A stretch of 39,139 bases of DNA from Streptomyces sp. LS1784 (GTDB lineage: Bacteria; Actinomycetota; Actinomycetes; Streptomycetales; Streptomycetaceae): NCBI RefSeq assembly GCF_020103755.1, contig NZ_JAHSQD010000017.1, forward strand, positions 1-39,139, read 5' to 3'. A program made the position numbers and the translations under genes. Under the pieces are notes generated by a model that saw only the letters and a list, made by a program, of their open reading frames with translations, ran no database searches and had not been told where the DNA came from. This document shows, one piece after another, positions 1-39,139 of this stretch. Numbering within the stretch: the stretch's first letter is position 1; the number at the start of each line of letters is the position of its first letter.

Positions 1-297
1 GCCGACGAAGCCCCGCAGGAGACCGCGGCCCGTGAGGTCCGCGAGGAGGCCGGGATCGAGATCACCCGGGTACGGCCGGTGCCCGGCCCGCAGCACGACC
101 TCGTCTCCCCGCTCGTCCGCGTCCTGCACGCCCACTGGGACGGCCCCGAAAGCGACCTGCGACTCGGCGACGAGGGCCTGGCCGTACGCATGGTCCCCCT
201 CGCCGAGGTACTGGACCTCAAGGTCCCGCCCTACATGCACCACTACCTGCCACTTCTCGCCGCGGCGGCCGACCAGCCCACCGGGAGGAACTCGTGA
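1..297 (+). CDS. NUDIX hydrolase, N-terminus outside window
   Basis: The reading frame is open from base 1 and ends at TGA 295-297. The first residues contain the second half of a NUDIX box, ETAAREVREEAGIE, with the REUXEEXGU core complete, so this is the C-terminal part of a NUDIX (MutT-like) hydrolase. Such enzymes cleave nucleoside diphosphates linked to another group using Mg2+ held by the box glutamates. The start codon and first beta-strands lie upstream of the window. Its stop overlaps a GTG start with a strong GGAGG just before it, so it is translationally coupled to a second NUDIX gene. The substrate cannot be told from sequence. Confidence 0.8.
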   Translation, partial: ADEAPQETAAREVREEAGIEITRVRPVPGPQHDLVSPLVRVLHAHWDGPESDLRLGDEGLAVRMVPLAEVLDLKVPPYMHHYLPLLAAAADQPTGRNS

Positions 298-795
298 CCC
301 AGTTCGGCCACACCGGCCACCCCAGCGGACAGGGCAACCCGCACGCCCGAGACGGACCCGCTGACCCTGGTCGTCGGCGTCCACCTCGCCCTGGTCGACG
401 ACGGCACCGTGCTGCTCGGGCGGCGCCGCAACACCCGCTACGCCGCCGGCCTGTGGCACCTCCCGGCCGGGCACATGGAACAGGGCGAGCCCATCACCCG
501 TTCCATGACGCGCGAGGCCGAGGAGGAACTCGGCATCACCATCGCCGAAGAGGACCTCGAGCTCGTCCACACGCTGCACCACCTCGACGCCGACGACGGG
601 CGCAGCCGCCTCCAGCTCTTCTTCCACCCCGTCCGTTACGAGGGCCGGGTGCGCAACGCGGAGCCGCACAAGTGCGAGGAGCTGCGCCGGTGGCCGCTCG
701 GCCGGCTGCCGGACGACATCGTGCCCTACACCGCGCACGCCCTCGCCGAGATCGCCTGCGGCAGCTGGCTCTCCACCGTCGGCTGGCCCGCATGA
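294..795 (+). CDS. NUDIX hydrolase with an apparent 5' frameshift
   Basis: A complete NUDIX box is visible (GHMEQGE, then REAEEELGI), followed by a normal C-terminal half ending at TGA 793-795. The best start by context is GTG 294, which overlaps the previous stop and has GGAGG at 284-288, but it is in a different frame from the NUDIX domain. The domain frame carries recognisable sequence (LTLVVGVHLALVDDG) back to about 349 without an ATG or GTG before 409. One extra base in the C run near 345-348 would join the frames. Starting at GTG 409 would remove the first beta-strand. It may therefore be a frameshifted pseudogene, a sequencing error, or a gene using CTG 361. The downstream kinase-like gene overlaps it by ATGA. 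Confidence 0.65.
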
Positions 796-1679
796 CCACG
801 CCCACCGTCCCCGACGACGCCGCCCGGCTGCTGCGCGAGACGGCAGGTCCGTACGAGCTGCTGGGCGCATGCTCGCCCGACCCCACAGGGAGGACGACAG
901 TGTGGGAGATCCGCACCGGCGACGGCAGCCGCCTGTTCGCCAAGCGGCACAAGAACGCACTCATGCACCAGCGCGAGACCGCCGCCTACCGGCACCTCGC
1001 ACCCGCCCTCGGCCCCGGCCGGGCCCCGACCCTGCTCGCCGAGGACGGCCGGACACTGCTCGTCGTCACCACGGCGCTGCCCGGTGTCCCGGCCATCAAG
1101 GCCGCGCTCAGCCCGGCCGAGGAGTGTGAGGTGTACCGGCAGGCCGGCCTGCTCGCGGCGCGCATCCACGCTCAACCGACCTCCGTCAGTGTGATTGGCG
1201 AGCGGCTGCCCTGGAGCCAGGAACGCGAACGGGCGCTCGCCCGCGCCCGCGACGCCCAGCTGTCGACGGAGGACACCGAGGTCCTGGCCGAGGCCACCCG
1301 AACCGAGCCCCCACACACCGCTCTCACCACCTGCCACGGCGACTTCGGCCCCAGGAACTGGCTCGTCCAACACCAGGGCGCCGACCTGATCGTCGGCGTC
1401 ATCGACTTCGAGCGCACCCAGGTCGAGGAGCCGGTGCGCCGCGACCTGATGCGGGTCATGCTCCAGCTCACCCCGTACCGGCCCGACCTCCGGGCGGCGT
1501 TCCTCGCCGGGTACGGGCGAGTCCTCACCGCCGACGAGTGGGCGGCGTGCCGGGCCTGGGCAGCGATCGACTGCCCCGCTGCCCTGCGCTGGGCCTTCGA
1601 CCACCATCACAACGAGGAGATCCTCGGCTACGCCCGCACCGTCCTGGACCAGCTGCGCCGCCCCGCGCCGACCGCCTGA
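792..1679 (+). CDS. Aminoglycoside/choline-kinase-like phosphotransferase (APH fold)
   Basis: The product is 295 residues. It has the APH-family catalytic motif CHGDFGPRNW (HGDxxxxN) and, about 20 residues later, the metal-binding VIDFE motif, with a lysine-containing strand (LFAKRHK) near residue 55 that fits the ATP site. ATG 792 overlaps the stop of the NUDIX gene, so the two are probably co-translated. The family transfers phosphate from ATP to small hydroxylated molecules or antibiotics; the substrate is unknown. The pairing with NUDIX genes suggests a small-molecule or nucleotide metabolism role rather than proven resistance. The reading frame looks intact. Confidence 0.8.
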   Translation: MTTPTVPDDAARLLRETAGPYELLGACSPDPTGRTTVWEIRTGDGSRLFAKRHKNALMHQRETAAYRHLAPALGPGRAPTLLAEDGRTLLVVTTALPGVPAIKAALSPAEECEVYRQAGLLAARIHAQPTSVSVIGERLPWSQERERALARARDAQLSTEDTEVLAEATRTEPPHTALTTCHGDFGPRNWLVQHQGADLIVGVIDFERTQVEEPVRRDLMRVMLQLTPYRPDLRAAFLAGYGRVLTADEWAACRAWAAIDCPAALRWAFDHHHNEEILGYARTVLDQLRRPAPTA

Positions 1680-1715
1680 AATCCCCATCCGCTCAGCCAT
1701 CTTGGAGGTAGCACT

Positions 1716-2201
1716 GTGGAGAGCCTTCGCCAGGCCGTGGCCGTGATCGCCCACGACCAGCCCCAGGGCCGGGTAGCGACGATCCACTACGCGGCGAACA
1801 GCTGGAGCACGGCCCCTGCGTGGACGATCCCCGGCGGCAAGGTCGAGGTCGGTGAGCGCCTCGACGAGGCCGCCGCCCGCGAACTCCGGGAGGAAACCAG
1901 GCTCCTGGTCGAGCCCGAGGACCTGCGGCTTGTCCACACGATCCAGGTCCGCGCCGGCTGGGACGGCAAGGGACCGTTCCTGCTGTCGGTGTTCCTCGCC
2001 ACCGCCTGGCGCGGCGAGCTGACGAACACCGAGTCGAACAAGCACCTCGCCGTCACCTGGACCCCAGCCGATGCGCTCCCGCTGCCGATGTTCCCGACCT
2101 CCCACGCCGCCCTCACCCTCTACCTGTCCGGGGGACGCGGCTTCTCCACCCACGGCTGGGACGGCGAGCCCTTTGACCCACGCACCCTGGTGGGCGCGTG
2201 A
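1716..2201 (+). CDS. NUDIX hydrolase
   Basis: The product is 161 residues, starting at GTG 1716 behind GGAGG at 1704-1708. The NUDIX box runs from G41 to L63 (GKVEVGE, then RELREE), with the catalytic glutamates at 56, 59 and 60. The glycine usually found near the end of the box is replaced by R62, which is tolerated in some subfamilies. This is the third NUDIX gene in 2.2 kb and lies 36 bp after the phosphotransferase. The length is usual for a stand-alone NUDIX enzyme. The substrate is not predictable. Confidence 0.85.
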   Translation: MESLRQAVAVIAHDQPQGRVATIHYAANSWSTAPAWTIPGGKVEVGERLDEAAARELREETRLLVEPEDLRLVHTIQVRAGWDGKGPFLLSVFLATAWRGELTNTESNKHLAVTWTPADALPLPMFPTSHAALTLYLSGGRGFSTHGWDGEPFDPRTLVGA

Positions 2202-2425
2202 GAGCGGTGGGCCGACACCGACGGCTGCCCGCACCGCAGTTGCCAGCCGATGCCGGCGCCCGGCTGCGCGCCAACGTGGGCGAGTAGCCCGTCGTGGAGG
2301 AAGGCGTCGTCGCCTTCCCCGGCAGCACCGTCCTGTACATCTACCGGACCGTTCACCGGCCGGACGGCGGAACCGACCGTCACCTCGTCCGCCTGGATCC
2401 GCCGCCACCGCAGCTGTCCCACTGA
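2198..2425 (+). pseudogene. Degraded reading frame between NUDIX and GNAT genes
   Basis: From GTG 2198, which overlaps the NUDIX stop, a frame of 29 codons ends at TAG 2285-2287. The same frame is then open to TGA 2423-2425 and encodes a plausible beta-rich tail (VAFPGSTVLYIYRTVHRPDG). The gene-like codon choice on both sides of the TAG suggests a small gene interrupted by a stop. I do not recognise the family. It could also be chance open frame in GC-rich DNA. Confidence 0.25.
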
Positions 2426-2448
2426 CCGCCCGTCCTGGAGGAATCCCC

Positions 2449-2925
2449 TTGCCCGGTCTGTCCGTTCGCCCCGCCGGCCCGCAGGACGCGGACGAGCTGC
2501 TGCGCCTGCGCGTCGCGGCCCTCGACGGCGCCCAGCTCACCGACGATTGGCACTCCACCTTCCGCGACGACATGCGCGCCCGCCTCGGCACCGATCCGAA
2601 CCTGCTCGCCTTCGTCGTCCCCGCCAACGAGCACGCGCTCGCCTCGTGCGCCATCGGCATCGTCTACCGCGGCTACCTCGGCCCGACCCACCCCACCGGG
2701 CTGTGGGGCCGCGTCCACACGGTGGCCACCGACCCCGCCCACCGCCGCCGCGGCCACGCCCGCGCCGTCACCGCCGCCCTGGTCGAGGCGCTCAAGGCGG
2801 CCGGGTGCGGCTCGATCGAGCTGCGCGCCACCGAGGCCGGCGCACCGCTCTACCAGTCCCTCGGCTTCGGGCCGCTGGACGGCTACATGGCGCTCCGCCC
2901 CGTCCCGAAGGGTTGGAGGCGGTGA
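2449..2925 (+). CDS. GNAT-family N-acetyltransferase
   Basis: The chosen start is TTG 2449 because GGAGGA lies at 2437-2442 with ideal spacing and the protein then begins directly with the first GNAT strand. The product is 158 residues. Motif A is clear: VHTVATDPAHRRRGHARAVTAAL, where RRRGHA is the acetyl-CoA pyrophosphate loop. The late strand ELRATEAGAPLYQSLGF is the usual GNAT C-terminal motif B. It transfers an acetyl group from acetyl-CoA to an amine on an unknown small molecule or protein. Its stop overlaps the GTG of the next, broken gene. Confidence 0.85.
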   Translation: MPGLSVRPAGPQDADELLRLRVAALDGAQLTDDWHSTFRDDMRARLGTDPNLLAFVVPANEHALASCAIGIVYRGYLGPTHPTGLWGRVHTVATDPAHRRRGHARAVTAALVEALKAAGCGSIELRATEAGAPLYQSLGFGPLDGYMALRPVPKGWRR

Positions 2926-3415
2926 GCGGCTTCGTCCTCGACGCCCACAACGAGAAGGCCCACAAGGGGCCGTGCTTCATCCGCTCAATGCTCGCCGCGG
3001 TGGCCGGGTTCGAGCACCAGATGGTCCTGGACGACGGCGTCCACGTCGCGTTCCCCGACCGCTACCCCGCCCTGTCCGGCAAGGTGTCGGTCGCCCCGCG
3101 TGCCCACATCGAGGACACCATCGGCGGGTTCACCGAGAAGCAGTAGCGGATGCTGCTGGCCGAACGTCCGCGTCTGATCGTCGCCTTCCACGACCACTTC
3201 TCGCCGGCCAGCGGCGGAACCTCTGACATGTGTCTGCGCGGGTTGCTCCGCCAGTGCCGGTGTGGCTGGCGCCCGGACCCGATGTGCAGGTCGGCGCGTG
3301 GCTACGGGTGAGTATGTTCCCTGCCGCGCGGCAGCAGCGGCTCCAGACCGAGCTGGAGGCTGCGCGATCCGAGGGGGGCGGAGGACCGCCCGGGGAGTCG
3401 ACCGCCGACGAATGA
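2922..3415 (+). pseudogene. Conserved-looking protein broken by a stop codon and a frameshift
   Basis: GTG 2922 overlaps the GNAT stop. A 74-residue frame ends at TAG 3144-3146, but the same frame continues with gene-like sequence (RMLLAERPRLIVAFHDHF, then GGTSDMCLRG). At about 3254 the sense sequence moves to another frame (VPVWLAPGPDVQVGAWL) and ends at 3415. Restoring CAG for TAG and one G (CAGGTG for CAGTG) gives one continuous protein of about 163 residues. I do not recognise a named family; the middle part looks like a Rossmann-type strand and glycine loop. Two independent lesions argue for decay. Confidence 0.6.
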
Positions 3416-3506
3416 TGCCGCCCGGTGTCGGCGTTCACCTGTGAGTGCACCATCCGGTACACGCGAACGTGCACAGTGCGCCGTACTCCAGGGCGCCGGG
3501 GCCACT

Positions 3507-3531
3507 CGATAACCGACCGTACTGATTATCG
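3507..3531. promoter_or_regulatory. Inverted repeat CGATAA-N13-TTATCG in the gap 3416-3634
   Basis: The gap has no gene. It contains CGATAA at 3507-3512 and TTATCG at 3526-3531, about 100 bp before the zinc-ribbon gene, which may be an operator for it. A second short palindrome, GGGGACCTGTCCCC, lies at 3604-3617. The arms are only six bases, so chance is possible. Confidence 0.25.
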
Positions 3532-3634
3532 GCACAGCTATGCGGTGGAGACTGTTCCGTTTCTCGGTCGAACGTGAGCTGTCAGCGGCGGTTGGGAGCA
3601 TGCCGGGGACCTGTCCCCTCCTGAGAGGCTCCCC

Positions 3635-4584
3635 GTGCCGTCGATATCACCCGAGCAGGCCCGAGCCGACATGATCCGGTACGGCAACTGTGCACACCCC
3701 GAGTTCCCTACCCCGGCAAAGCCCGCGCGCCGTGGGAGTGCGAGTGCAACGTGTGCAAGGAGATCATCTACCCGAACCGGAACAACGTGATGAGCGGCCA
3801 GGGAGCCTGCAAGTACTGCGCGCCGAACGTCCCCGTCGATCCCGTCAAGGCGGTGGCCCTGATGCGCGACCACGGGTTCCGGGCGCTGGTCGTTTTCCCC
3901 GGCGCCAACAACGCCTGGCTTTCTCAGTGCACCGCGGCTGGCCACCTGGTGGCGCCCCGGTATGGAAACGTCAGGCTCCGTCATGACGGCTGCCAGTTCT
4001 GCAAGCGGTGCGGCGTCGTGTCGCAGGCCGTGGCTGAGGCCGGGGCGGAGCTGCGCGCGGCTGAGGCCCTGGCTGACATGAAGTCGGCCGGATTCAAGCC
4101 CGTGGAGCTGTTCAAGGACGTCGCCTCGCCGTGGCTCTCCCTCCACAGCGAATGCGGCCAGCTCGTCAGCCCCAACCTCAACAACGTCCGCACCCGAGGC
4201 GAGTGCTGCGAGTTCTGCGCGAAGTACGGCCTCGACCCGGAGGCACCCGCCTGGCTGTACGTCCTCGACCACCCGCTCTACGGGGCGTCGAAGATCGGCA
4301 TCACTGGCCAGTACACCCAGGAAGACCGCGTGGCCCGCTTCGAGAACGACGACTGGAAGGTCATCTCCAAGCTGCCATTCGCCACTGGCAGGGAGGCCCG
4401 TGAGGTCGAGCAGGCGGTGATCAACGCGCTCCGTCCGGAGGGACGACGGAAGAAGCAGGGTTTCCTAACGCCCACACAGATGCCCGCCGGGGGCTGGACC
4501 GAGACCTTCGACGCCACCACAGTCCCAGCCTCTCTGCTGCTGTCGATGGCCCAAAGTCAGGGCGCTTCTCCGATCGCTGTGTGA
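3635..4584 (+). pseudogene. Three zinc-ribbon repeats plus GIY-YIG/T5orf172-like domain, frameshifted near its start
   Basis: The protein has three repeats of about 70 residues, each with a CxxC-type ribbon: WECECNVC to CKYC, WLSQC to CQFC, and WLSLHSEC to CEFC, all sharing P-x(2-3)-NNV or GNV in the middle. A C-terminal domain follows (LYVLDHPLYGASKIGIT, then RVARFENDDWKV), typical of T5orf172/GIY-YIG-like nucleases. The first repeat is split: from GTG 3635 it runs in one frame to about 3706, then continues in another frame. One C missing from the run at 3706-3708 explains this. A downstream start (GTG near 3751) would lack part of the first ribbon. It is likely a DNA-binding protein of mobile-element origin; function is unproven. 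Confidence 0.6.
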
Positions 4585-4735
4585 TGCCCGGTGAAGGCGG
4601 TGCGCTCTGCGTTGTACCGACCGGTGCACGTTCGGGTGTACGCCGGCACCCGCCTGGCCTGGCGCCCGTCGATCAAGGAGACGTTTCCAGTCTTCGCCGG
4701 TTTCCAAGGGTGGGGAACGGCGCTGAAGGGAAAAT

Positions 4736-5386
4736 TCAGTCCCGCGTCGAGCGGCGAGCGGCCTTTGTTGCGGCCCGATGCGGGGGCGGGGTTCCTCCGT
4801 CAGCGGTCTTCCTCGGTTGCCGTTGGGGATCGTGTCGGCTCTTGTCGTACTCCGTCTGCGGCGCGTTCTGCTGCTGGGCGACGGCAATGGCATGGGTGTG
4901 CCTGCGGAAGGCCAGGCGGTGCCGTCCGTCGGCGGTGGACGGCTCGGGGTTGACCAGGCCCAGCGCGACCAGGTGGTTGAACGTGTTGGGGTAGAGCTCC
5001 ATGATCAGCCGCAGTGGCTTCTCCGGATTGGTGTCCGAGCAGATGCCAATGACGCGTAGGACGCGGTCCGCGTAGCGCTTGTGCAGTGATTGGCGTCGGA
5101 CTCGGCAGGTCTGGGCCATCTGTTGCCACGTAGCCCCGCGGTAGTTGGCTTCGGCCAGGAGCAGGACCCTCTCGGCGTCCACGGCCTTCTCGATCGCCGC
5201 CAGTCGGCTCAAGGCGTCCAGCAGTTCCTCGGCCGGGTCGCCGGGCGGCCTGGGGACGAGTTCTCGAAGCCTGTGGACCGCTTCGCGAAGAGCCTGGACT
5301 GCCGGCGCCAGCTCAAGCCCGTCGCCGAAGGTCTTGGGCGTGCCGTCGAAGTGGGACGGGCCGTTCCAGCGGTGTCGCTCTCCCAT
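4736..5386 (-). CDS. Hypothetical protein with a helix-turn-helix-like segment
   Basis: I chose ATG 5386 because the in-frame extension further upstream would translate through a perfect inverted repeat. The product is about 216 residues. The N-terminal half is helical (PAEELLDALSRLAAIEKAV), followed by ATWQQMAQTCRVRRQSLHKR, which fits a helix-turn-helix. The C-terminal 50 residues are basic, proline-rich and probably disordered. There is no clear ribosome binding site before ATG 5386, so the mRNA may be leaderless. It may be a small DNA-binding regulator that acts on the palindrome directly before it. I do not recognise a named family. Confidence 0.5.
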   Translation of the reverse strand: MGERHRWNGPSHFDGTPKTFGDGLELAPAVQALREAVHRLRELVPRPPGDPAEELLDALSRLAAIEKAVDAERVLLLAEANYRGATWQQMAQTCRVRRQSLHKRYADRVLRVIGICSDTNPEKPLRLIMELYPNTFNHLVALGLVNPEPSTADGRHRLAFRRHTHAIAVAQQQNAPQTEYDKSRHDPQRQPRKTADGGTPPPHRAATKAARRSTRD

Positions 5387-5389
5387 GGA

Positions 5390-5407
5390 TGTCAGTTTTA
5401 GCTGACA
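5390..5407 (-). promoter_or_regulatory. Palindrome TGTCAG-N6-CTGACA at the start of the 4736-5386 gene
   Basis: The arms TGTCAG (5390-5395) and CTGACA (5402-5407) are perfect with a six-base AT-rich spacer. The site ends four bases before ATG 5386, where a bound protein would block transcription or initiation. The HTH-like product of that gene is the obvious candidate for autoregulation; this is inference. Confidence 0.4.
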
Positions 5408-5686
5408 AGTGCCCGCTTGAGAGAGGCGCGATCCGGACACATATCTGCGTCAACTCAGGCTCGTGCAAGGGTTCCTGAAGAACGATAGCTGGGTGTGATG
5501 CCGCAGTTCACGATGCCGTCGCGCTCACCGCGGGGCTTGGCGCCGCCTAAACCTCGGATGGCGGGGTTTCGTTCCCCTCTTGTCAAATCCGTGATTGCAG
5601 CTCTGGGGCCGCGGAACCGTGGTGCGGCAGAGGGTGTTCTAGGCTCAAGAGCGAGCGGACTGCACCACCGTCGGCCCAAAACGCCG

Positions 5687-5712
5687 ACGGCCCCCGTTCC
5701 AGCGGGAGCCGT
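5687..5712. terminator. Hairpin, possible terminator, in gene-free stretch 5441-5734
   Basis: ACGGCCCCCG (5687-5696) pairs with CGGGAGCCGT (5703-5712) in nine of ten positions around a six-base loop. No T-run follows, which is usual for actinobacterial terminators. The surrounding stretch 5441-5734 shows no convincing gene; its open frames lack third-position bias and ribosome binding sites. Confidence 0.35.
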
Positions 5713-5734
5713 CCGTTCCTTCATCCCGCCGAGC

Positions 5735-5786
5735 TTGACAGGGAAGGTTCGCTTGGTATTGACCATAGCTCATAAGACCTTATCCG
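5735..5786 (+). promoter_or_regulatory. Candidate promoter(s) for the small membrane protein gene
   Basis: TTGACA at 5735-5740 and TTGACC at 5759-5764 are good -35 boxes. TTGACC has TATCCG at 5781-5786 after 16 bases as a possible -10 box. The stretch is AT-richer than its surroundings. It points toward the gene at 5824. A short GC hairpin (CCCCGG/CCGGGG) lies between this promoter and the start codon. Confidence 0.35.
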
Positions 5787-5823
5787 GCAATGGACTTGAC
5801 GCCCCGGCCTCGTCGTCCGGGGG

Positions 5824-6018
5824 GTGCCGGTGACGGTTCCTTTCAGCGTGTGGGCCCGGCTCGCGCTCGCGGTGCCGGTGACCGTCGCGGTGGCGGTGAT
5901 GAGCCTCATGCTCTTGATCGCCATGTTCATCCCCTCGGCAGCGACGAGGAAGTTCGTCCTGGCGAGCACTCGGCAAGTCCTGGCACTGGTGAGGGTGCTG
6001 GTGCCAGCCGCTAAGTAG
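5824..6018 (+). CDS. Small single-span membrane protein
   Basis: The frame encodes 64 residues from GTG 5824 (or 62 from the in-frame GTG 5830, which has better spacing to the G-run at 5819-5824). A hydrophobic stretch runs from about residue 10 to 38 (VWARLALAVPVTVAVAVM, then LMLLIAMF), followed by a basic, amphipathic tail. A promoter-like region precedes it and a very strong hairpin follows seven bases after the stop, which supports it as a real transcription unit. I know no family for it; such peptides can act as membrane regulators or toxins, but nothing here proves that. Confidence 0.45.
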   Translation: MPVTVPFSVWARLALAVPVTVAVAVMSLMLLIAMFIPSAATRKFVLASTRQVLALVRVLVPAAK

Positions 6019-6024
6019 GCCGGT

Positions 6025-6060
6025 GGGGGTGAGGCGAGCGTGCACGCTCGCCTCACCCCT
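6025..6060. terminator. Strong bidirectional hairpin terminator
   Basis: GGGGTGAGGCGAGCGT (6026-6041) and ACGCTCGCCTCACCCC (6044-6059) are perfectly complementary over 16 bp, extended by a G-T pair. It lies between two convergent genes, the small membrane protein and the methyltransferase remnant, and can serve both. Confidence 0.7.
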
Positions 6061-6096
6061 GCCCCCATCTCGTTCGCTCTGGTTCCCGGCGCCGGT

Positions 6097-6438
6097 TCAG
6101 GGTCGGGTGGCGGTGATCGCTTCGGTTCGGATGAGTTCGTCGAAGCGTCCTTCGGGGCTGAACGAGGTCAGGGCTTCGCGCAGGTCGCGTTCGAAGGCGT
6201 CTTTCTGGTCGCCGAGTTGGGCGGGGCTGCTGTAGCTGTAGGAGAACTGCAGGCCGACGACCTCGTCCAGGGTTCGGGTGAGGGTGCGGTCCCAGCGGGC
6301 GATCTCGATCGTCGCGAAGGGCGAGCGGGCGACGACGTCCTGGTGGCGTTCCTTGGGGTGGCGGTAGGCGCCGGAGCCGGCGCGGCACTCGGCGCCGAGG
6401 TAGCGGGTGCGGACCTCGGTGATGACCTCCAGTCTCAC
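6097..6438 (-). pseudogene. C-terminal remnant of a class I SAM-dependent methyltransferase
   Basis: The 113 residues match the usual C-terminal third of actinobacterial SAM-dependent methyltransferases: YLGAECRAGSGAYR, then LDEVVGLQFSYSYSS and PAQLGDQKDAFERDLREAL. The SAM-binding Rossmann part with its GxGxG loop is absent. Upstream of GTG 6438 the frame stays open a short way but is no longer family-like, and a LysR gene follows. The gene therefore appears cut by a rearrangement near 6440-6470. The product would not bind SAM. Confidence 0.6.
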
Positions 6439-6615
6439 CGAAGGTGCGCGCCGCCTGCGCCAGATTCCCCGCTCAAGGTGCCCGAAGCCCGGAGCGGACG
6501 CAGGAAGGCCCGGACCGGCCGGGGCGAGGGGTGTCGGGACGGCCTACCATCTGAGCATCCGCCGGCTGATGGGGCGGAGCGGATCGTCATCGCCTTAGAA
6601 AGCCACTCTCGTGCC

Positions 6616-7593
6616 ATGGACATCAACACCAGGCAGTTGCGCTATTTCGTCGCGGTCGCCGAGGAGCTGAACTTCACCCGCGCGGCCGGGCGACTGCATC
6701 TCGCGCAGCAGTCGCTGAGCGCTCAGATCAGACAGCTGGAGCAGGCCCTCGGCGTGACGCTGTTCCGGCGGACCACCCGGAGCGTCGAGCTGACGTCGGC
6801 GGGCGCGGCGTTCCTCGACGACGCGAGGTCGGCACTGGCGACGCTCGACCGCTCCGTCCGCGAAGCCCGGCGGATCGAGGCCGACGCATCCGGTGTGCTG
6901 ACGATAGGCACCGGCGAAGGCGGGGCGCTGACCCTCACCGAAGCGGTTCTCGCCGACTTCCGCGCACGTCATCCGGACGTACGGATCAACCTCAAGACCT
7001 ACAGCTACGCCGACCCGTCCGCCGGGCTCGCTGACGGGTCCGTCGATATCGCTTACCTGCGGCTGCCGATCACCGGTGGAGGCTGGCTGCGCAGCGAAAC
7101 GCTGTTCGTCGAGCCCCGGGTGGTGATGCTGCCGGCCTCGCACCGGCTGGCCGAACGCGGCGTGCTCACCGTGGCCGAGCTGGTGCACGAGCCGATCATC
7201 GGACACGTCTGTGCCGATCCGGCCTGGATCGACTTCTGGTCGCTGGCCGAGCACCGCAACGGCACGCCGACGAAGTTCGTGGGCGCGGCCGCGTCGGTGC
7301 TCGAGGAGACGCAGTGCGTCGGAGCCGGGATGGGGTGCGTCGTCACCGTGGCGTCGGTACGGTGGATGCCTGCGGTCGGGGTGGCCCTGGTGCCGCTCGC
7401 CGACGTGCGCGGCAGCGAGCTGGCCGTCGGCTGGCGCGCCGATCACGAGACCGACCTGGTCCGCTCGTTCGCCGACGCCGCATGTGCGGTCCGCGACACG
7501 AACCCGAAGGCCGTGAAGGCGCTGGAGTGTCCGGACATGAACGATCGGGTACTGCCGCCGGGCACCGGCCTGATCCACAGCCGGAGTGAGTGA
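6616..7593 (+). CDS. LysR-family transcriptional regulator
   Basis: ATG 6616 gives 325 residues, normal for the family. Residues 1-60 are a classic winged HTH (TRQLRYFVAVAEELNFTRAA, then AQQSLSAQIRQLE and LGVTLFRRTTR). Residues 90-300 form the two-lobed periplasmic-binding-like effector domain. The ribosome binding site is weak. It stands before a lactone-oxidase-like flavoprotein gene and a PLP enzyme gene in the same direction, 125 bp away, so it probably regulates them; LysR regulators commonly control adjacent catabolic genes. The ligand is unknown. Confidence 0.9.
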   Translation: MDINTRQLRYFVAVAEELNFTRAAGRLHLAQQSLSAQIRQLEQALGVTLFRRTTRSVELTSAGAAFLDDARSALATLDRSVREARRIEADASGVLTIGTGEGGALTLTEAVLADFRARHPDVRINLKTYSYADPSAGLADGSVDIAYLRLPITGGGWLRSETLFVEPRVVMLPASHRLAERGVLTVAELVHEPIIGHVCADPAWIDFWSLAEHRNGTPTKFVGAAASVLEETQCVGAGMGCVVTVASVRWMPAVGVALVPLADVRGSELAVGWRADHETDLVRSFADAACAVRDTNPKAVKALECPDMNDRVLPPGTGLIHSRSE

Positions 7594-7612
7594 ATTCGCG
7601 CGAACTGAGTGT

Positions 7613-7642
7613 TTCCGCGGTCGCGTGCCACGCTCCTACGAT
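7613..7642 (+). promoter_or_regulatory. Candidate promoter of the FAD oxidoreductase / PLP enzyme pair
   Basis: TTCCGC (7613-7618) and TACGAT (7637-7642) are spaced by 18 bases. They lie in the gap between the LysR gene and the flavoprotein gene, where a LysR-controlled promoter is expected. The match is modest. Confidence 0.3.
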
Positions 7643-7718
7643 CGGCGCATGCGGAGAACGAACCTCGGCGCCCCCTCAGCGCGCACGGGTGCCACCGGCC
7701 TGATCGGAACTGCTCCCG

Positions 7719-9011
7719 ATGTGGCGTAACTGGGCAGGCAGCCAGACGTGCCAGCCGGCAGTCCTGGCCGACCCCGCGACGAGAGCGGACGTGGCACAGG
7801 CCGTGGTGCGCGCGGCCGCGGCCGGTCACGTGGTGCGCGTCGCCGGAGCAGGGCACTCGTTCACCGATGCGGTCGTCACCGACGGCACGCTGCTGTCGCT
7901 GCGACACTGCAACCGCGTCCTGGACGTCGACCACACCACGCGTCGGATCAGGGTCGAAGCCGGCATCACGCTGCGCGAACTGAATCAGGTGATGGCCGAG
8001 AACGGTCTGGCCTTCCCCAACCTCGGCGACATCGACGCGCAGTCGATCGCCGGCGCGACCGCCACCGGGACCCACGGAACCGGCGCACGCCTGCGGAACC
8101 TCTCAGCCGCCCTGCACTCCATCGAACTGGTCACCGCCGACGGCACCACGATCGAGGTCAACGCCGAACAGGAACCGGACATCTGGCGTGCAGCGCGGGT
8201 CGGCATCGGCGCCCTCGGCGTGGTCACCGCGGTCACGATCCAGGCGGTACCCGCGTTCACGCTGGAGGCGGTCGACCGGCTGATGGCGGTCGAGGAGATG
8301 CTCGGCAACCTTGACGAACTGCTGGCGGTGAACGACCACTTCCAGCTGTTCACCTTCGGGCACAGCCCGCTGGCGATGACGTCCGCCCGCAACCGGACCG
8401 ACCTCGAGCCGCGGCCGCTCTCCCGCGCCCGCGAATGGGTCGAGGACGAACTCCTGCAGAACCACGCGTTGCGCACCGTGTGCGAGATCGGCAGATTCGC
8501 TCCCCGGGCCAACGGCCCGCTGCAGCGCCTGGGTTCTCGACTCGCGGGCTCCTCGCACCGGATCGACCGCTCCGACCGGATCTTCACCACGCCGCTGCGT
8601 GTGCGGTTCGTGGAGATGGAGTACGCCATCCCGCGTCGGCACACCGCCGAGGCGGTGCGGGCGGTGCGGGAGCTGGCGCGGCGTCCGGAGTTCGAGGTGA
8701 GCTTCCCGATCGAGGTGCGCTGGGTCGCCCCCGACGACGCCTACCTGTCTCCGGCGGGCGGACGCGAGACCTGCTACATCGCGCTGCACCAGTACCACAA
8801 GCTGGACTGGAAGCCGTACTTCCGGGCCGCCGAGGCGATCTTCGACTCCTTCGGCGGTCGGCCGCACTGGGGCAAGCAGCACTTCCAGACCGCGCAGACA
8901 CTGCGCCCGCGCTACCCCGAATGGGACAGCTTCGCGGCGGTGCGCCGGCGGCTCGACCCCGAGGGGCGGTTCGCGAACGCCCATGTCCGTCGCGTGCTGG
9001 GAGAGGTATGA
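7719..9011 (+). CDS. FAD-dependent L-gulono/D-arabinono-1,4-lactone oxidase family protein
   Basis: The 430-residue product has the VAO/PCMH FAD-binding domain at residues 10-185, with VRVAGAGHSFTDAVVTDG. The GHSF histidine is the position that is covalently flavinylated in sugar-lactone oxidases. The C-terminal half ends with HWGKQHFQTAQTLRPRYP, the HWGK signature of the aldono-lactone oxidase domain. ATG 7719 fits the family start (MWRNWAG). Members oxidise aldonolactones or sugar alcohols with O2. Its stop overlaps the ATG of the PLP-enzyme pseudogene, so the two were a co-translated pair. The natural substrate is unknown. Confidence 0.85.
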   Translation: MWRNWAGSQTCQPAVLADPATRADVAQAVVRAAAAGHVVRVAGAGHSFTDAVVTDGTLLSLRHCNRVLDVDHTTRRIRVEAGITLRELNQVMAENGLAFPNLGDIDAQSIAGATATGTHGTGARLRNLSAALHSIELVTADGTTIEVNAEQEPDIWRAARVGIGALGVVTAVTIQAVPAFTLEAVDRLMAVEEMLGNLDELLAVNDHFQLFTFGHSPLAMTSARNRTDLEPRPLSRAREWVEDELLQNHALRTVCEIGRFAPRANGPLQRLGSRLAGSSHRIDRSDRIFTTPLRVRFVEMEYAIPRRHTAEAVRAVRELARRPEFEVSFPIEVRWVAPDDAYLSPAGGRETCYIALHQYHKLDWKPYFRAAEAIFDSFGGRPHWGKQHFQTAQTLRPRYPEWDSFAAVRRRLDPEGRFANAHVRRVLGEV

Positions 9012-9979
9012 ACACGACACTGCTGCACAGGCGCTGGCCCGAGCTGGAGCGCACACTGCCTTTCCTCCGGCTCGGGGAGGGGCCGACGCCCGTACGCCGG
9101 CTCACCGGGACCGCCCGGAACGACTTGTGATGCAAGGACGAGAGCGGCTACGGCTCGGGCGGCTGGGGCGGCAACAAGGTCCGCAAGCTGGAGTGGCTGC
9201 TACCCGAGGTGCGTCAGCGCGGAGCGCGCACCGTGCTGACCGTCGGTGCGACCGGGACGAACTGGGGCCTGGCGGCGGCGCTGTACGGGCGGGAGCTCGG
9301 CATCGACACCGTCCTCGCTCTCATCGACCAGCCCGAGGACGGACATGTGCGCGAGCAGATGCGCAGGCTGCGGTCGTCCGGCGCGACCATTCACCTCACC
9401 CGCACCAAGCCGTTGACGATCGCGGCCGCACCGTGGCTGTTCCTGCGACACAGTCACGGACTTCGGCTGCCCTACTACCTGCCCGCCGGCGGCTCCGCAC
9501 CGATCGGCGTGCTCGGCTACGTCGAGGCGGGACTGGAACTCGGGGAGCAAGTGCGGGCGGGCGAACTGCCGGAACCCCGGAACATCGTCACCGCCGTCGG
9601 CTCGGGCGGCACCGCCGCGGGTCTGGCCCTGGGCTGTGCACTGGCCGGACTGCGGTCGCGGGTGCTCGGGGTCGTGGTCAACGACACCCTGCCGCTCGCC
9701 GCGAGCGATCTGACCCGGCTCGCCGACCGGACCGCGACCGTGCTGCGCAAGCGCGGAGCGGCATTCGACCTTCCACCGCTGCGGCTCGCCTCGACCCGCG
9801 CCTACCTGGGCAACGGATACGGCCACCCCACCTCCGAAGCCGCCGCCGCCTCGGACATCGCCGCGGCCACCGGGCTGCGGCTGGACCCCGTGTACACCGC
9901 CAAGGCGTTCGCCGCCGCGCTGACAGCCGATCCGGGCGGCCCCGTGCTGTTCCTGAACACCTATGGCCCCAGGCAGTGA
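9008..9979 (+). pseudogene. D-cysteine desulfhydrase / ACC deaminase-family PLP enzyme with an in-frame TGA
   Basis: ATG 9008 overlaps the flavoprotein stop by ATGA. The frame reads through a normal start, then TGA at 9128-9130, then continues unbroken to 9979. The TGA falls just before CKDESGYGSGGWGGNKVRK, which contains the PLP-binding lysine region (GGNKVRKLE). At this position family members usually have tryptophan in a motif like LWxKDD, so TGG to TGA is the simple explanation. The rest, including the TVGATGTNWG phosphate/substrate loop and VGSGGTAAG, looks intact. Re-initiation downstream would lose the lysine. It is therefore a recent nonsense pseudogene unless TGA is read through. Full length would be 323 residues. 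Confidence 0.75.
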
Positions 9980-10012
9980 GCGGAGCGGAAGTGATCAAGT
10001 GCGCTTGGCGCC

Positions 10013-10162
10013 TCATGCCGACTGAGCACCCGGACGCCGGGTCTGAGCTGTTGTTGTCGCCAAGGCTGCTGCTGGTGTGATCGCGACGGCGCTGGCAAGG
10101 CCCAGTCCCACGGCCGTCAACGCGGTGATCCCTCTGCGGAGTGCGCCAAGCGGTCGGCTCAT
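10013..10162 (-). pseudogene. Signal-peptide-only remnant of a secreted protein
   Basis: ATG 10162 has a perfect AGGAGG upstream (minus strand). The first 36 residues are a textbook Sec signal peptide: basic MSRPLGALRR, hydrophobic core (ALTAVGLGLASAVAI), and a cleavage-like AAALA. Only about 14 further residues follow before TGA 10013-10015, and no gene body continues in other frames. It is most likely the 5' end of a larger secreted-protein gene cut off by a rearrangement, though a small secreted peptide cannot be excluded. Confidence 0.5.
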
Positions 10163-10174
10163 CGGAGGACCTCC

Positions 10175-10666
10175 TGAGACCGAGCGGTACGCCGCCGCCG
10201 AGCCCGAACTCACCCGCACGATCACGCTCTACGCCGACCTCGACGACCGGCGCGGTGCCGACCTCGACGAGATCCTCCTCGGCTCCACCGCCGCCCGCCA
10301 GGGCAACACCGACCTCGCGCTCCCGCTGCTCCAGCAGGCCCTCGCCGACCTCGAATCGCTCACCCCGCCCGACCCACTGAACGTCGCCCGGGCGAAGGTC
10401 TTCCTGGGAAAGCCCAGTCCCTCGCCGGCCAGCACGACCTCGCGGCCGGCAGCATCAACATCGCCCTGCAGGAATTCGCACACCTCGGCCACCACCACCG
10501 GACGGCCCACGCCACCGAGTACCTCGGGCAGGCCGCCGAACGTCGCGGGCTGCCCGAGGTCGAAGCCAACTGGTACTCCGCCAGCCAGGACCAGTACCGG
10601 AACCTGAGCAGCAGCCGCGACATGGAACGCCTGCACAACCGACTGCTCGCGCTGCCGCAGCAGTGA
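10175..10666 (+). pseudogene. C-terminal TPR region of a regulator, truncated and frameshifted
   Basis: Sequence from about 10175 encodes RYAAAEPELTRTITLYADL and then two TPR-like helix pairs (NTDLALPLLQQALADLE; later HDLAAGSINIALQEFAHLG), ending at TGA 10664-10666. This resembles the C-terminal TPR part of Streptomyces HTH/TPR regulators. There is no start codon or HTH domain; the 5' part stops at the border with the secreted-protein remnant. At 10406-10408 one G appears lost from a G run, because FLGK continues as AQSLAGQ in another frame. It cannot make a working protein. The 207 bp between this remnant and galK show no gene. Confidence 0.55.
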
Positions 10667-10872
10667 CCGACACCCACCGTTCCCGCGCCCAGCCGCGCCC
10701 GTCCGCGGACCGCCAACCCGCTTCCCTGCCCACGGAGCACCGAGGTCTTGACCACCTTCGAATCCTCAACGGCCCCGGCTCTGACGGAGACCAGCTCTCG
10801 GACAGCCTGAACGACACGCCGACTGGCCTGACATCCCCGTTGGGGTCGACACCCGAACCGACTGGTGCGGCA

Positions 10873-12045
10873 TCAGGCGAGCCGGCGGGCTCCGGCGGAG
10901 GCGGTGGCGACGAAGGTGCGCGGCGTGCGGTGGCCGGCTCGCGCGAATGCGGAGAGGACGGCCTCGCGGACGCTGCCGACCATCACCTCCGACACCAGGG
11001 CGATGACGGAGCCGCCGAAGCCGCCGCCGGTCATGCGGGCGCCGAGCGCGCCGGCTGCCTCGGCGGTGGCGGCGGCGAGGTCGGTCTCGGGGCACGAGAC
11101 CCGGTAGTCGTCGCGGAGCGAGGCATGCCCGGCGGTGAGGATCGGACCGAGTCCGGCCGGGTCTCCGGCGCTCAGCAGGGCGACTGCCTGTTCGACCCGG
11201 GCGTTTTCGGTCACCACGTGCCGCACCAACGGCCGGAGCTCGGCCGGCAGCCGGTCGAGAGCCTCGGCCAATCCGCTCGACGGAAGGTCCCGCAGGGTGA
11301 GGACGCCGAGCGCCTCGGCGGCCCGCTCGCAGCCTGCGCGCAGCTTGGCGTAGGCACCGTCGGCCAGGTCGTGCTTGACCCGGGTGTCGATCACCAGCAG
11401 CCGGAGGCCGTCGAGTGCCAGCGGGACCTGTCGGGAGCCGAGATCGCGGGTGTCGAGGAACAGCGCGGCGTCCGCTGTGCAGCACATGCTGGCCATCTGG
11501 TCCATGACGCCGCAGGGGACGCCGACGAACTCGTTCTCGGCGCGCTGCGCCACCAGAGCCAGCTCCGTCCTGGAGAGACCCAGTCCGTTGAGGTCGTTGT
11601 ACGCCGTGGCGACCGCGCATTCGAGCGCCGCCGAGGAGGACAGCCCGGCACCGGCGGGCACGTCGCTGTCGATGTGCAGATCCGCACCGCCGATCAGGTG
11701 CCCGTCCTCGCGCAGCGCCCACACGACGGCCGCCAGGTACTTGGCCCAGCCGGTGACGCTGCCGGGTGCCAGGTCGGCCACCCGCAGCTCGACGGTAGGC
11801 CCGTCGGCCTGCCGGCTGTGCAGGCGCAGCAGGTCGTCGGATCGGCGTCGGACCGCGACACTGGTGTGCTGCGGGATGGCGAGCGGAAGCACGAAGCCGT
11901 CGTTGTAGTCGGTGTGCTCGCCGATCAGGTTGATCCGGCCGGGTGCCGCCCAGACGCCCTCGGGCTCGGTGCCGAAGACGGACTGGAAGTGGTGTGTCAC
12001 GGGGTGTTCCGGGTGTCTCTCGTGAGGTGACGTGTGCTCAGCCAT
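10873..12045 (-). CDS. galK: Galactokinase
   Basis: The product is 390 residues. The galactokinase signature GRINLIGEHTDYNDG is at 36-50, the GHMP ATP loop is PAGAGLSSSAALE, the catalytic aspartate lies in GVPCGVMDQMAS, and the third motif is MTGGGFGGS. It phosphorylates alpha-D-galactose to galactose-1-phosphate with ATP in the cytoplasm. ATG 12045 overlaps the galT stop by eight bases, so the two are coupled. It is the last gene of the ROK-SBP-permease-fucosidase-galT-galK unit and handles galactose released by the GH36 enzyme or by GH29-trimmed sugars. No galE or galM is present in the window. Confidence 0.95.
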   Translation of the reverse strand: MAEHTSPHERHPEHPVTHHFQSVFGTEPEGVWAAPGRINLIGEHTDYNDGFVLPLAIPQHTSVAVRRRSDDLLRLHSRQADGPTVELRVADLAPGSVTGWAKYLAAVVWALREDGHLIGGADLHIDSDVPAGAGLSSSAALECAVATAYNDLNGLGLSRTELALVAQRAENEFVGVPCGVMDQMASMCCTADAALFLDTRDLGSRQVPLALDGLRLLVIDTRVKHDLADGAYAKLRAGCERAAEALGVLTLRDLPSSGLAEALDRLPAELRPLVRHVVTENARVEQAVALLSAGDPAGLGPILTAGHASLRDDYRVSCPETDLAAATAEAAGALGARMTGGGFGGSVIALVSEVMVGSVREAVLSAFARAGHRTPRTFVATASAGARRLA

Positions 12046-13129
12046 GGGTGGTGGCGACCTCGCGCAGGCGCTCGGCGGCGGTCTCCGGTGCCACGTCGTT
12101 GACGAAGGCGTCCATGCCGGATTCGACGCCGGCCAGGTACTTGAGCTTGTCGGCGGTGCGGCGGACGGTGAACAGCTCCAGGTGCAGGGCCAGTTCGTGT
12201 CCGCTCGCGGCGGGTGCCTGGTGCCAGGCGGAGATGTACGGGGTCGGGCCACCTCCGAAGAGCCGGTCGAAGCGGCGCAGCAGTTCCAGGTACAGGGTGG
12301 GGAACTCGGCGCGTTCGGCCTCGTCGAGGTGGGTCAGGTCGGCTACCCGGCGGTGCGGGTAGAGGTGGACCTCGTAGGGCCAGCGGGCGGCGAAGGGGAC
12401 GAAGGCCGTCCAGTGTTCGCCGGCCAGGACGACCCGCGCGCCGTCGGCGCGTTCGGCGGCGAGCAGGTCCTCGAAGAGGTTGCCGCCGGTGCGGGCGCGG
12501 TGATCGGCCGCCGCGGTGATCATGCGCTCGGTGCGAGGGGTGACGAAGGGGAGGGCGTAGATCTGGCCGTGCGGGTGGGCGAGGGTGACGCCGATCTCGG
12601 CGCCGCGGTTCTCGAAGCAGTAGACCTGCTGGATGCCGGGGCGCGTGGCGAGGTCCGCGGTGCGGTCGGTCCAGGCGTCCAGGACGAGGCGGGCCTGCGC
12701 CGGGGTGAGATCGGCGAAGCTCGCTGTGTGGTCGGAGGTGAAGCAGACCACCTCGCATCGTCCGGCGGCGGGTGCGCTGGTGCGGAGCGGGGCGTCGGAG
12801 CGGCCGACGTGGGCGGCGGCGTCGAAGGCCAGCGAGGGGAAGCGGTTCTCGAAGACCGCCACTTCGTAGGCGTCGGCGGGGATTTCGGTCGCCCATCCGT
12901 CGCGGGACGGGCAGAGCGGGCACTGGTCGGCCGGTGGGTGGTAGGTGCGGCCCTGGCGGTGGGCGGCGATGGTGACCCAGTCGCCGGTGGCCGGGTCGCG
13001 GCGGATCTCGGACAGTGCGGTGGTGGGTTCGAGCGGGCGCGGGTCCGTCGTGTCTCGGAGCGCGGTGTCGTCCGCGTCGAAGTAGAGGATCTCGCGGCCG
13101 TCGGCGAGCTTGGTGGCGGTCTTCTTCAT
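12038..13129 (-). CDS. galT: Galactose-1-phosphate uridylyltransferase
   Basis: The product is 363 residues from ATG 13129 (MKKTATKLADGREILYFD, the usual actinobacterial start; an in-frame ATG four codons earlier is possible). Zinc ligands are in CPLC (70-73) and the catalytic HPH is in LAHPHGQIY near 185-187, where the second histidine is the uridylylated nucleophile. It exchanges UMP between UDP-glucose and galactose-1-phosphate. It lies 26 bp after the fucosidase gene and overlaps galK. Together they give two of the three Leloir steps. Confidence 0.95.
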   Translation of the reverse strand: MKKTATKLADGREILYFDADDTALRDTTDPRPLEPTTALSEIRRDPATGDWVTIAAHRQGRTYHPPADQCPLCPSRDGWATEIPADAYEVAVFENRFPSLAFDAAAHVGRSDAPLRTSAPAAGRCEVVCFTSDHTASFADLTPAQARLVLDAWTDRTADLATRPGIQQVYCFENRGAEIGVTLAHPHGQIYALPFVTPRTERMITAAADHRARTGGNLFEDLLAAERADGARVVLAGEHWTAFVPFAARWPYEVHLYPHRRVADLTHLDEAERAEFPTLYLELLRRFDRLFGGGPTPYISAWHQAPAASGHELALHLELFTVRRTADKLKYLAGVESGMDAFVNDVAPETAAERLREVATTHG

Positions 13130-13155
13130 GGTTGCGTGCATTCGGTTCCGGGAGG

Positions 13156-14529
13156 CTACGCGGGGTGCGCGGCGCTCGGTGCGTCGACGAGCTCGATCTT
13201 CACGACGGTGTCGGTCGGGTCCGGCAGCGGGTAGGTGAAATGGCCGATCTCGCCGAACTGGACGAACGGGATGTCGGGGTAGGACTTGATCACCCAGGCG
13301 TCGCACAGCTGGAGTTCGCGGCCGTCGGCGAGCAGCGTGATCCTGCCGATGTCCTTCGGAAGGAGTCCGCCGGTCAGGGCGAGCGGTCCGATCGGCGGGC
13401 GCAGGACGTGGGCGTACAGGGTGTTCCCGTTGCGGGTGTAGTAGCCCCATTCCGGGGTTTCCAGGCCGGCGGGACCCGCGCCGTGGACGGATTCGCCGTT
13501 GGCGGCGAGCCAGGCGCCGATCGCCTGAAGTCGCTCGACGGCCTCGGGTTGGATCCGGCCCCGCGGGTCGGGTCCGACGTTGAGTAGCAGGTTGCCGCCC
13601 TTGGCCACGCACTCCACGAGCTTGGTGATCAGCTGCCCGGGGCTCTTCCACAGGTCGTCGCCGGCGGTGTAGCCCCAGTTGTTGTTGATCGTGATGCAGG
13701 CTTCCCACGGCACGGGGCTGCCGTCCTCGGCGCGGATGCCGTCGACCGGGATCAGCTGCTCGGGGGAGGCGAAGTCGCCGCTGTAGTCGGTGGGCGCGTC
13801 GGTCACGATGGAGCCGGGGCCGCCGCCATCGGCTTCCAGCCGGTTGTCGATGAGCGCGGTCGGCTGCAGCTCTCGGACCATCTCGATCAGTTCCTGCGCG
13901 CCCCACTCCTGCGGGCCCATGCCCTCGTAGGAGAAGTCGAACCAGAGGATGTCCAACTGCCCGTAGCTGGTACACAGCTCCCGGATCTGGCCGTGCATGT
14001 AGGCCCGGTACGACTCCAGGTCGGGCCGGTGGTCGGCGAAGGCGGGGTTCTCGCGCTCGGGGTGGATGAGGTCGCCGTAGTGCGGGTAGTCGGGGCGGTG
14101 CCAGTCGAGGAGCGAGTAATAGAGGCCGACCTTGATGCCGCGGGCGCGGAAGGCGTCGAGGAACTCGCGGACCAGGTCGCGGCCGATGCCGTTGTGCATG
14201 CTGCCGTACTCGGTGAGCGCCGAGTCGAACAGGCAGAACCCGTCGTGGTGCTTGGCGGTCAGCACCGCATACTTCATGCCGGCGGCCTCGGCGAGGGCTG
14301 CCCAGGCGTGCGGGTCGTAGTCCTCGGCACCGAAGCCGTCAACGGCGAACCGGTAGTCCTCGATGCCGATCTGCTCGTGCGAGCGGACCCATTCACCGCG
14401 GGCCGGGACGGCGTAGGGGCCCCAGTGGATGAACATGCCGAAGCGGTCGCGGCGGAACCAGTCCGAGCGCTCGAACCGCGCCGGCACCTCGATCGGCAGG
14501 CCCTTGTGGCCGATGGTCGTCTCACTCAT
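13156..14529 (-). CDS. GH29 alpha-L-fucosidase, cytoplasmic
   Basis: The 457-residue product has the GH29 features: FGMFIHWGPYAVPARGEW (30-47), AKHHDGFCLFDS (92-103) and LDILWFDFSYEG, where D198 is the expected nucleophile. There is no signal peptide or membrane span, so it acts inside the cell on imported oligosaccharides. The C-terminal 110 residues form a beta-sandwich, usual for the family. ATG 14529 overlaps the permease stop by ATGA, tying the enzyme to the importer. GH29 enzymes release alpha-L-fucose with retention; the exact linkage (alpha-1,2, 1,3 or 1,4) is not readable from sequence. Confidence 0.9.
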   Translation of the reverse strand: MSETTIGHKGLPIEVPARFERSDWFRRDRFGMFIHWGPYAVPARGEWVRSHEQIGIEDYRFAVDGFGAEDYDPHAWAALAEAAGMKYAVLTAKHHDGFCLFDSALTEYGSMHNGIGRDLVREFLDAFRARGIKVGLYYSLLDWHRPDYPHYGDLIHPERENPAFADHRPDLESYRAYMHGQIRELCTSYGQLDILWFDFSYEGMGPQEWGAQELIEMVRELQPTALIDNRLEADGGGPGSIVTDAPTDYSGDFASPEQLIPVDGIRAEDGSPVPWEACITINNNWGYTAGDDLWKSPGQLITKLVECVAKGGNLLLNVGPDPRGRIQPEAVERLQAIGAWLAANGESVHGAGPAGLETPEWGYYTRNGNTLYAHVLRPPIGPLALTGGLLPKDIGRITLLADGRELQLCDAWVIKSYPDIPFVQFGEIGHFTYPLPDPTDTVVKIELVDAPSAAHPA

Positions 14530-15371
14530 GCCTTCACCGCTCCCGCGACCATGCCGTTGACGATGTACTTCTGCGCGGTGAGGTACACCGCGACCACCGG
14601 CACCATGGTGAGAACCAGGTCGGCACAGACCAGCCCGTAGTCGAAGCTGTGCGTGGACTGGAAGGTGAAGACGGTCATGGGCAGGGTCCATCGGTCGGCG
14701 TCGGGGATCAGGAAGAGCACGTTCTGGAACTCGTTCCAGGCGTAGGTGAAGACCAGGATCAGCGCGGTCGAGCTGACCGGCCGCAGCAGCGGGAAGATGA
14801 TCGTGAAGAACATCCGCAGCGAACCCGCGCCGTCCAGCATGGCGGCCTCGTCGATCTCCTTCGGCAGCTGCCGAATGAAGCCGACGTAGATCAGGGTGAT
14901 GAACGGGATCTGCACGGCGACATCGGTGAGGATCAGTCCCAGGTAGGAGCCGCCGAGGCCGATCTCCTGGAGCAGCCGGATCGCCGGAATGAAGGCGAAG
15001 GGTGCGATGAGTCCGGTGAGCAGGTAGCTGTAGACGCCTCCCGTCACCCGGCCCGGTCGCCGGGCGATGACGAAGGCGGCCAGCGAACACACCAGGACGG
15101 TGACCGCGGTCACCGCCGCCGAGATCAGCACGCTGTTCCCGAGTGCCTGGAGGGCGTTGCCGGTGCGGATGACGGTCAGGTAGTTGTCGAAGTGCCAGCT
15201 GCTGGGCAGCGAGAAGCTCATGGTCTGGGAGTCCGCGGCGCCCTTGACGCTGGTCAGCAGGACCAGGGCCAGCGGGGCCAGGAACACCAGGGCGATGAGG
15301 ACGGCCGTGGCGTACGTGGCCACGGCGGCCAGGATGCCGCCGGGCCGGCGCCGGTTGCGCTGCCGGGTCAC
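14526..15371 (-). CDS. Carbohydrate ABC transporter permease (MalG type)
   Basis: The product is 281 residues with six predicted membrane spans (first about 13-40, last about 245-268). The EAA loop that docks the ATPase is at 172-185 (EIDEAAMLDGAGSL). It belongs to the CUT1 family for oligosaccharides. ATG start is inside the end of the partner permease (4-bp overlap). No ATPase gene lies in the cluster; Streptomyces CUT1 importers usually share the MsiK ATPase encoded elsewhere. Confidence 0.9.
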   Translation of the reverse strand: MTRQRNRRRPGGILAAVATYATAVLIALVFLAPLALVLLTSVKGAADSQTMSFSLPSSWHFDNYLTVIRTGNALQALGNSVLISAAVTAVTVLVCSLAAFVIARRPGRVTGGVYSYLLTGLIAPFAFIPAIRLLQEIGLGGSYLGLILTDVAVQIPFITLIYVGFIRQLPKEIDEAAMLDGAGSLRMFFTIIFPLLRPVSSTALILVFTYAWNEFQNVLFLIPDADRWTLPMTVFTFQSTHSFDYGLVCADLVLTMVPVVAVYLTAQKYIVNGMVAGAVKA

Positions 15372-16303
15372 GGCGTCGCCTCCATCCTGCGTACGAAGCG
15401 GTTGATGACCAGCGCGATGACGGTGATCAGGACGAACTGGAAGACGTTGACGGCGGCGGCGTAGCCCAGCGAGCCGGTGTTGAGCTGCTTGTAGACGTAG
15501 GAGGTGAGCACCTCGGTCGCGGTGCCGGGGCCGCCGCCGGTGGTGGCGTAGATCAGGTCGAAGCCCTTCATGCCGGTGATGAAGGTGATCAGTGCCGCCA
15601 GGTTGACCGCGTGGCGGATGTACGGGAGCTTGATGTGCCGCACCACCTGCCAGGGCCTGGCACCGTCGAGCTCGGCGCTCTCGATCAGCTCGGTCGGCAC
15701 AGCCTGGAGTGCGGCCAGCACCAGGACCACCGTCCAGCCCACGCCCATCCAGACGTCGACGGCGGTGACGCTGTAGAGCGCGAGGTCGAAACTGCCGAAC
15801 CAGTCGTTGGCGAGCCCGAAGGGCTTCAGCAGGGCGTTGACCGGGCCGTCGGACTTGAGCAGGTAGTTGAAGAGCAGGCCGACCACGATGGTGGAGAACA
15901 TGATCGGCAGGTAGACCACCACGCGCAGGACCTTGCTGCCGCGGAACGCCCGGTTGAGCAGGAAGGCGATCGCGATTCCGAGGACGGTCTTGCCGACCGT
16001 CACGCAGGCCGCGTAGACGAACTGGTTGGCGGTGGCGTTCCAGAGGGCCGTTCCGTCGCCGAACAGCAGGCGATAGTTGGCCAGGCCGACGAAGTTGGTG
16101 TCGGGCACGTAGGTCGAGGCGTCGGTGAGGGACAGGTACATCCCGAAGAACGCCGGCAGCAGGAAGAAGACCGTGAAGACCACGACTGCCGGGACGAGGT
16201 ACGTGTAGGGGTAGACGCGGTCCACGCCCTGGCGGGACCGGCCGGCCGCCTTGGCGGCTCGGCCGGTCTCCGCCTTCTGCCGCCTGGGGGCAGCGATGCT
16301 CAT
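15368..16303 (-). CDS. Carbohydrate ABC transporter permease (MalF type)
   Basis: The product is 311 residues with a basic cytoplasmic N-terminus and six membrane spans beginning at about 33. The EAA loop is at 205-227 (ELIESAELDGARPWQVVRHI). It pairs with the MalG-type permease that overlaps it. ATG 16303 lies 19 bp after the binding-protein stop. CUT1-type permeases import di- and oligosaccharides, which fits uptake of fucosylated galacto-oligosaccharides released outside the cell. Confidence 0.9.
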   Translation of the reverse strand: MSIAAPRRQKAETGRAAKAAGRSRQGVDRVYPYTYLVPAVVVFTVFFLLPAFFGMYLSLTDASTYVPDTNFVGLANYRLLFGDGTALWNATANQFVYAACVTVGKTVLGIAIAFLLNRAFRGSKVLRVVVYLPIMFSTIVVGLLFNYLLKSDGPVNALLKPFGLANDWFGSFDLALYSVTAVDVWMGVGWTVVLVLAALQAVPTELIESAELDGARPWQVVRHIKLPYIRHAVNLAALITFITGMKGFDLIYATTGGGPGTATEVLTSYVYKQLNTGSLGYAAAVNVFQFVLITVIALVINRFVRRMEATP

Positions 16304-16322
16304 GGGTTCGTATCCGCTCGTG

Positions 16323-17600
16323 TCAGAAGCCGGCGGTGCCGGCCTTGGCGCCCGCGCTCTGCCAGGCCTTCTGCACCTGGTCGGCGAACTTCGCGGTGTC
16401 GGTCTGCTTGCCGATCAGCTGCTGGTAGGCGGCGATGATGTCGTCCTGCGGCTGCGGGATCGCCGACTGCTGGTCGAAGGGGACGACGGAGCCGCCCTGG
16501 TCGACGAGCTTCTGCAGGTCGGCGACGCCGTCGGAGGCATTGGCCGCCTTGACGTCGGTGAAGGCGGAGACGCCGGGGTTCGCGTCCATGAACTTCTGGG
16601 CCTGCGGCTGGTCGACCATGAAGTTCAGGAAGTCCTGGGCCTGCGGGGCGACCTTGGAGAACTTGGCGACCTTGAGCAGGTTGGGCTTCTGGAGCCCGAG
16701 CGTGGTCTTGCCGTCCGCCGACGGCAGGAGGAAGAAGCCCAGGTGCGCCGAGGGGTTGACCTTGGCGACGGCGGCGAGCGCCCAGGTGCCGTTGACGATC
16801 GCACCGGCCTTGCCGTTCGCGAGGGCGGCGGTGGCGGAGTCGTAGGTGGCGGTCAGCGCGTCAGGGTTGGTCAGCCCATGGCCGACCCAGTCCGCGAGGG
16901 CCTGGTACTCCGGGGTGAAGCCGGGGATGTCGGCCCACTTGCTCTGGTTGGCGTCGAGCTTGGCGGCGAGCTGCGGGTCGGCGCCCACGAAGTTCGCGTT
17001 GACGGCGCTGCGGTGCTGGAGCAGCGTCCACCCGTCCTTGCCGCTGACGTACAGCGGCGTGGCGCCGGTGGCCTTGACCTTCTCCAGGTCGGCCTCGAAC
17101 TCGGCCAGCGTGGTGGGCGGCGCGGTGACGCCCGCCTTGGTGAACACGTCCTTGTTGTAGATGACGCCGGTGGCGTTCAGGCCGTCGGCGCTCGGGGTGC
17201 CCCAGACCGTGCCGTCGGGGGCGGTGATCGCCTTGCGGACGTCCGGGGTGAGCCGCTCGATCCACGGGCCGGTGGCCGGCTGCATCAGGGCGGCCTTGTC
17301 CTTGACGGTGTCCTGGCCGGCGAAGATGTCCACGCCGCTCTTGGCCGCCAGGCGGGCCTGCACCAGCGAGTCGTAGTTGGCATCCGGCACCGGGGTGAGC
17401 TTGACGGTGTTGCCGGTCTGCTTCTCCCACGCGTGGACGTTGTCCTGGAAGCCCGGCACGTTCGCCCAGGAGGTGGGGAGCATGTAGGTGATGGTGGCGT
17501 GTCCGGAGCCCTCGGACTGGCTGGAGCTGGAGCAGCCGGTGAGGGCTGCGGCCACCATCGCCGTGGTCCCGATCGCGGCGGCGATTCTGATTCTGGGCAT
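16323..17600 (-). CDS. Sugar-binding lipoprotein of the ABC importer
   Basis: The 425-residue product starts with a lipoprotein signal peptide ending in the lipobox LTGC, so Cys23 is lipidated and the protein is anchored outside the membrane. The remainder is a cluster B extracellular solute-binding protein (ITYMLPTSWANVPGFQDN, later GKAGAIVNGTWALAAVAK, the typical MalE-like hinge region). The start ATG 17600 is preceded by GAGAGGAA at proper distance. It follows the ROK gene by 57 bp and leads the permease genes. The ligand is predicted to contain galactose and fucose from its neighbours only. Confidence 0.9.
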   Translation of the reverse strand: MPRIRIAAAIGTTAMVAAALTGCSSSSQSEGSGHATITYMLPTSWANVPGFQDNVHAWEKQTGNTVKLTPVPDANYDSLVQARLAAKSGVDIFAGQDTVKDKAALMQPATGPWIERLTPDVRKAITAPDGTVWGTPSADGLNATGVIYNKDVFTKAGVTAPPTTLAEFEADLEKVKATGATPLYVSGKDGWTLLQHRSAVNANFVGADPQLAAKLDANQSKWADIPGFTPEYQALADWVGHGLTNPDALTATYDSATAALANGKAGAIVNGTWALAAVAKVNPSAHLGFFLLPSADGKTTLGLQKPNLLKVAKFSKVAPQAQDFLNFMVDQPQAQKFMDANPGVSAFTDVKAANASDGVADLQKLVDQGGSVVPFDQQSAIPQPQDDIIAAYQQLIGKQTDTAKFADQVQKAWQSAGAKAGTAGF

Positions 17601-17657
17601 GACGGGGTTCCTCTCGGGTGGGTGGAGGTGAGGAAGAGCGGGGGCGGCCGGGTGCCG

Positions 17658-18848
17658 CTAGGCGCCGGCGGGCTGGGGCACCCGGCGGCGGCGGTCGGCT
17701 AAGGCCGTGAGCAGCGGGCCGATGTCGATCCGGGCGGGGAAGGCCGGGTCGCCGAGCAGGGTGTCGAAGGTGCTGCTCAGTGCCGTCTGCAGGACGCCGA
17801 GGGAGGGGCCGAAGACCGGGAACTGGGTGACGGCCAGGTCCAGCGGATAGGCGCGCCGGAGCAGGGTCGTCAGTCGCGCGTCGATCCGGTCGGTGAGCGC
17901 GCGCCGGCCGGCCACGGGGCCGCCGAGCACGATCAGCTGCGGGTCGATCGCCAGGGTCAGGTAGGCGATCTGCCGCGCGGCCCGGTCGGCGAAGCGGTCG
18001 AGTTCCGCTTGGCTGTCCTGGTCGCCGCGGTCGGCGGCTTCCAGGACGGGGAGGAAGGATTCCAGTTCGGCCCAGTGTGCGGGGGTTTCCGGGCCGTCGT
18101 CGATCAGGTTCAGCTCGCCGGCCATGTTCCGGCTGCCGCGGTGGATCCGGCCGTCCAGGACGATGCCGGCCGCCACCTGGTGCCAGGCGAGCACCAGGGC
18201 GAAGGTGTCGGCGCCGCGCGCGGCTCCGTACCAGTGCTCGGCGACGGCGGCCGCGTTCAGGTCGTGCTCCACGATCACCGGGACCTCGCCGAACGCCAGC
18301 CCTGCCTCGGCCGGTGAACGGCCCTGCAGGTCGGGGTGGTGCGGCGAGTAGCTGATCCGGCCGTCGGGACCGATGCCGCCGGTCAGCGCGACGCCGAGGC
18401 CGAGCCAGCTGCCGTGGGTGGTGCGCAGCCGGGCTACCAGGCGGCCCAGCCGCTCCCGCAGGCCGACGATCCGCTCGTGGCCTGGCAGCGGCTGCGGTTC
18501 GTGGTGTTCGCCGATGTGCAGGATCCGTCCGCCGATGTCACAGACGATGATCCGCTCGGTGTGCTTGGCGATCTCCGCGCCGATCACGAAGCCGTGCTCG
18601 CTGCGGAAGCGGAAGCGCGAGGCCGGTCGGCCGCCGCTGGGCGTGGGCGACTTCCCGTGCGACGCGCCGGTGGTGACCTCGACCAGTTCGGGGAGCTCCG
18701 CCAGCCGTTCCTTGACCGTAGGCCGGGACAGCCCGGTGGCGGTCGCGAGCTGGGTGAGCGTCGCCTCGCCGAGACCACGCAGCGCGGCCGCACAGGCGGC
18801 CGTCGTCGACCTGGGGGAAGGGTCGCCGTCGAACGCGGACGCGGTCAC
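17658..18848 (-). CDS. ROK-family transcriptional regulator
   Basis: I chose GTG 18848 because GGAGGAG lies just upstream; an ATG four codons earlier (18860) has no space for a binding site. The product is 396 residues: an N-terminal winged HTH (LTQLATATGLSRPTVKERLAEL) and a ROK sugar-kinase-like domain (EHDLNAAAVAEHWYG, GIVLDGRIHRGSRNMAGELN, later LIVLGGP). The usual ROK zinc motif CxCGxxGCxE is missing, so it is not an active glucokinase. It is the first gene of the importer unit and divergent to the GH98 gene, so it probably represses both in the absence of a sugar ligand. Confidence 0.85.
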   Translation of the reverse strand: MTASAFDGDPSPRSTTAACAAALRGLGEATLTQLATATGLSRPTVKERLAELPELVEVTTGASHGKSPTPSGGRPASRFRFRSEHGFVIGAEIAKHTERIIVCDIGGRILHIGEHHEPQPLPGHERIVGLRERLGRLVARLRTTHGSWLGLGVALTGGIGPDGRISYSPHHPDLQGRSPAEAGLAFGEVPVIVEHDLNAAAVAEHWYGAARGADTFALVLAWHQVAAGIVLDGRIHRGSRNMAGELNLIDDGPETPAHWAELESFLPVLEAADRGDQDSQAELDRFADRAARQIAYLTLAIDPQLIVLGGPVAGRRALTDRIDARLTTLLRRAYPLDLAVTQFPVFGPSLGVLQTALSSTFDTLLGDPAFPARIDIGPLLTALADRRRRVPQPAGA

Positions 18849-18894
18849 GGTCTCCTCCATTCTCCAGGGCGTGTGACACGGGTATTGCAGGCCC

Positions 18895-19044
18895 GTTTCG
18901 AATCCGTGTTTCGTAACCGGCTGCGAGGACCGTAGGTCAAGGCCGCAGGTCGCGCAACGATTCCGAAAGGATTCCACACGAGCTTTCGAAACCCCGCACC
19001 ATAACCGGACGTGCCTGCGCAGACGCGTATTGCCATCGGTTATG
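18895..19044. promoter_or_regulatory. Divergent promoter/operator region between ROK and GH98 genes
   Basis: The 312-bp gap 18849-19160 holds no gene but repeated motifs. GTTTCG occurs at 18895 and 18908 (GTTTCGAA and GTTTCGTAA, 13 bp apart) and its inverse CGAAAC at 18987-18992. TAACCGG occurs at 18914-18920 and 19002-19008, and its inverse CGGTTA at 19037-19042, so CATAACC (19000-19006) faces GGTTATG (19038-19044). These are plausible operators for the ROK regulator controlling both directions. Confidence 0.4.
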
Positions 19045-19160
19045 AAGTCCGGCCGTCCCCCCCTCCGAATCGCTTTCCCTCACCGGCCGGGGTCGCCTAC
19101 CGTTCGCTTCCCCACCCCCTGCGGCCCAATGGCGGACCGCGCACCCCCAGGAGTACAGCC

Positions 19161-21461
19161 GTGGCGAACCCAGACGACGCCCTGTCCGGACCGCACGACG
19201 CCATGACCGACGGCCCCACCCGTCGGCGCTTCCTCAGCACGATCGCGGCCATCGGCGCCGGTGCGGCCACGCCCGCCGTGCTCGGCGCCTTCGGCCTCGG
19301 TGGCACGGCGCAAGCGGCCACCGGCACCCCCATGCGCGCCGTGATCGACGCGACCCACCCGGCTCACCTGATCAACTTCGGCCAGAGCGACGCCCCCTAC
19401 CAGGGGACCCTCGCCCAGCTGTGGGACACCGTCCCGGCCTGGCTCAAGCCGTACGCCTACATCAACCTCATCGGCGACAACCACCTCCGCAACGTTCCGG
19501 CCACGACCGGCTGGATCCAGTCCCAGCTGGATGCGGCCGAGGCCGCCGGCATCCCGGTCCTCGCGCAGGTCGCCAACGGTGAGACCGGCAACACCGAGCT
19601 GATCCCGGTGAGCCAGTGGCAGACCTGGGCCCAGACCCACCCGAAGACCTTCAAGGGGTTCAACGCCGCCGAGCTCTACAACGGCCCGGACCTGAGCAAC
19701 TACCTGATCAGCCTGTTCAACGTGGCCGGTCAGCTGGGCATGTTCTTCTTCTGGACCGACACCAACATCTTCGGCACCGACGGAATGATGTTGGACTACA
19801 TGCAGAACAACTCCGCGTTCCTGCCGACGATGAAGGCGAACGCGGCGAACCTGGTGTTCATGAACAAGGAGTCGTTCGCGACCACCAGCACCGACGCGCT
19901 GATCAAGGGCCTGTGGCTGACCGGCTACATCGGCAACTGGGGTTCCTCGACGGACTGGTGGAAGTGGGGCCTGGACAGCCGGGGCGTCTTCCCGGGCGGC
20001 TCGGGCTACCAGGACTGGAAGTTCATCCTGCAGTACCCGCAGGGCCTCCAGGTGCAGTCGATCGTCCGGGACCTCTCGCAGGGCGCGACCTGTTTCCTGT
20101 CCGAGGCCTCGTACTTCACCAACGGCGCGCTCGGCCACCGCTACGCGGGCGCGCAGTTCGGCGTCTACCCGCTGCTGCGCGGTGTACTCAACGGCTGGAT
20201 CACCATCCCCACCCGCGCCGAGGTCGCCGGCCAGCAGCAGGTGCTGGCCAAGGGCATCGCCAACTTCACCACGCCGGGCTGGATTCAGTCGCTCAACAAC
20301 GCCATGGCCGTCGACGGCCGGTACGGCATGCTCTCGCTGGTCCCCACCACGATGCCCGCCGCCGACCTCGCCGCCTTCACCACCGTGACCACGCCGAAGC
20401 CGGCCGGCTACTACGACGGCCTGTTCCCCGGCTTCGCGAGCGCCGGAAACGGCTGGCTGGTGCGCTCCGACGGCGCGCAGAAGCAGTGGTACTACACCAG
20501 CCCCGCGATGGACGTGCAGCAGAAGTCCGCCGTGGTGTTCTCCCCCACCAACGTCCCCACCGCCTCGGTGACGATCAGCTCGGACGAGCACACCAACGTC
20601 ATCGTCCAGGAGAACCCGTCCAACCTGGGCTTCCACGTCTTCAACTACCGCCTCGACCTGACCAACGCGCTCTCGCTGGTCACCGACCAGGCCACCACCC
20701 TCGCCTTCGGCCAGAACTACATGGCGCCGAAGCTGGACTCCGCCGGCAACCCCGTCGTGAACGCAGACGGCTCGATCACCACCGTCGGCGGCAAGACCCT
20801 CCCGGACCGGAGCGCGCGGGACGTCCGCAACGTCACCATCACCGTCGTCGGCACCTGGAACGGTGGCAAGCCGAACATCGCCTTCGACGAGTACCCGGGC
20901 ATGTCCCGCCCGTACACCCAGAACCAGATCTGGGACCCTACGACCAAGACCCTGGTGCTGACCCTCACCATGAACGGCACCGCCCACTTCAACGTGCAGC
21001 TCAACGGCGGCGGCCCGCACATCCTGCCGCGCACCGGCTGGACCGTGGCGTACGCGGACAGCCAGGAGCTGACGGCGGAGAACGATCCGGCGAGCAACGT
21101 GCTGGACGGCTCCATGGCCACCTTCTGGCACACCCAGTGGACGGGCAGTTCCCCCGCTCCGGCGTGCCCGCACGAGATCCAGCTCGACATGAAGGCCTCG
21201 CACACCGTCTCGGGCTTCAGCTACCTGCCCCGCCAGGACGGCCCGCAGAACGGCTGGGTCGGGAAGTACGAGTTCTACGTCAGCGCCGACGGCGTCACCT
21301 GGGGAAACCCGGTGGCCACTGGTACGTTCGCCAAGGACAGCACTCTGAAGACCGTCAACTTCACTGCTACCAACGGCCGTTACGTCCGCTTCCGGGCACT
21401 GTCCGAGGTCAACGGCAACCCCTGGACCTCGTGTGCCGAGCTGAACGTCATCGGCCTGTGA
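19161..21461 (+). CDS. Tat-exported GH98-like endo-glycosidase with C-terminal CBM32-like domain
   Basis: GTG 19161 has CAGGAG six bases upstream. Of 766 residues, 15-52 form a twin-arginine signal (RRRFLS, hydrophobic core, AQAA). The GH98-like catalytic part covers about 60-360: VPAWLKPYAYINLIG, a WIQSQLDAAEAAGIPVLAQV helix-strand, KTFKGFNAAELYNG, LVFMNKESFATTS, and GLWLTGYIGNWGSSTDWW. E171 fits the catalytic acid, and D265 and E315 are candidates for the base; their spacing resembles known GH98 residues as I remember them. A GH98 C-terminal beta domain follows, then residues 626-766 form an F5/8-type C (CBM32) module. Known GH98 enzymes are inverting endo-beta-galactosidases on blood-group A/B glycans, or xylanases. 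The exact substrate is inferred only. Confidence 0.75.
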   Translation: MANPDDALSGPHDAMTDGPTRRRFLSTIAAIGAGAATPAVLGAFGLGGTAQAATGTPMRAVIDATHPAHLINFGQSDAPYQGTLAQLWDTVPAWLKPYAYINLIGDNHLRNVPATTGWIQSQLDAAEAAGIPVLAQVANGETGNTELIPVSQWQTWAQTHPKTFKGFNAAELYNGPDLSNYLISLFNVAGQLGMFFFWTDTNIFGTDGMMLDYMQNNSAFLPTMKANAANLVFMNKESFATTSTDALIKGLWLTGYIGNWGSSTDWWKWGLDSRGVFPGGSGYQDWKFILQYPQGLQVQSIVRDLSQGATCFLSEASYFTNGALGHRYAGAQFGVYPLLRGVLNGWITIPTRAEVAGQQQVLAKGIANFTTPGWIQSLNNAMAVDGRYGMLSLVPTTMPAADLAAFTTVTTPKPAGYYDGLFPGFASAGNGWLVRSDGAQKQWYYTSPAMDVQQKSAVVFSPTNVPTASVTISSDEHTNVIVQENPSNLGFHVFNYRLDLTNALSLVTDQATTLAFGQNYMAPKLDSAGNPVVNADGSITTVGGKTLPDRSARDVRNVTITVVGTWNGGKPNIAFDEYPGMSRPYTQNQIWDPTTKTLVLTLTMNGTAHFNVQLNGGGPHILPRTGWTVAYADSQELTAENDPASNVLDGSMATFWHTQWTGSSPAPACPHEIQLDMKASHTVSGFSYLPRQDGPQNGWVGKYEFYVSADGVTWGNPVATGTFAKDSTLKTVNFTATNGRYVRFRALSEVNGNPWTSCAELNVIGL

Positions 21462-21486
21462 TCACTCCCCATCGGAAGACGAACGC

Positions 21487-23631
21487 ATGACAGTGCACAA
21501 CCCCGTCCCGGCCGTGCTCCGCGCGGCCGGGACCGCCCTGATCCTGGACGTCTCGGGCCCCGGCCTGCCGGTCGTCCTGCACTGGGGCGCCGACCCCGGC
21601 GACCTCGGCGACACCGACCAGTTGCTGCTCGGCCTCCGGCCCTCCTGGCCGGTGGCCTCCGTGGACGCCCCGGTGCGGCTGCGGCTGGTCCCGCAGCAGG
21701 TCGACGGCTGGGTCGGGCGCCCCGGCATCACCGGGCACCGGGACGGCATGCCGCCCCATCTGCGCCTGACGCTGACCGAGCCGGTCGCGCTGAGCGGCTC
21801 GTCAGGTGAGGGCGGCAGGCTCGTGGCTCGGGCTCGCGACGAGGCCGCGGGCCTGGCAGTGGCGACCGAGGCCGAGATGGACCGGTTCGGCGTGGTCCGG
21901 CTTCGGCACGAGATCACCAACGAGGGCCCGGGTGTCTACGTCCTCGACACGGCCGCCTGCCTGCTCCCGGTGGGCGAACAGGCGGGCGAGGTACTCGACT
22001 TCACCGGCCGCTGGGCCCGCGAACGCGAGCCGCAACGGCGGCCGCTCGCCCACGGGTTGACGGCCCGCGAGTCCCGTCGCGGCCGCACCGGGCACGACGC
22101 GACCGGTCTGTTCCTGGTCGGCGAGCCCGGCTTCGGCTTCCGGCACGGCCAGGTCTGGGCCGCGCACGCCGGCTGGAGCGGCAACCACCTTCACTACGCC
22201 GAACTCCTGCCCGAACACCGCCCGGTGCTCGGCGCGGGCGAACTCCTCACGCCCGGCGAGATCCGCCTTGCGGCCGGCGAGGCCTACCAGACCCCGTGGT
22301 CCTACTTCGCCTGGTCCGGCGAGGGCATGGACGGGCTGTCCGACCGGCTGCACCAGCACCTGCGCGCCCGGCCCACGCACCCACACAGCCCGCGGCCGGT
22401 GATGCTGAACACCTGGGAGGCGGTCTACTTCGACCACCGCCTCGACCGGCTCACCGAGCTGGCCAAGCGCGCCGCCCGGGTCGGCGTGGAACGCTTCGTC
22501 CTCGACGACGGCTGGTTCCTGGGCCGCCGCGACGACAGCGCCGGCCTCGGCGACTGGACCGTCGACCCGGCGGTGTGGCCGGACGGACTCCACCCCCTGG
22601 TGGAGCGGGTCCGGGCGCTCGGCATGGAGTTCGGGCTCTGGGTCGAACCGGAGATGGTCAACCCCGACTCCGACCTCGCCCGCGCCCACCCCGACTGGCT
22701 GCTCGCCGCCCCCGACCGCGCCGCGCCGAACGCCCGCAACCAGCAGGTGCTCGACCTCGCCAACCCGGAGGCGTACGCCCACATCGCCGAGCGCCTGCAC
22801 GCCCTCGTGGACGAGTACGGCATCGGCTACCTCAAGTGGGACCACAACCGCGACCTGCTCGAAGCCGCCCACGCAGGCACGGCGGGCGTCCACGCCCAGA
22901 CCCTGGCCGTCTACCGCCTCCTGGACGAACTGCGCGAGCGCCACCCGGGCCTGGAGATCGAGTCCTGCTCCTCCGGCGGCGCCCGGATCGACTACGGCAT
23001 CCTGGAGCGCACCGACCGGATCTGGGCCTCGGACACCAACGACCCCGTCGAGCGCCAGCGCATCCAGCGCTACACCGGGCTGTTCGTCCCGCCGGAGCTG
23101 ACCGGCAGCCACGTCGGCGCCGCCACCGCGCACACCACCGGACGCACCAGCCCGCTGCCCATCCGGCTGGCGACCGCCCTGTTCGGCCACGCCGGCATCG
23201 AGTGGGACATCACGGCGTGCTCCGAGGAGGAACTCGACCGCCTGACCGACTGGGTCGGTCTGCACAAGCGACTCCGGCCGCTGCTGCACGGCGGGCGGAC
23301 CGTCCGTGCCGACCACCCGGACCCGTCGGCCCTCCTCCACGGCATGGTCTCCGACGACCGACGCCAGGGTGTCTTCGGCCTGTTCCAGCTGGTGTCGTCG
23401 ACCTCGTCGGTGGCCGGCCGGATCCGCATTCCCGGACTCGACCCGGCACTGACCTACACCGTCACGGTCCGCCCGGAGTTCCAGGCCGCCTCGGCCCACC
23501 CCAGCACCGCCGTGCCCTGGATCGCCGCGGGGTCGGTCCGGGTCCCGGGCGCGGTACTGGCCACGGTCGGCCTGGCAGCGCCGCTGCTCGATCCCGAGCA
23601 GTGCCTGGTGCTGGAACTGCTCGCCGAGTAG
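21487..23631 (+). CDS. GH36 alpha-galactosidase, cytoplasmic
   Basis: The 714-residue length is typical of bacterial GH36. The N-terminal beta-supersandwich covers about 1-300, followed by a TIM barrel with VLDDGWF (338-344), YLKWDHNRD (nucleophile D452), ESCSSGGARIDYGIL and WASDTNDP (acid/base D516). It removes terminal alpha-galactose (or possibly alpha-GalNAc) with retention. No signal peptide is present, so it acts after import. It lies 25 bp after the GH98 gene and ends at a strong hairpin. In a blood-group-B-like trisaccharide, terminal alpha-galactose must be removed before most fucosidases can act, which would give this enzyme the first step. Confidence 0.92.
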   Translation: MTVHNPVPAVLRAAGTALILDVSGPGLPVVLHWGADPGDLGDTDQLLLGLRPSWPVASVDAPVRLRLVPQQVDGWVGRPGITGHRDGMPPHLRLTLTEPVALSGSSGEGGRLVARARDEAAGLAVATEAEMDRFGVVRLRHEITNEGPGVYVLDTAACLLPVGEQAGEVLDFTGRWAREREPQRRPLAHGLTARESRRGRTGHDATGLFLVGEPGFGFRHGQVWAAHAGWSGNHLHYAELLPEHRPVLGAGELLTPGEIRLAAGEAYQTPWSYFAWSGEGMDGLSDRLHQHLRARPTHPHSPRPVMLNTWEAVYFDHRLDRLTELAKRAARVGVERFVLDDGWFLGRRDDSAGLGDWTVDPAVWPDGLHPLVERVRALGMEFGLWVEPEMVNPDSDLARAHPDWLLAAPDRAAPNARNQQVLDLANPEAYAHIAERLHALVDEYGIGYLKWDHNRDLLEAAHAGTAGVHAQTLAVYRLLDELRERHPGLEIESCSSGGARIDYGILERTDRIWASDTNDPVERQRIQRYTGLFVPPELTGSHVGAATAHTTGRTSPLPIRLATALFGHAGIEWDITACSEEELDRLTDWVGLHKRLRPLLHGGRTVRADHPDPSALLHGMVSDDRRQGVFGLFQLVSSTSSVAGRIRIPGLDPALTYTVTVRPEFQAASAHPSTAVPWIAAGSVRVPGAVLATVGLAAPLLDPEQCLVLELLAE

Positions 23632-23634
23632 GAG

Positions 23635-23680
23635 AACGCGTGTGGCGGGGACGGCTTCGGCCGTCCCCGCCACATGCGTT
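23635..23680. terminator. Strong hairpin with TTCG loop, bidirectional terminator
   Basis: TGTGGCGGGGACGGC (23641-23655) and GCCGTCCCCGCCACA (23660-23674) pair perfectly around TTCG. Outer bases AACGC and GCGTT extend the stem to about 21 bp with one G-T pair. It sits between the convergent ends of the GH36 gene and the fucose operon. Confidence 0.8.
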
Positions 23681-23692
23681 GCTGATCTCCGG

Positions 23693-24439
23693 TCAGTCGA
23701 GCTCAGAGGCCGCCGCGCCGAGGGTGGCGCGCAGCCACTGCTCGACCTCGCCGATGTGCACCGTCGCCCAGGCCTGGGCGAGGTCGGGCTGTCGGGCTGC
23801 GACGGCTTCGTAGATCGCCCGGTGCTGCTGCCTGGTGCGCTCCACGGAGCCTTCCTCGGTGCGCCCGCGCCAGAGCCTGGCGCGGGCGGTGGGGCCGGAG
23901 ACTCCCCCGATGAGGGAGCAGAGCACGGCATTGCCCGAGCCGGCCGCCAGGCGGCGGTGGAACTCCATGTCGTTCTCGATCAGCGCCTCCAGCGAGGCGT
24001 CGTCGTCGAGTTCGGCCAGCACCGCGCCGAGGGCGGCGATGTCCTCGTCGGACATCACCCGGGCGGCCATCGCGGCCGCGGCGGGCTCCAGGATGCGGCG
24101 GACCTCAAGGAACTGCAGCACTGTGTCGTCCTGCTGGAGGTCGACGGCGAACGACAGTGCGTCGACCAGGAGTTCGGGCTCCAGGCTGGTCACGTACGTG
24201 CCGTCGCCCTGCCGTACGTCGAGCACGCGGATGAGGGAGAGCGCCTTGACCGCCTCGCGCAGGGAGTTGCGGGACAGGCCCAGGCGCTCGGCCAGGTCGG
24301 GCTCGCGTGGGAGTTTCGAGCCCGGGCGGAGCTCACCGCTGACGATCATGGCCTTGATCTTCTCGATCGCCTCGTCGGTGACCGGCACGCGTACTCGCTT
24401 CTCTCGTGATCGTGTTCGGGTCTGTGCAGGATAGGTCAT
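23693..24439 (-). CDS. GntR-family regulator with FCD ligand domain
   Basis: The product is 248 residues from ATG 24439, which overlaps the lactonase stop; GTG about 20 codons later is possible. Residues 20-85 are the winged HTH (GSKLPREPDLAERLGLSRNSLREAVKAL, then VLDVRQGDGTYV; only part quoted). The FCD domain has the metal ligands in ENDMEFHRRL, QQHRAIYEAV and WATVHIGEVE. FCD regulators bind hydroxy-acids such as aldonates. As last gene of the fucose operon it is likely its repressor, sensing L-fuconate or a downstream keto-acid and binding the CATC(C/G)GATG palindromes near 32.5 kb. Confidence 0.9.
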   Translation of the reverse strand: MTYPAQTRTRSREKRVRVPVTDEAIEKIKAMIVSGELRPGSKLPREPDLAERLGLSRNSLREAVKALSLIRVLDVRQGDGTYVTSLEPELLVDALSFAVDLQQDDTVLQFLEVRRILEPAAAAMAARVMSDEDIAALGAVLAELDDDASLEALIENDMEFHRRLAAGSGNAVLCSLIGGVSGPTARARLWRGRTEEGSVERTRQQHRAIYEAVAARQPDLAQAWATVHIGEVEQWLRATLGAAASELD

Positions 24440-25305
24440 ACCCGGGCGGGCGGCCTGAGGCCGTAGACACGGACGGCGTTGTCGTGGAACAGCGTGTCCT
24501 TCTCGGACGGGCTCAGTTGGTCGGTGAGGCGGTCGGCGAGGTCGACGACCTCGCGGTAGCTGGCCTGGAGCGTGCAGACCGGCCAGTCCGAGCCGAAGAG
24601 CAGGCGGTGCGGTCCGAAGGCCTCCAGCGCGGTGTCGGCGTACGGGGCGATGTTCTCCGCCCGCCAGGTGCCGGGGGCGGCCTCGGCGACCATGCCGGAG
24701 AGCTTGCACACGGTGTTGGGCAAGGCGGCCAGGCAGCGCAGGTCGGCCGCCCACTGGTCGATCACGCCGGTGGCGATGGGCGGCTTGCCGAGGTGGTCGA
24801 GGACGAAGGTCAGCCCGGTGAGGCCGGCTGCGGCGGTGACGGAGGCAGGAAGCTGGTGCGGCTTGACCACCAGGTCGTAGACCAATCCCGCCTCGGCGAC
24901 GGCCAGCAGGCCGCGCCGGACGTCCTGGCGCAGCAGCCAGTTCGCGTCGGGCTCCTCCTGGACCTGGTGGCGGATGCCCACCAGCCGTTCCCCACCGGGC
25001 AGTTCACGCAGCGCGGCGATCCGGTCGACGACGTCGCGCGCCGTCAGGTCGGTCCAGCCGACGACCCCGGTCACCAGGTCGCTGCCCGCCGCGAGGGCCA
25101 GCAGCTCCGGGGTCTCCTCGGGAACGCAGACGGTCTGTACGGCGACGGTGCCCACGACGCCGGCCGCGCGGGCCTCGGTTGTGAGGTCGGCGGCGGAGAA
25201 GGAGCGGGCGAGCGGGGCGAGGGCCTCGCCGGTGATCCACGGCTGCGGACGCACGGCGAGGTCCCAGACGTGGTGGTGGGCGTCGATGATCGGCCGGGTG
25301 GTCAC
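24436..25305 (-). CDS. Amidohydrolase-2 family lactonase, probable L-fucono-1,5-lactonase
   Basis: GTG 25305 overlaps the mutarotase stop (GTGA) and gives 289 residues. The metal motif is near the start (IIDAHHHVWDL), followed by LTFVLDHLGKPP and the C-terminal LLFGSDWPVC, which is the characteristic arrangement of COG3618 lactonases. These open sugar 1,5- or 1,4-lactones to aldonates. With a fucose-like dehydrogenase and L-fuconate dehydratase in the same operon, hydrolysis of L-fuconolactone to L-fuconate is the best assignment. Confidence 0.85.
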   Translation of the reverse strand: MTTRPIIDAHHHVWDLAVRPQPWITGEALAPLARSFSAADLTTEARAAGVVGTVAVQTVCVPEETPELLALAAGSDLVTGVVGWTDLTARDVVDRIAALRELPGGERLVGIRHQVQEEPDANWLLRQDVRRGLLAVAEAGLVYDLVVKPHQLPASVTAAAGLTGLTFVLDHLGKPPIATGVIDQWAADLRCLAALPNTVCKLSGMVAEAAPGTWRAENIAPYADTALEAFGPHRLLFGSDWPVCTLQASYREVVDLADRLTDQLSPSEKDTLFHDNAVRVYGLRPPARV

Positions 25306-25613
25306 AGGCGCCACACCACCGGGAGCCCGGCGGCGGCGCCGTCCTCGGAGTAGTCGTGGACGACGTCGAGGAGTTCGGCCATCCGTGCCTGCCAGGCGAT
25401 GTTCACCGGGAGGTGTTCGAGTTCGGCGAGCAGCCGGGCGTAGTCCTCGCACTCCAGGAGGTGGAACAGCTCGCAGCCGCTGCGCCAGATCGTCCAGGAG
25501 GAGACACCCGCTGCGCGGATGGCGGCCGTCAGCTCGTCCGGCACGGCACGGTGGGCGGCCTCGTACTCCTCGATCCGGTCCTCGCGGACGCGGGTGTGCA
25601 GGGCGATCCTCAT
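25302..25613 (-). CDS. L-rhamnose/L-fucose mutarotase family protein (RhaM-like)
   Basis: The 103-residue product has the RhaM/DUF718 fold signature: MRIALHTRVREDRIEEYEAA, the central SGCELFHLLE strand and NIAWQARMAELLD. It interconverts alpha and beta anomers of a 6-deoxy-L-sugar, and in this operon L-fucose is the natural substrate. ATG 25613 overlaps the lutC stop by ATGA and its own stop overlaps the lactonase GTG. The first 20 or so residues include the expected catalytic-site histidine (H6). Confidence 0.85.
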   Translation of the reverse strand: MRIALHTRVREDRIEEYEAAHRAVPDELTAAIRAAGVSSWTIWRSGCELFHLLECEDYARLLAELEHLPVNIAWQARMAELLDVVHDYSEDGAAAGLPVVWRL

Positions 25614-26275
25614 GGGTGCTGCTCCGGGTGGGTGGGGTCGGCAGAGGCGTCGACGATGACGACGTCGAGGGTGCGGGGGCCGTGGACGCCTTCGACCCGG
25701 TTGAGTTCGATGTCGCTGGTGGCGGACGGGCCGGAGATGAAGGTGAGCGGCCGGGTGGGGTCGAGGCGGGTGAGGGCGTCGGGGACGTCGTCGGCGATCT
25801 GCTCGGCGCGGACGATGCACAGGTGGTAGTCGGGGACGAGGGTGAGGGCGCGGCGGCCCTGGCCGGGGCCGGCGTCGAGGACGATGGTCCCGGTGACGGC
25901 GATGCCGGCGGCGGCGAGGGTGATCACCCCGTCCAGCGCGTCGAGTTGGGGGACGTCCAGCGGTTCGGGGTGCCACTCCCAGTCGCCGGGCGGCAGCAGC
26001 TCGACGGGAAAGCCGCCGGGCAGGGCCAGCTGCCGTACGCCCCGCGCGGTGAGGGCGGCGGCAATGGCAGCGGGCAGTCCGGCCCGGTCGGTGCGGGTGA
26101 CGGTGGCCCGGTAGTCGGCGACCCGTTCGGCGAACAGGGCGACGCAGTCGCCGCCCGGTTCGACGTGGCTGCGGCGGTAGTTCCTCGGAACGGGTACGTC
26201 CTCGGGGGTTTCACCGCGCGGGACGTCGGTGAGGGCGGCGCGGATGCGGCCGAGGATGGCCTCGCGGCTGCTCAT
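25610..26275 (-). CDS. lutC: L-lactate utilization protein LutC
   Basis: The 221-residue product is an LUD-domain protein (SSREAILGRIRAAL at the start; later DALDGVITLAAAGIAVTG and ALTLVPDYHLCIVRAEQI), the standard LutC/YkgG form. It is the third subunit of the LutABC complex that oxidises L-lactate to pyruvate. ATG 26275 overlaps the lutB stop by ATGA. Its presence in a fucose operon fits L-lactate as an end product. Confidence 0.9.
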   Translation of the reverse strand: MSSREAILGRIRAALTDVPRGETPEDVPVPRNYRRSHVEPGGDCVALFAERVADYRATVTRTDRAGLPAAIAAALTARGVRQLALPGGFPVELLPPGDWEWHPEPLDVPQLDALDGVITLAAAGIAVTGTIVLDAGPGQGRRALTLVPDYHLCIVRAEQIADDVPDALTRLDPTRPLTFISGPSATSDIELNRVEGVHGPRTLDVVIVDASADPTHPEQHP

Positions 26276-27735
26276 CGCTCCTTCTCCTCCTTGTTCTCGC
26301 GCCACCAGCTGCGGAAGGACTGGGCGGGCGGCGCGGGGGTGTCGCGGGTGTCGGACCAGCCGTGCAGCGGTCCGGGCAGCCGTCCGATCCGCCCCTTCCG
26401 GGCGAGGGCCCGGCCGCCCAGCGCGGCCGCCTTCTGGGCGGCGGCGAGCAGCCGCGGGGAGTCGAGGACGGTGGCAGCCGCCTTCATCGCCGCCGCCTCG
26501 GCGGTGGGCAGGCGCTTGGCGGATCGCTTCGCCTCGACGGCCTCGGCCCGCAGGTGGGCGAGGACCTCCGGGATGTTGATCTTCACGGGGCAGGCGTCGT
26601 AACAGGCCCCGCAGAGGGTGGAGGCGAACGGCAGGCTCGCGGCGTTCTCCACGCCCACCAGCTGCGGGGTCAGCACCGCGCCGATCGGCCCGGGATAGAC
26701 CGAGCCGTACGCGTGGCCGCCGGTGCGCTCGAAGACCGGGCAGACGTTGAGGCAGGCCGAGCAGCGGATGCAGGCGAGGGCCTGGCGGCCGACGGTGTCG
26801 GCGAGGGTGTCGGTGCGGCCGTTGTCGAGCAGGACGAGGTGGAACGTCTGCGGCCCGTCGCCCTCCGTCGTCCCCGCCCAGGTGGAGGTGTACGGATTCA
26901 TCCGCTCGCCGGTGGAGGAGCGCGGCAGCAGCTGCAGGAACACCTCCAGGTCCGTCCAGGTGGGGACGACCTTCTCGATGCCCATCACGGTGATCAGGGT
27001 CTCGGGCAGGGTGAGGCACATCCGGCCGTTGCCCTCGGATTCGACCACGACGACCGTACCGGTGTCCGCAACCGCGAAGTTGGCGCCGGAGACGGCGACC
27101 TTGGCGGTGAGGAACTTCTCCCGCAGGTGGCGGCGTGCCGCCTCGGCGAGTTCCGCCGGCTCGTCACTCAGGCCCTCGGGGGCGGGCTGGCCCCACTCCC
27201 CCATCCGGGCGGCGAAGATGTCGCGGATCTCGGTGCGGTTCCGGTGGATCGCGGGGACGAGGATGTGGGAGGGCCGGTCGTCGCCCAACTGGACGATCAG
27301 CTCGGCGAGATCGGTCTCGTAGGCGGTGATCCCGGCCTCGGCGAGGTGCTCGTTGAGGCCGATCTCCTGGGTCGCCATGGACTTGACCTTCACCACCTCC
27401 CGCTCCCCGGTGGCCCGGACCAGCTCGGTGACGATCCGGTTCGCCTCGGCCGCGTCCGAGGCCCAGTGGACGGTGCCGCCCGCCGCCGTGACGGACTGCT
27501 CCAACTGCACCAGGTAGCGGTCGAGATGGCGCGCGGTGCGCTTCTTGATCGCCGCGCCCGCTGCGCGCAGCGCCTCCCAGTCGTCCAGCTCCGAGGCGAC
27601 GGCGAGGCGCTTGTCGCGGATGGTGCCGGTGGCCCGCTTCAGGTTGGCGCGCAGCTGGGTGTCCTTCAACGCCTCGCGGGCGGCCTCGGGGAAGGACGGG
27701 GAGCCAAGCCAGACGACGCCTCTGTTCTCGTTCAT
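26272..27735 (-). CDS. lutB: L-lactate utilization iron-sulfur protein LutB
   Basis: The 487-residue product has an N-terminal LUD domain (VVKVKSMATQEIGLNEHL, then FLTAKVAVSGANFAVADTGT) and a C-terminal ferredoxin part with two 4Fe-4S motifs, CIRCSACLNVCPVF and CGACYDACPVKI. This is the LutB/YkgF architecture. It transfers electrons during L-lactate oxidation. ATG 27735 overlaps the lutA stop. The frame is intact. Confidence 0.93.
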   Translation of the reverse strand: MNENRGVVWLGSPSFPEAAREALKDTQLRANLKRATGTIRDKRLAVASELDDWEALRAAGAAIKKRTARHLDRYLVQLEQSVTAAGGTVHWASDAAEANRIVTELVRATGEREVVKVKSMATQEIGLNEHLAEAGITAYETDLAELIVQLGDDRPSHILVPAIHRNRTEIRDIFAARMGEWGQPAPEGLSDEPAELAEAARRHLREKFLTAKVAVSGANFAVADTGTVVVVESEGNGRMCLTLPETLITVMGIEKVVPTWTDLEVFLQLLPRSSTGERMNPYTSTWAGTTEGDGPQTFHLVLLDNGRTDTLADTVGRQALACIRCSACLNVCPVFERTGGHAYGSVYPGPIGAVLTPQLVGVENAASLPFASTLCGACYDACPVKINIPEVLAHLRAEAVEAKRSAKRLPTAEAAAMKAAATVLDSPRLLAAAQKAAALGGRALARKGRIGRLPGPLHGWSDTRDTPAPPAQSFRSWWRENKEEKER

Positions 27736-28472
27736 CGGGGCCCTCCGTCGGTGGCGGCGAGGATCTCGGCCAGGTGCATGGTCCGAACTGGGCTTCCCTG
27801 GCGGGAGAGACCGCCGCCGATGTGCAGCAGGCAGGAGTTGTCGGCGGCGCACAGCACCTCGGCACCGCTGTCCAGAACTCCCTGCGCCTTGTCGGCGAGC
27901 ATCGCGCCGGAGGTCTCGGCGTTCTTGACGGCGAAGGTGCCGCCGAAGCCGCAGCAGGAGTCGGCCGCGGGGAGGTCGACCAGGTCGAGGTCCTTGACGG
28001 CGCGCAGCAGTCGCAGCGGCCGGTCGCCGAGCCGCAGGCCGCGCAGGGAGTGGCAGGTGGGGTGATAGGCGACCTTGTGCGGGAAGCGGGCGCCGACATC
28101 GGTGACGCCGAGGACGTCGGTGAGGAACTCGGTGAACTCGTGAACCCTGGGCGCCATTTCGGCGACCGCGACCTGGAGTCGTGGGGTGCCGTGCTGCTCG
28201 GCCAGTACGGCGTGGTTCTCGCGGATCATGCCGGCGCAGGACGCGGACGGGGTGATGACGGCGTCGTAGTCGGCGAAGGTGCGGACGAAGCGTTCCACCA
28301 GGGGGACGGCCTCCGGCCGATAACCGGTGTTGAACTGCATCTGCCCGCAGCAGGTCTGCTCCTGCGGGAACTCGACCGTATGGCCGAGACGCTCCAGAAC
28401 GGTCACCACGGCCCGGCCGGTGCCGGGGAACATGATGTCGTTGAAGCAGGTGATGAACAGGGCAATCCGCAT
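27732..28472 (-). CDS. lutA: L-lactate utilization protein LutA, CCG-domain
   Basis: The 246-residue product has two cysteine-rich CCG motifs, QTCCGQMQFNTGY near residue 40 and DSCCGFGGTFAVK near residue 190, typical of LutA/YkgE and heterodisulfide-reductase-like subunits. It is the first gene of the lutABC set and begins directly after the aldo/keto reductase stop. With LutB and LutC it oxidises L-lactate, here probably that made from L-fucose. Confidence 0.92.
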   Translation of the reverse strand: MRIALFITCFNDIMFPGTGRAVVTVLERLGHTVEFPQEQTCCGQMQFNTGYRPEAVPLVERFVRTFADYDAVITPSASCAGMIRENHAVLAEQHGTPRLQVAVAEMAPRVHEFTEFLTDVLGVTDVGARFPHKVAYHPTCHSLRGLRLGDRPLRLLRAVKDLDLVDLPAADSCCGFGGTFAVKNAETSGAMLADKAQGVLDSGAEVLCAADNSCLLHIGGGLSRQGSPVRTMHLAEILAATDGGPR

Positions 28473-29468
28473 CTACTCCTCATCTCCGGGGGTCGGGGCC
28501 TCGGCGGGCAGCAGCCCGCGCTCCTTGAGCTCCGCCCACAACCCGTCCGGGACGGGATGGTTGAGCATCGCGGCGGCGTCCCGTACCTCGGCGGCGCTGC
28601 GGGTGCCGACCAGCACGGACGCGACGGCCGGGTGGCCGAACGGGAAGCGCAGTGCGGCAGCGCGCAACGGGACGCCGTGCCGTTCGCAGACGGACTTCAA
28701 CCGCAGGGCCCGGTCGAGGAGTTCGGCGGGCGCTGCGGCGTAGTCGAAGGTGGCGCCGGGTTTCGGGTCGGCGAGCAGGCCGGAGTTGAACACCCCGCCG
28801 ACCACCAGGCCGACGCCGTGTTCGGCGGCCAGCGGCAGCAGTTCGGTCAGGCCGCGCTGGTCGAGGAGGCTGTAGCGGCCGGCCAGCAGGACGGCGTCGA
28901 TGTCGGTCTCCCGGACGAAGCGGGCCGGCAGTTCGGCCTGGTTCATGCCGATGCCGATCGCGCCGATCACGCCCTCGGCGCGCAGGCGTTCCAGCTCCGG
29001 GTAGGCCTCGGTGAGGGCCTGTTCGGCGTGGTCGTCCGGGTCATGGAGGTAGGCGATGTCGATCCGGTCGAGGCCGAGCCGGTTCAGGCTCTCCTCGATC
29101 GACCGGCGCACGCCCTCGGCGGTGAAGTCCCAGCGCCGGCGATGCGTCGCGGGGACGGCGAAGCCGTTGGCGAGGTCGTCGCCGTCGGGAGTGACCGGTT
29201 CGAGGATGCGACCGACCTTGGTGGACAGCACGTACTCGTCCCGGGGCCTGGCGCGCAGTGCCTCGCCGAGCCGCCGCTCGGACAGTCCGAGCCCGTAGTG
29301 CGGGGCGGTGTCGAAGTAGCGGACACCGGCCTCCCAGGCGGCACCTACGGACTGCGCCGCCTGCTCGTCGCTCACCCCCGTGAACAGGTTGCCGATCGCC
29401 GCCGCACCGAAGGCGAGTTCGCTCACCAGTACCGTGCTGCGCCCGAGCGGGTTGTGCCGCAGGTTCAT
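28473..29468 (-). CDS. Aldo/keto reductase, probable L-fucose dehydrogenase
   Basis: The 331-residue product is an AKR TIM-barrel with the tetrad in YFDTAPHYG (Asp, Tyr), LSTKVG (Lys) and IAYLHDPDD (His). The sequence resembles the D-threo-aldose 1-dehydrogenase / L-fucose dehydrogenase branch (LAFGAAAIGNLF at the start, then VGGVFNSGLLADP). It would oxidise L-fucose at C1 to L-fuconolactone with NAD(P)+. Its ATG overlaps the SDR stop and its TAG touches the lutA start. Substrate assignment rests on operon context plus subfamily resemblance. Confidence 0.85.
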   Translation of the reverse strand: MNLRHNPLGRSTVLVSELAFGAAAIGNLFTGVSDEQAAQSVGAAWEAGVRYFDTAPHYGLGLSERRLGEALRARPRDEYVLSTKVGRILEPVTPDGDDLANGFAVPATHRRRWDFTAEGVRRSIEESLNRLGLDRIDIAYLHDPDDHAEQALTEAYPELERLRAEGVIGAIGIGMNQAELPARFVRETDIDAVLLAGRYSLLDQRGLTELLPLAAEHGVGLVVGGVFNSGLLADPKPGATFDYAAAPAELLDRALRLKSVCERHGVPLRAAALRFPFGHPAVASVLVGTRSAAEVRDAAAMLNHPVPDGLWAELKERGLLPAEAPTPGDEE

Positions 29469-30226
29469 GCCGCCGGCTCCGGGCGCAGCCGCAGGCCGGC
29501 CATGCCGCCGTCCACCGCCAGCGCCGTCCCGGTGGTGGAGCCGGCGGCCGGAGAGGCGAGGTAGGCGACGGCGGCCGCCACCTCCTGCGCGCTGACCAGC
29601 CGGCCGGTGGGCTGCCGGCCGTTGAGGGCGGCGCGCTCGGCCGCCGGGTCGGCGGCGGCGTCCAGCAGGCGGCCGACCCACGGGGTGTCGACCGTGCCGG
29701 GGTTGACGCAGTTGACCCGGATGCCCTCGCGGACGTGGTCGGCGGCCATGGCCAGGGTCAGCGAGAGCACCGCGCCCTTGCTGGCCGAGTACAGCGCCCG
29801 CTGCGGCAGTCCGGCGGTGGCGGCGATGGAGCAGGTGTTGACGACCGAGGCGTGGGCCGACCGACGAAGGTACGGCAGGGCCGCCCGGGTGATGCGGACG
29901 ATGCCGAGCACGTTCACGTCCAGGACGCGGTGCCACTGATCGTCGGGGTTGTCCTCGACCGTCCCGGCGGCGCCGATGCCGGCGTTGTTGACCAGGATGT
30001 CGATGCCGCCGAGCGCCTCGGCCGCGCCCTCGACGGCCGTACGGACGGAGGCGTCGTCGCTGACGTCGGCGGTGAATCCGCGCAGTGGGGCGGGGGCGCC
30101 GCTCGGGTCGAGGTCGAGGACGGCGACGTCCGCGCCGCGCTCGGCGAGCAGCTGGGCGGTGGCCAGGCCGATGCCGGAGGCGCCGCCGGTGACCAGGGCG
30201 GTCAGGCCGATCAGGTCGGTGGTCAT
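29465..30226 (-). CDS. SDR-family dehydrogenase, probable 2-keto-3-deoxy-L-fuconate dehydrogenase
   Basis: The 253-residue product is a classical [11 protein letters not shown] near residue 14 binds NAD(P), NNAG is near 85, the active-site serine lies in [10 protein letters not shown], and YSASK holds the catalytic Tyr and Lys. D40 in VLDLDP after the second strand favours NAD+. In the diketo-hydrolase branch of non-phosphorylating L-fucose breakdown this enzyme oxidises C4 of 2-keto-3-deoxy-L-fuconate. An alternative is L-fucose dehydrogenase, which is also an SDR in some species. ATG 30226 overlaps the dehydratase stop. Confidence 0.85.
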
Positions 30227-31563
30227 GCGCGCTCCTCGGTCTTGGTGGTGGCCAGGTCGGCGGCCCAGAACGCGCCGTCGGGGTAACGGTAGGTGTCGAT
30301 GGTGGCCTGGTGCATGGCGGCCGAGAAACCGGGCGTGGTGGGTGCCAGGTAGTGGCCGTCGCCGATGCGGACCGGGTCGAGGAAGTGCTGGTGCAGGTGG
30401 TCGACGAACTCGATGACCCGGTCTTCCACCGTGCCGCTGAGCGCGACATAGTCGAACATCGACAGGTGCTGGACCAGCTCGCACAGGCCCACGCCGCCCG
30501 CGTGCGGGCAGACCGGTACGCCGAACTTGGCGGCGAGCAGCAGGATGGCCAGGTTCTCGTTGACGCCGGCCACGCGGGCGGAGTCCAGCTGGAGGAAGTC
30601 GATCGCCTCAGCCTGGAGTAGCTGCTTGAAGACGATCCGGTTCTGCACGTGTTCGCCGGTGGCGACCTTGACGGGGTGGACGCCGCCGCGGATGGCGGCG
30701 TGGCCGAGGATGTCGTCCGGGCTGGTCGGCTCCTCGATCCAGTACGGGTCGAACTCCGCGAGCGCCTTCGTCCACTCGATCGCCTCGGCGACGTCCCAGC
30801 GCTGGTTGGCGTCGATCGCGATCCGGATGTCCGGTCCGACGGCTTCGCGGGCGGTGCGGCAGCGGCGGACATCGTCCTGGAGGTCGGCGCCGACCTTGAG
30901 CTTGATCTGGGTGAAGCCGTCCGCCACCGCCTCCTTCGCGAGGCGGGTGAGCTTCTCGTCCGAGTAGCCCAGCCAGCCGGGCGAGGTGGTGTAGGCCGGG
31001 TACCCGCGGCGCAGCAGCTCGGCGGCCCGGTCGGCGGCGCCTTCCTTGCCCTTGCGCAGCAGCTCCAGGGCCTCGCCGGGGGTGAGCGCGTCGCTGATGT
31101 AGCGGAAGTCGACCTGGGAGACCAGCCATTCGGGGTCGGCGTCGGCGAGCAGCTGCCACAGCGGCTTGCCCTCGCGCTTGGCCGCGAGGTCCCAGACGGC
31201 GTTGACGACGGCGCCGATGGCCATGTGCATCACGCCCTTTTCCGGGCCGAGCCAGCGCAGCTGGCTGTCGCCGATCAGGTCGCGGTACAGCGAGCCCGGG
31301 TCCGCGCACAGCTCGACGACCGGCCGCCCGACGACGTGCTCGCGCAGCGCGTCGATGGCCGCGACCTGGACGTCGTTGCCGCGTCCGATGGTGAAGGTGA
31401 AGCCGTGGCCCTCGTGGCCGCCCGCCGAGGTGCGCAGCACCACGTACGCGGCGGAGTAGTCCGGGTCCGGGTTCATCGCATCCGACCCGTCCAGCTCGCG
31501 CGAGGTGGGGAAGCGGATGTCGTAGGTGTCGACGGCGGTGATCCGCGCCGTGGTGGTGGACAA
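30223..31563 (-). CDS. L-fuconate dehydratase (enolase superfamily)
   Basis: The 446-residue length and motifs match L-fuconate dehydratase: [11 protein letters not shown] (the KxK base), AIDANQRWD and IEEPTSPDD and ATGEHV as metal ligands, and [15 protein letters not shown] with the opposite-face histidine. It removes water from L-fuconate to give 2-keto-3-deoxy-L-fuconate. The start is TTG 31563, with GAGAGG about eight bases upstream; there is no better ATG or GTG. It lies 11 bp after the FAH gene. This is the most specific marker of the pathway. Confidence 0.93.
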
Positions 31564-31574
31564 CTCGATGCCTC

Positions 31575-32426
31575 TCAGGCGTTGATGAAGGTCTGCCGCT
31601 GGGTGCCGAGGCCGTCGATGGACAGCTCGACGGTGTCGCCCTCGCGCAGGTACGGATTGCCGGGCAGACCGAGGGCCACGCCGGCCGGGGTGCCGGTGTT
31701 GATGACGTCGCCGGGGCGCAGCACCATGTACTGGCTGAGGTACCAGACCACGTACGCAACGTCGAAGATCATGTTCTTGGTGTCACCGTCCTGCCGCGCC
31801 TCGCCGTTGACGGCCAGCCGCAGGCCCAGCGCCTGGACGTCCCCGACCTCGTCGGGCGTCACCAGCCAGGGGCCCAGCGGGTTGAAGGTCTCGCAGGACT
31901 TGCCGAGGTCCCACTGCGCGGAGTACTCCAGCTGGAACTCCCGCTCCGAGACGTCGTTGCTGACCGCGTAGCCCGCGATGTGCGCGCCCGCCTCGGCCGG
32001 GCTCGCCAGGTACCGGGCCTCGCGCCCGATCACCACCGCGAGCTCGACCTCCCAGTCGGTCTTCACCGACCCGCGCGGGATCAGCACCCGGTCGTACGGG
32101 CCGACCACGGTGGACGGGTCCTTCATGAACACCACCGGCCGCTCGGGGACGGCCGCGCCGGTCTCCTCCGCGTGGTCACGGTAGTTGAGCCCGACGCACA
32201 CCACCTTCCCCGGCCGCGCGACCGGAGCACCGACCCGACGCCCCTCGGTCTCCACCACGGGCAACGCCCCGCCCGCGAGCGCCTCCCGCACCCGCTCGAC
32301 CCCGCCCGAGGCCAGGAACGCCCCGTCGATCTCCTCGGCCACTCCCGACAGCCCGTGGGTCCGGCCGTCCTCGCCGAGCACCACGGGGATCTCCGCCCCG
32401 GGCTCGCCGATCCGCATCAGCTTCAT
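31575..32426 (-). CDS. Fumarylacetoacetate hydrolase-family protein, probable 2,4-diketo-3-deoxy-L-fuconate hydrolase
   Basis: ATG 32426 follows GGAGGTG, giving 283 residues. The FAH fold is clear: [27 protein letters not shown] and [10 protein letters not shown] (metal and substrate residues), and [12 protein letters not shown] near the C-terminus. In the diketo branch it cleaves 2,4-diketo-3-deoxy-L-fuconate to pyruvate and L-lactate. No aldolase gene is in the operon, and lutABC is, which supports that reaction. It is the first gene of the ten-gene operon, with an operator-like palindrome upstream. Confidence 0.88.
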
Positions 32427-32473
32427 GTCCACCTCCGGTCGATGAGCGCCGACTCGGCCATCAACGAGAACAG

Positions 32474-32486
32474 ACATCGGATGACT
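32474..32486. promoter_or_regulatory. Operator-like palindrome, copy 1 (CATCGGATG core)
   Basis: ACATCGGATGACT contains the near-perfect palindrome CATC-G-GATG. It lies 14-26 bases downstream of the predicted -10 box of the fucose operon, a position where a bound repressor blocks transcription. A 13-bp exact inverted copy is at 32627-32639. Confidence 0.6.
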
Positions 32487-32499
32487 CGGCGCGCCCATG

Positions 32500-32528
32500 A
32501 CCATACGGCCCGGCATCTACAAGCACAA
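32500..32528 (-). promoter_or_regulatory. Candidate promoter of the fucose operon
   Basis: On the minus strand TTGTGC (32528-32523) and TATGGT (32505-32500) are 17 bases apart, good matches to sigma-70-like boxes in actinobacteria. Transcription would start near 32494 and pass the palindrome at 32474-32486 before the FAH start at 32426. Confidence 0.5.
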
Positions 32529-32626
32529 GAAGACGTCCAACGTTGGGCGACACCTTGACTTGCCACAAACAGGGCTTGCATCGGTTTGCCTGCAGGCCTG
32601 AAGCCGATCTAGGCTTCATGGAAGCC

Positions 32627-32639
32627 AGTCATCCGATGT
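32627..32639. promoter_or_regulatory. Operator-like palindrome, copy 2 (CATCCGATG core)
   Basis: AGTCATCCGATGT is the exact reverse complement of copy 1, 153 bp away. Such paired sites allow cooperative binding or DNA looping by a dimeric regulator. A short hairpin (GGCTTC/GAAGCC, 32612-32626) is directly beside it. Confidence 0.6.
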
Positions 32640-33074
32640 TTACCCTGTCAGAGGATGTGCTGGGCCACTGGCAGGTGTCGGCGGCCACCCGGGCTGAGGG
32701 TCCCTACCGGGCCGCCGACACCGAGCCGGCTCCGCCAACAGCAGGACCCCGCCCACTGCCGCTGCCGACGGCATCGGCGGGCTCCACCGTCCGGGGCCTA
32801 CCCGGGTGATGCCGGGCGCGGGCTACACGACGCGCGACTCCATGGCGCGCATGCGGAACGGGCAGCGCTCCGACAGGCCGGTCATGCCACGGCCCGGCGG
32901 ACGCCGCCGACGGCTGCGCCGGGGTCCCGCAGATGGCCTGTCCGGACCGGGCGAGTGCCCGACGTCGTCGTGCCGCCTCGCCGGCCACCCGTCCGCACCT
33001 GCTCGCCCAGTCCTCCTGAAGGTCGGTCCGCCGACCGGTGGCAACCGGGTGTCCGTCCGATCGAAAGGGTCTCC
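32640..33074. other. Gene-poor stretch before the DeoR gene
   Basis: No supported gene. A short frame from about 32636 (MFTLSEDVLGHWQVS) has no ribosome binding site and matches nothing I know. The stretch contains the region upstream of the DeoR start and could hold its promoter, but no clear -35/-10 pair stands out. Confidence 0.4.
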
Positions 33075-34001
33075 ATGGCTCATCAGCTGTTGCTCGCAGC
33101 CCAGCGCCAGTCGCTGGTCCTGGAGGCGACTCGCCGGGCCGGCGCGGTCCGCGTCGCCGAACTGGTCGAGCAGTTCGGTGTGTCGAACATGACCATCCGC
33201 CGCGACCTGGACGCGCTGGCACGCCAAGGCGCCGTGCAGAAGGTCCGCGGCGGAGCGATGGCGGCCGCGACCGCGAGCACGGACAGGTCCGGAGTCAGGG
33301 CCGAGGCCGAGGCCGAGTCCGCTCGCCCCGCGGGCCCAGAAGCAGCGCTGGCGCGCGCGGCAGCGAAGCTCGTGGCACCGGGCAGTGTGGTGGCCCTCTC
33401 CGGCGGCAGCGCGATGCACGCGGTGGCCTCCCGGCTCCTGGAGATCCCGCGGCTGACGATCGTGACCAATTCCCTGCCGATCGCGGACCTGGTGCGGGCA
33501 GCCGGCAGCAACGGAGGAACGGCAGCTCCGCAGCTGCTTCTGACGGGAGGCACGCTCAACCGCTCGGCAACTCTGGTGGGGGTCCTGGCCGAACAGACGA
33601 TCCGCTCCCTCCACGTGGACCTGCTGATCCTGGGCGCGCACGGCGTCTGCGAGGAGGCCGGCCTCACCGCGCCCGACCTCGCGGAGGCACAGACCAACCG
33701 GCTCCTGATCGCCTCCGCGCGCCGCACGGTCGTGGTCGCGGACCACAGCAAGTGGGGGATCGTCGGGCTGAGCAGCTTCGCAGCCCTGAACGAAGTCGAC
33801 TGCTTGGTCACCGACGAAGCGCTCCCGCTGACGGCCCGCAAGGTGCTCGCGAATTCCGTCCGAGAGCTCGTGCTCGTCCCGACCTCCGGCCACGGCGACG
33901 TCTCCATGCCGGAAGACCCGGAGGCGGCTTCGCCCCGTCCCGGCAGGACGATCGCCCACCACTCGATCTCGCGCGACGTACCGTCGGGAGCGGCAGCGTA
34001 A
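33075..34001 (+). CDS. DeoR-family transcriptional regulator
   Basis: The 308-residue product has a DeoR-type winged HTH at 15-55 (VRVAELVEQFGVSNMTIRRD) followed by the DeoR sugar-phosphate-sensor domain (VVALSGGSAMHAVASRLL, TIVTNSLPIADLVR, LLTGGTLNRS, VVVADHSKWG). ATG 33075 has only a weak AGGG upstream. It is divergent to the fucose operon with a 650-bp gap. DeoR proteins usually sense phosphorylated sugars, which the neighbouring non-phosphorylating fucose route does not make, so its target may lie elsewhere. Confidence 0.88.
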   Translation: MAHQLLLAAQRQSLVLEATRRAGAVRVAELVEQFGVSNMTIRRDLDALARQGAVQKVRGGAMAAATASTDRSGVRAEAEAESARPAGPEAALARAAAKLVAPGSVVALSGGSAMHAVASRLLEIPRLTIVTNSLPIADLVRAAGSNGGTAAPQLLLTGGTLNRSATLVGVLAEQTIRSLHVDLLILGAHGVCEEAGLTAPDLAEAQTNRLLIASARRTVVVADHSKWGIVGLSSFAALNEVDCLVTDEALPLTARKVLANSVRELVLVPTSGHGDVSMPEDPEAASPRPGRTIAHHSISRDVPSGAAA

Positions 34002-34025
34002 TGCGGACCGCCGCTGCCCTGGAAA

Positions 34026-34709
34026 TCAACCGTATGGGCCCAGCTTCAGTACCGGCCGGCAGTAGCTCACTTCCAGCCCGGTCCGGGCCGGGAACCTGAT
34101 GGAATCAATTCCGATCACGCCGTCGCGAGAGCCACCCTCATGGCCGACTTCGCCCAATTCACGCTGCACGGCTTCGGCGAAATCCCAGGATGTGGTCGAG
34201 AATTCGAAGACCCCGGCGTTCGGTAGATTCGCCAGTCGAAACCGCACCCTGACATGCGGCCGCGGCCCGCTACCAGCCCTGGCCCTCAGACGACGCGCAT
34301 CCCAGGAAGCCGGACAACCGCACCTTGCGCCCCGATCGGTCGAATCCAGAACGGATCGGCCATCGCAGAGATGAACGGTCCTCCCGGCCACTCGATGCAT
34401 CAGCCTCATGGAAATCGGACCCCTCCCGTCAAGAGAAATACAGAGCTCGCTCGAAATTATTACGTCGACGCCAGAAGTGGACACTGACGGTTTCAGGGAA
34501 CCGCGCAAGGTGTCACAGACATTCGCGGCAAATACCTGGTCGTGGATGGTGAGCACCCACGACGGAGTTGAATCAGAGGGACCATTTTTGGGCTGCGACA
34601 GGCGGAGATGCCCGGCAAAGCCCGACGGGCACGAGGAAGTGGCCGACGCCGCTTGATCCGAACGGGCACCACCCGGCCAGGCAGCAGACAGATACGAGCA
34701 CGCAGACAT
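34026..34709 (-). CDS. Putative recombination directionality factor-like (Gp3-like) protein
   Basis: The 227-residue frame starts at ATG 34709 with GGAG at good distance. From about residue 50 it resembles actinophage-type directionality factors: WVLTIHDQVFAANVCDTL, then HLCDGRS and GARCGCPASW (paired cysteines), then PHVRVRFRLANLPNAG, VFEFSTTSWDF and a C-terminal SYCRPVLKLG strand. The first 45 residues are less convincing. The DNA is visibly AT-richer than its neighbours, which supports foreign origin. In known systems such proteins turn a serine integrase from insertion to excision. No integrase or attachment site is visible nearby. Assignment is from remembered family pattern and needs a profile search. 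Confidence 0.45.
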   Translation of the reverse strand: MSACSYLSAAWPGGARSDQAASATSSCPSGFAGHLRLSQPKNGPSDSTPSWVLTIHDQVFAANVCDTLRGSLKPSVSTSGVDVIISSELCISLDGRGPISMRLMHRVAGRTVHLCDGRSVLDSTDRGARCGCPASWDARRLRARAGSGPRPHVRVRFRLANLPNAGVFEFSTTSWDFAEAVQRELGEVGHEGGSRDGVIGIDSIRFPARTGLEVSYCRPVLKLGPYG

Positions 34710-34823
34710 GGTGGTTCTCCATCCTTGGACGCGGAGAAGTCACCCTCCGGGCAACCGCCGATTAGGCCCTGCCGGAGTCATGGGGTAGAGATACCCCGCC
34801 GATGTCGGCCAGTCGACGTCGCC

Positions 34824-36125
34824 CTAGCTCCAACGGATGCGCAGCTCCTTCAGCCCGTTCTGGAAGTTGGAGACCAGCCGCTTCGGCGGCGCGTCCGAGG
34901 CAAGCTCCAGACCGGGAAGCTCGGCGACGACCCGGCGGATCAGGGCCGACATCTGGATCCTGGCGAGTCTCGCCCCCACACAGAAGTGCGGCCCGAACCC
35001 GAAGCTGACGTGGTCGTTCGGCGCACGGGTGACATCTAGGCGATCCGGGTCGGAAAAGACCGACTCGTCCCGGTTCGCGGAAGCGTGGTAGACGACCACC
35101 TTGTCGCCCCGGCGGATCCTCTCGCCGGCCAGCACCACGTCCCGGGTCGCGGTTCGCCGGAACTGCAGAACCGGCGGCCAGAACCGAAGCAACTCCTCCA
35201 CCGCCGAACTGATCAGGTCAGGCTGCACGGACAATCGGCGGTACTGGTCGGCGTGAGTGAGCAAGGAATACAGGCCGCCGGGCAGGCCGTTACGCAGGGT
35301 CTCATTTCCGGCGACTCCGAACAGAAAGAACATCGTCTCGAAATCGGCGGCCCTCAGTCCGGCTTCGAGCATGCGGGCGACGATGCTGCCCGGCGGTGGC
35401 TGTTCGGCGAGCGCGTGGGCGTACCCGAACATGTCGGCGAGAGCGGCGCGGGAACGCGGGTTGATCGGGCGACCGTCGGGGGCGGTGTGGGCCGTGGGGC
35501 GGTGGCTGAGCGCGGCACGTCCCATCTCGGTGAGCCGGGACGGGTCGGCGGTACTGGACCGGGCGTAGTCCGGATCCTGGTAGCCGATCACACGGTTCGA
35601 CCAGTCGACCAGCAGTTGCCGGTCCTGCTCCGGCACGCCCAGGATCAGGGCCAGCGTCCACACGGGCAGGTCGGCGGCCACCGGCACGAAGTCGGCCTCG
35701 CCCGACGGTCTCATCCCGGCGACGAGTTCGGCCGCGCGCTGCTCGATGGCGGTGGTCAGCTCGTGCAGCGCCCGCGGGGTGAAGGCGGCGGCGACGGCCC
35801 GGCGCAGCCGGGAATGGTCGGGTGGGTCCTGGTTGAGCATCATCGCCCTTGCGAACTCCAGGTCCGCCGACGTGTCCGGGTCCCGGATCTGGGTCGCGCC
35901 GAGGTGCGAGGAGAAGTCCTCCGGACTGCGCAGCACGCGCTTCACATCCGCGTGCCGCAACACCGCCCAGTAGCCGGGCCCGGCCGGCCACTCCCCCACC
36001 GCCGGTTCCTCCACCCAGCACACCGGCGCCTCCGCCCGCAGCTCGCGGAACAGGTCGTACGGCACACCCTCGGCGTACGTCCCGGGGAGGAAGATCCGAT
36101 TGGCCCGCGCCTGATCGAAGCCCAT
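34824..36125 (-). CDS. Cytochrome P450
   Basis: The 433-residue product has all P450 landmarks: the I-helix GVAGNETLRNG (Glu-Thr instead of Asp-Thr), the K-helix EELLR (ExxR), and the heme loop FGFGPHFCVGARLAR with the cysteine ligand. MLNQDPPDHSRLRR is the C-helix motif. The sequence looks most like the CYP124/125/142 group that oxidises lipids and steroids, but this is an impression. No ferredoxin or reductase gene is adjacent. There is no clear ribosome binding site before ATG 36125. It is not obviously linked to the sugar cluster. Confidence 0.92.
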   Translation of the reverse strand: MGFDQARANRIFLPGTYAEGVPYDLFRELRAEAPVCWVEEPAVGEWPAGPGYWAVLRHADVKRVLRSPEDFSSHLGATQIRDPDTSADLEFARAMMLNQDPPDHSRLRRAVAAAFTPRALHELTTAIEQRAAELVAGMRPSGEADFVPVAADLPVWTLALILGVPEQDRQLLVDWSNRVIGYQDPDYARSSTADPSRLTEMGRAALSHRPTAHTAPDGRPINPRSRAALADMFGYAHALAEQPPPGSIVARMLEAGLRAADFETMFFLFGVAGNETLRNGLPGGLYSLLTHADQYRRLSVQPDLISSAVEELLRFWPPVLQFRRTATRDVVLAGERIRRGDKVVVYHASANRDESVFSDPDRLDVTRAPNDHVSFGFGPHFCVGARLARIQMSALIRRVVAELPGLELASDAPPKRLVSNFQNGLKELRIRWS

Positions 36126-36173
36126 ACCGGCCGACCGTACGCCACCGCCCGACGGCTCGCCAGGGCGGCGGCC

Positions 36174-37169
36174 CTACTCCTTGGCCTCTTGAGCGCTCGG
36201 AGCACCGCCCATGGGTTCCTTGATGATACGGATCAGCCTTGACGCTTCGGCAAGTCCGTGCTTACGGGCCAGCAACAGGTACGCGACGAGGAAGAACCCC
36301 GAGATCGTGCCTCCCACGACGCCCAGGATCGGCGCACCCAGCGATTCCGCGAGATACCCGAGAGTGATGACCAGCAGGGCCGACTTCACGCAGGCCCGGG
36401 CCAGGTAGCGCCCGGCCATCCGGTCAGGATCGACGGACGCCACCTCGGGAAGCCTCTCCTCGCCAAGGAGGGTCGTGAACCGGCCGGACGTCAGGTTGCC
36501 CAAGATCTCCGCAATGTCGGAGCCGAGCCTTCGCGCTGCCGTCTTGTGGTCCGTGGCCAGGTCCGCGGCTGTCTCTTCAAGTGCTTGCATGACCCGCTCG
36601 GCATGGGCCTTCACCTCGTCCCGAAGTCCGGCCGCACTCCCGTACGCGATGCTCACCGTTGTCCCCAGCTCGTGGAAGAGCGGCCGCAAGTCGGTGGTCT
36701 TGTCCGCAAGGGCGGCTGCCTCGGTGTACCGGCGCTGCTCTTCCGTGGCCACGGCGGCGCTCGCCGCCAGCAGGACGAGTAGCGGCTGCACCAGGCCGTA
36801 ACAGGGAGCGGTGCAGTCTCCGGCCCTGGCACTGAGAAGCCACATCACCGGTAGGGACGCCGACACCAGCAGAATGGGCTTCAGGGCCGTACCGACGGCA
36901 TGCAGTACCCGGCTCGACGACGGGTGGGCCATGCTCGAATACAGGCTGAAGCCGAGGACGGCGAGAGCAGCCCCAACAACGAGCAGTCCGATCAACCTGC
37001 CTCGGAGGGTACGGGAGTCGTAGGCAAGGGCCCGCCGGATCTTGTCGGCGTCGAAGGGGACGCCAAGTTCGGCAGCCGCCTTCTCGGCCGGCTCAAGGCG
37101 CTTCTCGATCTTGCGATGATGAAGCCGCAGGAGCGGGTGCCGCCAGGACGGCATGATGGTGCTGCTCAT
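36174..37169 (-). CDS. Multi-span membrane protein of unknown function
   Basis: The product is 331 residues, with GGGGAG before ATG 37169. Hydrophobic spans lie at about 57-79, 92-113, 124-141, and two near 258-300. Between the third and fourth span is a soluble, helical region of about 115 residues (EEQRRYTEAAALADKT; AERVMQALEETAADL) that may be coiled-coil. The N-terminus is basic. I recognise no family. It is 49 bp upstream of the P450 gene in the same direction, and separated by 342 bp from the nuclease-like gene. Possible partner of either; no evidence decides. Confidence 0.7.
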   Translation of the reverse strand: MSSTIMPSWRHPLLRLHHRKIEKRLEPAEKAAAELGVPFDADKIRRALAYDSRTLRGRLIGLLVVGAALAVLGFSLYSSMAHPSSSRVLHAVGTALKPILLVSASLPVMWLLSARAGDCTAPCYGLVQPLLVLLAASAAVATEEQRRYTEAAALADKTTDLRPLFHELGTTVSIAYGSAAGLRDEVKAHAERVMQALEETAADLATDHKTAARRLGSDIAEILGNLTSGRFTTLLGEERLPEVASVDPDRMAGRYLARACVKSALLVITLGYLAESLGAPILGVVGGTISGFFLVAYLLLARKHGLAEASRLIRIIKEPMGGAPSAQEAKE

Positions 37170-37511
37170 TTGCTCCCCTCAGGTCACAGCGAGAAGGAGC
37201 GTACGCCGCTTGGCCTCGACCGGGGGACGAATCGGTCAGACTGCCCCAGGATGCGAGGCTCGTCGAGGTTCATCCGGTCGCCTGCGCCTGCGCGGCGACC
37301 ACGAACGGGCCGACGAAACCGGCCTCGTTCTCCATCGCGACCGCATCCACGAGTGAGTAAGCAGCCCGAGAACCTGGTGAACGCGCCTCTGGGCTGGATG
37401 CGGACGGCAAACCCCTTGGCGTGACCCCGGGACAGCCAAACAAACTGTCCGTATCGGCTGTTCGGACCCTTTCCTACGGGGCAAGTAACCGGGGCGCAGA
37501 GCGGTGTGCCT
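37170..37511. other. Gap with a possible gene remnant
   Basis: No intact gene. On the minus strand a frame 37350-37270 reads VDAVAMENEAGFVGPFVVAA and ends in a TGA that overlaps an ATG at 37274 (MNLDEPRILGQSDRF, ending near 37184). The ATGA overlap and codon choice look gene-like, so this may be what is left of two genes, but both pieces are too short to identify. Confidence 0.25.
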
Positions 37512-38957
37512 CTACCACTCGGCGACGATCTGCACGGCGGTCGAGTCGTAGGCCGAGGCAAGCGCCCACGAGTACAGGTGGTAGCGGCTTCTCGGCTCGT
37601 CCGCCGGGTGGTGGGAACGCAGGGCACATACCAGCACGCCGGACTGCATCACTGGCCAAGAGGGGGGCTGTTTCCCGTAGGCGAGGCCGTAGTAGGGGTT
37701 CTTGGCGACGAGGCCGACCGCCCACAGCCGGCCGCCGCTTCGCTCAGTCACGAACCCGATAGCTTCCAGCTCCGGCCGGTCTTGGGACGACCCATGAGTT
37801 ACAGCACTTGCCGCCAGCGGCCGGTAGAAGCCGCGAAGCGGCACCTCGAACTGCTCTACGAGGTGGCGCAGCGGCCCTTGGTCAACTGGCACTCCTTCGA
37901 GTTGGAAGGAGAGCACCGCTTCCTCTGCTCGGCGCGCCTCGTCGCAGTCCATGCCTGTGGTGATCGTGTACCAGCCGCCGTCGATCTTGTCGAACAGCGT
38001 GATGATCTCGGAGGAGTCTCTGCTGCCGGAGGACAGGCGGTCCCGCCACTGGGGCAGGGCGGCGGCGAAGGTCCGTGCTCCGACGCCGTGCCAGACTTGG
38101 CCAGCCTTCTGAATCGTCCAGTAGGCGTGCCTGCTGAGCCACCCGTGCTCATTGAGTTTTCGGAGGGCTTCGAGGAGCTCGTTCTCACTTCGGGCGCCGA
38201 GCGAGACGTCAAGCGTGACCCCGTAGCCCCACGAGAAGCGCCCGTCGACGTTGGGCAGGTCCAAGGTGAAGACGTCGGGCGAGTGGTTACCGGCGGCGGT
38301 GACTGCGGTAAGCGGCCGGCCCGCCAAGTCGACAATCTGCCGCGTGGAGTCCGGGAGGACATAGTCGATGTCGGTCGAGGAGCGGTGCCAGTGCTGGCCG
38401 TCGGCTCCAACATGTACGCGGCCCGCCATTTCCAGCTGCATCCGTTTGAAGGAGAGCAGCCGGGAAAGTTCGTGCGGGTTGTTGAGGACGAGACGGATGT
38501 CGGTTTCGTCGAGGACGACAACAAGGGCCTCCTCGCGGTATCGCACGATGCGTGCCGCGCACGGGCTGGTGACTCCGGCGACGGTGATCAGTACGCCTAC
38601 GGCCTGCCTGCCAACCTCCTTCACCCGCACGCGGAGGTTGTCAGCCACGTCCACGTCCGACGGGCTGTTCGTCCACTTCGACTCGATGAGGTAGGTACCG
38701 TCCCGGGAGGAGGCCATCAGGTCGATCTGCCGGTCGGCCGTGGCGGGGTCGTGCTCGACCCGGAAGTGGGCACGTCTCAGAACCTGCACGAGCAGCTTCT
38801 CCAGCTCGGTGCCTCTGGCCCACGGGTTCGAGTCAACCTTCAACTGGTCGAACTGCTCTTCCAGGTCGTCCCACTGGCCCGGCGGCAGCAGCTTCCGTAG
38901 GTCGGCGTCCAACGCGGCCTCGGACGGAGGTGTATCCGGTCGAGGGGTGTCCGCCAT
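37512..38957 (-). CDS. PD-(D/E)XK restriction endonuclease-like protein
   Basis: The 481-residue product has an Mrr-like nuclease core at about 48-125: GTELEKLLVQVLRRAHFRV helix, RQIDLMASSRDGTYLIESKW strand pair with D79, E92 and K94 as the catalytic residues, then a VGVLITVAGVTS strand. The C-terminal 300 residues are a mixed alpha/beta region I cannot name (FSWGYGVTLDVSLGA; GVLVCALRSHHPADEP). CAGGAG lies ten bases before ATG 38957. No methyltransferase is next to it. It sits between a membrane-protein gene and a transposase, a typical setting for mobile defence genes, but a defence role is inference. Confidence 0.7.
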   Translation of the reverse strand: MADTPRPDTPPSEAALDADLRKLLPPGQWDDLEEQFDQLKVDSNPWARGTELEKLLVQVLRRAHFRVEHDPATADRQIDLMASSRDGTYLIESKWTNSPSDVDVADNLRVRVKEVGRQAVGVLITVAGVTSPCAARIVRYREEALVVVLDETDIRLVLNNPHELSRLLSFKRMQLEMAGRVHVGADGQHWHRSSTDIDYVLPDSTRQIVDLAGRPLTAVTAAGNHSPDVFTLDLPNVDGRFSWGYGVTLDVSLGARSENELLEALRKLNEHGWLSRHAYWTIQKAGQVWHGVGARTFAAALPQWRDRLSSGSRDSSEIITLFDKIDGGWYTITTGMDCDEARRAEEAVLSFQLEGVPVDQGPLRHLVEQFEVPLRGFYRPLAASAVTHGSSQDRPELEAIGFVTERSGGRLWAVGLVAKNPYYGLAYGKQPPSWPVMQSGVLVCALRSHHPADEPRSRYHLYSWALASAYDSTAVQIVAEW

Positions 38958-39089
38958 GGGCTTTAGTCTCCTGTTGTGCGCACGATGCCGGCAGCTGCCG
39001 GAGGCAGCGATGCTAGGGCCTGTGTGATGTCGTGATCAATATTGCGGTTTCGTGCTTGCTCGAAAGCGGGATCCGGTAGGACGTTGCGT

Positions 39090-39139
39090 GTGACACGTAG
39101 GCAACTCACCGACGAGCAGTGGACGTTCATCGAGCCGTA
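39090..39139 (+). mobile_element. IS5-type transposase, 5' end only
   Basis: GTG 39090 starts VTRRQLTDEQWTFIEP, the standard N-terminus of Streptomyces IS5-family transposases (LTDEQW.FIEP). Only about 16 residues fit before the window ends. The IS left end must lie between 38958 and 39090, probably near 39000-39030, but the terminal repeat cannot be fixed without the other end. Confidence 0.75.

Follow-up and report, generated by a model that had tools for sequence, protein, structure and literature searches.

The 39,139-nucleotide stretch of Streptomyces sp. LS1784 DNA analysed here (the window) places genes for a GH98-family enzyme, a sugar importer and L-fucose catabolism side by side, which raises the question of whether they form one system for harvesting a fucosylated glycan and, if so, which glycan that might be. 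The gene content is as originally predicted: Pfam and PDB matches identify a GH98 protein with a Tat-like signal and a CBM32 module, a CUT1 importer, GH36 and GH29 enzymes, galT, galK and, with NCBIfam in addition, a ten-gene fucose operon (23693-32426, minus strand; Table 1). Our answer, to which we give a probability of roughly 0.6, is that a rare, ROK-controlled glycan-uptake module lies beside a common streptomycete L-fucose regulon, with the full mechanism proposed below. It is likely that the module cuts sugars bearing fucose and galactose from a larger glycan, takes them up and degrades them. We observed the gene families, a conserved synteny, the conservation of a catalytic glutamate, a pair of operator-like motifs, and how these elements are distributed.

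Table 1. Features of the locus in window coordinates, with the basis for each assignment.
Feature	Position	Strand	Basis
galK, galactokinase	10873..12045	-	Pfam
galT, galactose-1-phosphate uridylyltransferase	12038..13141	-	Pfam
GH29 alpha-L-fucosidase, no signal peptide seen	13156..14529	-	Pfam; PDB 6gn6, E 1e-161
CUT1 permease B, BPD_transp_1	14526..15371	-	Pfam; found in relatives
CUT1 permease A, BPD_transp_1	15368..16303	-	Pfam; found in relatives
CUT1 solute-binding lipoprotein, SBP_bac_1	16323..17600	-	Pfam; lipobox LTGC
ROK-family regulator	17658..18860	-	Pfam
Inverted repeat TTYCGAAA-N15-TTTCGRAA, putative ROK operator	18961..18991		ROK-GH98 divergent region
GH98-family exported endo-glycosidase (predicted)	19161..21461	+	Pfam, PDB matches, fold; Tat-like signal, C-terminal CBM32/F5-F8 module
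GH36 alpha-galactosidase, no signal peptide seen	21487..23631	+	Pfam; PDB AgaB 4e-96, AgaSK 5e-95
GntR/FCD regulator, likely fucose-operon regulator	23693..24439	-	Pfam
L-fuconolactonase (amidohydrolase)	24436..25305	-	Pfam; NF052480 L-fucono-1,5-lactonase, E 3e-70, under cut-off
L-fucose/L-rhamnose-type mutarotase	25302..25613	-	TIGR02625 weak, under cut-off; position conserved
lutC	25610..26275	-	LUD domain
lutB	26272..27735	-	TIGR00273 above cut-off
lutA	27732..28472	-	Pfam CCG
Aldo-keto reductase, putative L-fucose dehydrogenase	28473..29468	-	Pfam; nearest solved are L-galactose dehydrogenases
SDR, putative 2-keto-3-deoxy-L-fuconate dehydrogenase	29465..30226	-	SDR families only, under cut-offs; operon position
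L-fuconate dehydratase, enolase-type	30223..31563	-	1yey, E 1e-209
FAH-family protein, putative 2,4-diketo-3-deoxy-L-fuconate hydrolase	31575..32426	-	Pfam; 8gsr, E 1.7e-73; NF053535 under cut-off
Two ACATCGGATGA operator-like sites, 32474-32484 and 32629-32639	32474..32639		Upstream of fucose operon

GH98 and GH36, on the plus strand, diverge from a minus-strand series of ROK, binding protein, permeases, GH29, galT and galK. The importer is represented by the SBP_bac_1 lipoprotein, recognised by Pfam and its lipobox, and two BPD_transp_1 permeases; Pfam detected no importer ATPase among the window ORFs scanned, and two UgpC-type ATPases scoring above cut-off elsewhere in the genome are candidates only for this role. 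The same ORFs gave no Pfam match to a beta-galactosidase or hexosaminidase, an absence that would fit a released piece with galactose at its end. The GH29 protein is by far nearest to 6gn6 (E 1e-161; next PDB match 2e-66), which we take to be the P. thiaminolyticus iso1 enzyme, assigned to GH29-A cluster 3. Broad activity on alpha-1,2/6 linkages is reported for two cluster-3 GH29-A enzymes (PMC11189522).

The start codon of the GH98 gene was picked from its ribosome-binding site and from relatives. The encoded protein scores 46.1 bits against the GH98 catalytic-domain profile PF08306 (cut-off 23) and 22.6 bits against the C-terminal-domain profile PF08307, under the cut-off of 25. Its export signal (TRRRFLS) was judged Tat-like by eye, and its second module is of the F5/8 type C/CBM32 kind, nearest in the PDB to modules of galactose oxidase and a bacterial sialidase. 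A tblastn search of plasmid records with this protein returned 21 records, none reaching 80% coverage, and the matches listed (the best 20 of 21) cover the CBM32 end only. The closest solved structures by sequence are 2wmf, 2wmg and 2wmh (E ~1e-21), and a weak structural model (pLDDT 59) matches 2wmh with a Z of 32.3 and an rmsd of 3.2 over 323 residues. Glu221, Asp250 and Glu365 are conserved in all nine aligned GH98 sequences. Of the 11 loci, the near-identical streptococcal L014, L016 and L017 were left out of one GH98 alignment. Glu221 corresponds to the general acid (E411 in RgGH98; Ala in 2wmg) in alignments with 2wmh and 2wmf and in nine of nine sequences, and falls one residue off in the pairwise alignment to RgGH98.

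That model (pLDDT 59) also matches 9h6h, the Bacteroides ovatus GH98 endoxylanase, with a Z of 28.3 against 22.6 for RgGH98, as might be expected of a simple endo-xylanase, or of another enzyme acting on plant cell walls, that has fucose and galactose genes beside it by chance. We give this very little credence, since Sp4GH98 ranks first in the sequence search and the xylanase is not among the matches at E 0.1, no xylose-pathway or xylosidase Pfam match occurs in the window ORFs scanned, and GH98 is accompanied by GH29, GH36 and the importer at each Streptomyces GH98 locus (4/4).

These partner genes are common to all four loci, the window included, even though identity falls to 27% for one of the GH98 proteins. 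Scanning 84,980 species with two short peptide patterns, by which members can be missed, confirmed 11 GH98 loci, three of them in Streptomyces. S. wedmorensis and Streptomyces sp. NRRL F-5727 share the divergent layout of GH98-GH36 against ROK, binding protein, permeases and GH29, at 66-87% identity. In Streptomyces sp. NRRL F-6131 the importer, GH29 and GH36 genes lie about 2 kb from the 27%-identical GH98 with its own ROK gene, and the association with GH98 therefore holds across two GH98 lineages. Across the three relatives GH36 is 75-78% identical and in the same cluster in every case, and ROK is 66-70% identical. Of 70 genus genomes, two have GH98, and the same two, the window's own among them, have the binding protein; this co-occurrence may reflect shared descent. 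Of 394 family genomes, again the same two have both. The binding protein was scored at up to 25 candidate places per genome in the genus and up to four in the family, so weaker homologues may be missed.

A search for conserved GH98-GH36-GH29-fuconate dehydratase neighbourhoods had been proposed. The first three members are together at four of four Streptomyces loci. The fucose operon lies within 20 kb of the module in three of the four genomes (at 62 bp, at ~3.5 kb with GH95 between, and at ~20 kb), and in F-6131 the two are on different contigs. The closeness of the two in three genomes supports the gene logic first proposed. The genes galT and galK, in contrast, had been counted as members but do not belong to the conserved module: they adjoin it in the window only, galT was not found next to it in the three relatives, and the single galactokinase of each relative (two in the window's genome) lies away from it. 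Apparent galT matches in the relatives were rejected, as the long galT ORF overlaps GH29 out of frame. Also rejected were tRNA-Arg and tRNA-Val calls (11129-11212 and 30026-30122), which are antisense inside galK and the SDR gene. F-5727 has a second GH36 and, ~6 kb past its fucose operon, a GH35 beta-galactosidase; in S. wedmorensis a GH92 lies beside GH36. The full substrate may therefore need enzymes beyond those of the window.

Within the fucose operon the dehydratase is close to the characterised L-fuconate dehydratase 1yey (E 1e-209) and the FAH hydrolase to the L-2,4-diketo-3-deoxyrhamnonate hydrolase 8gsr (E 1.7e-73); the fuconolactonase, dehydrogenases and diketo hydrolase belong to the right families, with NCBIfam scores under the cut-offs. 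Three of the ten genes are lutABC, so that the predicted route passes through L-lactate and reaches pyruvate rather than ending at lactate as first proposed. Complete lutABC sets are present in the fucose operons of nine of 12 close relatives, and in 9/12 the mutarotase/lactonase end of the operon carries a GntR match. This conserved fucose-lut operon is predicted to take L-fucose all the way to two pyruvates.

Module and operon appear to be controlled separately. The ROK inverted repeat has one match per genome in all four Streptomyces genomes, always at ROK, and its reversed-pattern control gave one match in the window's genome and none in the other three. Two further matches to the fucose pattern lie in the window's genome (G000:C336 and C420), with no recognised gene beside them on ORF reading; the reversed control of this pattern gave no match in the four genomes, and by a base-frequency estimate made by hand some two sites per genome would arise by chance. 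No exact 11-base site occurs in F-5727, which has variants only. Shuffles lead us to expect 2 to 4.5 one-mismatch sites per stretch, and those at GH95 genes are therefore only suggestive. Pattern searches of the four genomes placed no ROK operator at the fucose operon and no fucose operator at the module. A shared operator for all three units was accordingly rejected, as the ROK repeat is found only at the module and the fucose operon has its own, and the locus does not look like the single co-regulated system first envisaged. With two operator motifs in hand, regulation is directly testable.

Separate operators would also suit three separate units, in which the module would import an alpha-galactoside that carries hardly any fucose or none, and the fucose operon would be its neighbour by descent or chance; so would the frequency of fuconate dehydratase (36/70 genus genomes, against 2/70 for the module) and the placing of the F-6131 operon on another contig. 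We find this highly doubtful, given that GH29 adjoins the importer at all four Streptomyces loci, that operon and module are within 20 kb of each other in three of four genomes, and that the F-6131 module contig has GH29 genes with fucose-operator sites directly upstream.

For the module and regulon together, we infer every activity, substrate, transport and regulation step as follows. The Tat-exported GH98, held on a galactose-rich glycan by its CBM32, would cut an internal beta-glycosidic bond outside the cell and free a short oligosaccharide with alpha-galactose and alpha-fucose, which the CUT1 binding protein, two permeases and a shared ATPase would take up intact. In the cytoplasm GH36 would take off alpha-galactose and GH29 fucose, leaving galactose or a short core. 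Galactose would enter the Leloir pathway, for which the window has an extra galT-galK, and L-fucose would pass through the dehydrogenase, lactonase, fuconate dehydratase, SDR and diketo hydrolase of a non-phosphorylating route to pyruvate and L-lactate; LutABC would oxidise the lactate, giving pyruvate once more. ROK may leave the divergent ROK-GH98 operator in response to the oligosaccharide or to one of its breakdown products, and another regulator, probably GntR, may be released by fucose at the fucose operon and also at the fucosidase genes of relatives. The gene logic of the original prediction, an outside cut followed by import, cytoplasmic GH36 and GH29 action and a separate pathway for each sugar, is retained here, and the same parts recur in three other Streptomyces.

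As to the glycan, the characterised GH98 enzymes known to us have either xylan or host antigens as substrates, the latter in gut and respiratory bacteria. To our knowledge they all cut beta linkages, so basidiomycete fucogalactan, once suggested as a natural substrate, is unlikely to be cut directly by the GH98 if its backbone is an alpha-galactan. The nearest solved GH98 enzymes are Sp4GH98, Sp3GH98 and RgGH98, and a blood-group trisaccharide would need the window's enzyme set, both of which point to a blood-group-type enzyme that frees the B or A trisaccharide. We nevertheless consider such an enzyme unlikely, as the closest of the three, Sp4GH98, is a Lewis Y rather than an A/B enzyme, identity to its kind is ~23% (S. 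mitis sequences), and the fucose-contact histidine of RgGH98 faces no histidine here. We know of no AgaB/AgaSK-type GH36 that is a B-antigen enzyme. The contact in question is that of H330 with fucose, described in PMC8730463. Opposite it the multiple alignment has Ile in three of three close orthologues and a gap in the fourth Streptomyces enzyme, and the direct pairwise alignment has Gly, the next residue; neither places a His there in Streptomyces GH98, the position being uncertain by one residue at such identity. The position of RgGH98 Thr371 is taken by Asn/Gln in the multiple alignment and falls at a different place in the pairwise one. Judged from these alignments, the Streptomyces GH98 seems to be without the fucose-contact histidine of the blood-group enzyme, and this apparent loss weakens the Fuc-alpha-1,2-Gal specificity previously proposed.

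We tentatively suggest, at somewhat less than even odds, that the Streptomyces GH98 has a new activity for its family, in which a fucosylated alpha-galactoside is recognised without the histidine contact; the target would be a fungal, invertebrate or plant glycan outside the known range of the characterised GH98 enzymes, served by a dedicated ROK-controlled uptake module in four streptomycetes so far. From one alignment to another the place of the histidine moves by a residue, which slightly lowers our estimate. The streptomycete GH98 branch and its conserved partner genes offer a small, defined gene set for finding a new substrate and, if the specificity is new, the endo-enzyme would be a useful glycan tool.

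Comparable systems exist in some lung and gut bacteria, from which the Streptomyces version and its likely substrate differ. Among the literature matches listed, with most subscription journals outside coverage, there was no description of a streptomycete GH98 or fucose-lut locus. The endo-beta-galactosidase of the pneumococcal region RD13 is presumably an Sp3-type GH98. In S. pneumoniae CGSP14, 670, G54 and 70585, RD13 combines this enzyme with an alpha-galactosidase, a three-component ABC importer and fucose catabolism, according to PMC6722419. On that account the pneumococcal ABC-type fucose locus and ours each unite the endo-enzyme family, an alpha-galactosidase, an ABC importer and fucose catabolism, matched by family only. 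The pneumococcus uses fucose isomerase and fuculose-phosphate aldolase, neither of which has a Pfam match in the window ORFs scanned, whereas Streptomyces has the non-phosphorylating fuconate route with lutABC, and adds the ROK gene and a GH98 whose fucose contacts appear to have changed. R. gnavus ATCC 29149 has a mucin-induced operon with GH98 and a GH95 fucosidase-family gene, as given in PMC8730463, and so resembles Streptomyces in pairing GH98 with a fucosidase family. In that same source the enzyme is blood-group-A-specific, and its partners differ from those in Streptomyces, being GH73, GH95 and, in a neighbouring operon, GH31; its H330 has no His opposite in the Streptomyces GH98. GH98 also stands beside GH95 in Diplocloster modestus (L012), Streptococcus mitis (L013) and Collinsella tanakaei (L018/L008), with only 22-23% identity to the Streptomyces GH98 and no GH36 among the proteins scanned at these loci. 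As in Streptomyces, a CUT1 importer lies near GH98 in D. modestus. S. mitis has a PTS component there and, unlike Streptomyces, shares with Collinsella an L-fucose isomerase and an FGGY sugar kinase. The catabolic half of the locus resembles the fclABCDE non-phosphorylating L-fucose pathway (PubSEED), its dehydratase being like 1yey, and departs from it in having lutABC built into the operon, by which L-lactate should be oxidised further.

The original prediction had placed a complete system for fucosylated galactosides between the galK stop and the FAH-hydrolase start, and the genes it named are present: reading frames, G+C by codon position and Pfam all confirm them. The window, contig C374, belongs to a 9.56 Mb genome in 1294 contigs, and genes within each operon overlap or abut, given the chosen starts. 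Upstream of the locus, an FAD-dependent oxidase gene lies behind a LysR regulator, and two ARAGORN tRNA calls are probably false (table).

In Pfam, the window GH98 reaches 46.1 bits with PF08306 (cut-off 23), and the C-terminal PF08307 falls slightly below its cut-off. The solved structures closest to its catalytic part are the Lewis Y enzyme Sp4GH98 (2wmf/g/h; E ~1e-21), followed by the R. gnavus blood-group A enzyme RgGH98 (1e-10) and the A/B enzyme Sp3GH98 (6e-7). A profile of three close orthologues matched the same three (2e-25, 9e-10 and 8e-11, respectively), and the B. ovatus GH98 xylanase was absent from its matches among solved structures at E 0.1. The predicted model is of moderate quality (pLDDT 59) and matches those same solved GH98 enzymes in Foldseek; in VIA-align its Z-score was 32.3 with 2wmh, 28.3 with the xylanase (9h6h) and 22.6 with RgGH98 (7q1w). 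Judged by fold, therefore, RgGH98 is no closer than the xylanase.

Glu221 stands opposite the Glu replaced by Ala in 2wmg (alignments to 2wmf and 2wmh), and one residue off E411 of RgGH98 in a direct pairwise alignment. Together with Asp250 and Glu365, which we take to be parts of the GH98 catalytic machinery, it is conserved in 9/9 aligned GH98 sequences, three near-identical streptococcal sequences among 11 loci having been omitted. The fucose contacts described for RgGH98 in excerpts of PMC8730463 are Tyr289, His330 and Thr371. In the multiple alignment four firmicute and one Collinsella GH98 carry a His, equated with H330 on the basis that both align to the same window stretch; that column holds Ile in the three close Streptomyces orthologues and a gap in Streptomyces sp. 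NRRL F-6131. Pairwise, H330 faces Gly, one residue after the Ile, and in neither alignment was a His found opposite H330 in the window GH98. Thr371 is placed differently by two alignments, and Tyr289 is not mappable. Membership of the GH98 family is thus well supported, and blood-group specificity is not.

The family is rare in these bacteria. Counting the window's own genome, PF08306 occurs in 2/70 genus, 2/394 family and 2/396 phylum genomes, the other phylum genome being apparently a Collinsella (G624). The importer's binding protein was found in the same two genus genomes, a chance of 1 in 2415 if independent, with shared descent possible, and, with the best four candidates of each genome scored, in the same two family genomes. 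A three-sequence GH98 alignment was used to scan 84,980 species and gave 80 pattern-matching stretches, 11 of which were confirmed as GH98 loci: Streptomyces sp. NRRL F-5727, S. wedmorensis, F-6131, Diplocloster, six streptococci and Collinsella tanakaei. This brings the Streptomyces copies to four, with 74% identity to the window GH98 in F-5727 and S. wedmorensis and 27-28% in F-6131 (27% over 692 residues).

The divergent order GH36-GH98 / ROK-SBP-permease-permease-GH29 is kept in F-5727 and S. wedmorensis (66-87% identity). In F-6131 the genes from ROK to GH29 and GH36 are collinear (70-83%), followed by a transposase gene and the divergent-sequence GH98, ~2 kb from GH36 and adjoined by a second, 42% identical ROK gene. 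As this module adjoins a GH98 of only 27% identity, importer, GH29 and GH36 are associated with GH98 across two GH98 lineages. GH36 and GH29 accompany GH98 in all four Streptomyces. The fucose operon is on another contig in F-6131. In the window 62 bp separate it from GH36; in F-5727 a GH95 carrying F5/8 modules stands in the ~3.5 kb between it and GH29; and in S. wedmorensis, where its far side is flanked by a GH95, it is ~20 kb from the module. Only in the window do galT and galK adjoin the module; its genome has two galactokinases, and the other three have one each. In its region F-5727 also has a GH35 beta-galactosidase plus another GH36, and S. wedmorensis a GH92; none of these is in the window.

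The window dehydratase is a close relative of a characterised L-fuconate dehydratase and has matches at E 1e-60 or better in 36/70 genus genomes; in one of these the match is just a fragment, and some contain only a form of 73-74% identity. The operon also includes lutABC, to which excerpts of PMC3924224 ascribe a part in oxidising L-lactate to pyruvate. Among 15 sampled loci, one each from 15 of the 36 genomes, lutABC was complete in nine, all within the 12 at 84-91% identity; of the remaining close loci, one (L051) had a lutB fragment alone and two had none, as did all three distant loci (73-74%). The ten-gene operon with lutABC (L041-L052), present in all four module-bearing genomes, looks like a standard streptomycete operon. 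Divergent from it in S. wedmorensis is a ribose-type ABC importer (Peripla_BP_4, ATPase, BPD_transp_2), likely an L-fucose importer; the window has a DeoR-family regulator in its place, with no DeoR match beside the fucose operons of the relatives examined. At locus L055 a GH36 match sharing 58% identity with the window's GH36 stands within a few kb of a distant homologue of the fuconate dehydratase.

Coordinates of features in the window and in related loci
Feature	Sequence	Position	Remark
LysR regulator	window	6040-7593	
D-arabinono-1,4-lactone-oxidase-type gene	window	7719-9011	
tRNA call	window	11129-11212	opposite strand to galK
Inverted repeat TTYCGAAA-N15-TTTCGRAA	window	18961-18991	between ROK and GH98
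Fucose operon	window	23693-32426	minus strand
tRNA call	window	30026-30122	opposite strand to SDR gene
ACATCGGATGA-like element	window	32474, 32629	fucose promoter
DeoR-family regulator	window	32655-34001	
Ribose-type ABC importer	S. wedmorensis, L038	11927-16044	
GH36 match	L055	from 2725	
Fucose-glycan island	F-6131 contig G031:C77; L069; L070	84 kb; 5938-12537; 8069-11897	contig also carries GH98 module
GH98, CUT1 binding protein, permease, GH95	Diplocloster modestus, L012	9917-18530	in this order

Separate elements stand at the ROK and fucose promoters. The inverted repeat is kept in 4/4 module genomes (upstream of ROK in F-6131), its match at all four sites being by construction, since the pattern was derived from them. 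Elsewhere in the four genomes, fucose operon included, it had no second match; the reversed pattern, as a control, had one in the window's genome and none in the other three. The fucose promoter has a separate conserved element, and a degenerate form derived from fucose promoters was searched in five contig stretches, giving 11 zero-mismatch sites against ~0.4 expected from shuffles. Fucose promoters account for seven of these, by construction; the other four, on the contig of the F-6131 module, stand at the 5' ends of one large beta-helix gene and of two GH29 genes whose further modules are PA14/CBM6 or ricin-lectin. In F-5727 and S. wedmorensis the GH95 genes are directly preceded by one-mismatch pairs, which are suggestive only. 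As the ROK repeat is absent from the fucose operon, which has its own element, regulation appears to run in two circuits, not one.

The closest solved structure to GH29 is 6gn6 (1e-161; next 2e-66), presumably P. thiaminolyticus iso1, while GH36 is closest to AgaB and AgaSK, and the CBM32 to galactose oxidase and to the galactose-recognising module of a bacterial sialidase. No Pfam match to a beta-galactosidase or hexosaminidase was found among the window ORFs scanned. Should the released fragment be, for instance, galactose bearing alpha-Gal and alpha-Fuc, the window's enzymes alone would suffice. It is in its substrate that the main interest of the locus lies.

Among known GH98 loci, the R. 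gnavus operon is mucin-induced according to excerpts of PMC8730463. The Diplocloster locus sets GH98 beside CUT1 components and GH95, and GH98 stands with GH95, FucI and an FGGY kinase both in S. mitis, where a PTS component is added, and in the actinobacterial C. tanakaei (L018, L008; FucI, L-fucose isomerase). The Streptomyces locus resembles these in its working, but its fucose catabolism departs from that of the pneumococcal locus, and its GH98 apparently lacks one contact of the blood-group enzymes. We call it a variant of known GH98 systems.

What the first reader, a model, noticed from the sequence alone, without database searches (positions are those of the whole stretch)
19161..21461. 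GH98-like enzyme with conserved acid/base positions but a divergent sequence
The GH98 core pattern is present (E171 in FNAAELY, D265 in STDWW, E315 in LSEASY), yet the protein is distant from the pathogen enzymes I remember and carries a Tat rather than Sec signal. A soil actinobacterium would meet plant or fungal polymers more than host glycans, so a new GH98 specificity is likely.
Basis: partly seen in the sequence, partly recalled or inferred. Interest (0 to 1): 0.75.

Follow-up and report, generated by a model that had tools for sequence, protein, structure and literature searches.

The report
Streptomyces blood-group-B-like sugar harvesting locus
A soil-type actinobacterium encodes a secreted scissor enzyme from an uncharacterised branch of the blood-group-cutting GH98 family, next to an importer, internal trimming enzymes and galactose/fucose breakdown genes, so it probably feeds on blood-group-B-like sugar caps rather than on a new plant or fungal polymer.

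Summary
Window 19161-21461(+) is an intact secreted GH98 enzyme with a galactose-binding-type CBM32 tail. The acids E171, D265 and E315 align with the GH98 catalytic acids in all 19 proteins aligned, and the predicted fold matches GH98 far above any other family (Z 37 versus 13). Its clade (100/100 support) lies apart from every characterised GH98 placed in the tree, so "divergent" holds. The plant/fungal-polymer reading is not supported. The gene heads a module also found in another actinobacterial family: GH98, GH36 alpha-galactosidase, ROK regulator, sugar ABC transporter and GH29 alpha-fucosidase. Two gut Lachnospiraceae loci pair clade members with the same GH29 type and a non-homologous GH4-family enzyme. 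The window also holds galK/galT and a complete L-fucose oxidation route. I infer that GH98 releases an alpha-Gal/alpha-Fuc-capped galactose, like the blood-group-B trisaccharide, which is imported and split into galactose and fucose. It works like the described GH98 loci, with a different fucose pathway and an unassayed clade. What lies beyond the scissile bond, and so whether the linkage specificity is new, remains open.

The parts
19161..21461 (+). Secreted GH98 enzyme: leader (residues 1 to about 52), GH98 catalytic barrel (about 53-365), GH98 C-terminal beta domain (about 366-618), CBM32 (622-766)
19161..19316 (+). Tat-type leader (TRRRFLSTIAAIG...AQA)
   Evidence: sequence; twin arginine conserved in L005/L006
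19671..19673 (+). E171, predicted general acid
   Evidence: aligned with the residue that is E in 2wmf/2wmh and A in 2wmg, and E411 of RgGH98 (PMC8730463)
19953..19955 (+). D265, conserved catalytic acid of the STDWW motif
   Evidence: invariant
20103..20105 (+). E315, predicted general base
   Evidence: invariant
21024..21458 (+). CBM32 (F5/8C), nearest to the galactose oxidase and M. viridifaciens sialidase galactose-binding modules
21487..23631 (+). GH36 alpha-galactosidase, no leader apparent, directly downstream of GH98
   Evidence: Pfam 401 bits; nearest solved relatives are AgaB-type alpha-galactosidases
17658..18977 (-). ROK-family regulator, divergent from GH98
16323..17600 (-). Lipoprotein sugar-binding protein of the ABC importer
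15368..16303 (-). ABC sugar permease
14526..15371 (-). ABC sugar permease
13156..14529 (-). GH29 alpha-L-fucosidase, no leader apparent
   Evidence: nearest solved relative 6gn6, E 1e-161
12038..13050 (-). galT (start approximate)
10873..12041 (-). galK (start approximate)
23693..24445 (-). GntR/FCD regulator of the fucose genes (role inferred from position)
24436..25308 (-). L-fucono-lactonase-like amidohydrolase (start approximate)
   Evidence: NCBIfam FuconLaconase E 3e-70, 237 bits, below its equivalog cut-off of 400
25302..25619 (-). sugar mutarotase, RhaM family (start approximate)
25610..28472 (-). lutC, lutB, lutA: L-lactate oxidation
28473..29420 (-). aldo/keto reductase, candidate L-fucose dehydrogenase (start approximate)
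29465..30230 (-). SDR, candidate 2-keto-3-deoxy-L-fuconate dehydrogenase (start approximate)
30223..31563 (-). enolase-superfamily sugar-acid dehydratase, candidate L-fuconate dehydratase
31575..32516 (-). FAH-family hydrolase giving pyruvate and L-lactate (inferred); true start probably about 90 nt inside
   Evidence: NCBIfam DhyDRhmHlse 317 bits, below cut-off 500

Best explanation
The gene encodes an exported GH98 endo-beta-galactosidase. [quoted passage not shown] Its CBM32 holds it on galactose-rich glycans. The released di- or trisaccharide enters through the adjacent ABC transporter. In the cytoplasm GH36 removes alpha-galactose and GH29 removes alpha-fucose, leaving galactose. Galactose goes through GalK/GalT and fucose is oxidised to pyruvate and lactate, with LutABC taking the lactate. 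Shown here: family, domains, catalytic-residue conservation, the conserved module and the catabolic genes. Inferred: the exact sugar cut, the import of that sugar, the linkages and the natural source.
For: GH98 fold and catalytic acids. The same module GH98-GH36-ROK-SBP-permease-permease-GH29 recurs in two genomes of another actinomycete family, with GH98 only 38-40% identical. Two Streptomyces orthologues (74-75%) are syntenic. The same importer, GH29 and GH36 (76-83%) also stand beside a very different GH98 (27%) in NRRL F-6131. GH29 orthologues of 75% identity or more occur only in the two GH98-bearing genomes out of 395 Streptomycetaceae; all others listed are 52% or less. Two Lachnospiraceae loci with this GH98 clade carry an ABC importer, the same GH29 type (47-52%) and a GH4-family enzyme where GH36 would be. 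Galactose and fucose catabolism lies in the window; the fucose genes are on the same contig as GH98 in F-5727 and S. wedmorensis. The tryptophan loop said to block the alpha-1,3 branch in the Lewis-Y enzyme (Trp512, PMC8730463) aligns to Leu here.
Against: No substrate was tested. The lysine of A/B-type enzymes that contacts the terminal alpha-sugar (Lys788 of RgGH98) is not conserved at the aligned position, though that loop aligns poorly. The GH29 sub-group that includes the nearest solved relative showed no significant activity on natural fucosides, only traces on A/B type II sugars (PMC11189522). GH36 could serve another alpha-galactoside. Where a soil bacterium meets B-like caps is unknown.
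Confidence: 0.66

Rival explanations
1. The enzyme recognises H-type or xyloglucan-like Fuc-alpha-1,2-Gal ends and releases the disaccharide; GH36 serves other galactosides. The plant source would be fucosylated xyloglucan or pectin side chains.
For: [quoted passage not shown] Secreted GH95 enzymes, a family containing alpha-1,2-fucosidases, lie near the locus in F-5727 and S. wedmorensis. Sp4GH98, the best structural match, acts on Fuc-alpha-1,2-Gal of Lewis Y (PMC8730463).
Against: An alpha-galactosidase-type enzyme is fixed in the module in three lineages, once from a non-homologous family. No xyloglucanase or xylosidase was found in the cluster. The blocking Trp512 loop of the Lewis-Y enzyme is absent.
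Confidence: 0.2
2. It is a plant-polymer GH98 like the Bacteroides ovatus endo-xylanase that cuts highly branched corn xylan.
For: GH98 includes one such xylanase (PMC4491172); it appears among the structural matches, Z 31.5. A soil habitat fits.
Against: The pneumococcal galactosidases match better (Z 34-37). No arabinofuranosidase, xylosidase or glucuronidase was found in any of the clade's loci examined, whereas fucose and galactose genes are.
Confidence: 0.06
3. The enzyme cuts a B-like cap in a bacterial or fungal surface polysaccharide in soil rather than animal glycans, so the acceptor side differs from GlcNAc. This is a variant of the best explanation and overlaps with it.
For: Occurrence in Streptomyces and a second actinobacterial family. 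The clade is deeply separate from the animal-glycan enzymes. Some bacterial O-antigens carry B-like caps (general knowledge).
Against: Two gut Lachnospiraceae carry clade members in tandem with a GH98 that groups with the A/B-type enzymes, which suggests mucin-type glycans there.
Confidence: 0.3

Closest known systems
Sp4GH98 (2wmf/g/h), Streptococcus pneumoniae TIGR4, Lewis Y enzyme
   Same: Best sequence (E 1e-21) and structure match (Z 37.4, 506 residues, 2.4 A); catalytic acids align
   Different: About 22% identity; other clade; the Trp512 loop that narrows the pocket is absent here; different accessory binding module
Sp3GH98 (2wmi, 4d6x) A/B-trisaccharide-releasing enzyme
   Same: Same fold and acids (Z 34); proposed product is of the same type
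   Different: 18-19% identity; other clade; Lys927 (PMC8730463) not conserved at the aligned column here
RgGH98 (7pmo/7q20), blood-group-A-specific, and its operon
   Same: GH98; gene cluster includes a fucosidase (GH95) (PMC8730463)
   Different: 16-17% identity; gut anaerobe; cluster with GH73, GH95 and GH31 instead of GH36 and GH29
Pneumococcal fucose locus of the A/B type (recalled from general knowledge; source paper not held)
   Same: Secreted GH98, ABC importer, cytoplasmic GH36 and GH29
   Different: To my knowledge pneumococcus uses FucI/FucK/FucA steps; here an oxidative L-fucose route plus LutABC, and ROK and GntR regulators
Bacteroides ovatus GH98 endo-xylanase (9h6f/g/h; PMC4491172)
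   Same: GH98 fold
   Different: 16% identity; xylan side-chain enzymes around it; other substrate

Membership tests
GH98 | Catalytic-domain profile above the curated cut-off | tested here: met
   PF08306 46.5 bits, cut-off 23
GH98 | C-terminal GH98 domain | tested here: inconclusive
   PF08307 22.8 bits, cut-off 25, but the fold matches GH98 structures through model residue 563 and beyond and clade relative L025 passes at 55.5 bits
GH98 | Conserved catalytic acids E/D/E | tested here: met
   E171, D265, E315 invariant
GH98 | GH98 fold | tested here: met
   Z 37.4, 506 residues; next family 13.4; model mean pLDDT 71
GH98 | Three acids converge in one pocket | not testable with these tools
GH98 | Endo-beta-galactosidase (or endo-xylanase) activity | not testable with these tools
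   needs an assay
Blood-group A/B-type GH98 subgroup | Groups in a tree with Sp3GH98/RgGH98 | tested here: not met
   separate 7-member clade, 100/100
Blood-group A/B-type GH98 subgroup | Lys788/Lys927 contacting the terminal alpha-sugar | tested here: inconclusive
   aligned residue is Gln, but the loop aligns poorly
Lewis-Y-type GH98 subgroup | Trp512 blocking loop | tested here: not met
   Leu at the aligned position
GH98 oligosaccharide-import locus | ABC importer plus cytoplasmic alpha-fucosidase and alpha-galactosidase next to GH98 | tested here: met
   cytoplasmic location inferred from the lack of a leader
B. ovatus-type GH98 xylanase | Xylan accessory enzymes in the locus | tested here: not met
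   none among the window ORFs scanned or in the related loci examined

The most novel reading that the evidence does not exclude
This clade is a GH98 type with a linkage specificity not yet described, for example cutting B-like caps from type 1 or type 3 chains or from a microbial polysaccharide, and it complements the A/B-type GH98 beside which it sits in gut Lachnospiraceae.
Probability: 0.4. Interest if true: 0.65.

Novelty: new variant of a known kind. Interest (0 to 1): 0.5.

Why it matters
The characterised GH98 galactosidases come from human-associated bacteria and define how microbes harvest blood-group caps. A conserved, self-contained locus in free-living-type actinobacteria, headed by a clade with no assayed member that I know of, says that B-like caps are a food source outside the host or that the glycan exists in soil. 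It offers a ready test set (GH98, binding protein, GH29, GH36) for linkage specificity, and enzymes with other core-chain preference would be of use for blood-group antigen removal. The GH29 sub-group had no good natural substrate in published assays; the GH98 product is a concrete candidate.

Tried and rejected
Plant-xylan reading: rejected as unlikely because no xylan accessory genes were found and the pneumococcal galactosidases match better. Plasmid collection search found only CBM32 matches among the rows listed, no GH98 relative. A search for a conserved operator between the ROK regulator and GH98 gave no shared palindrome. The original paper on Sp3GH98/Sp4GH98 is not held, so the Sp4 acid numbers rest on memory plus the visible E to A mutant chain. 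Reading A/B specificity from Lys788 was dropped because that loop aligns poorly. Viral contigs and phages were not searched, as nothing suggested a phage link.

Full report
What is there. Window 19161-21461(+) encodes a 766-residue protein from a GTG start. The same GTG start with a purine-rich ribosome-binding site is found in the two closest orthologues. The protein has a Tat-type leader (TRRRFL), a GH98 catalytic domain (46.5 bits, cut-off 23), a weak GH98 C-terminal match (22.8 bits, cut-off 25) and a C-terminal CBM32 (96 bits). The CBM32 is nearest to those of galactose oxidase and of the Micromonospora sialidase. It is the only GH98 found in the 9.6-Mb genome.

Is the catalytic site real? 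Sequence search against solved structures finds Sp4GH98 at E 1e-21 over residues 80-609, then RgGH98 and Sp3GH98. The first is the residue that is Glu in 2wmf/2wmh but Ala in the 2wmg mutant chain, and Glu411 in RgGH98 (PMC8730463). The AlphaFold model (mean pLDDT 71) aligns with Sp4GH98 at Z 37.4, rmsd 2.4 over 506 residues, with Sp3GH98 at 34-35, the B. ovatus GH98 xylanase at 31.5 and RgGH98 at 31. The best non-GH98 family scores 13.4. Foldseek agrees. I could not measure the three acids in the model because coordinates are not exposed.

Where it sits in the family. GH98 is rare in its relatives: 2 of 395 genomes of its family, 3 of 395 of its class (both counts include this genome). A maximum-likelihood tree puts the window with two Streptomyces, two genomes of another actinomycete family and two gut Lachnospiraceae in one clade with 100/100 support. 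That clade is apart from the Lewis-Y-type, A/B-type and RgGH98 enzymes. The B. ovatus xylanase was not in the tree.

The neighbourhood. Next to GH98 are a GH36 alpha-galactosidase, a divergent ROK regulator, a lipoprotein sugar-binding protein, two ABC permeases and a GH29 alpha-fucosidase. Both exo-enzymes lack an apparent leader, so trimming should be cytoplasmic. Further out are galK and galT and, on the other side, a GntR regulator, a lactonase close to L-fucono-1,5-lactonase, a mutarotase, lutCBA, an aldo/keto reductase, an SDR, an enolase-superfamily dehydratase and an FAH-family hydrolase. Together these match the oxidative L-fucose route ending in pyruvate and L-lactate. Individual assignments are by family, and the lactonase and hydrolase fall below the NCBIfam equivalog cut-offs.

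Conservation of the module. The two Streptomyces orthologues (74-75% GH98 identity) are syntenic, and their fucose genes are on the same contig. Two genomes of another actinomycete family have GH98-GH36-ROK-SBP-permease-permease-GH29 with 36-60% identities. In NRRL F-6131 a GH98 only 27% identical stands beside orthologous GH36, GH29 and importer genes (76-83%), with a transposase gene between. A GH29 of 75% identity or more occurs only in the GH98-bearing genomes of 395 Streptomycetaceae. In two Lachnospiraceae the clade member is in tandem with a GH98 that groups with the A/B-type enzymes, and the cluster has an ABC importer, the same GH29 type and a GH4-family enzyme in place of GH36. GH4 holds alpha-galactosidases and other activities, so its role there is inferred. 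Recurrence of alpha-fucosidase plus alpha-galactosidase-type functions from different families is the main argument for a product carrying both sugars.

Mechanism. I propose that the exported GH98 cuts behind a galactose bearing alpha-fucose and alpha-galactose, as in the blood-group-B cap. The released sugar is imported, GH36 and GH29 trim it, and galactose and fucose feed the two adjacent pathways. No hexosamine genes were found in the Streptomyces cluster, which fits B rather than A. The gut clusters carry a BadF-type kinase gene, compatible with A-type sugars there, but this is inference. The Trp512 loop of the Lewis-Y enzyme, said to block the alpha-1,3 branch (PMC8730463), is Leu here. 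The A/B lysine is not conserved at the aligned column, but that loop aligns poorly.

Membership, coordinates, acids and divergence are right. The leap from habitat to plant or fungal polymers is not supported by the gene content. A new specificity on the leaving-group side remains possible, because the clade has no assayed member that I know of.

Verdict. A new variant of a known kind: GH98-led oligosaccharide import, in a new clade and coupled to an oxidative fucose pathway. Substrate and linkage are inferred, not shown.

Noticed in passing
L026:5823-6422 (Streptomyces sp. NRRL F-6131): A GH36 remnant beside the GntR/fucose genes matches only residues 9-99 and 593-714 of the window GH36, while an intact GH36 lies in another contig next to a divergent GH98; it looks like loss and re-acquisition of the module.
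   Followed up: partly
L007:12986-14416: A DDE transposase gene lies between the divergent GH98 and the orthologous GH36/GH29/importer genes, suggesting exchange of the GH98 by mobile DNA.
   Followed up: partly
L041 and L042: Two gut Lachnospiraceae carry a clade-member GH98 directly beside a GH98 of the A/B-type group; genome G1291 holds five GH98 genes of several types.
   Followed up: partly
L005:249-3620 and L024:13142-15991: GH95 enzymes with CBM32 or ricin-type lectin domains lie near the fucose genes in the two Streptomyces relatives; the window's own genome has one GH95 on another contig (C399).
   Followed up: partly
window 3751-4584 (+): 277-residue ORF with coding-type GC3 and no Pfam match.
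   Followed up: no
window 7719-9011 (+): Aldonolactone oxidase-type flavoenzyme upstream of the sugar locus; relation to it unknown.
   Followed up: no
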